A stretch of 51,508 bases of DNA from Chitinophagaceae bacterium (GTDB taxonomy: Bacteria > Bacteroidota > Bacteroidia > Chitinophagales > Chitinophagaceae), in NCBI GenBank assembly GCA_947447005.1, contig CANFHO010000005.1, positions 1 to 51,508 of the forward strand, read 5' to 3'. A model generated the notes under the pieces. That model did no database searches. It was not told where the DNA came from and saw only the letters and a program-made list of their open reading frames with translations. Shown one piece after another: positions 1-51,508 of the stretch. The position numbers were made by a program, and so were the translations under genes. Position 1 is the first letter of the stretch; each line of letters starts with the position of its first letter.

Positions 1-1137
1 AGTCATCTGTCTGCTAAAGAAAGATTGGTTCTCAGCATCATTAAATACTCAGAAATTGTTAATGAAGATTTCGATACAAGTTCTTTTTTAAAAAAAAATA
101 ACCACCTTTTACTAATTCTATATTTGTATGAAAATGGTGTGGATGTGCTTGATTTGGTGATTAAACTTGTAGGAGAATGGAAAATACCTCCTGAGGATTT
201 AATGATCATTAAATCTGATTGGGAGTTTATCAAACGTAAAATCATGTCTGGAAAAGCACATGAGCTTTCAGAAGGTGACACTTTTTATCTAGGGGCATGC
301 ACTAAAGGTGGTAGGGGTGGTAATCCCAAAGCACAACCTTTCAGTGATATACTTGCCAAGCAAAGAGCATTTGCCTTAAAGCAAGGGTACTTAAATCACA
401 TAATTGGTAAATTAAGCCAATTGGATGGGGTTAGTTATGGGAAAATAATTGATAAGCAGGTATCAAAGTCAAATTTTGAAAGATTAGTAATTTCAAAATT
501 TGAAACATACTATAATAAAAGCACAGATGAAATAGAGAGCCAGCTTGGTATAAGTTTAAATAAAAAAGCAAAGAGTTACTATGCGTCACTATCAAAAAAA
601 ATACTTGGAGTTGATATTAATAATGAAATTGAGGAGTTTGCAAAAGCTGACATAATTTTAAAGACAATTCGATTAAAAGAAAATAATTTACCAAAAGAGG
701 ATATCTCATTTCCTACATTTAAGTATAGTGAGATTTTACAAGAAGAATGGGATGAATCTGGATTTAAAGAGATACTAGAACATAAATTCCTTTTTATTTT
801 TTTTAAAATCAAAGGAGATAAATTACTCCTAAAAAGGGTTAAATTCTGGAATATGCCATATGATGACCTTGATAAAGCAAAATTGGTTTGGGAAAAAACT
901 AAGCAATTAGTAAAAGAAGGAAATATAGTTGCTGAAGTAACGAATCAGGGTATTCGAAAAACAAATTTCCCAAATAAAAAGTTTAGTTCAATTGCTCACG
1001 TTAGACCACATGCTCAAAATGCAAATGACACATTCCAGCTGCCAATCATAGATAAAGTTACTGGAATGAATTCCTATACAAAACATTGTTTCTGGCTAAA
1101 TAGCAGTTACATTAAAGATGAGATTTATTTAAAGTAG
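1..1137 (+). CDS. Sau3AI/MutH-family type II restriction endonuclease, 5'-truncated by the window
   Basis: The frame is open from base 1 without a stop, so the true start lies upstream; the first possible in-window start, TTG at 25, is probably internal. The family cuts GATC sites and is built as a pseudo-dimer of two MutH-like folds. Seen here are the end of the first fold, with a LGACTKGG signature (about nt 286-312) and PFSDI plus AKQRAFALKQGY, and a complete second fold ending with HVRPHAQNANDT (about nt 1000-1035) and KHCFWLNSSYI. In the second fold the ExK triad position reads DIILKT: Ile replaces the catalytic Glu, as expected for the allosteric DNA-binding half of Sau3AI. The catalytic D-E-K of the first fold would lie before base 1. 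No methyltransferase is visible; it may be upstream. Assignment is from remembered family motifs. Confidence 0.82.
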   Translation, partial: SHLSAKERLVLSIIKYSEIVNEDFDTSSFLKKNNHLLLILYLYENGVDVLDLVIKLVGEWKIPPEDLMIIKSDWEFIKRKIMSGKAHELSEGDTFYLGACTKGGRGGNPKAQPFSDILAKQRAFALKQGYLNHIIGKLSQLDGVSYGKIIDKQVSKSNFERLVISKFETYYNKSTDEIESQLGISLNKKAKSYYASLSKKILGVDINNEIEEFAKADIILKTIRLKENNLPKEDISFPTFKYSEILQEEWDESGFKEILEHKFLFIFFKIKGDKLLLKRVKFWNMPYDDLDKAKLVWEKTKQLVKEGNIVAEVTNQGIRKTNFPNKKFSSIAHVRPHAQNANDTFQLPIIDKVTGMNSYTKHCFWLNSSYIKDEIYLK

Positions 1138-1292
1138 TATTCTTTTTCTTCCTTGCTCTGAATAACTATTAAAAGACAAAATGGACTAAATTAGTATGCT
1201 AAACAGTATTTTGGGTCAGGTTTGGGTATCTACGCTCTTAGAAATAACTGAAAACACACTTAATCTATTGTTTATCAATGGTTAATATTGAT

Positions 1293-1349
1293 GCTCGCAC
1301 CTGGTTTGGGACCAGGGGATCGCAGGTTCGAATCCTGTCTTCCCGACCA
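1293..1349 (+). pseudogene. tRNA-Pro(TGG) 3' fragment, probable attachment-site copy
   Basis: The sequence gives an anticodon arm CCTGG-TTTGGGA-CCAGG with anticodon TGG (Pro), a 5-nt variable loop, a T-arm GCAGG-TTCGAAT-CCTGT, a 3' acceptor strand CTTCCCG and an encoded ACCA tail. The matching 5' acceptor strand (CGGGAAG) and D-arm are absent upstream. It cannot fold as a complete tRNA, so it is read as the chromosomal 3' remnant left beside an integrated element. An intact copy should exist on the far side of the element. Confidence 0.8.
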
Positions 1350-1359
1350 ACAAAAAAAT

Positions 1360-1387
1360 AAGCCTTGGTGAAAGCCAGGGCTTTTTT
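1360..1387 (+). terminator. Rho-independent terminator behind the tRNA-Pro fragment
   Basis: AAGCCTTGG and CCAGGGCTT form a 9-bp stem (one G-U pair) with a short loop, followed by six T. It sits 11 bp after the tRNA CCA and is probably the original tRNA terminator. Confidence 0.8.
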
Positions 1388-1587
1388 ATGAATTCTCTCT
1401 TTTTAAGATGCGCACTTACAAGTAAGTACATAAAAGAACCACAGAAGGCAATGACTTCATGGCTGATATTTTTAAGCTCCCCCAAAGCATAGCTAGAGCA
1501 AATCCTAGATTCCCGGCAATAGTTTGCTAAGAAATTGGTTCGCTTTTATGTCAAACCATTCATCAAAAGATATTTTGTAGGAATAAT

Positions 1588-1863
1588 TTATTTGGAAATA
1601 ATCTTTCCAATTTTGATGTGCAATAAATCTCCTCTTTTGTTGAAACCTTCATATTTAGTTATCATCCTTCTAGCATCAGTATTGTATCCATTGATGAATT
1701 CAATTAACTCATAATGCCTTTTTTTTCCTTCCTTGTCGTATAGTCTACTTATCCAAAAGGGAGTATACTCCCTGTATTCAATTATCTTCTTTTTAGAAGC
1801 GATGTCATCAAATGGTTCTCCTTTAATGACAATCTTTAGTGTTGGCTTTGTTGATTTTTTCAT
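1588..1863 (-). CDS. Small ASCH/PUA-fold-like protein
   Basis: The 91-residue protein contains the pattern KKKIIEYREYTPFW around residues 24-37, which resembles small ASCH-domain proteins (PUA-like fold, presumed RNA or modified-base binding) often carried by phages and islands. It starts with LKIVIKGEPFDDIASKKK, also typical of such proteins. There is no signal peptide or membrane segment. It lies alone between the tRNA fragment and the divergent cytochrome c peroxidase gene, so it may be island debris or a chromosomal gene. The role is unknown; the fold call rests on the motif only. Confidence 0.6.
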   Translation of the reverse strand: MKKSTKPTLKIVIKGEPFDDIASKKKIIEYREYTPFWISRLYDKEGKKRHYELIEFINGYNTDARRMITKYEGFNKRGDLLHIKIGKIISK

Positions 1864-2066
1864 TCAGTTAGTTTTTTAAATGGTGCTAGTAAATCAAAAC
1901 AATATCCAACATAATGATGAAAAAAAGAAATTAATGATTGGTTAGAGACTATGTTGTAATCTTTTGAAAATTTCAAGATTTTGTATAGAAATGTTAAAAC
2001 AGCATGATTGATTTTTTTGTATTAAACTGTTTTCTTCATTTCTGGTCCTAAACAAAATCCTACTTT

Positions 2067-3287
2067 ATGACGAAGTTTTTTGTTGTGTTTTACGTTTCCC
2101 TTTTCTTAATGATGATTGGCTGTTCCAAAAATGATGTGACTGTTGTTCCAACTTCAACAAATACCGGAACAAACACCATGCCTGTTTCAAGCTTGTACGC
2201 TGCAATCAAAGCAACATTTGGAACTGAAATTGACCCTCTTAATCTTGCCAATTATGCAAACCAAGGCAAGCCATCATATATCACAAAAGATAATACTGGA
2301 AACAACCCCATCACCAATGCAAAGGCAACTTTGGGACGGGTTTTATTTTATGACAAGAATCTGAGTATAGATAATTCTGTTTCATGTGCAAGTTGCCATA
2401 AACAGGAGTTTGCTTTTTCAGATACTGCTCTGGTGAGCAATGGTGTATTGGGCGGACAAACAGCCAGGCATTCCATTCGTTTGATCAATGCACGTTTTGG
2501 AGAAGAATCTAAATTCTTCTGGGATGAGCGAGCACTTACATTGGAAAGTCAAACAACACAACCTATGGTGAGCCATGTTGAGATGGGCTTCAGTGGACAA
2601 GCTGGTAGAGGAGATATCAATACATTGTTGTCAAAATTGCAAGGCATCAATTATTATAATGAACTTTTCAAATTTGTATATGGAGATGTTACAGTAACTG
2701 AGACAAGATTGCAGGAATGTCTTGCACAATTTGTAAGGAGCATACAATCGTTTGACAGTAAATATGATGCAGGAAGAGCTACTGCACAAAATGAATCAGT
2801 TGATTTTAGCAATTTTACTGCACAAGAAAATCTGGGCAAATCCTTGTTCATGACCTTGCCAACATTCGATGCAAACAGCAGCAGAATCAGTGGAGGACTT
2901 GGCTGCAATAAATGTCATCGTGCTCCTGAATTTGACATCGATCCCACTACAAAAAACAATGGTGTAATTGCTTTAGCTGTTGGAACAGGACAAGATATCA
3001 CTGTAACGCGTGCACCATCGTTGCGTGATATTTTAAATGCAAGTGGTGTATTGAATGGAAGGTTGATGCATTCGGGAGGAATCAGGGATATTGCCACTGC
3101 AGTTTCACATTATGGTGGATTTATCAACGATAATCCAAACTTAGATCCTCGTTTAAAACCCAATGGTAAAAATATTCAGCGTTTGAATCTTCAACAAACT
3201 GAAATAGCCGCAGTTACTGCATTTATGAAAACACTTACAGGTGTAAATGTGTATACAGACAAACGTTGGTCATCTCCTTTTAAGTAA
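2067..3287 (+). CDS. Di-heme cytochrome c peroxidase (CcpA/MauG family) lipoprotein
   Basis: The 406-residue protein has a lipoprotein signal ending in LMMIGC (Cys19), so it is probably a membrane-anchored periplasmic protein. Two c-type heme sites, CASCH (107-111) and CNKCH (280-284), are placed as in bacterial di-heme peroxidases, which reduce H2O2 with electrons from a c-type cytochrome; MauG-like members instead oxidise other substrates. The region around residues 120-175 (FAFSDT, NARF, FFWDERALTLESQ, PMVSHVEMG) and RAPSLRDI with LMHSGGI in the second half are family signatures. The start is the ATG directly before the signal peptide. The gene stands alone; the real substrate is not evident. 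Confidence 0.88.
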   Translation: MTKFFVVFYVSLFLMMIGCSKNDVTVVPTSTNTGTNTMPVSSLYAAIKATFGTEIDPLNLANYANQGKPSYITKDNTGNNPITNAKATLGRVLFYDKNLSIDNSVSCASCHKQEFAFSDTALVSNGVLGGQTARHSIRLINARFGEESKFFWDERALTLESQTTQPMVSHVEMGFSGQAGRGDINTLLSKLQGINYYNELFKFVYGDVTVTETRLQECLAQFVRSIQSFDSKYDAGRATAQNESVDFSNFTAQENLGKSLFMTLPTFDANSSRISGGLGCNKCHRAPEFDIDPTTKNNGVIALAVGTGQDITVTRAPSLRDILNASGVLNGRLMHSGGIRDIATAVSHYGGFINDNPNLDPRLKPNGKNIQRLNLQQTEIAAVTAFMKTLTGVNVYTDKRWSSPFK

Positions 3288-3348
3288 ATAGAAATCTGAA
3301 ATTTTCAAGGAAAGTTTTTAAAAGAAGAGATTCAATATGAAATTATAG

Positions 3349-4056
3349 CTATTTAATCAACCCATTTGGATTGGGAATGAAATTCAGAAACTTGTGGAAG
3401 TTTTTCTGATAATGTTTCTTATCGAGTTTGAAATAGAATGCTCCCTTTTTGGAACCTGTTTTGTCTTTCTCCTTTAATTTCAGCAATAGTCCCGTAGACA
3501 TGATTTTTCTGTTGAAATTTCGTTTGTCGAAGCTGGTATCGTAAACCGATTCAAACAGATTCAAGAGCACAGGCAAGGTGAATTTGGCGGGGAGTAATTC
3601 AAACAGAATGGGGTGAATGGCTGCTTTGTATTTCAGTTTTTCCTTAGCCATGGCAACCATCTTCTTATGATCGAAAATCAGATTGGGTACTTTATTCAAG
3701 GGTACCCATTCTGCATTATATTCGTCGTTTATTTGCTTTTCGTATTGATTTTTGTCGATCAAAGCAAAATAGGCTATTGACATGGTTCTTTCTATGGGGT
3801 CGCGTAAAGGCTCGGAGAATGTGTATAGTTGTTCCAAGTAAACACCATCCAGTCCGGTTAGTTTTTTCAATATTTTTACTGCTGCTTCGTCAGCACTTTC
3901 TTCCTGTTCAACAAACCCCCCCATCAGGCTCCATTTGTTACGTTCAGGTTCAAATCCTCTCTTTATCAATAACAGATTCATCGTTTGGCCATCAAAACCA
4001 AAAACGATGCAGTCAACTGCCACAAGAATCCGGGTCTGCTTTTGATATTTCGTCAT
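3349..4056 (-). CDS. Nudix-fold transcriptional regulator (NrtR/AraR-like) with degenerate Nudix box
   Basis: An N-terminal Nudix fold (about 8-140) is followed by a winged-helix-like C-terminus (about 150-225), the layout of NrtR and of AraR-type sugar regulators in Bacteroidota. The Nudix box starts at Gly47 and keeps Glu53 and Gly68, but the catalytic REUxEE stretch reads KILKKL (61-66). Both Glu of the EE pair and the Arg-Glu are gone, so hydrolase activity is unlikely and the domain probably senses a ligand. It is transcribed away from the M28 peptidase gene across a 106-bp divergent region. Its operator and effector cannot be told from sequence. Confidence 0.82.
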   Translation of the reverse strand: MTKYQKQTRILVAVDCIVFGFDGQTMNLLLIKRGFEPERNKWSLMGGFVEQEESADEAAVKILKKLTGLDGVYLEQLYTFSEPLRDPIERTMSIAYFALIDKNQYEKQINDEYNAEWVPLNKVPNLIFDHKKMVAMAKEKLKYKAAIHPILFELLPAKFTLPVLLNLFESVYDTSFDKRNFNRKIMSTGLLLKLKEKDKTGSKKGAFYFKLDKKHYQKNFHKFLNFIPNPNGLIK

Positions 4057-4118
4057 TTTCCTGAACTTCAGCCATAAAAGTAGGCTTTTTATCGTTTTGT
4101 CATCTAAAAATTGAGAAG

Positions 4119-4140
4119 CCCGTTTAACGGGATTTTTTTT
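4119..4140 (+). terminator. Terminator-like hairpin in the leader of the M28 peptidase gene
   Basis: CCCGT-TTA-ACGGG followed by A and eight T has the form of a rho-independent terminator. It lies only 22 bp upstream of the peptidase ATG, in a divergent intergenic region where no upstream plus-strand gene needs a terminator. It may be an attenuator, or a relic. Confidence 0.5.
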
Positions 4141-4162
4141 ATATTCATAAAAATTTCAACAG

Positions 4163-5752
4163 ATGAAAAAACTTGCATCAGCCTCACTATTAGGTTTGTT
4201 CATGTTGCCTTTGGTAATCTTCGCGCAGCAGGAAAAAATTGACCTCGACATGATGAAGAAGATTAGAGAAGAGGGATTGCAGCGATCCAAAGTGATGGAT
4301 ATCGTTTTGCACCTAACAGATTTGAATGGCAATCGTTTGGCCAATTCACCAGGGTATACCCGTGCTGCTAATTATGCAAAGCAAACATTGTCCGATTGGG
4401 GAGTTCAAAATGCAACCCTTGATCCATGGGGAGAGTTTGGAAAAGGATGGCAGTTGGAAAAGGCATATTTTGCAATGACTGCACCTTATTACAAACCAAT
4501 ATTGGCATATCCAAAAACATGGTGTTCTGGTACAAAAGGATTGAAGCATGCAGAAATTTTGGTGGTAGATGTAAAAGATACAGCAACCGTTCTGTCGTAT
4601 AAAGGACAGTTGAAAGGAAAAGTGATTCTACCGGATATGTCTTATATATACAAACAAAGTTTCAAGCCAGATGCAACCAGGTATACAGATGAAGAATTGT
4701 TGAAAATGGCTGAAGCACAGGGTGCTCCTGGTGGAGGACAGCGTCAGGTACGTGATACAGCACAAATGAGACGTTTCAGAGAACAAATGCAACGTGGTGG
4801 CATGGGCGGATCTCAAAGGGCTTTGGCGATTTTGAAAGAAATGGCAAAAGCAGAAGGTGCGGTTGCATTGTTGAGCTCATCTGTTAAAAACCATGATGGT
4901 ACTGTATTTGCACAAGGTGGAGGAGCATATAAAGGAACTGATCCTGAAAACTTCCTGGATATGGCCATTGGTGTGGAAGATTACAATACCATGCTTCGCA
5001 TTGCGAAATCCGGAACTGTTGTAAAAACAGATGCAGATGTTAAAACAAGTTTTTATGCAGATGATCTTCAAGGATACAATGTGATTGCAGAAATACCTGG
5101 TACAGATCCAGTTTTAAAAGATGAGATTGTTATGATTGGTGCACATCTCGATTCATGGCAGACCGGAACAGGCGCAACAGACAATGCGGCAGGATCTGCT
5201 GTGATGATGGAGGCCATGCGTATCATCAAGGCATTGGGAATACAACCCAAGAGAACCATCAGAATTGGTTTGTGGAGTGCGGAAGAAGAAGGTTTATTGG
5301 GTTCCAGAGGGTATGTAGCTAAAACATTTGGTGGCGCATCTGGTGGATTTGGATCAACTACTTCAACACCTAAGACCCCAGCACATGATAAGTTTTCTGC
5401 GTACTATAATATTGATAATGGAACAGGTAAGATCCGTGGAATTTACTTGCAAGGAAATGAAGCTTGTAGAAGCATCTTCCAGCAGTGGTTTGAGCCATTC
5501 AAGGATCTTGGAGCGTCAACAGTAACCATCAGCAATACAGGTGGTACAGACCATCAATCTTTTGATGGCGCAGGACTTCCAGGGTTCCAATTCATCCAGG
5601 AAGGAATGGAATATGATACACGCACACACCATAGCAATATGGATGTATATGATCATTTGTCTGAAGATGATTTGAAGCAGATTGCAACCATTGTGGCCGC
5701 ATTTGTATATAATACTGCGCAAAGAGATCAGAAGATTCCGAGGAAGAATTAA
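4163..5752 (+). CDS. Exported M28-family zinc aminopeptidase with PA-domain region
   Basis: The 529-residue protein has a Sec signal peptide (1-21, ending IFAQ). Its C-terminal half is an M28 di-zinc peptidase: HLDSW (His328, Asp330), ATDNAAGS (Asp340, bridging), AEEEGLLGS (Glu374 base, Glu375 ligand), NIDNGTG (Asp418) and GGTDHQSF (His464). All expected zinc ligands are present. The segment of about 110-310 corresponds to the protease-associated insertion and carries a low-complexity Gly/Gln/Arg-rich stretch (about 190-220). It probably trims N-terminal residues from peptides in the periplasm or outside the cell. It leads a run of same-strand exported hydrolases. Confidence 0.9.
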   Translation: MKKLASASLLGLFMLPLVIFAQQEKIDLDMMKKIREEGLQRSKVMDIVLHLTDLNGNRLANSPGYTRAANYAKQTLSDWGVQNATLDPWGEFGKGWQLEKAYFAMTAPYYKPILAYPKTWCSGTKGLKHAEILVVDVKDTATVLSYKGQLKGKVILPDMSYIYKQSFKPDATRYTDEELLKMAEAQGAPGGGQRQVRDTAQMRRFREQMQRGGMGGSQRALAILKEMAKAEGAVALLSSSVKNHDGTVFAQGGGAYKGTDPENFLDMAIGVEDYNTMLRIAKSGTVVKTDADVKTSFYADDLQGYNVIAEIPGTDPVLKDEIVMIGAHLDSWQTGTGATDNAAGSAVMMEAMRIIKALGIQPKRTIRIGLWSAEEEGLLGSRGYVAKTFGGASGGFGSTTSTPKTPAHDKFSAYYNIDNGTGKIRGIYLQGNEACRSIFQQWFEPFKDLGASTVTISNTGGTDHQSFDGAGLPGFQFIQEGMEYDTRTHHSNMDVYDHLSEDDLKQIATIVAAFVYNTAQRDQKIPRKN

Positions 5753-5755
5753 TTT

Positions 5756-5910
5756 GGAGAAACGGGGAAACGGAGAAACGGAGAAACGGAACTTTTCTGT
5801 TGAAGGCAGGAAAAGAATAAGGCACGAGGCACAAGTGAAGTAAAATGAAATAATTTGGGATTGGTCTCCATCCATCTTTCAATTGTTTCATATAACTTGT
5901 GCCTCGTGTC
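5756..5910. repeat. Octad array plus heptad inverted repeat between M28 and PIP genes
   Basis: Four direct 8-bp units (GGAGAAAC, GGGGAAAC, GGAGAAAC, GGAGAAAC; 5756-5787) begin 3 bp after the M28 stop codon. They are followed by an inverted repeat: GGCACGAGGCACAAG (5821-5835) pairs at 14 of 15 positions with 5896-5910, and the second arm runs into a T-rich tract. The structure could terminate transcription. It is the same type as the array at 37846-38040. Confidence 0.85.
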
Positions 5911-5932
5911 TTTTTTATTTAAAATATACATT

Positions 5933-6958
5933 ATGAATTTGAAAAATTACGTTGGCATCTTTGTTCTTATCTGTTTACTTGGTGCATGTAAAAATGAAAA
6001 TGGAAATTCTTTAACAACGCGTGATTATTTTGCATCGCAGGATTCTGGTGTACAATCTGGAAATGCAAAATTCATCGAAATCGAAAGTTTTGGAAAGAAG
6101 TTTAAAGTATGGACAAAACGTTTTGGAAACAATCCATCCATCAAAATTTTATTATTAAATGGTGGCCCTGGTGCAACACACGAATATTTTGAATGCTTTG
6201 AAAATTTTCTTCCCCAGGAAGGGATAGAGTTCATTTATTACGATCAATTGGGTTGTGGTAATTCAGATAATCCGAATGATACAGCGTATTGGGATCTGCC
6301 AAGGTTTGTGGAAGAAGTAGAACAGGTAAGGGTTGCATTGAAATTGGACCAAAGTAATTTTTATTTATTGGGACATTCATGGGGTGGGATTTTGGCCATG
6401 CAATATGCCTTGAAATATCAGCAACACATGAAAGGGTTGGTCATATCAAACATGATGTCAAGTTGTCCTGATTATGGAAAGTATGCTGATAATGTTTTAG
6501 CAAAACAATTTGAAAAGCCCGTATTGGACTCCATACGTGCAATGGAAGCCCGCAATGATTTCGGTAACCCACAATACATGGGTTTGCTTCAGCCTCATTA
6601 TTATGAAAAACATATTTTGCGTCTTCCATCTGCATCCTGGCCAGAGCCAGTTCAAAGGTCTTTTGCCAAAATGAATCAGTCCTTATACGTAACAATGCAA
6701 GGCCCAAGTGAATTTGGTGTTTCCGGAAGACTCACACAATGGGATGTAAAAGCGCAGTTGCCAAATATTACCATTCCAACTTTGGTGATAGGTGCTCAAA
6801 ACGATACCATGGATCCTGAACATATGAAATGGATGTCGACTCAAGTGAAAAATGGAACTTATTTATATTGTCCCAATGGAAGCCATATGGCAATGTATGA
6901 TGATCAGCAAGTGTATTTCACTGGCTTGATCAAATTTTTAAATGCAAGCAGTAAGTAA
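5933..6958 (+). CDS. Proline iminopeptidase-like alpha/beta hydrolase lipoprotein (S33)
   Basis: The start is placed at the ATG at 5933 because it opens a lipoprotein signal (ICLLGAC, Cys22); the frame is open further upstream only through repeat DNA. The 341-residue protein shows the S33 signatures: oxyanion motif [13 protein letters not shown], nucleophile GHSWGG (Ser149), an acid in [12 protein letters not shown] (probably Asp291) and GSH with His318. Such enzymes release N-terminal proline or other residues from peptides. The lipobox places this one in the cell envelope, unlike cytoplasmic family members. Together with the M28 enzyme upstream it suggests extracytoplasmic peptide use. Exact substrate unknown. 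Confidence 0.87.
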
Positions 6959-7002
6959 GAATTCACACTGAACAATTAATTTTGAAGAATAAAATAGCAA
7001 GC

Positions 7003-10000
7003 ATGTTCAAAAAATCAAAAATCACTTTACCGGTTGTTTTATTGTTGGCCTTTTTTTCAACTGAAAAAACGCATGCTCAAAAAAAGCAATCAAAGCCGGC
7101 AATTGTAGCTGTTGAAAAACCAGCAGATCTGAACGAAACATTCAAGACACTTGTGTGGCGAAATGTAGGTCCAACAAGAGGTGGTAGATCTGTAACATCA
7201 TCAGGTGTAAAGGGAAATCCATTGACGTATTATATGGGCACTACGGGTGGTGGTGTTTGGAAAACAGAAGATGCAGGCTTGACCTGGAACAATATTTCTG
7301 ATGGATTTTTTAAAACCGGTTCAGTGGGTGCAGTTGCTGTATCAGAATCTGATCCAAATGTAATTTTTGTAGGCATGGGAGAACATGCCCCTCGTGGTGT
7401 GATGACATCATATGGTGATGGAGTTTATAAATCAACAGATGGGGGTGCTACCTGGAAGCATATGGGCTTGGATCTTACGCGACATATTTCCAACATTCGC
7501 ATACATCCATCAAACCCTGATGTGGTCTATGTTGCAGCGCAAGGAGCTTTACATGGAGCAACAACCGACAGAGGAATTTACAAGTCAGAAGACGGTGGTA
7601 AAACCTGGAAGAAAATTTTGTATGTAGATGAAAATACAGGTTGCGTGGATTTGAATATGGACATGAATAATCCACGGATATTGTATGCAGCGATGTGGGA
7701 TCACAGAAGATTGCCTTGGGCTGTTCAAAGTGGCGGAAAGGGTTGCGGATTGTACAAGAGTACAGATGGAGGGGAAACCTGGGAGAAGATCCAGAATGGC
7801 TTGCCAAAGGAGTTGGGCAAAATGGCAATCTCAGTTTCAAGGGCAAATTCAAATAAGGTATATGCATTGGTGGAAAGTGATACACAGAAAGAGCAAGGTG
7901 GATTGTTTGCATCTAATGATGGAGGCGGACATTGGACACGTGTGAGCAAGGATCACAGGGTGATTTCAAGAGCCTGGTATTATATTGAAGTATTTGCAGA
8001 CACCAAAGATGAAAATACAGTATATGTATTAGGTGCTGCAGGATTGAAATCTACTGATGGTGGTAAAACATGGAGCGATATCCGCGGCACACATGGTGAT
8101 TTCCATCAATTATGGATCAATCCGGATAATAACAAAAATGTTTTAATCTCTAATGATGGTGGTGCTTCCATTACATTCAATGGGGGTAAAAGTTGGTCGA
8201 CACAAAACAATCAGCCAACTGCTCAATTTTATCGCATCAATGTAGATGATGTTTTCCCTTATAGTATTTATGGTGGACAGCAAGACAATTCATCCGTCAA
8301 GATTGCAAGCAGAAATACATCTGGTGGTGGAATTACAGACAGGCAGTGGACATCTTCTGCAGGTGGTGAATCAGCCTTTCTTGCTTTCGATCCAAAGAAT
8401 CCTACATATGTAATGGGTGGAAGTTATCAAGGTACCATTGAGCTTTTGAATGCAGAAACAGGTGAAGGAGTTGGGGTGATGGTATATCCAGTACAGTATC
8501 AGGCAATGCAGCCCAAGGATATGCAATATCGTTTCAATTGGAACGCACCAATTACTTATTCAAAGCATGAGCCCAATGTATTTTATCATGCGGGAAACAG
8601 GTTGTTCAAGACAAAAGATATGGGAAGGTCATGGGAAGCCATCTCTCCAGATTTGACAACACATGATACAACTAAGATGGGCATCAGTGGATATCCTTAT
8701 ACGAACGAAGGTGCGGGTGGTGAGAACTATTGTACGATCACCTATGTGATGGAATCAGATAAGGAGAATGGAGTGATTTATACAGGAAGTGATGATGGAA
8801 TGGTGTATGTAACAAAAAATGGTGGCAAGGAATGGACGAACATATCACCAAAAGATTTAGGTGAAGCATTGATCAATGCCATTGAAGTTTCTCCTCATGA
8901 TCCAGCAACTGTATACATTGCAGCTACCAAGTATAAGTTCAATGATTTTACACCATTCATTTATAAGTCTGCTGACTATGGTAAAACATGGACCAAGATT
9001 GTGACTGGAATTCCTTATGGTGCAAATACACGCGTAGTAAGAGAAGACGATCAACGCAAAGGTTTGTTGTATGCAGGAACAGAAACAGGTTTATATGTTT
9101 CATATGATGCAGGTGCAAACTGGAGTAATCTTCAACTCAATCTACCTGTAACTCCTATTACCGATCTCAAATTGCATCATGGTAATTTAATAGCATCAAC
9201 CCAAGGACGTGCATTTTGGATTTTGGATGATGTGCAACCCATTCGCAATTATGATCAGACCAATAAATCTCTGGTAAAATTAATCCCCATGGGTGAAACA
9301 TACAGGGTATCAGGTTACAGTACGCTGGATAGAAATTTTAAACCTGCTGATGCGGATGATATAAAAACAACTTCTGCAAATCCTGCAACAGGTGCAGTAA
9401 TTTATTATGAGTTGGGTGATCAGGCGGATTCAATCAAGAAATTGACAATGGAGATCAAGGATGCAAATGGTAAAATCATGCGCTCGTTTAGCAACAAATC
9501 TATATCATTTCATACGAGCAATAATGCTTTCAGGAATGAGCCTATATTGCCAGTCAGAAAAGGACTGAATCGATTTGTGTGGGATATGCGCAGAATGGAT
9601 ATGCCAACTATAGATGATGTGTATATTGAAGGTAATTATTCAGGAGGAAGGTTATCTCCTGGAACATATACCATCACTTTGAAAGCGGATAGTGTTGAAC
9701 AGACCACATCTTTGGTTGTGAAAGCTGATCCAAGATTCAAGGCTACTACTCAAGATTATGCAGATCAGGATCAACTTTTGAGAAAAATTGAAGGTTCTGT
9801 TACAGATATACATGTGGCAGTTTCAAGGATGAGAAATCTTAAATCCCAATTGTCAACACTGATAACATTAATAGAGGATGATAAGTCGAAAGAGCCATTG
9901 GTGTCACTTTCAAAGAAAATCAATGAAAAGATTACAGCATGGGAAGAGGCATTGATACAGCCTAAAAGCCAGTCGTATGACGACGTAATCAACTTCGTAA

Positions 10001-10212
10001 ACAAACTCAGTGCAAATTTTGTATTTGTACATGGAGAAGTCAATTCAAATACGCCTTATGTGACTGTTGGAGCAAAAGCGCGTTATGATGAATTACAACT
10101 GGAATGGGTGAAGTACCGTACTCAAATGGAAAATTTGATGAAGAATGAAATCAGCGAATTCAATGAACTATGCCGAAAATTGAATGTCAATAATCTGATT
10201 CTTCCAAATTGA
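7003..10212 (+). CDS. Large exported BNR/sortilin-like beta-propeller protein
   Basis: The ATG at 7003 is preferred because it opens a clean signal peptide ([19 protein letters not shown], ending in HAQ); an in-frame TTG at 6982 would add seven residues. The roughly 1069-residue protein carries at least ten BNR-type motifs of the form SxDGGxTW (for example [40 protein letters not shown]), spread over residues 60-700, which build one or two large propellers of the Vps10/sialidase type. A C-terminal region (about 760-1069) lacks BNR motifs, has a beta-sandwich-like part and ends in a helical segment. No T9SS tail is seen. Such proteins are often labelled glycosyl hydrolases, but no catalytic residues can be named here. 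It follows the lipoprotein hydrolase by 44 bp. Confidence 0.85.
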
Positions 10213-10234
10213 CTTTAGATTAAAATGAAATTTG

Positions 10235-10261
10235 AAAGGGGGACTTCGGTCCCCTTTTTTT
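10235..10261 (+). terminator. Rho-independent terminator after the BNR gene
   Basis: A 10-bp stem (AAAGGGGGAC with GTCCCCTTTT, one G-U) closes a TTCG tetraloop and runs into seven T. It ends transcription of the 4.1-10.2 kb run and separates it from the GH43-like/sulfatase pair. Confidence 0.92.
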
Positions 10262-10359
10262 ATGATAGTGAAGGATTTTTCTTAACTTGAAACATAGATT
10301 ATATCCGAACTTCTACCGACTTTTATATTGTTTGCATTATCATTCAGTTGTCATTTTTT

Positions 10360-11280
10360 ATGAAAAAATCAACCTTTGTTTTAATTATTGCTATGTTGAA
10401 TTTTCATTGTAAAACAATGCAAACAAAGGCTGTCAGCCAAACACCTGAATTCCCAGCTGAACTGGTACAATTTGAATCCTTTGCAGGAAATCCTGTTTTT
10501 AAAGGAACAGGAACAGGCACATGGGACAATGGCATCAGGGAACGCGGATATATACTACATGAAGGAAGAACGTATCATATGTGGTATACAGGGTATTCAA
10601 ATAAAACAGAAACGAAGTTTTTAGGATATGCCAGTTCCTTAGATGGCATTACCTGGAAGAGATACGAGGGGAATCCTATATTTACAGATGGTTGGGTTGA
10701 AGATGTTTATGTCATCAAAGAAGCTGGCATATATTATATGTTTGCAGAAGGGAAGAATGATGTAGCACATATGTTAACATCAACAGATCGATTTCACTGG
10801 ATCGAAAAAGGAAATCTGGATATTCGACAAGTTGATGGAAAACCTATTGAATCTGGTCCGTATGGAACGCCAACAGTTTTAAAAGTGAAGGAGAAGTGGT
10901 ATCTTTTTTATGAACGCAATGACCAGGGAGTATGGCTTGCAGTCTCGGATGATTTATTGAAATGGACAAATGTTCAGAATGAACCGGTCTTAAAAATGGG
11001 GCCCGACATGTATGACAAATTTGGTATTGCCATGAACCAGGTTGTAAAATACAAGGGATTGTATTATGGTTATTATCACGCCACTGCTTTTAAAGATTGG
11101 CATGAATGGAGTACCAATGTAGCAGTTTCTGGCGACCTGATACATTGGACTAAATATGGAAGTAATCCAATCATCGGAAACAATAAATCAAGCGGCATAT
11201 TGGTGAAAGATAAGAAACAGTTCAGGTTATATACAATGCACCGTCAGGTCAATATTCATGTTACAGCTAAACAACAGTAA
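10360..11280 (+). CDS. GH43/GH130-like five-bladed propeller lipoprotein
   Basis: The start is the ATG at 10360, giving a lipoprotein signal ending LNFHC (about Cys17); a TTG 12 bp upstream is less likely. The 306-residue protein has repeated strands typical of five-bladed glycosidase propellers: YHMWYTGYS, LGYASSLDGITWKR, NPIF, EDVYVIKEAGIYYMFAEG, GTPTVLKVKEKWYLFYER, VAVSGDLIHWTKY. This fold is shared by GH32, GH43, GH68, GH117 and GH130 enzymes. The Asp/Glu catalytic set cannot be assigned with certainty. It lies 103 bp upstream of a sulfatase gene on the same strand, which suggests a role in a sulfated glycan. Confidence 0.75.
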   Translation: MKKSTFVLIIAMLNFHCKTMQTKAVSQTPEFPAELVQFESFAGNPVFKGTGTGTWDNGIRERGYILHEGRTYHMWYTGYSNKTETKFLGYASSLDGITWKRYEGNPIFTDGWVEDVYVIKEAGIYYMFAEGKNDVAHMLTSTDRFHWIEKGNLDIRQVDGKPIESGPYGTPTVLKVKEKWYLFYERNDQGVWLAVSDDLLKWTNVQNEPVLKMGPDMYDKFGIAMNQVVKYKGLYYGYYHATAFKDWHEWSTNVAVSGDLIHWTKYGSNPIIGNNKSSGILVKDKKQFRLYTMHRQVNIHVTAKQQ

Positions 11281-11383
11281 AGAAGATGATTTATAGCTAA
11301 GTCTCTTTAATTCGAATTGAATATTTAACAACCATGATTAATTATCGCATTATACTTGCAATCCTGTATAAATTTTATTTTTT

Positions 11384-12856
11384 ATGAAAAAGATATCCAT
11401 ATTCATTTTATTCATTTTTGTGCTGATTTTACAGCAGTCGCATACACTTGTTGAAAAAAGGCCTCCAAACATTGTCATCATTTTTATGGATGATATGGGG
11501 TATGGTGATATTTCATGCAATGGGGCATTGGATATATATACGCCAGTGATGGATAAATTAGCGAGTGAAGGAATGCGCTTCACAAATTTTCTTTCATCAC
11601 AAGCTGTGTGCAGTGCGTCGCGTGCATCCTTGATGACAGGTTGTTATGCAAATCGTATAGGTATTTCAGGTGCATTGATGCCCAATAGTCCAATTGGTTT
11701 ATCGCAAAGTGAAACAACGATTGCTGAGTTGTTAAAACAAAAAAAATATGCAACAGGTATTTTTGGGAAATGGCATTTAGGAGATGCGCCTGAATTTCTT
11801 CCCTTGAATCATGGGTTTGATGAATATCTCGGATTGCCTTATTCAAATGATATGTGGCCTGTTGATTTTGATGGAATTCCTTCTAAAGCTGGAACAAATA
11901 AATCTAATTATCCTCCACTTGCATGGATTCATAATAATGAGAAAGCAGAACAAATCAACACTTTAGAAGATCAATCAAAGATAACAGGACGCATCACTGA
12001 TGCTGCTATTCAGTTTATCAAAAAGAATAAATCAAAACCTTTTTTTGCATACATTCCCAGCCCTATGCCCCACGTACCCATCAATGCATCTAGTGCATTT
12101 CGTGGAAAGAGTAAACAGGGTTTGTATGGAGATGTAATTCAGGAGATTGATTATTCCATAGGCAGAATCATGCAGACTTTAAAGCAAGAGGGCTTGGATG
12201 AGAATACACTTGTTATCGTAACCAGTGACAATGGACCATGGTTGAATTTTGGAAATCATGCAGGCAATGCGGGAGGTTTCAGAGAAGGAAAAGGTACGTC
12301 TTTCGAAGGAGGTCAACATGTACCTTGCATCATGAGATGGAAAGGAGTTATACCTGCCGGGGTTGTTTGTAACCAACTTGCATCAACCATTGATATTCTT
12401 CCAACCATCGCAAGTTTTACTGGAACAAAAGTAACAGAGAAAAAAATAGATGGCGTTGATATTTCTGCATTGCTAAAGGGTAATGTGAATGTAAGTCCAA
12501 GACAAACATTTTTATATTACTACAGAAAAAATTCTCTGGAGGCAGTAAGAAAAGGAAATTGGAAATTGGTATTTGATCATCCAGCAAGATCTTATATGAA
12601 TAAGCAACCAGGTAAAGACGGTTTTCCTGCGCAGGTGCCTGAAGATGCGCTGATAGCAAAAGCTTTGTATGATCTGCGTCGTGATCCTGGTGAGCAATAT
12701 GATGTGCAATTGTCTTTCCCAGAAATGGTAAAATCTTTGGAGGCTTTGGCTGAAGAAGCCAGAGTTGATTTGGGAGATGATTTGAATAAAAGAACCGGTG
12801 CCAATAACCGCGAACCTGGCAGGGTAGGAAAGATAAAAGATAAAAGTGAAAAGTGA
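11384..12856 (+). CDS. Exported sulfatase (arylsulfatase family) with C-S-A-S-R active site
   Basis: The 490-residue type I sulfatase has an N-terminal signal segment (1-21). Metal ligands Asp36-Asp37 (FMDDMGYGD) and the active-site Cys76 in CSASR are present; Cys76 would be converted to formylglycine. The consensus is CxPxR, here with Ala in place of Pro. Downstream motifs GKWHLG, VIVTSDNGPW and FREGKGTSFEGG match the family, which hydrolyses sulfate esters of glycans or small molecules. The last residues (KIKDKSEK) are encoded by the heptad array that follows, so the array has replaced or extended the original C-terminus. Its neighbour is the GH43-like lipoprotein. Confidence 0.92.
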   Translation: MKKISIFILFIFVLILQQSHTLVEKRPPNIVIIFMDDMGYGDISCNGALDIYTPVMDKLASEGMRFTNFLSSQAVCSASRASLMTGCYANRIGISGALMPNSPIGLSQSETTIAELLKQKKYATGIFGKWHLGDAPEFLPLNHGFDEYLGLPYSNDMWPVDFDGIPSKAGTNKSNYPPLAWIHNNEKAEQINTLEDQSKITGRITDAAIQFIKKNKSKPFFAYIPSPMPHVPINASSAFRGKSKQGLYGDVIQEIDYSIGRIMQTLKQEGLDENTLVIVTSDNGPWLNFGNHAGNAGGFREGKGTSFEGGQHVPCIMRWKGVIPAGVVCNQLASTIDILPTIASFTGTKVTEKKIDGVDISALLKGNVNVSPRQTFLYYYRKNSLEAVRKGNWKLVFDHPARSYMNKQPGKDGFPAQVPEDALIAKALYDLRRDPGEQYDVQLSFPEMVKSLEALAEEARVDLGDDLNKRTGANNREPGRVGKIKDKSEK

Positions 12857-12944
12857 AAAATGAGAACAGCCAAATCGATTAGCTGTTAATTTTTCTCTTT
12901 TCACTTTTCTCTTTTCACTTTTCTCTTTTCACTTTTCTCTTTTA
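12833..12944. repeat. Heptad arrays in inverted orientation between sulfatase and hom
   Basis: The left array is five 7-bp units (ATAAAAG, ATAAAAG, TGAAAAG, TGAAAAA, TGAGAAC; 12833-12867). The sulfatase stop codon TGA (12854-12856) is the first triplet of unit four. After a central AACAGC/GCTGTT stem, the right array (12889-12944) is pyrimidine-rich with a 14-bp period (TTTCTCTTTTCACT) and ends in the hom stop codon. The two arms can pair into a long A/T-rich hairpin between the convergent genes. Confidence 0.9.
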
Positions 12945-14201
12945 AAGTTCCATTCCTGCAAGAGAGAGGCTCATCTTTTTAAGTTCTTGCAATTCCATAT
13001 CTTCTACGATACCATTGGGCAACATAATGAGTGATGTATTGTTTGTTTTCCACCAATTGCTTGATTCCAATGTTTTGTAAGGGATGGTTCCAACAAGATA
13101 GCTGCGTTCGTTTCCAGAGTGCCATTCTTCAACACTCACAAATTCATCTTTAGGGATTTTTGAAAAATCATCAAAGCTCAGGTACACGCGCATGTGAAAA
13201 TCATCACTTAATTCACCAGGAGCATGTTGATTGCTTTTCTTGTATTCATATTTATATCCATATCTCAATGCTGCAATATCACTTAACACTGCTGAGGCAG
13301 TTGGAAAGCTACCTGCACCTTTTCCATAAAAAAATTGCTTGTCGGCAAAACCAGTTTCAATAACTACGCCATTGTATTCATTTTTAACGAAAAACAGATG
13401 ATCTGCCTGGTCAATGAATTGAGGCAATACGAATGTTGCCACTTTACCATTGTTCAATTTTTTTGCTTGCGCTACCAGTTTGATGGATTGATTTTTTGAT
13501 TGTGCCACTTGCGCATCCAGCTCATTGATTTGTGTAATGCCATTGAATAACAATTTGTCGATGGTTGTATTGACTCCATAGCTATGGGTAAGGAGCAATA
13601 CCCATTTGTTTACTGCATCATATCCTTCAATATCCAGGGTTGGGTCTGTTTCTGCAAAACCAAGTTGTTGTGCAAGCAATAAAGCTTCCTTGAAACTCAA
13701 ATGTTCTTCAAACATTTTTGTTAGAATGAAGTTTGTTGATCCATTTACAATGGCCTTGATGGAATGCAAGAGATCATTGTCATAATATTCTTCAAGGTTT
13801 CTGATAACAGGAATGGAAGCACATGCAGATGCTTCGTATAGCAAAGATCTTCCAGTTGTATTTTGAAGTTCAATCAATTCCGGCAAGTGCTCAGAAAGCA
13901 TTTTCTTGCTGGCACTCACAACATCCTTGCCATTTTTCAATGCAGTTGATACAATATGATATCCCACTTCACTATCATTGATTACTTCAACAATTACATT
14001 GATTTCTGGGTCATTCAGAAGATCATACATGTCTGTTGTGAAAAGCTCTGCAGGAGCATTTCTTTTCTTGTTTGTATTCTTAATACAAACTCTTTTGATA
14101 CTTGCTTTTAATGAAGGTGTTTGGTGCAATACTTTGTAAAGTCCTTCTCCAACAACTCCGAATCCGAATAGTCCAATGACCAATGTTTTTTCTGATCCCA
14201 T
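12942..14201 (-). CDS. hom: Homoserine dehydrogenase
   Basis: The 419-residue enzyme reduces aspartate semialdehyde to homoserine, the branch point to methionine and threonine. Seen are the nucleotide-binding GLFGFGVVG (10-18), the catalytic-region motifs NGSTNFI, ETDPTLDIEGYDAVNK (Asp and Lys of the active site) and GKGAGSFPTASAVLSD. It is monofunctional: there is no aspartokinase domain. The C-terminus (about 335-419) is the size of an ACT-like regulatory part, but the motif is not clear. The ATG lies 6 bp behind the metX stop codon, so the two genes form one transcript under the upstream SAM riboswitch. Confidence 0.93.
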   Translation of the reverse strand: MGSEKTLVIGLFGFGVVGEGLYKVLHQTPSLKASIKRVCIKNTNKKRNAPAELFTTDMYDLLNDPEINVIVEVINDSEVGYHIVSTALKNGKDVVSASKKMLSEHLPELIELQNTTGRSLLYEASACASIPVIRNLEEYYDNDLLHSIKAIVNGSTNFILTKMFEEHLSFKEALLLAQQLGFAETDPTLDIEGYDAVNKWVLLLTHSYGVNTTIDKLLFNGITQINELDAQVAQSKNQSIKLVAQAKKLNNGKVATFVLPQFIDQADHLFFVKNEYNGVVIETGFADKQFFYGKGAGSFPTASAVLSDIAALRYGYKYEYKKSNQHAPGELSDDFHMRVYLSFDDFSKIPKDEFVSVEEWHSGNERSYLVGTIPYKTLESSNWWKTNNTSLIMLPNGIVEDMELQELKKMSLSLAGMEL

Positions 14202-14207
14202 CTTATT

Positions 14208-15230
14208 TTATTTTTTTTCTGTTAATTGTTCTAAAATGCGGGTAATTTGATTGTCTTCCAATAGAAATCCATCATGTCCGAATATGGAATCAATCATTGT
14301 AAATTTTGCTCCTGGTATATGTGCTGCAAGAAATTTTTGTTCTGTCACCGGGAAAAGCAAATCCGATGAAATGCCTATCACAACGGTTTTAGATTGGATT
14401 GCACTTAATAGTTCTTCTGCTTCCATTACGCCACGTCCCAGGTGATGAGCATCCATACTTTTTGTTAAAGTGTAATAGCTATATGCATTGAACCGCTTTG
14501 CTAATTTTTCACCCTGGTATTTTTGGTATGACTCACTTCTGGTATTTTCAATCACCTCTTTTGGATCATCTTGGGTACTGCCATACGCATCATAATGTCT
14601 GTAGCTTATGAGTGCAATAGATCGGGCCACTTTCAAACCTTCTTTACCCGCATCAGGATGATCTGTTGCCCATGTGTGATCAGCTTCAATCGACATCCGT
14701 TGTGATGCATTGAAGGCCTTTCCCCAAGGGGAATGAAAGGCATTGGTGGCTATGGGTACCATATATTCAAATAATGAAGTGTTCATGGTTGCCCATGCAA
14801 GCAGTTGTTGTCCGCCTACCGATCCTCCAATACCCAAAAAGATTTTTTCAATACCCAATTCCATCTGTAAATGCATATAGGCCCTTGCCATGTCTGCAGG
14901 TGTAAAAAAAGGAAAGGATTTATAATAGGGGCTTCCTGTTTCAGGGTTCATATCCAGCGGACCAATACTTCCATAGCAGCTGCCAGGGGTATTGACACAG
15001 ATGATGAAGTATTTGTTGGGGTCGAAAAATTTACCTTCTCCCACCATTCCTGGCCACCACTCAGCTGGATTGCTGTTTGCAGTCAGTGCCTGAAAAATCC
15101 ATACTACATTGTCTTTTTTTGCAGAAAGTTGCCCATAGGTTGTGTATGCCAGGTGAAAGCCCTGAATGCTTCTGCCTGATTCCAGTGGAAATGCTGCTGT
15201 ATATTTATATGTATGTGTCGTTGGGTTCAT
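14208..15230 (-). CDS. metX: Homoserine O-acetyltransferase
   Basis: The 340-residue alpha/beta hydrolase-fold enzyme transfers an acetyl (or succinyl) group from CoA to homoserine, the first committed step of methionine synthesis. The nucleophile elbow GGSVGG carries Ser137; Asp290 (SSDLLFP) and His319 (GHDGFL) complete the triad. NTPGSCYGSIGP and WWPGMVGEGKFFD are family signatures. It is first in the metX-hom operon, 27 bp downstream of the riboswitch terminator, so expression should fall when SAM is high. Acetyl versus succinyl specificity cannot be settled by eye; acetyl is the common case in Bacteroidota. Confidence 0.94.
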   Translation of the reverse strand: MNPTTHTYKYTAAFPLESGRSIQGFHLAYTTYGQLSAKKDNVVWIFQALTANSNPAEWWPGMVGEGKFFDPNKYFIICVNTPGSCYGSIGPLDMNPETGSPYYKSFPFFTPADMARAYMHLQMELGIEKIFLGIGGSVGGQQLLAWATMNTSLFEYMVPIATNAFHSPWGKAFNASQRMSIEADHTWATDHPDAGKEGLKVARSIALISYRHYDAYGSTQDDPKEVIENTRSESYQKYQGEKLAKRFNAYSYYTLTKSMDAHHLGRGVMEAEELLSAIQSKTVVIGISSDLLFPVTEQKFLAAHIPGAKFTMIDSIFGHDGFLLEDNQITRILEQLTEKK

Positions 15231-15257
15231 GTTTCTTAAACTTGTACCGGAAAGGGC

Positions 15258-15294
15258 AAAAAAAAAGCTCAGCTGACAGGGTCAGATGAGCTTT
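15258..15294 (-). terminator. Intrinsic terminator of the SAM riboswitch
   Basis: On the minus strand AAAGCTCA-T-CTGA and TCAG-C-TGAGCTTT form a long stem with a CCCTG loop, followed by about nine T. It lies between the aptamer and the metX start and is the expected expression platform of a transcriptional OFF switch. Confidence 0.93.
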
Positions 15295-15331
15295 CACTAT
15301 GAAAATGTTATTTGTCAAGCGAGAGGTCTGA

Positions 15332-15438
15332 CTTATCTGTCCCCGCATTTGCGGAGCTGGATTTGACACCTTATTACTTGTTAAGTAACAGGTTGTCAAG
15401 GCTTCATCGGGCCAATTCCCTCTGCCTTTCTGGATAAG
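15332..15438 (-). promoter_or_regulatory. SAM-I (S-box) riboswitch controlling metX-hom
   Basis: The minus strand shows the hallmark S-box core: 5' P1 strand CTTATC, then AGAGGGAATTGGCCCGATGA, then CAACCTGTTAC, GGTGTCAAATCC, a P4 hairpin CTCCGC-AAAT-GCGGGG, and the closing 3' P1 strand GATAAG. It binds S-adenosylmethionine. With the downstream terminator it should stop transcription of metX and hom when SAM is plentiful. The assignment rests on conserved core sequence and pairing of P1 and P4. Confidence 0.95.
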
Positions 15439-15456
15439 ATTATAAAAGAACTGATG

Positions 15457-15487
15457 CAAATTTACGAATTTTTCCGATTTCAGCCAA
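15457..15487 (-). promoter_or_regulatory. Bacteroidota-type promoter of the riboswitch-metX-hom transcript
   Basis: On the minus strand TAAATTTG (15457-15464) matches the -7 consensus TAnnTTTG exactly. A TTG (15485-15487) lies 20 bp upstream at the -33 position. The riboswitch begins 18 bp downstream. Confidence 0.65.
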
Positions 15488-15536
15488 TGTTTCCAAACCA
15501 AAATCAAATTCATGAACCTTATAGGCATTTGGGGGT

Positions 15537-15544
15537 TATTTTTG
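15537..15544 (+). promoter_or_regulatory. Candidate -7 box for uvrA
   Basis: TATTTTTG fits TAnnTTTG in the gap between the divergent metX and uvrA units. No convincing -33 element is seen. The leader would be about 85 nt and would contain the octad array at 15552-15583. Confidence 0.35.
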
Positions 15545-15551
15545 TAGTATA

Positions 15552-15585
15552 GGAAAAAAGGGAAAGAGGCAGGGAGGCAAAGAGG
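15552..15585 (+). repeat. Octad array in the uvrA leader
   Basis: Four 8-bp units in register (GGAAAAAA, GGGAAAGA, GGCAGGGA, GGCAAAGA) followed by GG. The unit is nearly the same as that of the arrays at 27298 and 30829, but this one lies upstream of a gene rather than after a stop codon. Confidence 0.75.
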
Positions 15586-15635
15586 TGCGAATTCGATGAA
15601 TAAAACATAGCTTAGCTATCAGTGAAATAAAGAAA

Positions 15636-18452
15636 ATGAAGCAAGAAGAAGACAAAATTGAGGTGATAGGTGCCAGGGCTCATAACCTGAAGAATATAGA
15701 CATCTCTATTCCAAAGAATAAATTGGTGGTAATTACAGGAATCAGTGGAAGTGGAAAATCCTCATTGGCTTTTGATACCATTTATGCAGAAGGGCACAGG
15801 AGGTATATGGAAACCTTTGGCACGTATGCACGACAATTCATGGGGGAGATGGAAAGGCCGGACGTTGATAAGATCAGCGGATTGTCACCCGTTATTTCAA
15901 TAGAACAGAAAACAACAAACAGAAATCCACGTTCAACGGTTGGAACGGTTACAGAAGTATATGATTTCATGCGTTTATTGTTTGCCCGGGCAGGGGAAGC
16001 CTATTCCTATCAAACAGGAAAGAAAATGGTGAAGTTCACCGATGAAGAAATTGTTGCGGATGCCTTTAAAAAATTGAAGCAATCTAAGATTACCATTCTG
16101 GCTCCTTTGGTCCGAGGAAGAAAAGGTCATTATCGTGAGTTGTTTGAGGAAGTGAGAAAGAAAGGTTTTGTAAAAGTGAGGGTTGATGGAGAGATGAAAG
16201 ACCTTGTTCCCAAAATGCAAGTTGACCGATACAAGGTACACGACATCGAAGTGGTTGTTGACAGGTTGGTAGTAGAGCCTGAAATGAAAATCAGAATCAC
16301 ACAAAGTGTACAACAAGCGTTGCAAATTGGAAAAGGTTTGATTTTTATTCTTGATCATGATCATGATTCGCTGAAACAATACAGTAGGAAATTGATGTGT
16401 GCTGAAACAGGACTTTCATACGAAGAACCTTCACCAAACAGCTTTTCATTCAATTCACCCTATGGGGCTTGTCCTGCTTGTAAGGGACTTGGCGAGCAGC
16501 ACATGATTGATCTGGATGCAGTTGTACCTGATAAAACTTTGTCGATTGCAGATGGAGCCATTTCCCCACTTGGAAGTGAAAGGGATGTTTACTATTATAA
16601 AATAATTGAACAGTTTGCAAAGAAGCAGAAGTTCAGTTTGAAAGTTCCAGTGAATGAATTGCCTGAAAGGGTCATGAATATGATTTTCTTCGGAAACGAG
16701 GAAGGCAAACAGGTGGAGCCTGGTGAAGGGGCGCCTAACAGTGAAGTATTTGAAGGTGTTGCCACCATGATCATCAGATGGTTTACGGAGAGTTCCAGTG
16801 ATGGCGTGAGAGAATGGGCTGAGAAATTCATGACCATGCGAACCTGTACTGAATGCAATGGAACACGATTGAAGCAGGAAAGTTTATGGTTTAGAATTGA
16901 TAAAAGACATATCTCAGAATTGTCAGACATGAACCTCATTAAATTAAATGAATGGTTTAAGGATGTGGAGACCCGAATGAATGAAAAACAAAATCTGATT
17001 GCAAAAGATATATTAAAGGAAATTCGCAGCAGGCTTGGGTTCTTATTGGATGTTGGATTGGGCTATCTTTCACTCAACAGGGCAACCAGAACATTGAGTG
17101 GTGGTGAATCGCAGCGAATCAGGTTGGCAACACAAATTGGTTCGCAACTGCAAGGCATCACTTATATTTTAGATGAACCTTCCATCGGTTTGCATCAACG
17201 CGATAATCAGCAATTGATTGGCGCATTGAAAAATCTGCGTGATATAGGAAACAGTGTATTGGTTGTTGAACACGACAAAGACATCATGTTGGCTGCTGAT
17301 CATTTGATTGATGTGGGGCCACGTGCAGGTATTCATGGTGGACGCATTGTTGCTTCAGGAACACCTGAAGAAGTATGCAAATCAAATTCTGAAACAGCAG
17401 GCTATCTCAATAATGAAAAACAGATTGAGTTACCAACAGAAAGAAGAGCAGGCAATGGTCAGTTTCTTTCATTGATAGGAGCAACCGGAAATAATTTGAA
17501 GAATGTAGATCTTCGATTGCCCTTGGGTACATTGATTTTGATAACAGGGGTAAGTGGTAGCGGTAAATCAACATTGATTGCAGAAACATTGTATCCTATT
17601 CTCAATAAGCATTGTTATGATTCCAAAGGAGAGCCTATGCCATATGCGCGTGTCGCGGGTTTGGAGCATATCGACAAAGTGATAGAGATTGATCAATCAC
17701 CTATCGGTAGAACCCCGAGGAGCAATCCTGCAACCTATTGCAATTTTTTCACAGAGATCAGGCAATTGTTTGCATCCATTCCAGAAGCAAAAATTAGAGG
17801 ATATAATGCAGGCAGATTTTCGTTTAATGTGAAAGCAGGCAGATGTGATGTTTGTGAAGGTGGAGGTTTGCGTGTGATTGAAATGAATTTTCTTCCAGAT
17901 GTGTATGTGCATTGTGAAAAATGCAATGGTCGAAGATACAACAGGGAAACACTGGAGATCAGATATAAAGGAAAATCCATCAGTGATGTGTTGGATATGA
18001 CGGTGGATGAAGCGGTAGAATTTTTTCAGCACATCCCATATTTGTACAGAAAAATCAAAGTATTGCAGGAAGTGGGGTTGGGGTATATCACTCTGGGTCA
18101 ATCTGCTGTAACCCTGAGTGGTGGAGAGGCACAGCGTGTGAAGCTTGCTACTGAATTGGCAAAAAAAGATACTGGAAAAACATTTTATATTTTAGATGAA
18201 CCAACAACTGGACTCCATTTTCAAGATATCAAATTGCTTTTGGGTGTATTGAATAAATTGGTCAATCGGGGCAATACAGTTTTGGTAATTGAACACAATA
18301 TGGATGTGATTAAAGTGGCTGATCACATTGTTGATCTTGGTCCTGAAGGTGGAGATGGAGGAGGGCAAATATTATATCAGGGCGATCCTACTGGGTTGCT
18401 GAAAGTGAAGGAGAGTCATACCGCCAGGTTTCTCAAGCTGGAGTTGAAATAA
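15636..18452 (+). CDS. uvrA: Excinuclease ABC subunit A
   Basis: The 938-residue ABC-type ATPase is the damage-recognition subunit of nucleotide excision repair, forming UvrA2 with UvrB. Seen are Walker A of the first half (GISGSGKS, 35-42), a zinc module starting CPACKGLG, ABC signature TLSGGESQRIRLA with ILDEPSIGLHQRD, a second Walker A (GVSGSGKS), the second zinc finger CDVCEGGG...CEKCNGRRY, and a second signature TLSGGEAQRVKLA with ILDEPTTGLHFQD. Length and domain order match standard UvrA. The start is the ATG at 15636. No SOS box can be called. Confidence 0.97.
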   Translation: MKQEEDKIEVIGARAHNLKNIDISIPKNKLVVITGISGSGKSSLAFDTIYAEGHRRYMETFGTYARQFMGEMERPDVDKISGLSPVISIEQKTTNRNPRSTVGTVTEVYDFMRLLFARAGEAYSYQTGKKMVKFTDEEIVADAFKKLKQSKITILAPLVRGRKGHYRELFEEVRKKGFVKVRVDGEMKDLVPKMQVDRYKVHDIEVVVDRLVVEPEMKIRITQSVQQALQIGKGLIFILDHDHDSLKQYSRKLMCAETGLSYEEPSPNSFSFNSPYGACPACKGLGEQHMIDLDAVVPDKTLSIADGAISPLGSERDVYYYKIIEQFAKKQKFSLKVPVNELPERVMNMIFFGNEEGKQVEPGEGAPNSEVFEGVATMIIRWFTESSSDGVREWAEKFMTMRTCTECNGTRLKQESLWFRIDKRHISELSDMNLIKLNEWFKDVETRMNEKQNLIAKDILKEIRSRLGFLLDVGLGYLSLNRATRTLSGGESQRIRLATQIGSQLQGITYILDEPSIGLHQRDNQQLIGALKNLRDIGNSVLVVEHDKDIMLAADHLIDVGPRAGIHGGRIVASGTPEEVCKSNSETAGYLNNEKQIELPTERRAGNGQFLSLIGATGNNLKNVDLRLPLGTLILITGVSGSGKSTLIAETLYPILNKHCYDSKGEPMPYARVAGLEHIDKVIEIDQSPIGRTPRSNPATYCNFFTEIRQLFASIPEAKIRGYNAGRFSFNVKAGRCDVCEGGGLRVIEMNFLPDVYVHCEKCNGRRYNRETLEIRYKGKSISDVLDMTVDEAVEFFQHIPYLYRKIKVLQEVGLGYITLGQSAVTLSGGEAQRVKLATELAKKDTGKTFYILDEPTTGLHFQDIKLLLGVLNKLVNRGNTVLVIEHNMDVIKVADHIVDLGPEGGDGGGQILYQGDPTGLLKVKESHTARFLKLELK

Positions 18453-18583
18453 AAAGAAGCAAGGAAGGTTATTTGTCAGTCAGGTTTTTCACAGGACTTT
18501 CAAAAATTTATCCTTGCCTTGCATTGTGCATTTTGGGAAATAAGCTCCCTCATGCGTTAGGGGGTACAGATCAAATAATCCTT

Positions 18584-19570
18584 TTAAAATCTGATGATGG
18601 GACATTTGACATCACCACCTTTTCTATAAATGTAGTCTTCGTTTTCTCCGCCCAATCTGATGGTGAGTTTAACGTTTGAAGAATAGTATGCATCGTTATT
18701 GGTTGCAGTTCCCCGAATGGAGCCAGCACCTAAGAATGGCCTATAGTTTCCACCGTTTGCGAATGCTGCTTTGTTTGCCATTTGAATGGCTACTTCAGCA
18801 GTTGGATTGTTTTGGCCGAAGTAATTATAAAAATCCTGGTTAGAAATATAGGTTGTACTTACATCATCAATATAATCCGTAAATGTTTTTCTGTTTACTA
18901 TTTCAAAAGACACAGCAAGATTTTGGTTGATAAAATATTTTACACCAACTCCATATGGAATATTCAATTGTGTAAGACTGTATTCTTTTTTGTTTGGATA
19001 TTGAGGCATTCCTTGACCTTCAGTTCTGAGAGGTTTTAAATCAACCCATGTTTTTGAACCATCCTTGTTTATATATTGTGCCTGTGGATTAAAATGAAAT
19101 ACTCCAATTCCAAGTACGCCATACGGACGAATCTTATGCATTACATCTTCAGGTTCATATTCAAACAATGCAGTAGGAAAAATTTCAGCAGCAAGATATG
19201 CTTCGGTGATTGGAGAACGGAAGTGTTGATTTCTGGCTTTTCTTGCTTCTTCATATCCTCCATTACCTTGAATCAGACTATCGGCACCTTCCACTTTACC
19301 TACATTGATCGCCAACCTGAAGTTGATGAATTCTGAAGGCCTGTATCCTATATACATACCAGTCATGAATCTCGTAAGAGACACCATATTATCTTTCAGA
19401 AAAGTGGCACCTTTCCCTGAATTACCTCCGAGGTCACCTAAGAAATTAGATGGACCATAGGTAAAACCATATTCTAAATTTGATTGGGCTTGCGTTTTGC
19501 CTGTCAGCAAGAAAAAGGACAGAACAAGCAGGCACAGGGCCTTTAGCACGCGGTTAAGCATGGTTTTCAT
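18584..19570 (-). CDS. DUF6089/PorG-like outer-membrane beta-barrel protein, paralogue A
   Basis: The 328-residue protein has a signal peptide (ending KTQAQ, about residue 29), then many alternating beta strands and a terminal Phe, as in outer-membrane barrels. Family-type stretches are YGFTYGPSNFLGDLGG, MYIGYRPSEFINFRLA, GVLGIGVFHFNP and LKPLRTEGQGMP. DUF6089 includes PorG, a periplasm-facing T9SS component, but a PorG function is inferred, not shown. Paralogue B lies at 22362-23363 on the same strand, on the other side of elaA and recG, and shares LKPLRTEGQGMP and DYxDDVST exactly. The ATG at 19570 follows a short heptad array and a palindrome. Confidence 0.75.
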   Translation of the reverse strand: MKTMLNRVLKALCLLVLSFFLLTGKTQAQSNLEYGFTYGPSNFLGDLGGNSGKGATFLKDNMVSLTRFMTGMYIGYRPSEFINFRLAINVGKVEGADSLIQGNGGYEEARKARNQHFRSPITEAYLAAEIFPTALFEYEPEDVMHKIRPYGVLGIGVFHFNPQAQYINKDGSKTWVDLKPLRTEGQGMPQYPNKKEYSLTQLNIPYGVGVKYFINQNLAVSFEIVNRKTFTDYIDDVSTTYISNQDFYNYFGQNNPTAEVAIQMANKAAFANGGNYRPFLGAGSIRGTATNNDAYYSSNVKLTIRLGGENEDYIYRKGGDVKCPIIRF

Positions 19571-19576
19571 AATACG

Positions 19577-19597
19577 GGATTTAGGATTTTGGATTCG
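19577..19597. repeat. Short heptad array upstream of PorG-like gene A
   Basis: Three units GGATTTA, GGATTTT, GGATTCG lie in register just upstream of the start codon of the minus-strand gene. It is the shortest array of the family in this window and could be chance. Confidence 0.45.
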
Positions 19598-19617
19598 ATA
19601 CAGGGTTATAACGGAGC

Positions 19618-19640
19618 TTTAACAAAAATATTTTGTTAAA
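19618..19640. promoter_or_regulatory. Palindrome with embedded -7-like box upstream of PorG-like gene A
   Basis: TTTAACAAAA and TTTTGTTAAA are perfect 10-bp arms separated by 3 bp. The minus strand within it reads TATTTTTG, a match to the TAnnTTTG -7 box directed at the PorG-like gene. It could be an operator over a promoter, or simply an A/T palindrome. Confidence 0.4.
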
Positions 19641-19691
19641 ATCAGTTGATCTTTAAAATTGAAGGCAATAAGGCGTGTTTGGTACGTATTT

Positions 19692-20147
19692 CTACGCCTT
19701 TCTGATCATTTTGATATGTTCGATTTCATCTTCCAGGTAAATATCGCTGCATTGCTCAAAGCCCAATTCTTCATAAAAACGTTTCAAATAAAGTTGGGCT
19801 CCGATTTTGATGGGTTGATTCCCATATAATAGATTGGTTGCTTCAATGGCTTTTTGCATGAGTGCTTTTCCTGCGCCCTTTCCTCTATATGAGGGGGATC
19901 CAACTACACGTCCAATGGATACCTCACCATAAGCAAGACCTGGGGGCAGTATCCGAACAGAAACCAGCAGCTGGTTATTGATTCTTCCCTGCAGATGATG
20001 ACATTGTTGGTCTAAATTATCCATATCCAGAAAAACACAGTTTTGTTCAACTACAAAAACTTCACTTCTCAATCGCAGTATATCGTACAGCTCAGCATTG
20101 CTGAGTTCCTCAAATTTCTTCAGACTCCAAACGATATTTTCTGCCAT
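19692..20147 (-). CDS. elaA: ElaA-family GNAT N-acetyltransferase
   Basis: The 151-residue protein has the ElaA N-terminal signature FEELSNAELYDILRLRSEVFVVEQNCVFLDMDNLD and the GNAT acetyl-CoA loop VVGSPSYRGKGAGKALM (motif A, R/Q-x-x-G-x-G). It would transfer an acetyl group from acetyl-CoA to an unknown amine. It is divergent from recG; its start codon lies inside the open frame upstream of recG, so the two share a compact promoter region. Confidence 0.88.
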   Translation of the reverse strand: MAENIVWSLKKFEELSNAELYDILRLRSEVFVVEQNCVFLDMDNLDQQCHHLQGRINNQLLVSVRILPPGLAYGEVSIGRVVGSPSYRGKGAGKALMQKAIEATNLLYGNQPIKIGAQLYLKRFYEELGFEQCSDIYLEDEIEHIKMIRKA

Positions 20148-20196
20148 GCGGATGTTTTATAAACACAAAAATAATGCTTTATTCACGCTGAATGAT

Positions 20197-22365
20197 ATGA
20201 TGAAACATGAAGATGGAATTGTATCACACCAACTGAAAGTATTAATTTTGGAAAAAAGCAATCTGAGCGCACTCTTATCAAATCCAATCGAATATCTAAA
20301 AGGGGTAGGACCCCTTCGGGCAGATATGCTCAAAAAGGAATTGGAAATCTTTACTTTCGGAGATTTGCTTTTTCATTTTCCATACAGACATTTGGATAGG
20401 ACCAAAGTGCAGATGATTGGTCAGATTACCCCACAGATGGATCAGGTGCAGGTGAGGGGTATTCTTATTCATATGGAAATTGTTGGAGAGCGAAGGTCTA
20501 AGCGATTGGTAGCTCAATTGAGAGATAGAACTGGTATTATTGAACTGACTTGGTTTCAAGGTATCACCTGGGTACAAAAAGCATTGAATCTGGGTGCGGA
20601 ATATCTTGTTTTTGGCAAGTTGGGTTTTTTTCTAGGGAAACCACAGATTACTCATCCAGAATTAGAACCCGTTCAGGTTGAAAATGCAACGGGGAAGGAA
20701 TTTCTGGAGCCAGTATATCCTGTTACAGAAAAATTGAAAGCGCGGGGATTGAATGGAAGAGCTATTGGAAAACTTACCCAACAACTTTTTCTTTTATTGA
20801 GTGAAAAAGATTTTCCTGAAAATCTTCCGCCCGCAATTGTATCAAGTGAAAAATTTATGTCGCGTTGGGATGCGCTTCGAAATATCCATTTCCCTCCAAC
20901 AAGCATGCACAAGGATGAAGCCATGGTGAGGATTAAGTTTGAAGAGTTTTTTGTGGCTCAATTGCGTTTGGGAATGCTAAGGTCTGCCCGTCATAGATTT
21001 TCGCATGGGGTCGTGTTTTCAAAAGTGGGAGATTACTTTAATCAATTTTATCATGAGCATCTGCCGTTTGAATTAACCAATGCACAGAAACGGGTATTAA
21101 AAGAAATTCGTGTGGATATGGGAACTGGAAAGCAGATGAACAGATTGCTTCAAGGGGATGTAGGTAGTGGTAAAACAGTCGTTGCATTGATGTCTATGCT
21201 GATTGCCATCGACAATGGTTATCAGGCTTGCCTCATGGCTCCTACAGAAATATTGGCCCGACAACATTATGATAACTTTTCATCTTTGTTGGCCCCATTG
21301 GAATTGAAGGTTGAAATTCTAACAGGTTCAACCAAGGCTGCTGAAAAAAGAAGAATACTGGAATCCATCAAAACAGGTGTTTGTAAAGTGATTATAGGAA
21401 CACATGCGTTGATTGAAGAAACAGTGCAGTTTGAAAAATTGGGATTAGCCGTTATTGATGAACAGCATAAGTTTGGTGTTGCTCAAAGAGCAAAACTGTG
21501 GCAGAAAAGTACAATTCCTCCACATGTATTGGTTATGACTGCAACACCCATTCCCCGAACACTTGCCATGACAGCATATGGAGATCTTGATTATAGTGTG
21601 ATTGATGAATTACCTCCAGGTAGAAAGCCTATTCATACAGTTCATAGATTGGATGATGCGAGACCTCAGGTGATGGATTTTATCAAAACAGAAATTGCAT
21701 CAGGGCGACAAATTTATTTTATTTTTCCTTTGATAGAAGAAAGTGAAAAATTGCAGTATGAGGATCTGATGCAGGGTTATGAAAATGTAAAAGCCTGGTT
21801 TCCTGAACCTCAATATTGGATAAGCATGGTACATGGAAGAATGAATGCAGATCAGAAAGAAGTAAACATGCAACGATTCGTTCGAAATGATACTCAGATC
21901 ATGGTGGGTACAACTGTCATAGAAGTTGGTGTTAATGTTCCAAATGCTTCCGTAATGGTAATTGAGAGTGCCGAAAAATTTGGACTGAGCCAGTTACATC
22001 AGCTGCGTGGCAGGGTGGGCAGGGGCAGTGAAAAAAGTTATTGCATTCTCTTGTCGGGAAGCAAGGTTGGTAGAGAAGCGAAAGACAGATTGTCTGTGAT
22101 GTGTGCTACAAATGATGGATTCAAAATTGCTGAAAAGGATCTCGAATTGAGAGGCCCAGGAGATATACAAGGTACCCGTCAAAGCGGAGTTATGAATTTC
22201 AGGTTAGCCAATATTGTTGAGGATAGGGGAATATTGGAAAAAGCCAAATCATGTGTTGATGTCATATTGAAAGAAGACCCTGATCTTACCAGTCCATCTC
22301 ATTCCATGTTGAAAAACTTTCTAAAAGAGGACCAGGCGAAAAACGCCTGGGGAAAGATTTCTTAA
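20197..22365 (+). CDS. recG: ATP-dependent DNA helicase RecG
   Basis: RecG remodels stalled replication forks and branched DNA. Seen are the wedge start IEYLKGVGPLRADMLKKEL, helicase motif I GDVGSGKT, MAPTEILARQH, DEQHKFGV (motif II), MTATPIPRTLA (motif III), VGVNVPNASVMVIE and QLRGRVGRG (motif VI), and the TRQSG end region. The start is uncertain: the frame is open back to 20098. ATG 20197 is chosen; ATG 20146 or 20152 (overlapping elaA) and TTG 20248, which gives the most typical length (about 705 residues), are alternatives. The stop codon overlaps that of the convergent gene at 22362. Confidence 0.95.
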   Translation: MMKHEDGIVSHQLKVLILEKSNLSALLSNPIEYLKGVGPLRADMLKKELEIFTFGDLLFHFPYRHLDRTKVQMIGQITPQMDQVQVRGILIHMEIVGERRSKRLVAQLRDRTGIIELTWFQGITWVQKALNLGAEYLVFGKLGFFLGKPQITHPELEPVQVENATGKEFLEPVYPVTEKLKARGLNGRAIGKLTQQLFLLLSEKDFPENLPPAIVSSEKFMSRWDALRNIHFPPTSMHKDEAMVRIKFEEFFVAQLRLGMLRSARHRFSHGVVFSKVGDYFNQFYHEHLPFELTNAQKRVLKEIRVDMGTGKQMNRLLQGDVGSGKTVVALMSMLIAIDNGYQACLMAPTEILARQHYDNFSSLLAPLELKVEILTGSTKAAEKRRILESIKTGVCKVIIGTHALIEETVQFEKLGLAVIDEQHKFGVAQRAKLWQKSTIPPHVLVMTATPIPRTLAMTAYGDLDYSVIDELPPGRKPIHTVHRLDDARPQVMDFIKTEIASGRQIYFIFPLIEESEKLQYEDLMQGYENVKAWFPEPQYWISMVHGRMNADQKEVNMQRFVRNDTQIMVGTTVIEVGVNVPNASVMVIESAEKFGLSQLHQLRGRVGRGSEKSYCILLSGSKVGREAKDRLSVMCATNDGFKIAEKDLELRGPGDIQGTRQSGVMNFRLANIVEDRGILEKAKSCVDVILKEDPDLTSPSHSMLKNFLKEDQAKNAWGKIS

Positions 22366-23363
22366 AAATATCTGGAAACATTTTTCGGACAAGCCGGAGA
22401 TGCACTTCTTGTTCTTATTAAATTTTCACTTCCTTCATTTTTACCAAATCGATAAACAATTTTAATGGATGTTGTGAAATAGCTGTCATTGTATTTTGGT
22501 GAGCCCCTTAATCCATTGATACCATAACCATTTACATATGCACCGCCATTTTTATAGGTTGGAAAATTAGCAAGTTGTTTTGCCATTTGCGCCATCTCAG
22601 TACCTGCACCAAAATAGGTATCAAAATCAGCATTGTCGATATACTTTGTGCTTACATCATCCATGTAATCTGTTTTTGTAAATCGATTTGTTATTTCAAT
22701 GGATATACTTGTTCTTTGATTTACAAAGTATTTTATTCCCAGTCCGATTGGAGTTGATCTTTGATTTAAACTATATTCTTTTCGATCAGGATGAGTGGGC
22801 ATCCCCTGTCCCTCTGTTCGCAGTGGTTTAAGGGCTACCCATTTTTCTGAACCATATTGATTGAGATATATGCCTTTGGGATTAAAATGGAATCCAGCAA
22901 CTCCAATGGTAATATATGGGCGTAATTTTCCAGCAACATCAAGGGGGGATCTATCAAATAAAACTGTTGGATATATTTCACTGGTTAAAGCCAACTCTGC
23001 AATGATGGATTTGAAATGAATATTCCTGGTTTTTCTGGCTTGTGATGAAGGATCGTCGCCATGAAGCAAGGCATCTGAAGCTTCAATTGATCCAATTGTT
23101 GCAGAAGTTCTTAGCGTGATAAATTCAAAAGGTCTGTAGCCAAGATACAAACTACCAGTTATTTTTGATTTGGAGGCATTGTTCAGATATGCAGAAAACC
23201 CAGAACCATTTACGCTTCCAACATCCCCATCATATTTCATTGAACCAATAGAGAATCCATATTCATAAGGAAGTTGGGCTTTCATCTTTGAAAATGAAAA
23301 TAACAGGATTCCCAAAAATGAAATTGATTTTATGCCTTGGCATAAATGACTATTCTTTGACAT
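22362..23363 (-). CDS. DUF6089/PorG-like outer-membrane beta-barrel protein, paralogue B
   Basis: The start is set at the ATG at 23363; the longer frame needs an ATT start. The 333-residue protein has a signal peptide (to about KMKAQ, residue 30), barrel-like strands and a terminal Phe. It matches paralogue A over its length: YGFSIGSMKYDGD, LYLGYRPFEFITLR, GVAGFHFNP, LKPLRTEGQGMP, YMDDVSTKYI. The pair is a probable duplication now separated by elaA and recG. Its 3' end overlaps the recG stop by 4 bp. A link to T9SS is plausible because a T9SS cargo gene lies just upstream, divergently transcribed. Confidence 0.75.
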   Translation of the reverse strand: MSKNSHLCQGIKSISFLGILLFSFSKMKAQLPYEYGFSIGSMKYDGDVGSVNGSGFSAYLNNASKSKITGSLYLGYRPFEFITLRTSATIGSIEASDALLHGDDPSSQARKTRNIHFKSIIAELALTSEIYPTVLFDRSPLDVAGKLRPYITIGVAGFHFNPKGIYLNQYGSEKWVALKPLRTEGQGMPTHPDRKEYSLNQRSTPIGLGIKYFVNQRTSISIEITNRFTKTDYMDDVSTKYIDNADFDTYFGAGTEMAQMAKQLANFPTYKNGGAYVNGYGINGLRGSPKYNDSYFTTSIKIVYRFGKNEGSENLIRTRSASPACPKNVSRYF

Positions 23364-23641
23364 AAGGGTACGGGTTTGAGATGACTTAAAAATCAATGGT
23401 TATTAACACCTTTTGAGATGTAAATCTTACTTCAAAGTTTACTAAAAAACACCAAAAAATGAATATAATTCAAATTTAGGTGACAGATACAATGTTGTAT
23501 AGCTGTAATGCGTTGACTATCAGTCTCTAATGAGGTACATTTTTTTTGTTTTTTTTAGGAGGAATACTAAAACATGTTTAATCGAACATATTAACAAGGC
23601 GTATACATAATATATCTTACTTTAGTCTGCCATCCTGAATC

Positions 23642-26600
23642 ATGCAAAGGCACGTAATCATATTGCTTTTTTTTATAGGGCTGTTATACACAGAAAGTAT
23701 GCATGCGCAGTCTTATTATGCACTGGATTTTACTGAAAACAAAGGACAGTGGAAAGAAGATTTCAGTTATAAAACCACCATTGGAAATGGAACTGTTTTT
23801 ATACGATCTAACGGGATTACTGTTTTGAAAAATCATCCGGATGATCAGGCTTCATTTTTGGAATACACACATGCACATGGAGAGGTTTCACAGAATGGTT
23901 TGAACCGAGGTGATCAAATGGGAAATACCCCAGGTGAAAATATTGTGATTAGATCACATGCCTACACAATGAACTTTTTGGGTACTGATGCATCTTCACA
24001 ATTTGTATCTGAAAAGCCAACAGGCGAAGTTGCCAATTATTTTATTGGCGACGATAAAAAAACATGGAAAACAGATGTGAAAAGTTATGGAGCCGTGCTT
24101 CAAAAAGACCTTTACGCTGGAATTGATGTACGGTATTATTCCAATGGCGATAAACTTAAATATGATTTGATTGTCCATGCAGGATCTTCTCCCTCGAAAA
24201 TTGTCATGAAGTATGAAGGTGTTGATAAATTAAGTATGAAAGAAGGACAATTGATTATTAAGACCTCTGTGGGAGATGCAAAGGAATTGATTCCATATGC
24301 ATACCAGGTAATCAATGGACTAAAGAAAGAAGTGAAGTGTTCGTATGATCTTTTAGGTGATCAAGTAAGATTCAAGTTAATTGGATATGATTCACGTGCA
24401 GATCTGGTCATTGATCCTGTCTTGGTTTTTTCCACATATACTGGAAGTAAGAGCAGTAATTGGGGATATACAGCAGCACCCGGACCAGATGGAAGTTTAT
24501 ATGCCGGGGGAATTGTGTTTGCCACAGGATATCCAATAACATTGGGAGCTTTCCAAGCTACATTCAATGGCGGAACAGGTATCGGCACCATTCGTGGAAT
24601 TGATATTGGTCTTACCCGATTCAGCCCTGATGGCAAAAGCAGAATATTCTCTACATATTTGGGCGGAAGTGGAGATGAATTCCCTCATAGCATTTATGTT
24701 GATCCACAAGGCAATGCAGTTATTTTGGGAAGAACAACATCATCCAATTTTCCAGTAGTCAATGGTAATAAAGTAGGCGTGTTGGGTAACACGGATATAT
24801 TTGTTACAAAGTTATCTGCAGATGGAAAATCATTGATAGGAAGTGTTGTTGTTGGAGGATCAGGAGTGGATGGTGCTAATATTGATCCAAGTATCAGCCC
24901 TACAGGTAAATCTCTGTTATACAATTATGGCGACAATGCCAGAAGTGAAGTCATTTTGGATAAATCAAACAATATATACATCGCCTCTTGTACACAATCA
25001 AAAGATTTTCCCAAGCGCAATACAACTACAAATTATGGTAGTCTGCAAGATGGAGTTGTCATGAAATTCTCCCCGGATTTATCAACTATTTATTACAGTG
25101 CAATCATTGGAGGAAATGATGATGATGGGGCATTTGTACTTTCCTTAAATCCGCTGACAAATGATTTATACGTGGGCGGTGCAACTAAAAGTACCGATTT
25201 GCAGGGAAATAAAACCGGAGTGATCAGTGGATCTTTATTGGGTGGTATCGATGGGTTTGTTACAGTATTAAACAATGCTGGTGTTTTGCAAAAATCTACC
25301 TACCTGGGCACCTCACAAACAGATATCGTTTATGGTGTTCAATTTGATCAGAAAGGATTTCCATATATCATGGGAATCAGTTTGGGTTCATGGCCAGTGA
25401 AGAACGCATCCTTTAGTAATGCAGGGTCAAAACAATTTATTGCAAAGCTGAAGCCTGATTTATCTGATTTTGTTTATTCAACTGTATATGGAACAGCTGC
25501 ATTGGTTCCTAATATTTCACCTGTTGCATTTTTAGTGGATCGTTGTGAAAATGTCTATGTTTCTGGTTGGGGTGGAAGATTGAATTTATGTATGACAGGT
25601 TCCTTTGATCAAAAAACAGTGGGAACAACTGGGTTGCCTATTGTTGGTGGTCCTATTCAAAATTATACAGACAACAAGGATTTTTATTTCTTCGTTTTGC
25701 AAAAGGATGCAGCTGCTCAATTGTATGGATCATTTTTTGGTCAACAAGGTGGGGAAGGCGATCACGTGGATGGCGGTACATCAAGGTTTGATAGCAAAGG
25801 CGCCATATATCAGGCAGTGTGCTCCAATTGCGGCGGTTCAAATATATGTTCGCGTGACCCCATCAGACGTGCTATGATAATCACACCCGGTGTGGTTGCA
25901 CCTGTGAATGCGGCTCTTGGTTCTGGTACTGCAGGAGAATGTAATCTTGCCGCATTTAAAATCAATTTTGAATTTGAAGGTGTGAAGGCAGGAGCGCTTT
26001 CATCCATTGATGGAATCCCACATGATACATCTGGATGTTTCCCATTAAAAGTTGATTTTTCTGATACAGTGGATATTGGCAAATCGTATCAATGGGATTT
26101 TGGGGATGGCTCACCCATCTATAATGGAACGACTGCAGAAGTAAGTCATACCTACACAACTGCAGGTAACTTCAGAGCACGCTTGGTTTCTACAGATCCA
26201 ACCCGTTGTATTACAACGGATACTTCATACGTTACGATTCGTGTAAGAAAAGACAAGGCAATCATTTTGGCATCAGGTGCAAAATTGCCTCCTTGCCTAA
26301 GCCTTGCATACAGGTTCAATAATAATTCAGTTCCATCCACAGGAACAGTCTTTACAGATACTTCTTTTGTATGGGATTTTGGAGATAATTCACCGCTTGT
26401 TAAAATGGGTAAGCTGGGTGTTGATCATACATACCCTGCCGCAGGAACGTATAAGGTTAAACTTATTTTGAATGATACTACATTTTGCAATGCATTTGAT
26501 GTTTATCAATTCAATATTTCCATTTCTCCATTGGTGAAGGCTAATTTTTCAACACCTGGAGTTGGATGTAAACCACACCTGGCTGAGTTTAGCAATACAA

Positions 26601-27295
26601 GTGTTGCAGGGCAAACATTCATTTGGGATTTTGGCGATGGCTCTGCAAAATATACAGGTTCAAATCCTCCTGCTCATTTGTACAGTCAACTGGGTGATTA
26701 TACAGTTACCCTAATTGCCATCGATCCTGCAACTTGTAATGGGGCGGATACGTTGAAATATAATATTTCTGTGAAACCCAAACCAGTAGCAAGTTTCAGC
26801 GTTAGTCCCGACCCAGCACAGGAGAATACCCCAACTAAATTCACCAATGTATCCAGTGGGGCCAAAACATATGAATGGAATTTTGGGGATGATGATACTT
26901 CAAGTGCCATCACTCCAACACACTTGTATCAAAAAACAGGAAGTTTTAATGCATGTTTGGTGGCTATATCTGAATTCGGATGTACTGATACAACTTGTCA
27001 TCCTGTAGGTGCTATCATCAGTGATGTTGTTGATGTTCCCAATGCTTTCACACCGAACGGAGATGGAATCAATGATAAGGTGTATGTGAGAGGGTTTGGC
27101 ATCGCTCAGATGAATTTCAGGGTGTATAACCGATGGGGGCAACTCATGTTTGAGTCTGCAAGTCCATATTATGGCTGGGATGGAAAATTCAAGGGCGAGT
27201 TGCAACCCATGGATGTATATGCTTATACCTTGATTGTTGCATTTGGTGATGGCAGTACTGTGACGAAGAAAGGAGATATTACTTTAATTAGATGA
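23642..27295 (+). CDS. Large T9SS type B secreted protein: DUF7948-like, SBBP-type propeller, PKD repeats
   Basis: The 1217-residue protein has a signal peptide (1-22, ending MHAQ). Residues about 28-260 resemble the DUF7948 N-terminal domain (FTENKGQWKEDF start, LVIDPVLVFSTYTG end). Residues about 265-760 contain SBBP-like propeller repeats (FSTYLGGSGDE, STYLGTSQTD). Four PKD units follow (WDFGDGSP, WDFGDNSP, WDFGDGSA, WNFGDDDT). The end is a type B T9SS sorting domain: PNAFTPNGDGINDKVYVRG, FRVYNRWGQLMFES, WDGKFKGELQPMDVYAYTL. It is presumably secreted by T9SS and attached to or released from the cell surface as an adhesin or structural protein. A PorP/SprF partner gene follows at 27370. Confidence 0.92.
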   Translation: MQRHVIILLFFIGLLYTESMHAQSYYALDFTENKGQWKEDFSYKTTIGNGTVFIRSNGITVLKNHPDDQASFLEYTHAHGEVSQNGLNRGDQMGNTPGENIVIRSHAYTMNFLGTDASSQFVSEKPTGEVANYFIGDDKKTWKTDVKSYGAVLQKDLYAGIDVRYYSNGDKLKYDLIVHAGSSPSKIVMKYEGVDKLSMKEGQLIIKTSVGDAKELIPYAYQVINGLKKEVKCSYDLLGDQVRFKLIGYDSRADLVIDPVLVFSTYTGSKSSNWGYTAAPGPDGSLYAGGIVFATGYPITLGAFQATFNGGTGIGTIRGIDIGLTRFSPDGKSRIFSTYLGGSGDEFPHSIYVDPQGNAVILGRTTSSNFPVVNGNKVGVLGNTDIFVTKLSADGKSLIGSVVVGGSGVDGANIDPSISPTGKSLLYNYGDNARSEVILDKSNNIYIASCTQSKDFPKRNTTTNYGSLQDGVVMKFSPDLSTIYYSAIIGGNDDDGAFVLSLNPLTNDLYVGGATKSTDLQGNKTGVISGSLLGGIDGFVTVLNNAGVLQKSTYLGTSQTDIVYGVQFDQKGFPYIMGISLGSWPVKNASFSNAGSKQFIAKLKPDLSDFVYSTVYGTAALVPNISPVAFLVDRCENVYVSGWGGRLNLCMTGSFDQKTVGTTGLPIVGGPIQNYTDNKDFYFFVLQKDAAAQLYGSFFGQQGGEGDHVDGGTSRFDSKGAIYQAVCSNCGGSNICSRDPIRRAMIITPGVVAPVNAALGSGTAGECNLAAFKINFEFEGVKAGALSSIDGIPHDTSGCFPLKVDFSDTVDIGKSYQWDFGDGSPIYNGTTAEVSHTYTTAGNFRARLVSTDPTRCITTDTSYVTIRVRKDKAIILASGAKLPPCLSLAYRFNNNSVPSTGTVFTDTSFVWDFGDNSPLVKMGKLGVDHTYPAAGTYKVKLILNDTTFCNAFDVYQFNISISPLVKANFSTPGVGCKPHLAEFSNTSVAGQTFIWDFGDGSAKYTGSNPPAHLYSQLGDYTVTLIAIDPATCNGADTLKYNISVKPKPVASFSVSPDPAQENTPTKFTNVSSGAKTYEWNFGDDDTSSAITPTHLYQKTGSFNACLVAISEFGCTDTTCHPVGAIISDVVDVPNAFTPNGDGINDKVYVRGFGIAQMNFRVYNRWGQLMFESASPYYGWDGKFKGELQPMDVYAYTLIVAFGDGSTVTKKGDITLIR

Positions 27296-27297
27296 TA

Positions 27298-27329
27298 GGC
27301 AAAGAGGCAAGGAGGCAAGGAGGAGTGGA
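27298..27329 (+). repeat. Octad array between T9SS cargo gene and porP/sprF-like gene
   Basis: Four 8-bp units (GGCAAAGA, GGCAAGGA, GGCAAGGA, GGAGTGGA) start 2 bp after the cargo stop codon. The gap to the partner gene is only 74 bp, so the array sits inside a likely operon. There is no inverted arm. Confidence 0.8.
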
Positions 27330-27369
27330 AAATGAAATCAAGAAACTGAATTGAAAAGATTTAAATAGA

Positions 27370-28407
27370 ATGACAAAACAAAGATCAATGAGCAACGGAT
27401 TACTTTTCATGTTTATCTTATGGATGAGCATGGGAAATGTATTTGCGCAGGATCTTCATTTTTCACAATTCTTCAATTCTCCTCTTTCAACAAATCCTGC
27501 CAATACTGGTTTTATTCCAACATCAGATTATCGCATTGGCATGAACTATCGTGATCAATGGTCTACGATTCCTATTCCTTATACCACCACAAGTATTTGG
27601 GGAGATGCACAATTTTTACGAGATCGAATTCCTGGAGGTTGGATGGGATTGGGTGGTTTGATATTGCAAGATGTTGCTGGTAGTGGTAATTTAAAATCAA
27701 CTAAAATTTATACTTCTGTTGCTTATCATCAGATGTTGGGAAACACTGGTTTGCTTTCAGCAGGTTTTAATTTAGGGTACGCTGGTAAACAACTGAATAT
27801 TTCTAAGTTTACATTCGATAACCAATGGAATGGAAAATTCTTCGATGGCAATGTGCCAAGTGGGGAAGTGTTTCAAAACAGCTCCATCGGATACTTTGAT
27901 ATGCAGGCTGGTTTGAATTATTCCGTCTTTCCATCCGACAATATTTATTTTCACGGAGGTTTAAGCATTCATCATATCAATAAACCTACAGAATCTTTTT
28001 TTGCATCTTCAAGTAGTTATAACAACCGAATCTCACCAAGGTCAATTTTTTTTATTGATGGAATGATGAAGGTGAGTTCAAATGTGATCATTTCTCCATC
28101 CATATATCTCACAAATCAAGCTTCTTCTTCAGAGTTTGTTGGTGGTATACATTTGAATTACAGTATTACGGGAAATAGTGATCAGCAATTGATCCTGGGA
28201 ATGTATTTCAGACCCTCTGATGCCTATATTCCTATGATAGGATACCAATGGAAGAACTTCAAGTTTATGTTCAGTTACGATGCCACCAATTCCCCTTTAA
28301 AATACTTCAACACCAATAGGGGTGCTACTGAAATGTTTATGCAATATGATGGTATCTATGATGTCTTGTACGGCAATAGACGACAGAGTTTTTGTCCGAG
28401 TTTCTGA
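27370..28407 (+). CDS. PorP/SprF family type IX secretion system membrane protein
   Basis: The 345-residue protein has a signal peptide (about 1-25, ending FAQ) followed by the PorP/SprF opening DLHFSQFFNSPLSTNPANTGF and YRIGMNYRDQWSTIP. Members are outer-membrane barrels coded beside type B cargo and thought to help anchor or deliver that cargo. Its position 74 bp after a type B cargo gene fits. Many paralogues exist per genome, so this one is probably specific for its neighbour rather than the core PorP. It converges on the LOG-family gene with only 4 bp between the stop codons. Confidence 0.93.
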   Translation: MTKQRSMSNGLLFMFILWMSMGNVFAQDLHFSQFFNSPLSTNPANTGFIPTSDYRIGMNYRDQWSTIPIPYTTTSIWGDAQFLRDRIPGGWMGLGGLILQDVAGSGNLKSTKIYTSVAYHQMLGNTGLLSAGFNLGYAGKQLNISKFTFDNQWNGKFFDGNVPSGEVFQNSSIGYFDMQAGLNYSVFPSDNIYFHGGLSIHHINKPTESFFASSSSYNNRISPRSIFFIDGMMKVSSNVIISPSIYLTNQASSSEFVGGIHLNYSITGNSDQQLILGMYFRPSDAYIPMIGYQWKNFKFMFSYDATNSPLKYFNTNRGATEMFMQYDGIYDVLYGNRRQSFCPSF

Positions 28408-28411
28408 TGTT

Positions 28412-28966
28412 TTAATTCAACATTGATTTGACATCTTCTATCAATGCATTTGGCTCATCAAATACAGCAATCATGTTAGATATTTGTTCATATAGAAAGC
28501 CGTCTTGCTCCATGCGTTGTAAGTGTGCAATCAAATGATTATAAAATCCATCGGTATTCAGAATGTAAATTTTTTTATCATGAATGCTCAATTGGTTCCA
28601 TGTCACCATTTCAAATAGTTCATCCAATGTACCAACACCTCCTGGTAAGATGATGCCCACTGAAGCTTTTTCAAATAAAAGTTTTTTGCGTTCATGCATA
28701 TCTTTTGTAATGATCAACTCTGTGATGCCATCATGCTGTTGTTCCCATGAAATCAACACTTCAGGTAGTACACCAGTTACTTTTGCTCCATGTGCCAATG
28801 CATTGTTTGCAACAGCACCCATGATTCCAAACTGAGATCCGCCGTAAATAAGGTCAAATCCGTTGTTCCCAATCAATTGCCCAAGCAATGAGGCGTCTCT
28901 TATGTACAAAGGATTTTTACCTTCTTTAGATCCACAGAAGGCTGCAATGGTGTTGGCTGATGACAT
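28412..28966 (-). CDS. LOG family protein (TIGR00730-type phosphoribohydrolase)
   Basis: The 184-residue Rossmann-fold protein shows the LOG signature PGGVGTLDELFE preceded by HERKKLLFEKA, plus CGSKEG and YGGSQFGIMGAVA near the N-terminus. Characterised members cleave the N-glycosidic bond of cytokinin riboside 5'-monophosphate or of AMP-like nucleotides, releasing base and ribose 5-phosphate. The bacterial role is often nucleotide salvage or repair. It is followed 12 bp downstream by the last codons of the next gene on its strand, so co-transcription with the CarboxypepD_reg-like gene upstream is likely. Confidence 0.9.
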   Translation of the reverse strand: MSSANTIAAFCGSKEGKNPLYIRDASLLGQLIGNNGFDLIYGGSQFGIMGAVANNALAHGAKVTGVLPEVLISWEQQHDGITELIITKDMHERKKLLFEKASVGIILPGGVGTLDELFEMVTWNQLSIHDKKIYILNTDGFYNHLIAHLQRMEQDGFLYEQISNMIAVFDEPNALIEDVKSMLN

Positions 28967-28978
28967 ATGATGGGTGTT

Positions 28979-29620
28979 TTAATACTTTCTTTTGTAGTCT
29001 CCTCGTTTCCATGAACGTATAAATTCCGCCCATGCAAATGGATTGAGGATGTTCATGGGTGGCGCCTGGCCAGTGTAATAATATTTTTGCGCACTTTTTG
29101 CCAAACTTAAATTTACAGCCTCGCGACCATCCTTTGGCAATGATTGCATCAAAATTCGTCTGGTAGCCATGTCTGTGTTTTTTCTGGCCAATTCGATATT
29201 GTCATCTGGGACTTCAGTCGACACAAAATCTCTTTCAAATTGTTCCCTGCTGGGCCTTGGTTTGATGATGGCGGCAGGAAGATATGTGGTGTCGTTCACC
29301 ATCAATTGAATAATACTAAATTGATTCCCAACAAGGTCTGTAGGGATTTTAGTGATTTTATCTTTAAAACCTATACAGCTGAATTCAATTTCATCACCTT
29401 TTATGACAACGATCGAAAAAACACCCTGAGGACTTGAAAGTGTTCCTCTGCCTGTTCCTTTCACAACAATACTTACAGCGGGAAGCCCACGCAGGCTGTC
29501 TGCTGTCATCACAACACCATACAATTGTACTACAGAATCCTTGAAAGTCTCAAATTGAGCATGAGCCGTTTGAGGTCGGAATGCAGCAATCAAAAAGGCA
29601 AAAATGAGCAGTTTCTTCAT
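28979..29620 (-). CDS. Exported CarboxypepD_reg-like domain protein
   Basis: The start is the ATG at 29620, which opens the signal peptide MKKLLIFAFLIAAF...AHAQ; the frame extends six residues further without need. The 213-residue protein carries a CarboxypepD_reg-like beta-sandwich (about 35-120: LYGVVMTADSLRGLPAVSIVVKG, GRGTLSSPQGVFSIVV, IEFSCIGFKD), the domain found at the start of TonB-dependent transporters. Here it stands alone, with a polar tail rich in Arg/Lys and no barrel. A periplasmic or outer-membrane role is inferred; function unknown. The LOG gene follows by 12 bp. Confidence 0.82.
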   Translation of the reverse strand: MKKLLIFAFLIAAFRPQTAHAQFETFKDSVVQLYGVVMTADSLRGLPAVSIVVKGTGRGTLSSPQGVFSIVVIKGDEIEFSCIGFKDKITKIPTDLVGNQFSIIQLMVNDTTYLPAAIIKPRPSREQFERDFVSTEVPDDNIELARKNTDMATRRILMQSLPKDGREAVNLSLAKSAQKYYYTGQAPPMNILNPFAWAEFIRSWKRGDYKRKY

Positions 29621-29683
29621 CGTCACGTATTCTTGCACAAATTAAGGGCATCTTTTTGATTATCAAAGTCGGTAATGATTGGT

Positions 29684-29691
29684 TATTTTTG
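29684..29691 (+). promoter_or_regulatory. Candidate -7 box for the Mrp-like ATPase gene
   Basis: TATTTTTG fits TAnnTTTG, 31 bp before the ATG at 29723. A TTTTTG at 29653-29658 is 25 bp upstream, rather far for a -33 element. Confidence 0.4.
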
Positions 29692-29722
29692 CATCACACA
29701 TAATATTTAACATTTCATATTT

Positions 29723-30787
29723 ATGGTAAGAGAAGATGTTTTGAAGGCTTTGTCGACTGTTCAGGAGCCTGATTTGAAGAAAGACCTGGTCACCTTGAAC
29801 ATGGTAAAAGACATTGTAGTGGATGAAAGCAGGGTGTCTTTCATCATAGAATTAACAACCCCTGCTTGTCCGATGAAGGAATTGATTAAGCGGGATTGTA
29901 TTCATGCCATTCATACACATATGGGCGCAGATTTGGATGTGAATGTCCAGTTCACGTCAAATACAACTTCGTTGAGAAGTGATATTGGAAATGTATTGCC
30001 AGGTGTAAAGAATATTATCACGGTAATCAGCGGAAAGGGTGGCGTTGGTAAGTCAACTGTAGCTGCCAACCTTTCACTTGCTTTGTCGCAACAAGGTGCC
30101 AAGGTAGGCTTGATGGATGCGGATATTTATGGCCCAAGTGTACCTATTATGTTTGGTGTTCGCGGTCAGCGTCCGTTGATGATGGAAGTGGAAGGAAAAG
30201 AGAAGATCGTACCATTGGAACAGTATGGAATTAAATTGATTAGCATTGGTTTGTTGGTGGATGAAAAAAGTGCAGTGGTATGGCGTGGCCCGATGGCCAG
30301 CAGTGCCATTCGTCAATTTGTAACTGATGTACATTGGGGAGAATTGGATTATTTGGTAATCGATATGCCACCAGGCACAGGTGATATTCATTTAACTTTA
30401 ATACAGACCATCCCTGTTACAGGCGCTGTGGTAGTCACCACACCTCAAGAGGTTGCCTTGGCAGATGCCAAGAAGGCCATTGCTATGTTCGGTCAGGCAC
30501 AAATCAATGTGCCCATTATCGGGCTCGTAGAGAACATGGCGTGGTTTACACCAGAGGAGCTTCCCGAGAATAAATATTACATCTTTGGAAAGGATGGCGG
30601 AAAGAACCTGGCGGATCAGTTTGATTTGAATTTCCTGGGACAAATACCATTGGTTCAAGGCATCAGAGAGGGTGGAGATAAAGGATTGCCAGTAATGATG
30701 GGAGAGGATCAAATCAGTAAGCAGGCGTTTATGTCATTTGCTGCAGATACAATCAGGGCGGTGGCTGTGGCGAATGCGAAGAAGTGA
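29723..30787 (+). CDS. Mrp/ApbC-type Fe-S carrier P-loop ATPase with MIP18 (DUF59) domain
   Basis: The 354-residue protein has an N-terminal MIP18 domain (1-80, with TPACPMKELI) and a ParA/MinD-type ATPase domain: deviant Walker A GKGGVGKS (104-111), MDADIYGPSVP, IDMPPGTGD. The family carries Fe-S clusters for assembly on target proteins. The C-terminal CxxC pair that binds the cluster in canonical Mrp/Nbp35 is missing: the segment reads ENMAWFTPEELPENKYYIFG. Cys residues remain in the MIP18 domain. I recall this form in other Bacteroidota, so it may be a lineage feature. Confidence 0.92.
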   Translation: MVREDVLKALSTVQEPDLKKDLVTLNMVKDIVVDESRVSFIIELTTPACPMKELIKRDCIHAIHTHMGADLDVNVQFTSNTTSLRSDIGNVLPGVKNIITVISGKGGVGKSTVAANLSLALSQQGAKVGLMDADIYGPSVPIMFGVRGQRPLMMEVEGKEKIVPLEQYGIKLISIGLLVDEKSAVVWRGPMASSAIRQFVTDVHWGELDYLVIDMPPGTGDIHLTLIQTIPVTGAVVVTTPQEVALADAKKAIAMFGQAQINVPIIGLVENMAWFTPEELPENKYYIFGKDGGKNLADQFDLNFLGQIPLVQGIREGGDKGLPVMMGEDQISKQAFMSFAADTIRAVAVANAKK

Positions 30788-30794
30788 ATGTAAT

Positions 30795-30860
30795 TAGGCA
30801 GTAGGGAATAGGCAGTAGGCAATAGTAAGGCAAAGAGGCAAGGAGGCAGGGAGTGAAGGA
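30795..30860 (+). repeat. Heptad then octad array after the Mrp gene
   Basis: Four 7-bp units beginning with a TAG triplet (TAGGCAG, TAGGGAA, TAGGCAG, TAGGCAA; 30795-30822) are followed by four 8-bp units (GGCAAAGA, GGCAAGGA, GGCAGGGA, GTGAAGGA; 30829-30860). The array fills the gap between two convergent genes and ends 7 bp before the stop codon of the minus-strand gene. Both period classes occur in one array. Confidence 0.9.
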
Positions 30861-30867
30861 GTAAAAG

Positions 30868-31353
30868 TTAGAACAGAACCTCTTTTTGAGGTGCTGTTGC
30901 CTTGAAGCTTTTTCGCTTTCCATCTACAATCAAGTGAATGATATTGGCCTGTTCTTCCTTGTATTCATACATGATATCGCAGAATAGTCCGATGCTTTTG
31001 GGAGGGGCAATATTTGTCAAATTGAAATAGATGAATGTTGCTTCTTGCTCGTTCTCATATCCCAGATAGTGAAGGGGTATGCGTTTTCCATTGATACTCG
31101 CCTTGAGATGTGTGCTGAAATAGCTTTCAAATAATCTGTTGATATCGTTTTTATTTCCACTTCTGATATCTGGTTTCTTGCCTGAAAATTTCTCCAACGC
31201 TTCCTCCATGTCATCCGGGAAAACCTTGCAGCTTACACCGAACTCTTTCGTTTTGGTCTTGTATTCCGCTTCTACCACAGCCATGTAAAATGGGTGAAAT
31301 GCCATGATGCATGGGAGTAGAAGCAGACTCAAAAAAAATGCCGATCTTGTCAT
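30868..31353 (-). CDS. DUF6702-like exported protein
   Basis: The 161-residue protein has a signal peptide (1-18) and begins its mature part with HPFYMAVVEAEYKTKTKEFGVSCKVFPDDMEEAL, the pattern I recall for DUF6702. These proteins are small periplasmic domains of unknown function, typically coded beside HupE/UreJ and an M1 peptidase in Bacteroidota, as here: hupE/ureJ-like lies divergently 41 bp away. No catalytic motif is evident. Confidence 0.75.
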   Translation of the reverse strand: MTRSAFFLSLLLLPCIMAFHPFYMAVVEAEYKTKTKEFGVSCKVFPDDMEEALEKFSGKKPDIRSGNKNDINRLFESYFSTHLKASINGKRIPLHYLGYENEQEATFIYFNLTNIAPPKSIGLFCDIMYEYKEEQANIIHLIVDGKRKSFKATAPQKEVLF

Positions 31354-31394
31354 AGGAACAAAAGTGCGATTAAATTATCAACCTACAGCAGGCA

Positions 31395-31976
31395 ATGAAC
31401 GATTTTATCTTTTTTTTCAAACATGGCTGGGAGCATATCATGAGTTGGGATGCCCTTGACCATTTGTATTTCATTTCCGTGTTGAGTGTGATTTATACGT
31501 TTTCCTCATTTAAGAAAGTTTTGGTATTGGTAACAGCTTTTACAATTGGACATGCCATTACTCTTTTTCTCAGTGCACTTGATATCATTCGTTTCAAAGA
31601 CAGCCTGGTTGAATTTGCAATCCCTTGTACGATCATTGCCTCTTCTGTTGTTAATTTCATTCGGCGTAATGATGAAACAAAAGGACACCTGCAATATTTG
31701 CTTGCATTGGTATTTGGACTGGTACATGGAATGGGATATGCCAATGCCATCAGGTTTATGCTGGTTGGCGGACAAAGTCTTGCTACAAGCCTGATTAGCT
31801 TCAATTTAGGTTTGGAATGCGGCCAAATTTTCGTAGTATTGTTTATGCTATATGCAGGATGGATGATCGAAAGGTTTAGGCTCTTTTCTCACAAAAATTG
31901 GGTCTTGGTTTTTTCCACCTTCGTTTTTTGTCTCTCTTTGCAAATGGCCATCGAAAGGTTTCATCTGATTCACTAA
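31395..31976 (+). CDS. HupE/UreJ-family membrane protein
   Basis: The 193-residue protein has about six hydrophobic segments and the family features GWEHIMSWDALDHLYFI near the N-terminus, FTIGHAITLFLS and FGLVHGMGYA, with conserved His residues in or near membrane helices. HupE/UreJ proteins are implicated in nickel (or cobalt) uptake, but the Bacteroidota branch has no proven substrate and no hydrogenase or urease gene is visible here. It is followed after 10 bp by the M1 peptidase gene, so the two are probably one operon. Confidence 0.85.
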   Translation: MNDFIFFFKHGWEHIMSWDALDHLYFISVLSVIYTFSSFKKVLVLVTAFTIGHAITLFLSALDIIRFKDSLVEFAIPCTIIASSVVNFIRRNDETKGHLQYLLALVFGLVHGMGYANAIRFMLVGGQSLATSLISFNLGLECGQIFVVLFMLYAGWMIERFRLFSHKNWVLVFSTFVFCLSLQMAIERFHLIH

Positions 31977-31986
31977 ATCATTTTCA

Positions 31987-34320
31987 ATGAAAAAAATTGT
32001 ATTTCTGACAGTAGCACTTGCATTGGGATCAGCTGTTGGTTTTGCGCAGCTATTGCGTAACCCTGGTTCCAACCATGGTAACAAATTTGAACAACTGGAT
32101 TATCTTATGCCAGATCCCAATGAGTACAGAACAGCAAGCGGTGCTCCGGGGTCCAAGTACTGGCAACAACGTGCTGATTATGACATCAATGTTGATCTCA
32201 ACGAAGACGCCAATGTAATCACCGGTTCAGAAACCATCACGTATTTCAATCAATCGCCTGATCAACTTTCATATTTGTGGTTGCAATTGGATGAGAATTT
32301 TCATCATCCGGAAAGCAACAACCAATATGATAAGCAATCAACCATGGGAGAACGCATGAGTGATTTGCAATTGCAGCAAATGAACCCCAAGGAATACATG
32401 AAGGGTTATGGTTTGAATATCACTGCACTAACTGATGCCACTGGAAAATCATTGCCTTATATTATCAACCAAACCATGCTTAGGATTGATCTTCCTGTAG
32501 CATTGAAGCCTGGTCAGAAATTCGTGTTTAAGGTGAATTGGAATTATAAAATTCCTGATAAGCTTACACGTTACGGAAGAGGTGGGTACGAAGTGTTCCC
32601 AGAAGATGGAAATAACCTTTATTCCATTTCTCAATGGTATCCGCGCATGGCCGTTTACAGCGACTTCCAGGGTTGGCAGAACATGCAGTTCTCAGGTGGT
32701 TCAGAATTCACATTGACATTCGGAAATTTTAAAGTGAATATCACTGTTCCGGAAGATCATATCGTGGCTGCCACAGGCGAATGTCAGAATCTATCTTCTG
32801 TATTAACCGCTGCCCAGTTGGGTAGATGGAACCAGGCACAAACTGCTACAGAGCCCATTGAAGTTGTTACCCTGAATGAAGCGTTGGAAAACATGAAAGA
32901 AAAATCCAAGGGTAAAAAAACCTGGGTGTTCACTGCACAAAATGTACGTGATTTTGCCTTCAACTCATCACGCCGATTGGTGTGGGATGCATTGCCGGTT
33001 AACATTGATGGAAAGAAAGTGATGTGCATGAGCTTCTACGGTAAAGAAGCATATCCAATCTATAAAAAATATTCTACCAAAGCAGTTGCTCATACGATCA
33101 AGGTATATTCAAAATACACCATTCCATATCCTTATCCTGTTGCTCAATCTGTTGAAGCATCGATTGGGATGGAATATCCTATGCTGGCCATGAACTATGG
33201 CAGGGCTGAAAAAGATGGTACCTATAGTGAATCTACCAAATATGGTGCCATTGGTGTAATCATTCATGAAGTGGGACATAACTTCTTCCCGATGATTGTG
33301 AATTCAGATGAAAGGCAATACTGGTGGATGGATGAAGGATTGAATACCTTCTGCCAATTCCTTGCTGAACAAGAGTTTGATAACAATTATCCTTCCAGAA
33401 GAGGTCCAGCCCACCTGATTACCGATTACATGAAGTTGCCGAAAGATTTGTTGGAGCCTATCATGACAAAAGGCGATAACGTAGCCAATGTAGGTTCAAA
33501 TGCATATGCAAAAGCGGCCACCGGCTTGAATATTCTTCGTGAAACCATCATGGGTAGGGATTTGTTCGATTATGCATTCGGTGAATATGCAAAGCGTTGG
33601 GCATTCAAGCATCCTACTCCTGCAGATCTGTTCAGAACTTTGGAAGATGCAAGTGCAATTGATCTCGATTGGTTCTGGAGAGGATGGTATTATGGTACAG
33701 ATCCAGTGGATATTTCTTTGGATGATGTAAAATGGTTCAAGGCTGATGCTGCAAAGAATGCAGCTTCATTCAAATCTGCAGAATTTGAAACCATCAGCAA
33801 ATTGAGAAACAAAGCGGATAAGAGCATCAGTTACTATACAGATACAGATACTACATTGCGTGATTTTTATTACTACAACAGGGGAGCAGATGCAGGTATG
33901 ATGCAGGCTGCTGCGCAACGCCAACAAGAGGCCAGTTCTGATAAAGAAAACCTCTCTAAATGGCAAGACAAAAACCTTTATGAACTCAGTTTCAGTAATC
34001 TGGGCGGAATGGTAATGCCAATCTTTGTTGAGTGGACGTTTAAAGACGGCTCAAAAGAGGTAGACAAGATTCCTGTAACCATTTGGAGGTTGAATGAAAA
34101 GAAAGTGACCAAGTTGTTTCTCAAAGACAAGGAAGTTGCATCCATTCGTTTAGACCCTATGCGTGAAACTGCGGATATCAATGAAACCAATGGCATGTGG
34201 CCTGTGAAGGAAATGCCAAGCAAATTCCAATTGTTCAAAGCTGCTTCCGGCATCAGCGGACTTGGCTCTCCACGCGGTGGTGGTGGAGGCACCAATGCCA
34301 TGCAACAAGCAAAGAAATAA
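31987..34320 (+). CDS. Exported M1-family zinc metallopeptidase
   Basis: The 777-residue protein has a signal peptide (1-19, ending GFAQ). The gluzincin motif HEVGH (427-431) with Glu450 (18 residues later, MDEGLN) gives all three zinc ligands and the catalytic Glu428. GMEYP upstream takes the place of the aminopeptidase GAMEN motif. The N-terminal part (about 50-330) matches the M1 beta-saddle and the C-terminal part (about 550-740) is a beta-sandwich. The end is Gly-rich. It probably acts in the periplasm. It follows hupE/ureJ-like by 10 bp and meets the convergent rhodanese-thioredoxin gene with no bases between the stop codons. Confidence 0.93.
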   Translation: MKKIVFLTVALALGSAVGFAQLLRNPGSNHGNKFEQLDYLMPDPNEYRTASGAPGSKYWQQRADYDINVDLNEDANVITGSETITYFNQSPDQLSYLWLQLDENFHHPESNNQYDKQSTMGERMSDLQLQQMNPKEYMKGYGLNITALTDATGKSLPYIINQTMLRIDLPVALKPGQKFVFKVNWNYKIPDKLTRYGRGGYEVFPEDGNNLYSISQWYPRMAVYSDFQGWQNMQFSGGSEFTLTFGNFKVNITVPEDHIVAATGECQNLSSVLTAAQLGRWNQAQTATEPIEVVTLNEALENMKEKSKGKKTWVFTAQNVRDFAFNSSRRLVWDALPVNIDGKKVMCMSFYGKEAYPIYKKYSTKAVAHTIKVYSKYTIPYPYPVAQSVEASIGMEYPMLAMNYGRAEKDGTYSESTKYGAIGVIIHEVGHNFFPMIVNSDERQYWWMDEGLNTFCQFLAEQEFDNNYPSRRGPAHLITDYMKLPKDLLEPIMTKGDNVANVGSNAYAKAATGLNILRETIMGRDLFDYAFGEYAKRWAFKHPTPADLFRTLEDASAIDLDWFWRGWYYGTDPVDISLDDVKWFKADAAKNAASFKSAEFETISKLRNKADKSISYYTDTDTTLRDFYYYNRGADAGMMQAAAQRQQEASSDKENLSKWQDKNLYELSFSNLGGMVMPIFVEWTFKDGSKEVDKIPVTIWRLNEKKVTKLFLKDKEVASIRLDPMRETADINETNGMWPVKEMPSKFQLFKAASGISGLGSPRGGGGGTNAMQQAKK

Positions 34321-35010
34321 TTATTTCAACCAGGAGGTGAATTCCTCCTTTGTTACGAGGCCCTGTTTTCTTTTGACTTCTACACCCTTTTTGTAGAGGA
34401 TAAAAGTAGGCAGGGCTTCTACATTGAGCGATTTCATCAACTCCGTTTCCAATCCTCCATCCATTTTAATTAACGTAAGCTTGCTTTTATTGTCATTCAC
34501 GAATGCTTGTAACACTGGCTCCATTTTTACACATGGAGGACACCATACAGCTCCAAAGTCAACCAACACAATATCTCCACTTGCCAGCATGCTGTTATAA
34601 GTTGCCAAAGAGGTTGGTTTCGCATTCGGGTCAATGCCTTCAACAGGCATATTCTCACGTTTCCATGCATTCATCCCACCAGTCATGTTCGTTGTTTGAT
34701 ATCCTTGTTGACTTAAGAATTGGGCAGCAGCGCCGCTCCTTCCGCCACTTAAACAGTATACATATACTGGTTTGTTTTTATCCAGATGGGATGTTCGGCT
34801 CTGAAATTCAGTTGCATCCAGCCAGTTTGCTTGCAAAGATCCTTTGATATGTCCACTCTGATATTCAGCAGCTGTGCGAACATCGAGGATTTGTATATTC
34901 GGTTTTGCAATGGCATTCGCAAATTCAGCAGGCGGTAATGTGCCTGTTTGTTGGCCATTTGAGTTACAGGCAAAAACAAAAATTGACAGTATCAACAGAA
35001 GATTCTTCAT
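34321..35010 (-). CDS. Rhodanese-thioredoxin fusion lipoprotein
   Basis: The 229-residue protein has a lipoprotein signal (FVFAC, Cys15). Its first domain (about 25-125) is a rhodanese with active Cys86 in the loop CLSGGRS and the opening LDVRTAAEYQSGHI. Its second (about 130-229) is a thioredoxin fold with WCPPC (156-160) and the cis-Pro segment EALPTF. Joined in one membrane-anchored periplasmic protein, the domains suggest sulfur transfer plus thiol reduction or oxidation; the direction is unknown. A TACCTTTG -7-like box lies 17 bp upstream of the ATG. Confidence 0.92.
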   Translation of the reverse strand: MKNLLLILSIFVFACNSNGQQTGTLPPAEFANAIAKPNIQILDVRTAAEYQSGHIKGSLQANWLDATEFQSRTSHLDKNKPVYVYCLSGGRSGAAAQFLSQQGYQTTNMTGGMNAWKRENMPVEGIDPNAKPTSLATYNSMLASGDIVLVDFGAVWCPPCVKMEPVLQAFVNDNKSKLTLIKMDGGLETELMKSLNVEALPTFILYKKGVEVKRKQGLVTKEEFTSWLK

Positions 35011-35026
35011 GTAGTATTATTTTTTG

Positions 35027-35034
35027 CAAAGGTA
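35027..35034 (-). promoter_or_regulatory. Candidate -7 box for the rhodanese-thioredoxin gene
   Basis: The minus strand reads TACCTTTG, an exact TAnnTTTG match, 16 bp before the ATG. No good -33 element is seen. Confidence 0.4.
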
Positions 35035-35108
35035 GGTACAATGTAGCTTAAGGAATGCGACCTTTGTTACCATAACCGTTGATAAGGGAATTCAAATACA
35101 ATAAACCG

Positions 35109-36047
35109 ATGCTGGAAGATAAATTGATCATGTTTGAAAACAGGTTGCGCAAGGTTGATCGTATCTTGAAGCAGAAGGCCAGGCAGCAGCAGGTGAGCTG
35201 TTACAGGTTGTATGATCGTGATCTTCCTGAATTTCCGCTCATCATCGATATTTATGGAACACATATTCAAGTCACTGAATACCGAAGCAACCATCATTTA
35301 TCTGAAGAAGCATATGAACAATGGTTGAACCAAAGTCTGGAGTTGGTGATGAAAGTGCTGAGTAAAACTGTGGATCAGATTCATTTGAAAGAAAGGAAAA
35401 GAAAAGAGAGCAGGGCCGATCAATACCAGAAAACAGCTGATGAGAAAGAGTTTATCGAAGTGGAAGAAGGGGGATTGAAATTTTTAATAAATCTAACCGA
35501 CTATTTGGATACAGGTTTGTTTATCGATCATCGTCTTACACGACATATGGTCAGAAAACAATCTGCAGGAAAATCTGTATTAAACCTATTTTGCTATACA
35601 GGTTCTTTTTCTGTGTATGCGTCTGCGGGCGGGGCTTCCAGGGTTGTCTCCGTGGATCTTTCGAACACGTATTTGAACTGGGCGAGAAGCAATATGGAGC
35701 TCAATGGATTTACAGGAAATCAATATGTTTTTGAACGTGCTGATGTGTTACAGTACATCCCTCAGATGGAAGAAAAATTTGACATCATTGTGCTGGATCC
35801 GCCTACATTCAGCAATAGCAAGGCCATGAAAGAGGTGTTTGACATACAACAGATGCATGATGATCTCATCAACAATTGTCTTAAAAAACTGAATGAAGGA
35901 GGAGTTTTGTATTTCAGCACCAATGCACGAAAATTTGTGCTGAACAAGGAATTGATCCACGGAAATGTGGAGGAAATAACAGAAGCAACCACCCCATTTG
36001 ATTTCAACGGAAAACTCCTGAGGTGGTGCTATAAAATCTGGAAATGA
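35109..36047 (+). CDS. RlmK/RlmI-like 23S rRNA methyltransferase
   Basis: The start is the ATG at 35109; an upstream TTG (35079) is possible. The 312-residue protein is a class I SAM-dependent methyltransferase with VLNLFCYTGSFSVYAS (motif I), VVSVDLS (motif II) and VLDPPTFSNSK (motif IV, the DPPxF pattern of rRNA methyltransferases). It corresponds to the C-terminal RlmK half of E. coli RlmKL, which makes m7G2069 of 23S rRNA, without the THUMP-RlmL half. The first 100 residues are the specific N-terminal domain. The exact position modified is not known. It converges on the FKBP gene with a single base between the stop codons. Confidence 0.87.
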   Translation: MLEDKLIMFENRLRKVDRILKQKARQQQVSCYRLYDRDLPEFPLIIDIYGTHIQVTEYRSNHHLSEEAYEQWLNQSLELVMKVLSKTVDQIHLKERKRKESRADQYQKTADEKEFIEVEEGGLKFLINLTDYLDTGLFIDHRLTRHMVRKQSAGKSVLNLFCYTGSFSVYASAGGASRVVSVDLSNTYLNWARSNMELNGFTGNQYVFERADVLQYIPQMEEKFDIIVLDPPTFSNSKAMKEVFDIQQMHDDLINNCLKKLNEGGVLYFSTNARKFVLNKELIHGNVEEITEATTPFDFNGKLLRWCYKIWK

Positions 36048-36048
36048 G

Positions 36049-36477
36049 TTAGCCTACAATTTCAACAATCTCTACGTCAAATACGAGGTCCTTTCCGGCA
36101 AGGAAATGATTCGCATCCATGATGATTACATCTTCTTTCACTTCAAGCACAACCACTGGAACAGGCTGTCCGTATTGGTTTTGAAGGTTGAGTTGTTGTC
36201 CTATTTCCAACGTCATTCCTTCCGGAACATTGGAAGCAGGGAATTCAATGATTGCTTCAGGATCTTTTTGTCCATATCCATGGTCTGGGTCAATCTGAAT
36301 TGTTTTCTTTTCACCCAGGGCCATTCCAACCACACCGGCATCAAAGCCTTTGATCATTTGTCCTGCGCCTACTTTAAACTCCAATGGATTTCTTCCCACT
36401 GAGCTGTCGAATTGAGTACCGTCGAGCAAAGTGCCTGTATAATGCACTCTTACTACGTCGCCTTGTTTTACTTGCAT
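36049..36477 (-). CDS. SlyD-like FKBP-type peptidyl-prolyl isomerase
   Basis: The ATG at 36477 is chosen because MQVKQGDVVRVHYTGTL is the usual beginning; a GTG at 36519 would add 14 atypical residues. The 142-residue protein has the FKBP start VHYTGTLLDGTQFDSS, the GQMIKGFDAGVVGM segment and an insert-in-flap domain (about 65-120), as in SlyD. The His/Cys-rich nickel-binding tail of E. coli SlyD is absent. It is probably a cytoplasmic folding helper with chaperone activity; no signal peptide is present. Confidence 0.92.
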   Translation of the reverse strand: MQVKQGDVVRVHYTGTLLDGTQFDSSVGRNPLEFKVGAGQMIKGFDAGVVGMALGEKKTIQIDPDHGYGQKDPEAIIEFPASNVPEGMTLEIGQQLNLQNQYGQPVPVVVLEVKEDVIIMDANHFLAGKDLVFDVEIVEIVG

Positions 36478-36621
36478 ACTGTTTTTTTTAGTGATGATCT
36501 TTTGAACTGATCGGCTCACCTGTAAATGAACCGACGCTCATTGAGGAAAGAAAATACAGAAGAAAAGTTCTGCAAAACTAGCTTTAATCTTTTATTTTTA
36601 AGTAAAATAATCTCTAAAGCA

Positions 36622-37845
36622 ATGTCAAAATTTCGCTTGTATACGTTCTTTTTTCTATTGATATCAGTTGGTATGCAGGCACAAAAAATTGCGCCTGGAG
36701 CAAATCGACTTGACCTCTATCTTCCGATACTCAAGGGAAAGCATGTGGCATTGTTTGCCAATCAGACTTCCATGGTGGGTAACACGCATGTGTTGGATAC
36801 CCTCCTTTCAAGAGGTATTCAAGTAAAGGTAATCTTTGGCCCGGAACATGGTTTTCGAGGAACGGCTGATGCCGGTGAAAAGGTAGGCAATCAGGTGGAT
36901 GCAAAAACAGGCATTCCTGTTATTTCATTATATGGTGTAAAACAAGCCCCATCAGCAGAAGATCTTGCAGGAATTGATATGGTAATATTTGATATTCAGG
37001 ATGTGGGAACCCGTTTCTACACCTATATTTCATCGCTGGAAGATTTGATGAATGCAGTTCTGCCTATGAAGAAAAAAATACTTATCCTAGACAGACCCAA
37101 TCCCAATGGACATTATGTAGATGGGCCTGTGTTGAACAAAGAATTTCATTCTCATGTTGGAATGCAACCTATACCTGTGGTGTATGGCATGACCATCGGA
37201 GAATATGCAAAAATGTTGATTGGTGAAAAATGGTTGAAGGATAATGCTGTCAACACCTATGATAGTCTGAAAAGAAAAGGAAAGGATCTTTTACAAGTAA
37301 TTCCATGCAGTGGCTATTCCCATAATTCAGTGTATTCCCTGCCTGTTAAACCTTCACCCAATTTACCAGATATGTCTGCCATTCTTTGGTATCCTTCTAC
37401 CTGCTTCTTTGAAGGAACGGTATTGAGCGAAGGTAGGGGAACAAAGAAACCCTTCCAATATTTTGGACATCCCTCCCTCCCTTCTAATTTGTTTTCATTC
37501 ACGCCTGTTTCCATGCCAGGAGCAACCGCTCCCAAGTTGGTGAATCAAAAGTGCTATGGATGGAATCTTTCTGCTGAACCCAATGAAGTCAGAAAAAAAG
37601 TAAACAACCGAATTCAATTGTCGTATTTGATCAATGCCTATAAACTCTTCCCCGACAAAGAACATTTTTTCATCATGCCTAAGTCTGGCGACATGAAAGC
37701 TTCTTTCTTTAATAAGCTGGCGGGCAATGAGGAATTAATGCTTCAAATCATCGCTGGAGAGTCTGAAGAAAATATCCGCAAATCCTGGGAGCCTGAATTA
37801 ACAGAGTTTAAGTTAATACGGAGGAAGTATTTGATTTATAGGTAG
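36622..37845 (+). CDS. DUF1343 (NamZ-like) exo-beta-N-acetylmuramidase, exported
   Basis: The ATG at 36622 opens a signal peptide (MSKFRLYTFFFLLISVGMQAQ); the frame before it is not protein-like. The 407-residue protein shows the DUF1343 pattern: VALFANQTSMV, IFGPEHGFRGTADAGEKV, PVISLYG, IDMVIFDIQDVGTRFYTYISSL, ILDRPNPNG, WYPSTCFFEGTVLSEGRGT. The characterised member NamZ releases N-acetylmuramic acid from the non-reducing end of peptidoglycan fragments. A periplasmic role in muropeptide recycling is therefore likely. Its stop codon runs directly into the large heptad array at 37846. Confidence 0.88.
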   Translation: MSKFRLYTFFFLLISVGMQAQKIAPGANRLDLYLPILKGKHVALFANQTSMVGNTHVLDTLLSRGIQVKVIFGPEHGFRGTADAGEKVGNQVDAKTGIPVISLYGVKQAPSAEDLAGIDMVIFDIQDVGTRFYTYISSLEDLMNAVLPMKKKILILDRPNPNGHYVDGPVLNKEFHSHVGMQPIPVVYGMTIGEYAKMLIGEKWLKDNAVNTYDSLKRKGKDLLQVIPCSGYSHNSVYSLPVKPSPNLPDMSAILWYPSTCFFEGTVLSEGRGTKKPFQYFGHPSLPSNLFSFTPVSMPGATAPKLVNQKCYGWNLSAEPNEVRKKVNNRIQLSYLINAYKLFPDKEHFFIMPKSGDMKASFFNKLAGNEELMLQIIAGESEENIRKSWEPELTEFKLIRRKYLIYR

Positions 37846-38040
37846 GCACAAGGCACAGGGCACGAGGCACAGGGCACAAGGCACAGGGAACGAGGCACAG
37901 GGCACGAGGCACAGGGCACAAGGCACAGGGCACGAGTTTGTGTACGGAAATAATTCAATTCAGTTGAATTTTTACATTGGCTGTTCCTTGTGCCCTGTTC
38001 CTTGTGCCCTGTACCTTTTGTTCTGTGCCTTGTGCCTTGT
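37846..38040. repeat. Largest heptad array, with inverted right arm, between namZ-like and fmt
   Basis: Thirteen consecutive 7-bp units (37846-37936) start at the base after the stop codon. They follow the cycle GCACAAG, GCACAGG, GCACGAG, GCACAGG (28-bp higher period) with one variant, GAACGAG. After about 44 bp, with the palindrome AATTCA...TGAATT, the complementary arm (37981-38040) has units CTGTTCC, TTGTGCC, CTGTACC, CTGTGCC and one aberrant TTTTGTT. The arms can pair into a long hairpin between two co-directional genes. Confidence 0.95.
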
Positions 38041-38046
38041 TTAATG

Positions 38047-38054
38047 TATTTTTG
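38047..38054 (+). promoter_or_regulatory. Candidate -7 box directly before fmt
   Basis: TATTTTTG fits TAnnTTTG and ends 4 bp before the ATG at 38059. If used, the transcript would start at or within a few bases of the start codon. No good -33 element is seen in the repeat arm upstream. Confidence 0.4.
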
Positions 38055-38058
38055 TTTC

Positions 38059-39003
38059 ATGCCTACTTTAAAAGATTGCCGTATTGTTTTCATGGGTACG
38101 CCGGAGTTTGCAGTTGCTACACTCGACAAACTTGTTCTGGAGGGATGTAACATAGTTGGTGTGATTACAGCGCCCGATAAGCCCGCTGGCAGGGGCATGC
38201 AGCTCTCTCAAAGTGCAGTAAAGAAATATGCAGTGGAACATGGATTGCATGTTTTGCAACCAATCAAACTGAAAGACCCGGTGTTTATCGATGAGCTGAA
38301 ATCGCTCAATGCCGATGTACAAATCGTTGTGGCATTTCGTATGTTGCCTGAAATGGTTTGGAATATGCCACCCATGGGCACCATCAATTTGCATGGATCT
38401 GTACTCCCCAAATACCGTGGCGCAGCCCCCATCAATTGGGCAATTATAAACGGTGAAACAGAAACAGGTGTAACTACATTCAAATTGAAACATGAGATTG
38501 ATACGGGAGATGTGTTGATGCAGGAAATCATCCCCATTACAGATTCCATGAAGGCCGGGGAATTGCATGACATCATGAAGGAAATCGGTGCAAACCTGAT
38601 TCATCAAACACTTGAACAATATTGTTCCAACACCTTGATGCCAAAACCGCAGATACAACTGAGTCAAACAGCCATGGATGAAATCCCGTCTGCACCTAAG
38701 TTGCATACAGATACCTCGCGTATCGATTGGAATTTGCCAGCTAAAAAAATATTTAATCTTATCCGTGGATTATCACCTTACCCAGCAGCATTCACGCAAT
38801 TGGATGGCAAGTTGCTGAAGATTTACAAAGCTTCATATGTCAATACAGAACCCAATCTCTCTCCAGGAGAATACAAAACAGATGGAAAATCATTCCTCCA
38901 ATTCGCTGCAGCAGATGGTTGGGTCAATATCCTCGAACTCCAACTGGAAGGGAAAAAACGAATGGAGGTGGATGCTTTCTTGAGAGGACACAGATTTAAA
39001 TGA
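38059..39003 (+). CDS. fmt: Methionyl-tRNA formyltransferase
   Basis: The ATG at 38059 precedes the usual beginning CRIVFMGTPEFAV; the frame extends upstream to 37990 only by reading through repeat DNA. The 314-residue enzyme formylates Met-tRNA(fMet) with 10-formyl-THF. Seen are ITAPDKPAGRGM, the catalytic-site segment INLHGSVLPKYRGAAPINWAII (Asn, His), IDTGDVL (Asp) and the C-terminal OB-like domain (about 205-314) starting IDWNLPAKKIFNLIRGLSPYP. Its stop codon TGA is the first triplet of the heptad array at 39001. Confidence 0.96.
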   Translation: MPTLKDCRIVFMGTPEFAVATLDKLVLEGCNIVGVITAPDKPAGRGMQLSQSAVKKYAVEHGLHVLQPIKLKDPVFIDELKSLNADVQIVVAFRMLPEMVWNMPPMGTINLHGSVLPKYRGAAPINWAIINGETETGVTTFKLKHEIDTGDVLMQEIIPITDSMKAGELHDIMKEIGANLIHQTLEQYCSNTLMPKPQIQLSQTAMDEIPSAPKLHTDTSRIDWNLPAKKIFNLIRGLSPYPAAFTQLDGKLLKIYKASYVNTEPNLSPGEYKTDGKSFLQFAAADGWVNILELQLEGKKRMEVDAFLRGHRFK

Positions 39004-39075
39004 AGAATGAAGAATGAAAAATGAAGAGCGGAATAGCCAATTCTTCATTTTTCACTCTTCTTTTTTCACTCTTCA
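39001..39075. repeat. Heptad arrays opened by both stop codons between fmt and its convergent neighbour
   Basis: On the plus strand the units TGAAGAA, TGAAGAA, TGAAAAA, TGAAGAG (39001-39028) begin with the fmt stop codon. On the minus strand TGAAGAG, TGAAAAA, AGAAGAG, TGAAAAA, TGAAGAA begin with the stop codon of the opposite gene at 39075. The two arms are complementary in register, including a perfect 13-bp stretch, around a loop of about 14 bp. The array fills the whole intergenic space. Confidence 0.93.
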
Positions 39076-39612
39076 TTTAAGGTATTTCCCCAACCACAAC
39101 CCTACAAAACCCCATCCCAACAATGCATCCAGCAAATCCATGAAAATGTCTGTGCCGTGATACCAGATATAATTGGTATATGCATGATTGAAGAAACCGA
39201 TCAATCCAACTGTCAGCGAAACAGATAGAATGGTTTTGAATCCAGTGATATTTGCCTTGCTCAACAAGGAAATGAAAAGATACATAATGAGTATATTTAC
39301 CAACAAACCTCTGAGGATATTCATACCCATGTCGTTTTTAGACGATGTAGTATAATTAATGACGGCGGATGGCTTACCCACATTATCCGCTGCACATTTC
39401 ATCTGCGCCTCAGCTCCCAATGAAGGATCCGCAAGCGGTATGGCATATTTGCCAGTTTTCAATCCTGCACTTGCCAATACACTGAGTATCGTGTCTTGGT
39501 GAGGAGTGTATTGGTGCTCAGCTTTGTGGAGGTCCAATGCTGCCTGTGACATGAACTGCCAGACGAATAAAATGATAGCTGCTACAATTGTTGCAATTAG
39601 TGTGCGTTTCAT
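39073..39612 (-). CDS. Small membrane protein with four probable helices, unknown function
   Basis: I do not recognise this 179-residue protein. It has an N-terminal hydrophobic segment (about 6-26), a polar extracytoplasmic-looking stretch (about 30-95, with one Cys) and three further hydrophobic segments (about 98-116, 122-144, 158-175). The last one is Gly/Leu-rich (LLDALLGWGFVGLWLGKYLK). It starts 45 bp from divergent pepT and ends at the heptad array shared with fmt. No motif suggests an enzymatic role. Confidence 0.7.
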   Translation of the reverse strand: MKRTLIATIVAAIILFVWQFMSQAALDLHKAEHQYTPHQDTILSVLASAGLKTGKYAIPLADPSLGAEAQMKCAADNVGKPSAVINYTTSSKNDMGMNILRGLLVNILIMYLFISLLSKANITGFKTILSVSLTVGLIGFFNHAYTNYIWYHGTDIFMDLLDALLGWGFVGLWLGKYLK

Positions 39613-39657
39613 GATGATTGTTTTGATAAATTTAGCAATTTACAATCAAATCAAGAA

Positions 39658-40890
39658 ATGAAACAGCTCGTTGAACGCTTCATGCGATATGTGCAGATAG
39701 ACACACAAAGTGATCCTGAAAGTGAAAGTTTTCCCTCTACTGAAAAACAAAAAGACCTGTCTCGTAAACTTGCTCAAGAACTCATTGAGATGGGTATCAC
39801 AGATGCACATATGGATGAATGGGGTTATGTATACGCTACCATTCCTGCCACAACACAAAAAAACGTTCCTGTGATCTGTTTGTGCTCCCATGTAGACACT
39901 GCTCCTGATTGCAGTGGCATGAACGTGAAACCTATACTGCATAAGGCTTATGCGGGACAAGACATTGTTCTTCCAGATGATCCCACACAAATCATTTCAG
40001 TAAAGGAACATCCATATTTGTCAGAAAAAATTGGGGATGACATTATTACTGCGAGTGGACTAACCTTACTCGGGGCAGATGATAAAGCAGGTGTGGCTGT
40101 GATCATGGAACTTGCAGATACACTGATCAAAGATCCATCCATACAGCATGGTAAGATTCGCATTTTATTTACACCTGATGAAGAGGTAGGAAGGGGAGTG
40201 GAACATGTGGATATGCAAAAACTAGGTGCTGATTTCGGATATACATTAGATGGATCCGAACTTGGTTCTTTGGAGTTTGAAACTTTTTCAGCAGATGGGG
40301 TTGAAGTGATTGTACATGGTGTGATTGCTCACCCCGGTAGTGCCAAAGGGAAGCTGGTGAATGCGATTAAGATCGTTTCTGAATTTGTTGCTGCACTTCC
40401 TGCAACTGAATGGGCGCCAGAAGTAACAGAAGGACGGACAGGTTTTGTACATCCTACGGATATCAAAGGTGGTGCCGAATCAGCAAGTGTGAAATTCATC
40501 ATCCGTGATTTTGATACTTATAAATTGAATGAATACGAAGAGCGACTCCACGGGATGTTAAAAACAGTGATATCTAAATATCCTTCGGCAACCTATGAAT
40601 TCAAGGTTAAAGAGCAATATCGAAATATGCGTGAAATATTGGATGAACATCCCCAAGTGGTTGATTTTGCAAAGGAAGCAATCATTGCTGCAGGAATCAA
40701 TCCAATAAGTAATCCTGTACGGGGTGGAACAGATGGATCGAGATTTTCGTTTATGGGATTGCCTTGCCCAAATCTCTTCACAGGCGAAATGGCGCTCCAT
40801 TCCAAGCATGAATTTGTGAGTGTTCAGGATATGGAAAAGTCGGTTGACATGCTCATTGAACTTGTGAAGCTATGGGAACGTAAGTCGTAG
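39658..40890 (+). CDS. pepT: Peptidase T (tripeptide aminopeptidase)
   Basis: The 410-residue M20B metallopeptidase removes the N-terminal residue of tripeptides in the cytoplasm. Seen are the opening ERFMRYVQIDTQSDPES, the zinc-site segments SHVDTAPD (His, Asp) and LLGADDKAG (bridging Asp), TPDEEVGRG (base Glu and ligand Glu), YTLDGSELGSLEFETF (Asp), HPGSAKGK in the dimerisation domain, and the final ligand region LFTGEMALHSKHEFV (His). Length and all metal ligands match PepT. Shares a 45-bp divergent gap with the membrane protein gene. Confidence 0.96.
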   Translation: MKQLVERFMRYVQIDTQSDPESESFPSTEKQKDLSRKLAQELIEMGITDAHMDEWGYVYATIPATTQKNVPVICLCSHVDTAPDCSGMNVKPILHKAYAGQDIVLPDDPTQIISVKEHPYLSEKIGDDIITASGLTLLGADDKAGVAVIMELADTLIKDPSIQHGKIRILFTPDEEVGRGVEHVDMQKLGADFGYTLDGSELGSLEFETFSADGVEVIVHGVIAHPGSAKGKLVNAIKIVSEFVAALPATEWAPEVTEGRTGFVHPTDIKGGAESASVKFIIRDFDTYKLNEYEERLHGMLKTVISKYPSATYEFKVKEQYRNMREILDEHPQVVDFAKEAIIAAGINPISNPVRGGTDGSRFSFMGLPCPNLFTGEMALHSKHEFVSVQDMEKSVDMLIELVKLWERKS

Positions 40891-40968
40891 TAAACAACTT
40901 TATCATCTCATTAATAATTAAAGTTGCATCTTCATGTAGTGCAAAAGGCTTTAAGAATGTTTTCTCAT

Positions 40969-40976
40969 TAAATTTG
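40969..40976 (+). promoter_or_regulatory. Candidate -7 box for exbB-exbD
   Basis: TAAATTTG is an exact TAnnTTTG match ending 14 bp before the ATG at 40991. It supports that ATG, since the TTG at 40985 would leave an 8-bp gap. No clear -33 element. Confidence 0.5.
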
Positions 40977-40990
40977 TTCAAACTTTGTCT

Positions 40991-41680
40991 ATGATATTTC
41001 AACTCTTGCAAGTTGCTACGCCGCCCCAAACTACGGGTAATGCAAATGCAGCCACTTCAAAGGCCATGCATTTGTGGGATGTACTTCAATCGGGTGGAAC
41101 AATTATGATTCCATTGGGTTTGCTTTTTGTGATGGCAATCTTTTTCTTCTTCGAACGATATATTGCTATCCGCAAGGCGGGTAAGATTGATGATAATTTC
41201 ATGCGCATCATCCGTGATCATATCGTCAACGGCAATGTGGCTGCAGCCAGGGCGATGACACGTAATACGGATAATCCTGTTGCACGAATCATTGATAAAG
41301 GAATTCAACGTGTTGGAAAACCCATTGATGCCATTGAACGCAGCATGGAAAATATCGCACGCTTGGAAATGTATAATCTGGAAAGAAACCTCAGTGTGTT
41401 GAGTGTGATCTCAAGAGCCGCGCCCATCTTTGGTTTCGTGGGAACCTTGGCGGGATTGATGCAGTTGTTTTTTGATATCAATACAACAGGCGAATTTGTA
41501 TTGAATACCATTGCAGGCGGATTGTATGTGAAGTTGGTGACTTCCATTTCTGGTTTGTTGGTTGGATTGGTATCCTTTCTGGCTTATAGCTATTTGCATA
41601 CACAGATTGACAAAACTGCAAACAAAATGGAAACGGCTGCTGCTGATTTTTTAGATATTCTTCAAGAACCTACTCGATAA
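40991..41680 (+). CDS. exbB: ExbB/TolQ/MotA-family proton channel protein
   Basis: The 229-residue protein has a first hydrophobic helix (about 32-52: GGTIMIPLGLLFVMAIFFFFERYIAI region), a cytoplasmic stretch, and two further helices (about 135-160 with APIFGFVGTLAGLMQLF, and 170-200 with GLLVGLVSFLAYSYLH). The GTLxG motif and ITTSIS-like KLVTSISGLLVG are family features. With ExbD it uses the proton gradient to drive TonB, Tol or gliding-type systems. The exbD gene follows after 6 bp. No tonB or third gene follows, so the energised partner is coded elsewhere. Tol-type versus Exb-type cannot be decided. Confidence 0.92.
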   Translation: MIFQLLQVATPPQTTGNANAATSKAMHLWDVLQSGGTIMIPLGLLFVMAIFFFFERYIAIRKAGKIDDNFMRIIRDHIVNGNVAAARAMTRNTDNPVARIIDKGIQRVGKPIDAIERSMENIARLEMYNLERNLSVLSVISRAAPIFGFVGTLAGLMQLFFDINTTGEFVLNTIAGGLYVKLVTSISGLLVGLVSFLAYSYLHTQIDKTANKMETAAADFLDILQEPTR

Positions 41681-41686
41681 TCATTC

Positions 41687-42085
41687 ATGCAAATCAGAAA
41701 AAAATATAAAGGAGAAGCAGAGGTTTTTACAGAAGCCCTGAATGATATTTTATTCATACTTCTCATGTTCTTTCTGATTGTATCAACCCTTGCAAATCCT
41801 AATGTAATCAAGCTTTCACAGCCTAAATCACAGGGCGACACCAAGGCAAAACAAAATGTGGTTGTATCCATCGATGCCAATAAACAATTTTATGTAGGTA
41901 CAACGCCAGTTCCGTTTGATTCATTGAAGTCCATGCTGCAACCCGCCATCAGCAAAGAAAAGACCGAAATTCCCACCATCGTAATCAATGCAGATAAGAC
42001 TGTTGATATTGAATCTGTTGTTGGTGTCATGCGTATTGCAAAAGAATTGGGTGCAAAGACGGTGTTGTCGGTGGAGAAAAATTAA
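41687..42085 (+). CDS. exbD: ExbD/TolR-family biopolymer transporter
   Basis: The 132-residue protein has one transmembrane helix (about 18-37, LNDILFILLMFFLIVSTLA) with Asp20 at its N-terminal end, the proton-carrying residue of the family, and a periplasmic domain (40-132) ending VVGVMRIAKELGAKTVLSVEK. It forms the stator with ExbB coded 6 bp upstream. It is followed by a short heptad-like tract and the convergent prmC gene. Confidence 0.93.
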   Translation: MQIRKKYKGEAEVFTEALNDILFILLMFFLIVSTLANPNVIKLSQPKSQGDTKAKQNVVVSIDANKQFYVGTTPVPFDSLKSMLQPAISKEKTEIPTIVINADKTVDIESVVGVMRIAKELGAKTVLSVEKN

Positions 42086-42089
42086 GATA

Positions 42090-42110
42090 CAGCCAGGCAC
42101 AGGGTACAAG
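42090..42110 (+). repeat. Short heptad tract between exbD and prmC
   Basis: CAGCCAG, GCACAGG, GTACAAG in register, nearly the unit of the large array at 37846. Only three units; weak alone, but in the same kind of place. Confidence 0.5.
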
Positions 42111-42126
42111 GATTTTAAAACAAATT

Positions 42127-43005
42127 TTAAAGAGAGGCGCCGGGTCTGCGTCCTTTCACGATGCGATCAAGTCCTTGTAAATCTTTGCATACTTCAATTT
42201 CTTCAAACAAATTTTCTTCCATCAATGCTGCAACTTGATGTGCATATGAGGAATGTGTTTCGAAATAAAGATTGCCTCCTCTCATCAGATGCTCTTCTGT
42301 AAATTTGATAATCGATTTATAGAATTGCAATGGATCATTGTTTGTGACAAACAGTGCCTGATGTGGTTCATAATCCAATACATGTTTGGCCATTTCCTGT
42401 TTGTCAATTTCTGGGATATAAGGAGGATTGCTCACGATTATATCAAATGGAGGCAGCTGATGATCTACATTGGGGTGGAGGATATTGATTCTGTTGAAAT
42501 GCAATTCCACCTGTAATGCAGATGCATTTTTTCTGGCTATTTCGAGTGCTGATTCGCTATCATCAATGGCCCAAATTTCCCAATCCGGAAATGTTTTTTT
42601 CAATGAAATGGCAATACATCCACTGCCTGTACCGATGTCCAATATGTTTTTCTTTTCATGCAATTTTAGTCGCACTTCTTGTTCTTTTCTAATCAGATCA
42701 ACCAACTCCTCAGTTTCTGGACGAGGTATCAATACATGTTCATCTACATAAAATGGAAATCCATAAAACCATGCTTCTCGTAAAACGTATTGGACTGGTC
42801 TTCCATGGAGCAATTCATATTTAAATTGGTCAAATTTGGTTTGTTGATCTTCTGTCATTTGCAAATCTGCATGGACGATTCTTTTTGATCTTTCCCATCC
42901 AGTAAGTTTTTCCATGACCAAATCTGCGATGTTTCGCGCTTCCCTTAAATCGTATAAAGGATGAATGGACTCTGCAAGTGATTGATATGCTTCTTTTATA
43001 CCCAC
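42127..43005 (-). CDS. prmC: Peptide chain release factor N5-glutamine methyltransferase
   Basis: The enzyme methylates the GGQ glutamine of release factors RF1 and RF2. It shows an N-terminal helical domain ending RPVQYVLREAWFYG, then PRPETEELVDLI, SAM motif ILDIGTGSGCIAISL and the substrate motif NPPYIP. The start is set at GTG 43005 (292 residues, MGIKEAYQSLAESIHPLYD), which fits the family's beginning; the only earlier start is TTG at 43023. A TACATTTG -7-like box lies between the two, so the TTG could not be on a transcript from it. Confidence 0.93.
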   Translation of the reverse strand: MGIKEAYQSLAESIHPLYDLREARNIADLVMEKLTGWERSKRIVHADLQMTEDQQTKFDQFKYELLHGRPVQYVLREAWFYGFPFYVDEHVLIPRPETEELVDLIRKEQEVRLKLHEKKNILDIGTGSGCIAISLKKTFPDWEIWAIDDSESALEIARKNASALQVELHFNRINILHPNVDHQLPPFDIIVSNPPYIPEIDKQEMAKHVLDYEPHQALFVTNNDPLQFYKSIIKFTEEHLMRGGNLYFETHSSYAHQVAALMEENLFEEIEVCKDLQGLDRIVKGRRPGASL

Positions 43006-43009
43006 AACC

Positions 43010-43017
43010 CAAATGTA
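43010..43017 (-). promoter_or_regulatory. Candidate -7 box of prmC
   Basis: The minus strand reads TACATTTG, an exact TAnnTTTG match ending 4 bp before GTG 43005, implying a nearly leaderless mRNA. It stands back to back with TAACTTTG (43025-43032) for the opposite gene. Confidence 0.45.
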
Positions 43018-43024
43018 AAACAAT

Positions 43025-43032
43025 TAACTTTG
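43025..43032 (+). promoter_or_regulatory. Candidate -7 box of the IMPACT-family gene
   Basis: TAACTTTG fits TAnnTTTG on the plus strand, 80 bp before the ATG at 43113. No clear -33 element. Confidence 0.35.
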
Positions 43033-43112
43033 CGCACTTCCCAATTGATGGCATCGATTCAATTAAATTGATTTAAGATGTAAAATCATCCGTGGGTGGA
43101 AAATGAAAAGTC

Positions 43113-43733
43113 ATGGCAGACCCCTTTTATTATCAAACCATAGAAAAGTCAGCAGTAGCAGAATTTACAGACCGTGGAAGTAAATTCATCGCATATACAT
43201 TTCCCGTATATAGCATTGATGCATTTAAGGAAGTTCTGCAGCAAATGAAAAAAGAGCATCCCAAAGCTTCACATTATTGTTTTGCATATCGGATTGGTGC
43301 AGATGGAATGACTTTTCGTGTTTCGGATGCTGGTGAACCATCTGGAACTGCAGGCAGACCTATTCTTGGCCAAATTGACTCAAAAGGAGTTACCAATGTT
43401 TGTGTGATAGTTGTCCGTTATTTTGGTGGCACCTTGTTGGGTGTTCCTGGTCTGATCAATGCATATAAGACGGCTGCATCTTTTGCATTGCAGTTGAGTC
43501 CGATTCAACGTTTGCCCATTGAAGTCAAATATGAAATTCAATTTGATTATACCATCACCAATGATGTATTGAAAAATATCAAGAAGTTTAATTGCCATAT
43601 CATGAAACAGGACATGCAACTGTTCTGTATGTATGTGATTGGTATTCCGAAAATAAGTGAAATGGAAGCAGTTCATGCCTTTGAATCCATCCGCGGAGCA
43701 TCCATCAAAAAAATAAGCGATCCAGATTCCTGA
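43113..43733 (+). CDS. IMPACT/YigZ family protein
   Basis: The 206-residue protein has the UPF0029 domain (about 10-125): RGSKFIAYTFPVYS, HPKASHYCFAYRIG, DAGEPSGTAGRPILGQID and VRYFGGTLLGVPGL. A C-terminal ferredoxin-like domain (about 135-205) follows. Related proteins act in translation control (IMPACT) or are uncharacterised bacterial factors (YigZ). It is divergent from prmC, itself a translation gene. Function in bacteria is unproven. Confidence 0.93.
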   Translation: MADPFYYQTIEKSAVAEFTDRGSKFIAYTFPVYSIDAFKEVLQQMKKEHPKASHYCFAYRIGADGMTFRVSDAGEPSGTAGRPILGQIDSKGVTNVCVIVVRYFGGTLLGVPGLINAYKTAASFALQLSPIQRLPIEVKYEIQFDYTITNDVLKNIKKFNCHIMKQDMQLFCMYVIGIPKISEMEAVHAFESIRGASIKKISDPDS

Positions 43734-43757
43734 ATCGCTCTATTGATTTTTAGGTTT

Positions 43758-43792
43758 TCGACAATCGATTATCGAAAATGGGTTATTGATTA
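43758..43792. repeat. Heptad array between the IMPACT and zinc-ribbon genes
   Basis: Five 7-bp units in register (TCGACAA, TCGATTA, TCGAAAA, TGGGTTA, TTGATTA) end exactly at the stop codon of the minus-strand gene. The first part is also a near-perfect 20-bp palindrome (43757-43776) that could form a hairpin between the convergent genes. Confidence 0.7.
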
Positions 43793-44533
43793 TTTTGATG
43801 CTGTTTCTTCGTCAACCAACACACGTCCACAGTTCTCACAAACAATGATTTTTTTGTGCTGACGAATTTCGCTTTGGCGTTGTGGTGGGATGGCATTGAA
43901 GCAACCTCCACATGCATCACGAATTACAGAAACTACTGCCAAACCATTGCGGTAGTTGTTTCTGATCCTATCGAATGATGCAAGCAGTCTTGGATCAACT
44001 GCTGCACGTGCTTTTTCAGCTAGTACTCTTTGTTCTGTTTCTTCTTTCTCTGTTTCGGCAATGATTTTGTCGAGTTCGCCTTTCTTCACTTTCAGATTTG
44101 CCTCTTTATTGGCAATATTCTTTTTTGCGGTATCAAGTACCCTTGCCTTGTCAGAAATCTCTTCATTCGCATCTTTGATATGCCTTTCAGCAAGACGGAC
44201 TTCGAGGGTTTGCATTTCCAATTCTTTGGTAATGGCTTCGTATTCGCGACTGTTCTTCACATTATCGCTTTGCTTCTCATATTTCTTGATCAGGTCGTTG
44301 GATTGTTCAATCAACAATTTCTTTTGATTGATGAATTCATTGATACCATTGATCTCTTCTTCGATCCTGGTTTCCCGGGCATGCAAGCCCTGGATTTCAT
44401 CTTCAAGGTCACGTACTTCGATCGGAAGTTCACCTTTCAAAACAGCAATTTCATCTAGTTTGCTTTCGAACTTTTGAAGATTGTAGAGGGAAGCGAGCTT
44501 CTCTTCAACTGAGTATTCTTTTACGGTAGCCAT
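43790..44533 (-). CDS. Coiled-coil protein with C4-type zinc ribbon
   Basis: The 247-residue protein is a long helical hairpin (about 10-180, rich in Glu/Lys/Leu, coiled coil) followed by a four-Cys zinc ribbon: CGGCF (about 208-212) and CENCG (about 231-235). It belongs to the zf-RING_7/CT398-like family; related proteins bind sigma-54 and the flagellar/type III apparatus in Chlamydia, but no role is known in Bacteroidota. It is coded 6 bp after the Nif3-like gene, a pairing common in this phylum. Confidence 0.9.
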   Translation of the reverse strand: MATVKEYSVEEKLASLYNLQKFESKLDEIAVLKGELPIEVRDLEDEIQGLHARETRIEEEINGINEFINQKKLLIEQSNDLIKKYEKQSDNVKNSREYEAITKELEMQTLEVRLAERHIKDANEEISDKARVLDTAKKNIANKEANLKVKKGELDKIIAETEKEETEQRVLAEKARAAVDPRLLASFDRIRNNYRNGLAVVSVIRDACGGCFNAIPPQRQSEIRQHKKIIVCENCGRVLVDEETASK

Positions 44534-44539
44534 ATTTCG

Positions 44540-45640
44540 TTAAGTATGATAGTTGACTGGATTGGTATTAATACCAGATTTAAGGACGGCAAAGTTAGGG
44601 ATTTTTTCGTTTAGAATAGAAACCAAGAGATCTGAGGTAAATTGTTCACTCTCATAATGCCCCATGTCGGCTAATAACATCCTGTTTTCTGGAAGGAAAA
44701 AGTCGTGATATCCCAGATCTGCCGTTAAAAAAACATCTGCTTTGTGTTTTAATGCGTTGTTTATCAATGCTTTACCTGATCCTCCGCATATGGCCACTTT
44801 TTGAATGGTCTTTTCAATGGCCCCACTGTATCGGATAACTCCGGTTGAAAATATTGTTTTGATATTTTCTAAAAATGTTTTTCCTTCAACCGGTTCCAGT
44901 AAATCACCTATAATTCCTGCACCCAACTCATTGAAATGATTTTCGAGATTCATGATATCAAATGCCACTGTTTCATAGGGGTGACTTAGCTCAAGGGCCC
45001 TGATGATATCATTTTTCAAGTGAACAGGGAAAATCATTTCCAACTTTGTTTCTGGCTCTGTATGTCTTATTCCCTGCTCACCTACAAATGGATCAGCCCC
45101 GGGCAGGGCTTTGAAGGTTCCATTCCCGGTTGAAGTAAAACTACATTCATTGTAATTTCCAATAGCACCTGCACCTGCTTCAAAAATGGCATTTTGTACC
45201 TGCGACAATTGTTCATGCGGAACAAAAGTGACCAGCTTTTGATGGGTATTTGACATGGGTGAAAGTACCCTGACATTTTGCAATCCAATTCTTCTTGCTA
45301 TTTCTCCATTCACACCCCAGAGTACATTGTCTAGGTTGGTATGACAGCTATAAATGGCAATATCCTTTCTGATTGCTGTGATGATGAGTTGAGATGTAGG
45401 ATCTTGATGTACAAAGCGTTTCATGGCCTTGAAAACAGGGGGATGATGCACAATGATCATGTTTGCTCCCATTTCCATAGCTTCATTCATCACATCGTGG
45501 GTCAGGTCTAGTGCAATGATGGCCAAATGTATTTTCATCTCCGGATTGCCATATAGCAAGCCACTATTGTCGTAGGACTCCTGCAAATGCAGTGGAGCAA
45601 CTGTTTCCAAAACGTTAATTATCTGCCCAAGAGTTCGCAT
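44540..45640 (-). CDS. Nif3-like dinuclear metal centre protein (YqfO type)
   Basis: The 366-residue protein has the Nif3 start VAPLHLQESYDNSGLLYGNP, the metal ligands in IIVHHPPVFK and SCHTNLDNV, and in the C-terminal half VAICGGSGKALI, DLGYHDF and GHYESEQ. The central insertion (about 130-235, with FVPHEQLSQVQNAIFEAGAGAIGNYNECSF) is the PII-like domain of long YqfO proteins. Metal hydrolase function is likely; labels such as GTP cyclohydrolase type 2 are not well established. It is first in a two-gene unit with the zinc-ribbon gene. Confidence 0.93.
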   Translation of the reverse strand: MRTLGQIINVLETVAPLHLQESYDNSGLLYGNPEMKIHLAIIALDLTHDVMNEAMEMGANMIIVHHPPVFKAMKRFVHQDPTSQLIITAIRKDIAIYSCHTNLDNVLWGVNGEIARRIGLQNVRVLSPMSNTHQKLVTFVPHEQLSQVQNAIFEAGAGAIGNYNECSFTSTGNGTFKALPGADPFVGEQGIRHTEPETKLEMIFPVHLKNDIIRALELSHPYETVAFDIMNLENHFNELGAGIIGDLLEPVEGKTFLENIKTIFSTGVIRYSGAIEKTIQKVAICGGSGKALINNALKHKADVFLTADLGYHDFFLPENRMLLADMGHYESEQFTSDLLVSILNEKIPNFAVLKSGINTNPVNYHT

Positions 45641-45697
45641 TTATTTCTTTGTTTGTAGGAATTGAAATTACTTTACTTTTTAACCCACTCTGTGATT

Positions 45698-46507
45698 ATG
45701 CGAAGATATTTCTTGTTCGTCTTTTTGATATCTTTTTTCAGCTCCATGTCACAACCCCTGGAGCATGATTGGGAAAACTATGTGATTGCACTGAATGGAA
45801 AGCCTGTTTCAATCAATGTGGATCTGGGACTTTTTAAATTTGCTCCTATCAAGGAAAGGCCCTTTGCCATCATTTTCAGAACTACTTTACTCGAACCCGA
45901 TACCAGGGGGATGCCATATCCAGAGGAATATGAGGTATTATTGAAAATGGAGGAATCATTGGTGGGAGAATTGGCCAAAGAAACAGGTGCCCTTTTTGTG
46001 GGAAGGTTCACCCAGCGCGGTTTGCGTGAGTTTTATTTTTATGCACCTGATACCATTGGGTATATCAAGGCTATGTACAAGGCGATGGAAAAATTTCCTA
46101 CATACCAATGGTTGAGTCAGGCCAAGGAAGATAAAAAATGGGACAATTATCTCACTGTTTTATATCCTTCAGAACCTGAGTTGATGAGATTGAAGAGTAG
46201 AATCCAGGTGGAAAGAATTTTGCAAGCCGGCGGAGGTCAAAAAAAATCAGTGATGATTGAACATTCATTGGCATTTTCAAAAGAATCTGATCGTGCAAAT
46301 TTCCTGAAAAGTATTTCTTTTCCTGGATTGAAGATTGTTTCCATGCCTGAAAACCCTGATTTTCAAACGGGTAAGTATCTGTTGCAGTTGCGTCAAAAGG
46401 CTATTCCTGATATGATCTGGGTGGAAAGTTTTATTATGAAATTTTATGCAGAAATAAAAAAAGCAGGAGGCTTATACGTAGGTTGGTCTGAAGCAGGGGC
46501 CTTATAA
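45698..46507 (+). CDS. Exported DUF695-RraB two-domain protein
   Basis: The ATG at 45698 opens a signal peptide (MRRYFLFVFLISFFSSMSQ); a TTG at 45662 is less likely. Residues about 22-130 match DUF695 (HDWENYVIALNGKPVSINVDL, GMPYPEEYEVLLKMEESL, VGRFTQRGLREFYFYAPD). Residues about 190-265 resemble RraB (DRANFLKSISFPGLKI start, GGLYVGWSE end), known in E. coli as a cytoplasmic regulator of RNase E. The signal peptide makes a periplasmic location likely, where an RNase E role is impossible. It lies divergent to the Nif3-like gene and upstream of the giant PKD gene. Confidence 0.78.
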   Translation: MRRYFLFVFLISFFSSMSQPLEHDWENYVIALNGKPVSINVDLGLFKFAPIKERPFAIIFRTTLLEPDTRGMPYPEEYEVLLKMEESLVGELAKETGALFVGRFTQRGLREFYFYAPDTIGYIKAMYKAMEKFPTYQWLSQAKEDKKWDNYLTVLYPSEPELMRLKSRIQVERILQAGGGQKKSVMIEHSLAFSKESDRANFLKSISFPGLKIVSMPENPDFQTGKYLLQLRQKAIPDMIWVESFIMKFYAEIKKAGGLYVGWSEAGAL

Positions 46508-46537
46508 TTTGCATATTAATACATAAATGCTTGATTG

Positions 46538-46572
46538 TTTGCAATATAGCTGCGATTATAGCGTTATTTTTG
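46538..46572 (+). promoter_or_regulatory. Candidate promoter of the giant PKD gene
   Basis: TTTG (46538-46541), a 23-bp spacer and TATTTTTG (46565-46572) fit the Bacteroidota -33/-7 pattern. The start of transcription would be near 46579, about 25 nt before the TTG start codon at 46604. Confidence 0.5.
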
Positions 46573-46603
46573 AACCTGAAATTTACTTTAATCCGGAAAA
46601 GAT

Positions 46604-49600
46604 TTGAACGTTATTCTTCAGTCATACAAGACCAGCATATTTCATGTAGGAAAGACAGTCTTTTTCCTGGCGCTGATTTTATGTTCTTTTCAATCAAAAG
46701 CGGTTTTAAATGCACAGTTTTCTTACACCAAAAGTGCGGTATGTATCAAGGCCTCTGAAGGAATCATAGTATCATTTACAGATCAAACCAGTGGAGGCGC
46801 TCACAGCACACTTTGGAACTTTGGAGAAGGGTCAACTTCTACCATTCAAAATCCTTCATTCACCTATACTACACCAGGCGTATATTATGTAAATCTTACT
46901 ACTACCAATGCAGCCAATGAAACGTCTGCCATAACAAAAGTGGTGGTTATTTATAAAACACCCACTGTGGACTTTACATCAGATAAACTGTTTGGATGTA
47001 ATCCGTTAACCGTAAATCTTACAGATAAAACATCTGTCATTGCAATCACGGATCCTGCAACAGGTACTGTCTATAAAGACAATATCATCAGTTGGTCATG
47101 GGATTTTGGAGATGCAACCACTGCCATTACAACCGTTCCAAGTGTTTCACATTTGTATACTGCCTCTGGATTGAAAAAGGTGAAATTGCTGGTAGAGACT
47201 GGCTTGGGCTGCCAAAGTACATTGGTTACGTTGAATAATTTCATTGATGTCTATCCAGAACTGACTGCAGGTTTTGTGATTTCTCCCCCTAATTCTTGTC
47301 AATTTCCTTTTAGTGTAACAGCAACCAATACAAGTGTTGGGGCTACCATTTTTAAATGGACAGTTGCAGGTCCGGCCGGAGTTACCATTGCCAATCCTGC
47401 AGTCAAAGATGCCACTTTTAATTTCACACAACCTGGTACATATACCATTAGCATGGAAGCCAGTAATGTGCAAGGTTGTAAAGATGTATACACATACACC
47501 TATCTGATTCTTCCAAGTCCGGTTTCAAATAAATTCAGCGGAATCGATTCTGCCTGTGAAAACACTGAATTTGTTTTTACAAATCTTTCATCTCCCACAC
47601 CTACTACCAATAGATGGTATGTGAATGGATCTCAACAATCCAGTAATCCGGATTTTACATACACATTTCCAAATGCAGGTACATTCGTAGTAAGATTGGA
47701 ATCAACTATTGGTACATGTGAAACATTTTCTGAAAAGACTGTGAAAATCATTGCTGCACCTACTGTCAATTTCAATGCAGATGTTCAAAGCAATTGCGAT
47801 TTCCCTTTTCCAGTTCGGTTTACATCCACCAACAGCAAGGATGCAATTAAAAAGGTTTGGGATTTTGGCGATGGAGTTACCATTACAGAAACGCCTCCAT
47901 TTAAATCAGATACCCTTCATGTATATAACGTCGCTGGTAGTTTTAATGTGAGTCTGACCGTGAGTAATGCCAAAGGGTGTTCATTTAAAAAAACAATGCC
48001 ATCATTCATATCTGTGGAATTGCCGGTTATTGTTCAGCAAAATTTGCCGGATAGTGGTTGTGCGCCGCTGACTGTAAAACCAGATGTTCAATTCAATATC
48101 AATTCCAGCATCAACACCTGGGAATGGTTTGTAATAAATAAACTGGGAGACACCATCTCAACGTATATCGGTAAATCGATACCAGCTCAAACCTTTACAG
48201 ATTCTGGTATTTACATGATTCACCTTCACATAACCACTGTTGGAGGTTGCGAGAAAAAATATTCCTGGCCCGTGAAAGTTGGTAAGACTCCGAAAGATTT
48301 TGATTTCTTTTCCCTGCCTTCAGATGCATGCGCCAGTGCTGCATTTCAAATGAATTATGTGGGGGATACCTTTACAGGGTATAAGTGGAAATTTTCTGAC
48401 AACGATTCAACTACTTTGCTTAATCCTTCCAAACGCTTTAAGCGTCTGGGAAAGTTTGATGTAAGTCTTACCGTTTATAGCAATGGATGTCCGAAAACAC
48501 TGGAGAAGCTCAAGTATATCAATGTTCGTGGTGTTATCGCACAATTTTCAGGATTGAATGATTGTACCAAGCCGATGGACAAACAATTCAATGAATCATC
48601 GTTGGGAAATGTTGATAAATGGGAATGGACTTTCGGCGATGGAACAAGCATGACCTACACCACCAAAAAAAATCCTATTCAACATACATACGCTGCAACT
48701 GGATCCTATAATGTAAAGCTAAAAGTGTATGGTGATGCATGTGATTATGAACAGCAGACGACCATCTATGTGGCAAATGAAAATAATATTGATTTCAATT
48801 TTTCAAAGCAACCAGTTTGTTATGCAGATGGTTCTATTACGTTGACTTCCACTCCTGAAAATCCGTCTATGATTCGTTCGTTTGATTGGAACTTTGGATG
48901 TGGATTTACAGGAGGTGGATCAACACAAAATCCAGTCATTAATTTCTCCAGCCTTTGTCAATACCCTGCAAACAAAGGAAGAGGTTCTTATGATATGCAG
49001 TTGAAAATCACGGACCTGAATGGATGTATACATTTTACACCCATTAAAAATATTTTTATTGGTGGTGTTACCGTAGATTATACCCCATTGTCTCCATTGG
49101 TTGGATGTCAGAACCTTCCTGTTCTTTTTCAAGATAAAAGTACATCGGATGGAAAATTCCCATTTGTAAGCCGTATCTGGGATTTTGGTGATAGTACTGG
49201 AACCTTCAATATATTATCTGGACCCGTTGAGCATATTTACACCAAGCCTGGAATATTTCCAGTTACATTGACTGTAACAGATGTCAATGGATGTACTTCA
49301 ACAATCACCAAAGTAAATGTAACGACTACTGGACCATTTATAGATTTTATCGCACTTCAAACACAGAGTTGTCCGGGTAAAACCATTCAATTCGAACCAC
49401 TCACAAATACCATATTGACATCATATTTATGGGATTTAGGAGATGGAATAACATCCCGTCTCTCTAATCCAAGGGTGAGTTATACATTGACATCTAAGAA
49501 AACGGTTCGTTTGACTGTTCGGGATGTATTGGGATGTGAAGTGACCGTCCTCAAACCAAACTATATTGAAATTGATTTGCCTGCAGCTAACTTCTCTGTT

Positions 49601-51508
49601 CCAAAGGATGTGTCTGAATGTCCGCCTTTCAATGCAGAATTTTTCTTTGATGGAAAATATGCTGAAACATTTGAGTGGGATTTCGGAGATGGTGGATTAT
49701 CGTTGCAACAAGATCCAAAACATATCTACACAACTCCAGGAGTTTATCCTGTCTCATTAAAAGTCATAAGTCCGGGTGGTTGTATCTCAACTTCCAATAT
49801 TCACAACATCACACTCCAGGGTCCTAAAGGATCGTCAAGCTTTAATAATTTTATCTGTAAACCTTATGATGCCACATTCAATGTATCATCTTCATCTGCA
49901 AAATATGTAATCATCGACTATGGAGATGGATTTGTAGAGGACTCACTTCCATACCAAAGTACATATACCTATCGATATTCTGATACAGGATTTTATGAAC
50001 CAAAAATATTTATTGAAAACGCAGAGGGCTGTCGTGTTCTTCTTCCAGTTCTAAGTGGTATTCAAGCAGTATCTGTTAAAACGGTATTCAAATCTGATCA
50101 GATCTTTTCATGCGACAATGCAAATATTAAATTCACAGATCTTTCCCTTTCAAATGAGCCAATGGCTTCATGGACATGGGATTTTGGCGATGGCACGAAA
50201 GGCACTGGAAGTCCTGCCACCCATTTTTATTCCAAGCCCGGAATTTATTCTGTCTCTTTAAAATCTGTAACACTGGATGGTTGTTCCGACTCACTGAAAA
50301 GAAATCAAATGATTGAAATTCAGGCCAGACCTGATGTTGATATTTTAAGTGCAAAGCCTCAGGCTTGTGAAGAGGATATGGTTCAGTTTCAAGGAATAGA
50401 AATTAAACCAAACAATTCGCCCATCGTCAAGTGGTTTTGGGATTTCACCAATGGATCCAGCTCAGATCTTAAATTGCCTCCTCAACAATTGTTTAGAAAA
50501 GCTGGAACATATCCCATGAGGATGTATGCTACAAACGATAAGGGATGTATGGATACTGTATTCCGTGATTTTGTAATAAATGCTTTACCTCCCATTGATG
50601 CAGGTGTTGATACTTTCCTTTGTCTGAATAAACCATTCAAGCTAAACGCTACAGGTGCCTTAACATATGTTTGGACTGCCGATCCTTCCCTCAGTTGTAC
50701 AAATTGTGTGGGTCCAAATGTCACAACCACCATAGATAAAGTATATTATGTAAAAGGCACCAATGCACTTGGGTGCCAGGCAACTGACTCTATTCGTGTT
50801 ACTGTTGTAAACCCAACGAGTGTATTATCATCGCATACTGCAACAATTTGTGCAGGTGAATCTGTAAAACTTAACTCTTCTGGAACGGAAATTTATACTT
50901 GGTCTCCAAGCATAGGACTTAACGATCCAAACATTGCTTCTCCATTGGCAAAGCCCAGCCAGACCACAACCTATGTTGTTACTGGTAAAGATCCTTATGG
51001 TTGTTTTATAACCAAGGACAGTGTGGTGGTTACTGTAAATCCACTTCCAACCGTGAATGCCGGCAGGGATACAACGATTATGGCAGGGTATCCTTTCTTA
51101 ATCAATCCTAGCTATTCGAATGATGTAACGCGCATCCAGTGGGAGCCATCATTGTTCCTGAGTTGCACCAATTGTACCAGTCCGGTGTCAACACCGCTGT
51201 ATTCAGCTACCTATACGGTTTTTGTATATACGGCAAATGGTTGTATGTCGAAGGATGTGATCAATGTGTATGCCACATGTACGAAAGAAAATATTTTTGT
51301 TCCAAACACCTTCTCTCCCAATGGCGATGGCATGAATGAAGTGTTCTATCCACGGGGAAGAGGCATTCAAAAGATAAAAGCATTTAAAGTGTTCAACAGG
51401 TGGGGACAATTACTCTTCATTAAAGAGAATTTCTTTGCAAATGATATTTCCAAAGGATGGAATGGAACAAAAGATGGGTCGTATGTAACTCCAGATGTCT
51501 ATGTATAC
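46604..51508 (+). CDS. Giant PKD-repeat T9SS type B secreted protein, 3' end cut by the window
   Basis: I read this frame codon by codon from 46604 to the last base without finding a stop (1635 residues). No ATG is available before the signal peptide, so the TTG at 46604 is the likely start (a stop codon lies upstream, about 46589). The signal peptide is KTVFFLALILCSFQSKAVLNAQ (about 17-38). About 13-15 PKD-like units follow, many with WDFGDG or variants (WNFGEG near 71, WDFGDA 166, WDFGDG 419, WTFGDG near 675, WDLGDG, WDFGDG 1190). Two Ig-like segments (about 1325-1550, with CTNC motifs) follow, and a type B sorting domain starts VPNTFSPNGDG at 1566, with FNRWGQLLF. The missing end is probably 20-30 residues. 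Likely an adhesin or matrix protein carried by T9SS. Confidence 0.93.
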   Translation, partial: MNVILQSYKTSIFHVGKTVFFLALILCSFQSKAVLNAQFSYTKSAVCIKASEGIIVSFTDQTSGGAHSTLWNFGEGSTSTIQNPSFTYTTPGVYYVNLTTTNAANETSAITKVVVIYKTPTVDFTSDKLFGCNPLTVNLTDKTSVIAITDPATGTVYKDNIISWSWDFGDATTAITTVPSVSHLYTASGLKKVKLLVETGLGCQSTLVTLNNFIDVYPELTAGFVISPPNSCQFPFSVTATNTSVGATIFKWTVAGPAGVTIANPAVKDATFNFTQPGTYTISMEASNVQGCKDVYTYTYLILPSPVSNKFSGIDSACENTEFVFTNLSSPTPTTNRWYVNGSQQSSNPDFTYTFPNAGTFVVRLESTIGTCETFSEKTVKIIAAPTVNFNADVQSNCDFPFPVRFTSTNSKDAIKKVWDFGDGVTITETPPFKSDTLHVYNVAGSFNVSLTVSNAKGCSFKKTMPSFISVELPVIVQQNLPDSGCAPLTVKPDVQFNINSSINTWEWFVINKLGDTISTYIGKSIPAQTFTDSGIYMIHLHITTVGGCEKKYSWPVKVGKTPKDFDFFSLPSDACASAAFQMNYVGDTFTGYKWKFSDNDSTTLLNPSKRFKRLGKFDVSLTVYSNGCPKTLEKLKYINVRGVIAQFSGLNDCTKPMDKQFNESSLGNVDKWEWTFGDGTSMTYTTKKNPIQHTYAATGSYNVKLKVYGDACDYEQQTTIYVANENNIDFNFSKQPVCYADGSITLTSTPENPSMIRSFDWNFGCGFTGGGSTQNPVINFSSLCQYPANKGRGSYDMQLKITDLNGCIHFTPIKNIFIGGVTVDYTPLSPLVGCQNLPVLFQDKSTSDGKFPFVSRIWDFGDSTGTFNILSGPVEHIYTKPGIFPVTLTVTDVNGCTSTITKVNVTTTGPFIDFIALQTQSCPGKTIQFEPLTNTILTSYLWDLGDGITSRLSNPRVSYTLTSKKTVRLTVRDVLGCEVTVLKPNYIEIDLPAANFSVPKDVSECPPFNAEFFFDGKYAETFEWDFGDGGLSLQQDPKHIYTTPGVYPVSLKVISPGGCISTSNIHNITLQGPKGSSSFNNFICKPYDATFNVSSSSAKYVIIDYGDGFVEDSLPYQSTYTYRYSDTGFYEPKIFIENAEGCRVLLPVLSGIQAVSVKTVFKSDQIFSCDNANIKFTDLSLSNEPMASWTWDFGDGTKGTGSPATHFYSKPGIYSVSLKSVTLDGCSDSLKRNQMIEIQARPDVDILSAKPQACEEDMVQFQGIEIKPNNSPIVKWFWDFTNGSSSDLKLPPQQLFRKAGTYPMRMYATNDKGCMDTVFRDFVINALPPIDAGVDTFLCLNKPFKLNATGALTYVWTADPSLSCTNCVGPNVTTTIDKVYYVKGTNALGCQATDSIRVTVVNPTSVLSSHTATICAGESVKLNSSGTEIYTWSPSIGLNDPNIASPLAKPSQTTTYVVTGKDPYGCFITKDSVVVTVNPLPTVNAGRDTTIMAGYPFLINPSYSNDVTRIQWEPSLFLSCTNCTSPVSTPLYSATYTVFVYTANGCMSKDVINVYATCTKENIFVPNTFSPNGDGMNEVFYPRGRGIQKIKAFKVFNRWGQLLFIKENFFANDISKGWNGTKDGSYVTPDVYVY

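What the first reader, a model, noticed from the sequence alone, without database searches (positions are those of the whole stretch)
5756..43792. Family of intergenic tandem arrays with fixed 7-bp (or 8-bp) period but unrelated unit sequences
Ten places carry in-register tandem units: 5756, 12833, 15552, 19577, 27298, 30795, 37846, 39001, 42090 and 43758. The unit length is conserved (7 bp; 8 bp in the GGCAAGGA/GGAGAAAC type; both in one array at 30795) while the sequence changes from array to array (GCACAAG, TGAAGAA, TAGGCAG, TCGATTA, TTTCTCT). Most sit right after stop codons, and four have a complementary second arm. Conserved period with drifting sequence points to a process that copies short units, or to selection on a repeating structure, rather than to a dispersed element. 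Heptanucleotide STRR arrays of filamentous cyanobacteria are the nearest precedent I know. None is seen in the foreign-looking first 2 kb.
Basis: partly seen in the sequence, partly recalled or inferred. Interest (0 to 1): 0.72.

Follow-up and report, generated by a model that had tools for sequence, protein, structure and literature searches.

The report
Species-specific 7-8-bp repeat hairpins after genes
A freshwater bacterium carries many short repeat arrays with 7- or 8-letter units right after its genes, often folded into hairpins, and a sister species has the same design written in different letters.

Summary
In 829 kb of the window's own genome (a Chitinophagaceae-type MAG), intergenic arrays occur at periods 7 (62) and 8 (52) and their multiples; period 9 has 6, all other periods 4 or fewer, shuffles 0-2. 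Of the ten places six are clear, two weak, two (19577, 43758) unsupported. The units are not unrelated: about eight purine-rich families recur. Arrays near stop codons have the purine strand in the mRNA (62 of 64), 32 of 32 hairpins are purine-loop-pyrimidine, and the main 8-bp family has fixed ends (46 of 53). Relatives read over the window's region have none. The closest relative has the same architecture in other units; one fully syntenic gene end carries a hairpin in both species, in different letters. Some arrays adjoin an AACAGCC core that resembles an old terminator. Best reading: arrays made by slippage and fold-back copying around terminators, in species dialects. The kind is known (heptamers of Xanthomonas, Nostoc, Beggiatoaceae), strand rule included; fixed ends and dialect change look new in the papers searched. 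What sets the dialect is unknown.

The parts
5759..5790 (+). 8-bp array GAAACGGR, 4 units, just after the stop of the M28 peptidase gene 4163-5752
   Evidence: TRF; scan; families; Pfam
5819..5910 (+).
   Evidence: sequence; two GGCACRR units
12829..12863 (+). purine arm, 7-bp array (GATAAAA/GTGAAAA); contains the TGA stop of the sulfatase gene 11384-12856, whose last ~9 residues are array-encoded
12865..12887 (.). core AACAGCC ... AGCTGTT in the loop of the hairpin
   Evidence: sequence; enrichment of AACAGC at inner array ends
12891..12943 (-). pyrimidine arm (purine on - strand), 7-bp array AAAAGAG/AAAAGTG starting at the stop of the homoserine dehydrogenase gene 12942-14201(-)
15552..15585 (+). 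degenerate 8-bp array of the GGCARRGA family between divergent genes
   Evidence: TRF; unit parse
27297..27323 (+). 8-bp array A(GGCARRGA)3G right after the stop of gene 23642-27295
30795..30825 (+). 7-bp array (TAGGSAR)4TAG after the stop of gene 29723-30787
30828..30853 (+). 8-bp array A(GGCARRGA)3G next to the previous one
37844..37933 (+). purine arm, 7-bp array GGCACRR starting at the TAG stop of the NamZ-like gene 36526-37845
37981..38041 (-). complementary pyrimidine arm of the same hairpin
38999..39027 (+). purine arm, 7-bp array ATGAARA overlapping the TGA stop of gene 37990-39003; this unit is rare here and common in the sister species G136
39042..39078 (-). complementary pyrimidine arm, reaching the stop of ORF 39073-39612(-)
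42095..42111 (+). probable decayed two-unit GGCAC-family copy after the stop of gene 41687-42085
   Evidence: sequence only; below threshold

Best explanation
These are members of a genome-wide family of short-unit (7-8 bp) tandem arrays that sit at the 3' ends of genes, often as hairpins, in part around an older intrinsic-terminator-like core. Shown: strict period, recurrent purine-rich unit families, fixed ends of the main 8-bp family, start at the stop codon with the purine strand in the mRNA, purine-loop-pyrimidine hairpins, absence in relatives over the window's region, and other unit dialects in the sister species. Inferred: (1) a short seed array of the current dialect is inserted or copied, guided by microhomology, between a stop codon and the terminator; (2) replication slippage in 7-8 nt steps changes copy number and scrambles A/G unit variants; (3) fold-back (intrastrand template-switch) copying makes or corrects the complementary arm; (4) selection keeps copies that do not break genes, that is, after stop codons (some arrays supply the stop), with purine-rich mRNA and a stem that can serve as, or stand in for, the gene's terminator, in both directions between convergent genes.
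For: Period excess against shuffles. Among 85 sense-purine arrays, 71.8% start within 10 nt of the stop against 11.4% for uniform placement inside the spacer, 0 of 200 simulations (arrays starting before the stop count as within, and the simulation could not place them there, so the contrast is somewhat inflated). Purine on sense 62 of 64; 58 of 60 with another filter. 32 of 32 hairpins purine-then-pyrimidine (one pair is probably one locus seen at two contig ends). Fixed phase: 5' extension of one base in 46 of 53, 3' extension of one base in 34 of 53. Neighbouring arrays in a locus share a family, 31 of 38 against 11 expected. AACAGC at the inner end of 15 of 112 arrays against 69 of 8171 intergenic windows; 0 at outer ends. 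No arrays of period 4-16 in about 337 kb (361 kb scanned, 24 kb of it twice) from nine relatives over the window's region. G136: other dialects; 11 of 11 stop-anchored arrays purine on sense. Locus B (end of an AcrB-family gene): G000 GAGAAAA hairpin, G136 ATGAARA hairpin, G101 GTTAACT-type array, ordinary GAGCAGCG/CGCTGC-type terminators in four species. Locus A: two relatives have stop-AAGGAAACAGCCAAT without an array where G000 has stop-array-GAAGAACAGCCAAT.
Against: Genes with arrays show no excess of classical intrinsic-terminator sites over their own shuffles (18 of 87 against 16 of 87; genes without arrays 136 of 555 against 63 of 555), so termination is not demonstrated; the 8-bp pyrimidine arm is poor in T. 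Unit order is not shared between unlinked arrays, so seed dispersal rests on fixed ends and shared grammar alone. Sharing of array positions between G000 and G136 is not significant (2 of 14 against 5 of 116, p=0.17), and one of the two shared ends has a different neighbour gene in G136. 97 of 112 arrays lack the core motif. The AACAGCCAAT match at locus A is only 10 bp. In G085 only 1 of 11 arrays starts within 12 nt of a stop. No strain-level data show an insertion or slippage event.
Confidence: 0.5

Rival explanations
1. Independent slippage only: each array grew on the spot from chance sequence, with no dispersal and no function, tolerated because 3' ends of genes are free of constraint.
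For: Unit order is not shared between loci and neighbouring loci do not share families more than chance. Heptamers recur in other Bacteroidota with other units.
Against: The same 8-bp grammar with the same start phase in 46 of 53 arrays and only about eight families genome-wide are hard to get from random seeds. Strand polarity 62 of 64 and absence from nine relatives over the window's region are also unexplained.
Confidence: 0.15
2. Regulatory binding-site arrays: each unit (for example AGGCARRGAG with overlapping ends, read in the mRNA) binds a protein, and whole numbers of sites explain the fixed phase; the dialect follows the protein's specificity.
For: Fixed phase at both ends, three or four units most common, sense-strand bias, species dialects. 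A binding protein was proposed for TAACTGA repeats in PMC4679880 (abstract and sections 3, 10, 24 seen).
Against: Several families of two periods in one genome; I know of no binding protein and searched for none; the paired complementary arms are not needed for it.
Confidence: 0.15
3. A mobile element (MITE or REP-type) moved in trans by a transposase, whose terminal repeats happen to be short tandem units.
For: Dispersal, defined ends, inverted pairs.
Against: Little homology between spacers once arrays are masked: 28 match rows over 2346 pairs, the best of them short palindromes. Unit order not shared. One Y1 transposase match in this genome, and 23 of 41 genus genomes have one or more, G125, whose 234 kb sample has no 7- or 8-bp arrays, included. 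Target duplications were not tested.
Confidence: 0.08
4. Templated synthesis: an enzyme with a short built-in template adds the units at exposed 3' ends, telomerase-like.
For: Fixed ends, random order of A/G variants, one grammar genome-wide, dialect differing between species.
Against: No match to the reverse transcriptase family PF00078 in this genome (5 of 41 genus genomes have one). Several families coexist in one genome.
Confidence: 0.04
5. Composition or assembly artefact.
For: Arrays are purine-rich and some lie at contig ends.
Against: Dinucleotide shuffles give 0-2 per period; most arrays lie inside contigs; the sister MAG shows the same architecture.
Confidence: 0.01

Closest known systems
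GGGAATC heptamer repeats of Xanthomonas and GGGGA(T/C)T repeats of Nostoc (PMC4692102; section 10 and found passages, part of the abstract among them, seen)
   Same: 7-bp units, intergenic, many copies; inverted pairs in 70 (Xcc) and 75 (Xac) cases; [quoted passage not shown]
   Different: One main G-rich unit per genome, read there as quadruplex-forming; here about eight units of 7 and 8 bp, and a sister species with other units.
TAACTGA heptamer repeats of Beggiatoaceae, Cyanobacteria and a few Bacteroidetes (PMC4679880; abstract and sections 3, 10, 24 seen)
   Same: Intergenic 7-bp tandem repeats, five Bacteroidetes included, in part mixed with other heptamers; patchy distribution.
   Different: Mostly just upstream of start codons in the main genome of that study, one unit, one indirect repeat only; here at stop codons, hairpins common.
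Long simple sequence repeats with heptamer excess (Mrazek 2007, known to me only through section 3 of PMC4679880) and STRR of filamentous cyanobacteria (recalled; listings only)
   Same: Excess of 7-bp units; slippage tied to a 7-nt polymerase contact was proposed there.
   Different: Here 8-bp units are nearly as common, and ends, strand and position are fixed.
DNA uptake sequence dialects of Neisseriaceae (PMC3630211; found passages, parts of the abstract among them, seen)
   Same: Species-specific dialects of a short dispersed motif, inverted pairs associated with terminators.
   Different: Single short motifs, not tandem, tied to transformation; no link to transformation tested here.

Membership tests
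Heptamer SSR/STRR kind (Xanthomonas, Nostoc, Beggiatoaceae type) | tandem units of 7 bp in excess over other periods | tested here: met
   p7 62, p14 59, p21 32; p8 52 is also in excess, an extension of the kind
Heptamer SSR/STRR kind (Xanthomonas, Nostoc, Beggiatoaceae type) | mainly intergenic and dispersed over the genome | tested here: met
   34 of 39 p7 and 23 of 24 p8 arrays intergenic; 53 arrays of one family in 829 kb
Heptamer SSR/STRR kind (Xanthomonas, Nostoc, Beggiatoaceae type) | strand rule: G/purine strand on sense after stops, on antisense before starts | tested here: met
   stops 58 to 2, starts 21 to 7; rule stated in PMC4692102
Heptamer SSR/STRR kind (Xanthomonas, Nostoc, Beggiatoaceae type) | one dominant unit sequence per genome | tested here: not met
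   two major and about six minor families; this makes it a variant, the period itself being the defining feature
Quadruplex-forming repeats | runs of three or more G in every unit | tested here: not met
   commonest units GGCAAGGA, GGCAAAGA, GAGAAAA have no GGG run; only minor variants do
MITE / REP-RAYT element | conserved sequence beyond the tandem units | tested here: not met
   no extended homology between array-bearing spacers with arrays masked
MITE / REP-RAYT element | target-site duplication | not tested
   no close strain with an empty site was available
Reverse-transcriptase-made repeats | RT gene in the genome | tested here: not met
   PF00078: 0 matches in own genome
Intrinsic (bidirectional) terminator | stem-loop followed by T-run at gene 3' end | tested here: inconclusive
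   stable stems (median -57 kcal/mol over 32 hairpins) and T-rich 7-bp pyrimidine arm, but no excess of classical terminator sites
Intrinsic (bidirectional) terminator | transcripts end there | not testable with these tools
   needs RNA 3'-end data

The most novel reading that the evidence does not exclude
Gene 3'-end hairpins of 7-8(-9)-bp units evolve in concert as a species-wide dialect: some trans-acting agent (a polymerase, nuclease or recombination pathway with sequence preference, or a binding protein) rewrites dispersed arrays to the same few units, so that sister species keep the architecture but change the letters throughout.
Probability: 0.13. Interest if true: 0.85.

Novelty: new variant of a known kind. 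Interest (0 to 1): 0.58.

Why it matters
Why 7-bp repeats prevail among the longer bacterial tandem repeats is an open question, left in the papers seen at 'polymerase slippage'. Here one genus offers species without arrays in the samples read, species with short ones and two array-rich sisters with different units, at alignable gene ends. That lets one separate birth, growth, arm-making and dialect change, and ask whether such arrays rebuild terminators.

Tried and rejected
Reverse transcriptase as the maker: no PF00078 match in this genome. RAYT/Y1 transposase: one match here, and 23 of 41 genus genomes have one or more. Loss of SbcCD as the cause: no sbcD match here, but also none in G053 (100% complete), whose syntenic stretch has no arrays, while array-rich G136 has sbcD: neither needed nor sufficient. 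Copying of multi-unit blocks between loci: no shared unit order beyond order-shuffles, 7-bp arrays 81 against 82.2, 12 against 15.8 and 3 against 2.1 at three, four and five units, 8-bp arrays 110 against 105.2, 5 against 7.3 and 1 against 1.8; no clustering of families between neighbouring loci (5 of 25 and 10 of 46, expected 6.4 and 11.8). A conserved loop (MITE): only short recurring cores and palindromes. Plasmids and phages: no blastn match of two array regions in plasmids, of one in phages (BLAST's low-complexity filter makes this weak). Rfam over the window: only a SAM riboswitch. Predicted terminators: inconclusive. Spread: the 8-bp pattern occurs in 1 of 41 genus genomes and 2 of 395 sampled phylum genomes, the own genome counted in both; the 7-bp pattern in 5 of 41, with 6, 3, 1 and 1 hits outside the own genome. 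At first I took this to mean arrays private to this species; G136 then disproved it. I also counted locus A as a site shared with G136 on both sides; its neighbour gene lies 3 kb away there, so I lowered the novel case from 0.15 to 0.13 and interest from 0.60 to 0.58. Paper searches: I saw no listed paper on sister-species dialects of such arrays or on fixed array ends; only PMC4679880, PMC4692102, PMC4666352 (abstract and outline only) and PMC3630211 were opened, and the library lacks most subscription journals. A recalled idea, integration of very short DNA fragments by illegitimate recombination, had no hit under its name and stays untested.
Full report
1. What is in the window. The window is one 51.5 kb contig of a 2.9 Mb, 169-contig genome. 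Its best named matches for one long protein are Chitinophagaceae/Chitinophagales MAGs. By my own scan, which scores matches of base i with base i+p at one threshold, intergenic arrays of the window occur only at periods 7 and 8 and their doubles; TRF at its lowest score also lists short hits of other periods. Six of the ten listed places are clear, 15552 and 42090 are weak members of families seen elsewhere in the genome, and 19577 and 43758 are not supported.

2. Genome-wide excess. I read 829 kb of the same genome in 41 stretches, the window included. The first 20 fetched stretches were picked by contig number, the next 20 partly from contigs with known pattern hits, so pooled density is biased. 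Intergenic arrays: p7 62, p8 52, p14 59, p16 30, p21 32, p24 19, p28 23; p9 6; every other period 3-30 has 4 or fewer; shuffled intergenic DNA 0-2. In the unbiased 451.5 kb: p7 34, p8 23. Composition does not explain the arrays.

3. Few recurrent families. The 114 arrays fall into GAGAAA type (44), GGCARRGA (42), GGCAC (7), GTGGAA (6), GAAACGG (5), TAGGCA (4), TTAGG (3), ATGAA (1) and 2 others; the family patterns were made after seeing the data. The 8-bp family has a fixed phase: of 53 arrays with at least two units, 46 extend exactly one base before the first full unit (A|GGCARRGA) and 34 exactly one base after the last, with three (20) or four (14) units most common and 17 the maximum. Several TAGGSAR arrays end with TAG, and GAGAAAA arrays tend to end after AAAA (31 of 48 without further extension). 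An array is thus roughly of the form x(Yx)n. Which variant follows which is not shared between unlinked arrays.

4. Position and strand. Of 647 genes with a stop codon, 89 have an array starting no later than 200 nt after it and 64 no later than 12 nt; 62 of those 64 have the purine strand in the mRNA, and the stop codon is often in register with the units (TAG|GCAARG, TAA|AAGAG). Uniform placement in the spacer would give 11.4% within 10 nt; 71.8% of 85 sense-purine arrays are (arrays that begin inside the gene count as within, which the simulation could not place). Within 60 nt before start codons the purine strand is on the antisense side in 21 of 28. Gene pairs with an array: convergent 24 of 119, tandem 19 of 200 and 21 of 214, divergent 7 of 119. 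In the window the sulfatase gene 11384-12856 reads into its array: its last residues (KIKDKSEK) and its stop are array-encoded, while three orthologs end earlier.

5. Hairpins and core. Of 112 arrays in one count, 59 are paired; 32 hairpins were found, all purine arm first; one pair, at the ends of contigs C4 and C8, is probably a single locus seen twice. Masked spacers have no extended homology, but AACAGC stands at the inner end of 15 of 112 arrays (GAGAAA 10 of 42, GGCAC 4 of 7, GGCARRGA 1 of 42) against 69 of 8171 intergenic windows. The full core AACAGCC-N(6-36)-GGCTGTT occurs in 20 of 41 genus genomes, 64 times in all and up to 13 times in one, against 15 in all and at most 1 per genome for the reversed control pattern; of five array-free loci printed, two or three are followed by a T-run and look like ordinary intrinsic terminators.

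6. Relatives. About 337 kb from nine relatives over the window's region (361 kb scanned, 24 kb of one relative twice; protein identities about 40-90%) hold no array of period 4-16. The 8-bp pattern occurs in this genome alone among 41 of the genus and in 2 of 395 of the phylum. Yet the closest relative, G136 (median 78% aa identity over 90 orthologs that passed a 60% filter), is array-rich too: in 500 kb p7 22, p9 16, p8 3, p14 36, with units ATGAARA, GTTTAAR and GTTGAAGRG (17, 14 and 7 runs of two or more; 1, 0 and 0 in G000), while the six G000 units tested give none in G136 and two short GDGAARR runs in G125. One GAGAAA-like hairpin does occur in G136 (L267:431-481), so the dialects are not wholly exclusive. 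G136's stop-anchored arrays are purine on sense in 11 of 11; its hairpins are 11 purine-first and 3 of mixed units.

7. Same site, different letters. Of 130 orthologous gene 3' ends compared, 2 have arrays in both species, 12 only in G000, 5 only in G136 (p=0.17: no significant excess of sharing). At locus B (between an AcrB-family gene and an AIM24-family gene, both in the same order in G136) G000 has a GAGAAAA hairpin, G136 an ATGAARA hairpin with AACAGCC, and G101 a GTTAACT-type array; by eye G108 and G117 show two or three such units; G121, G128, G131 and G135 have an ordinary GAGCAGCG...CGCTGC(T/C)C-TTTT terminator, G125 a GGGAACAGC...GCTGTTCCC one; the scan flags no array in the other 18 of 20 relatives read, some of which lack the same downstream gene. 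The other shared end belongs to the gene L017:1-639; its G000 neighbour, a short-chain dehydrogenase, lies about 3 kb away in G136, so it is not a conserved spacer. At the dehydrogenase's own end (locus A), G121 and G128 read stop-AAGGAAACAGCCAAT with no array, where G000 reads stop, 8-bp array, GAAGAACAGCCAAT. The array sits between the stop and what looks like an inherited core; the match is only ten bases.

8. Wider view. In 1.53 Mb from 108 other loci, nearly all Bacteroidota by title or kinship, intergenic arrays at a slightly higher threshold were p7 12, p8 2 and 1 each at 5, 6, 11 and 12, with units mostly unlike those here. In G085, 6 of 11 arrays lie nearer to a start than to a stop by eye, and 1 of 11 within 12 nt of a stop, so stop-anchoring is not universal.

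9. Mechanism. Fixed ends and few families call for seeds of common origin; random unit order calls for later turnover; complementary arms of one family call for fold-back copying; the strand and position rule calls for selection at gene ends or a transcription-linked origin. These steps are inferred. Reverse transcription, RAYT transposition and loss of SbcCD are not supported. Termination is plausible from locus B and from the T-rich pyrimidine arm of the 7-bp type, but the terminator count is inconclusive.

10. Known or new. The kind is known: PMC4692102 reports the same strand rule, stop-codon proximity and inverted pairs for one heptamer in Xanthomonas, and PMC4679880 reports heptamers in Bacteroidetes. 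New as far as these searches go: two periods and about eight families in one genome, fixed array ends, and different dialects in sister species, at one syntenic gene end directly.

Noticed in passing
window 15330-15440 (-): SAM riboswitch (RF00162, 84.9 bits) in the divergent spacer that also holds the weak array at 15552.
   Followed up: no
window 25-1137: The foreign-looking first gene has a MutH domain (PF02976, 68 bits), so it is perhaps a Sau3AI/MutH-type restriction enzyme (the enzyme name is my inference); a tRNA-like stretch near 1300 was not called by ARAGORN.
   Followed up: partly
L189:6354-6367, L192 near 217, L195 near 18456: A palindrome CCTGCCGAAGGCAG directly borders three GAGAAA arrays; related REP-like palindromes (TAGCCCCGAAGGGGCTT, GTTGCCTGAAGGCAAC) occur in array-bearing spacers of L018, L195 and L200.
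   Followed up: no
G136 loci L257, L259, L260, L261: The sister species also has 9-bp arrays (GTTTAGAAG, GTTGAAGRG; 16 in 500 kb), a period rare in the window's genome (6 in 829 kb).
   Followed up: partly
G304 L184: A single GGCAAAGAGGCAAAGAGGCA in another family of the class, beside other octamer-like runs (CGCAAAGA, CACCTTAGAGCCTTAG).
   Followed up: no
G000 contigs C4, C8, C14 starts: Arrays lie at contig ends, so the assembly may break in them; C4 and C8 seem to overlap there.
   Followed up: no
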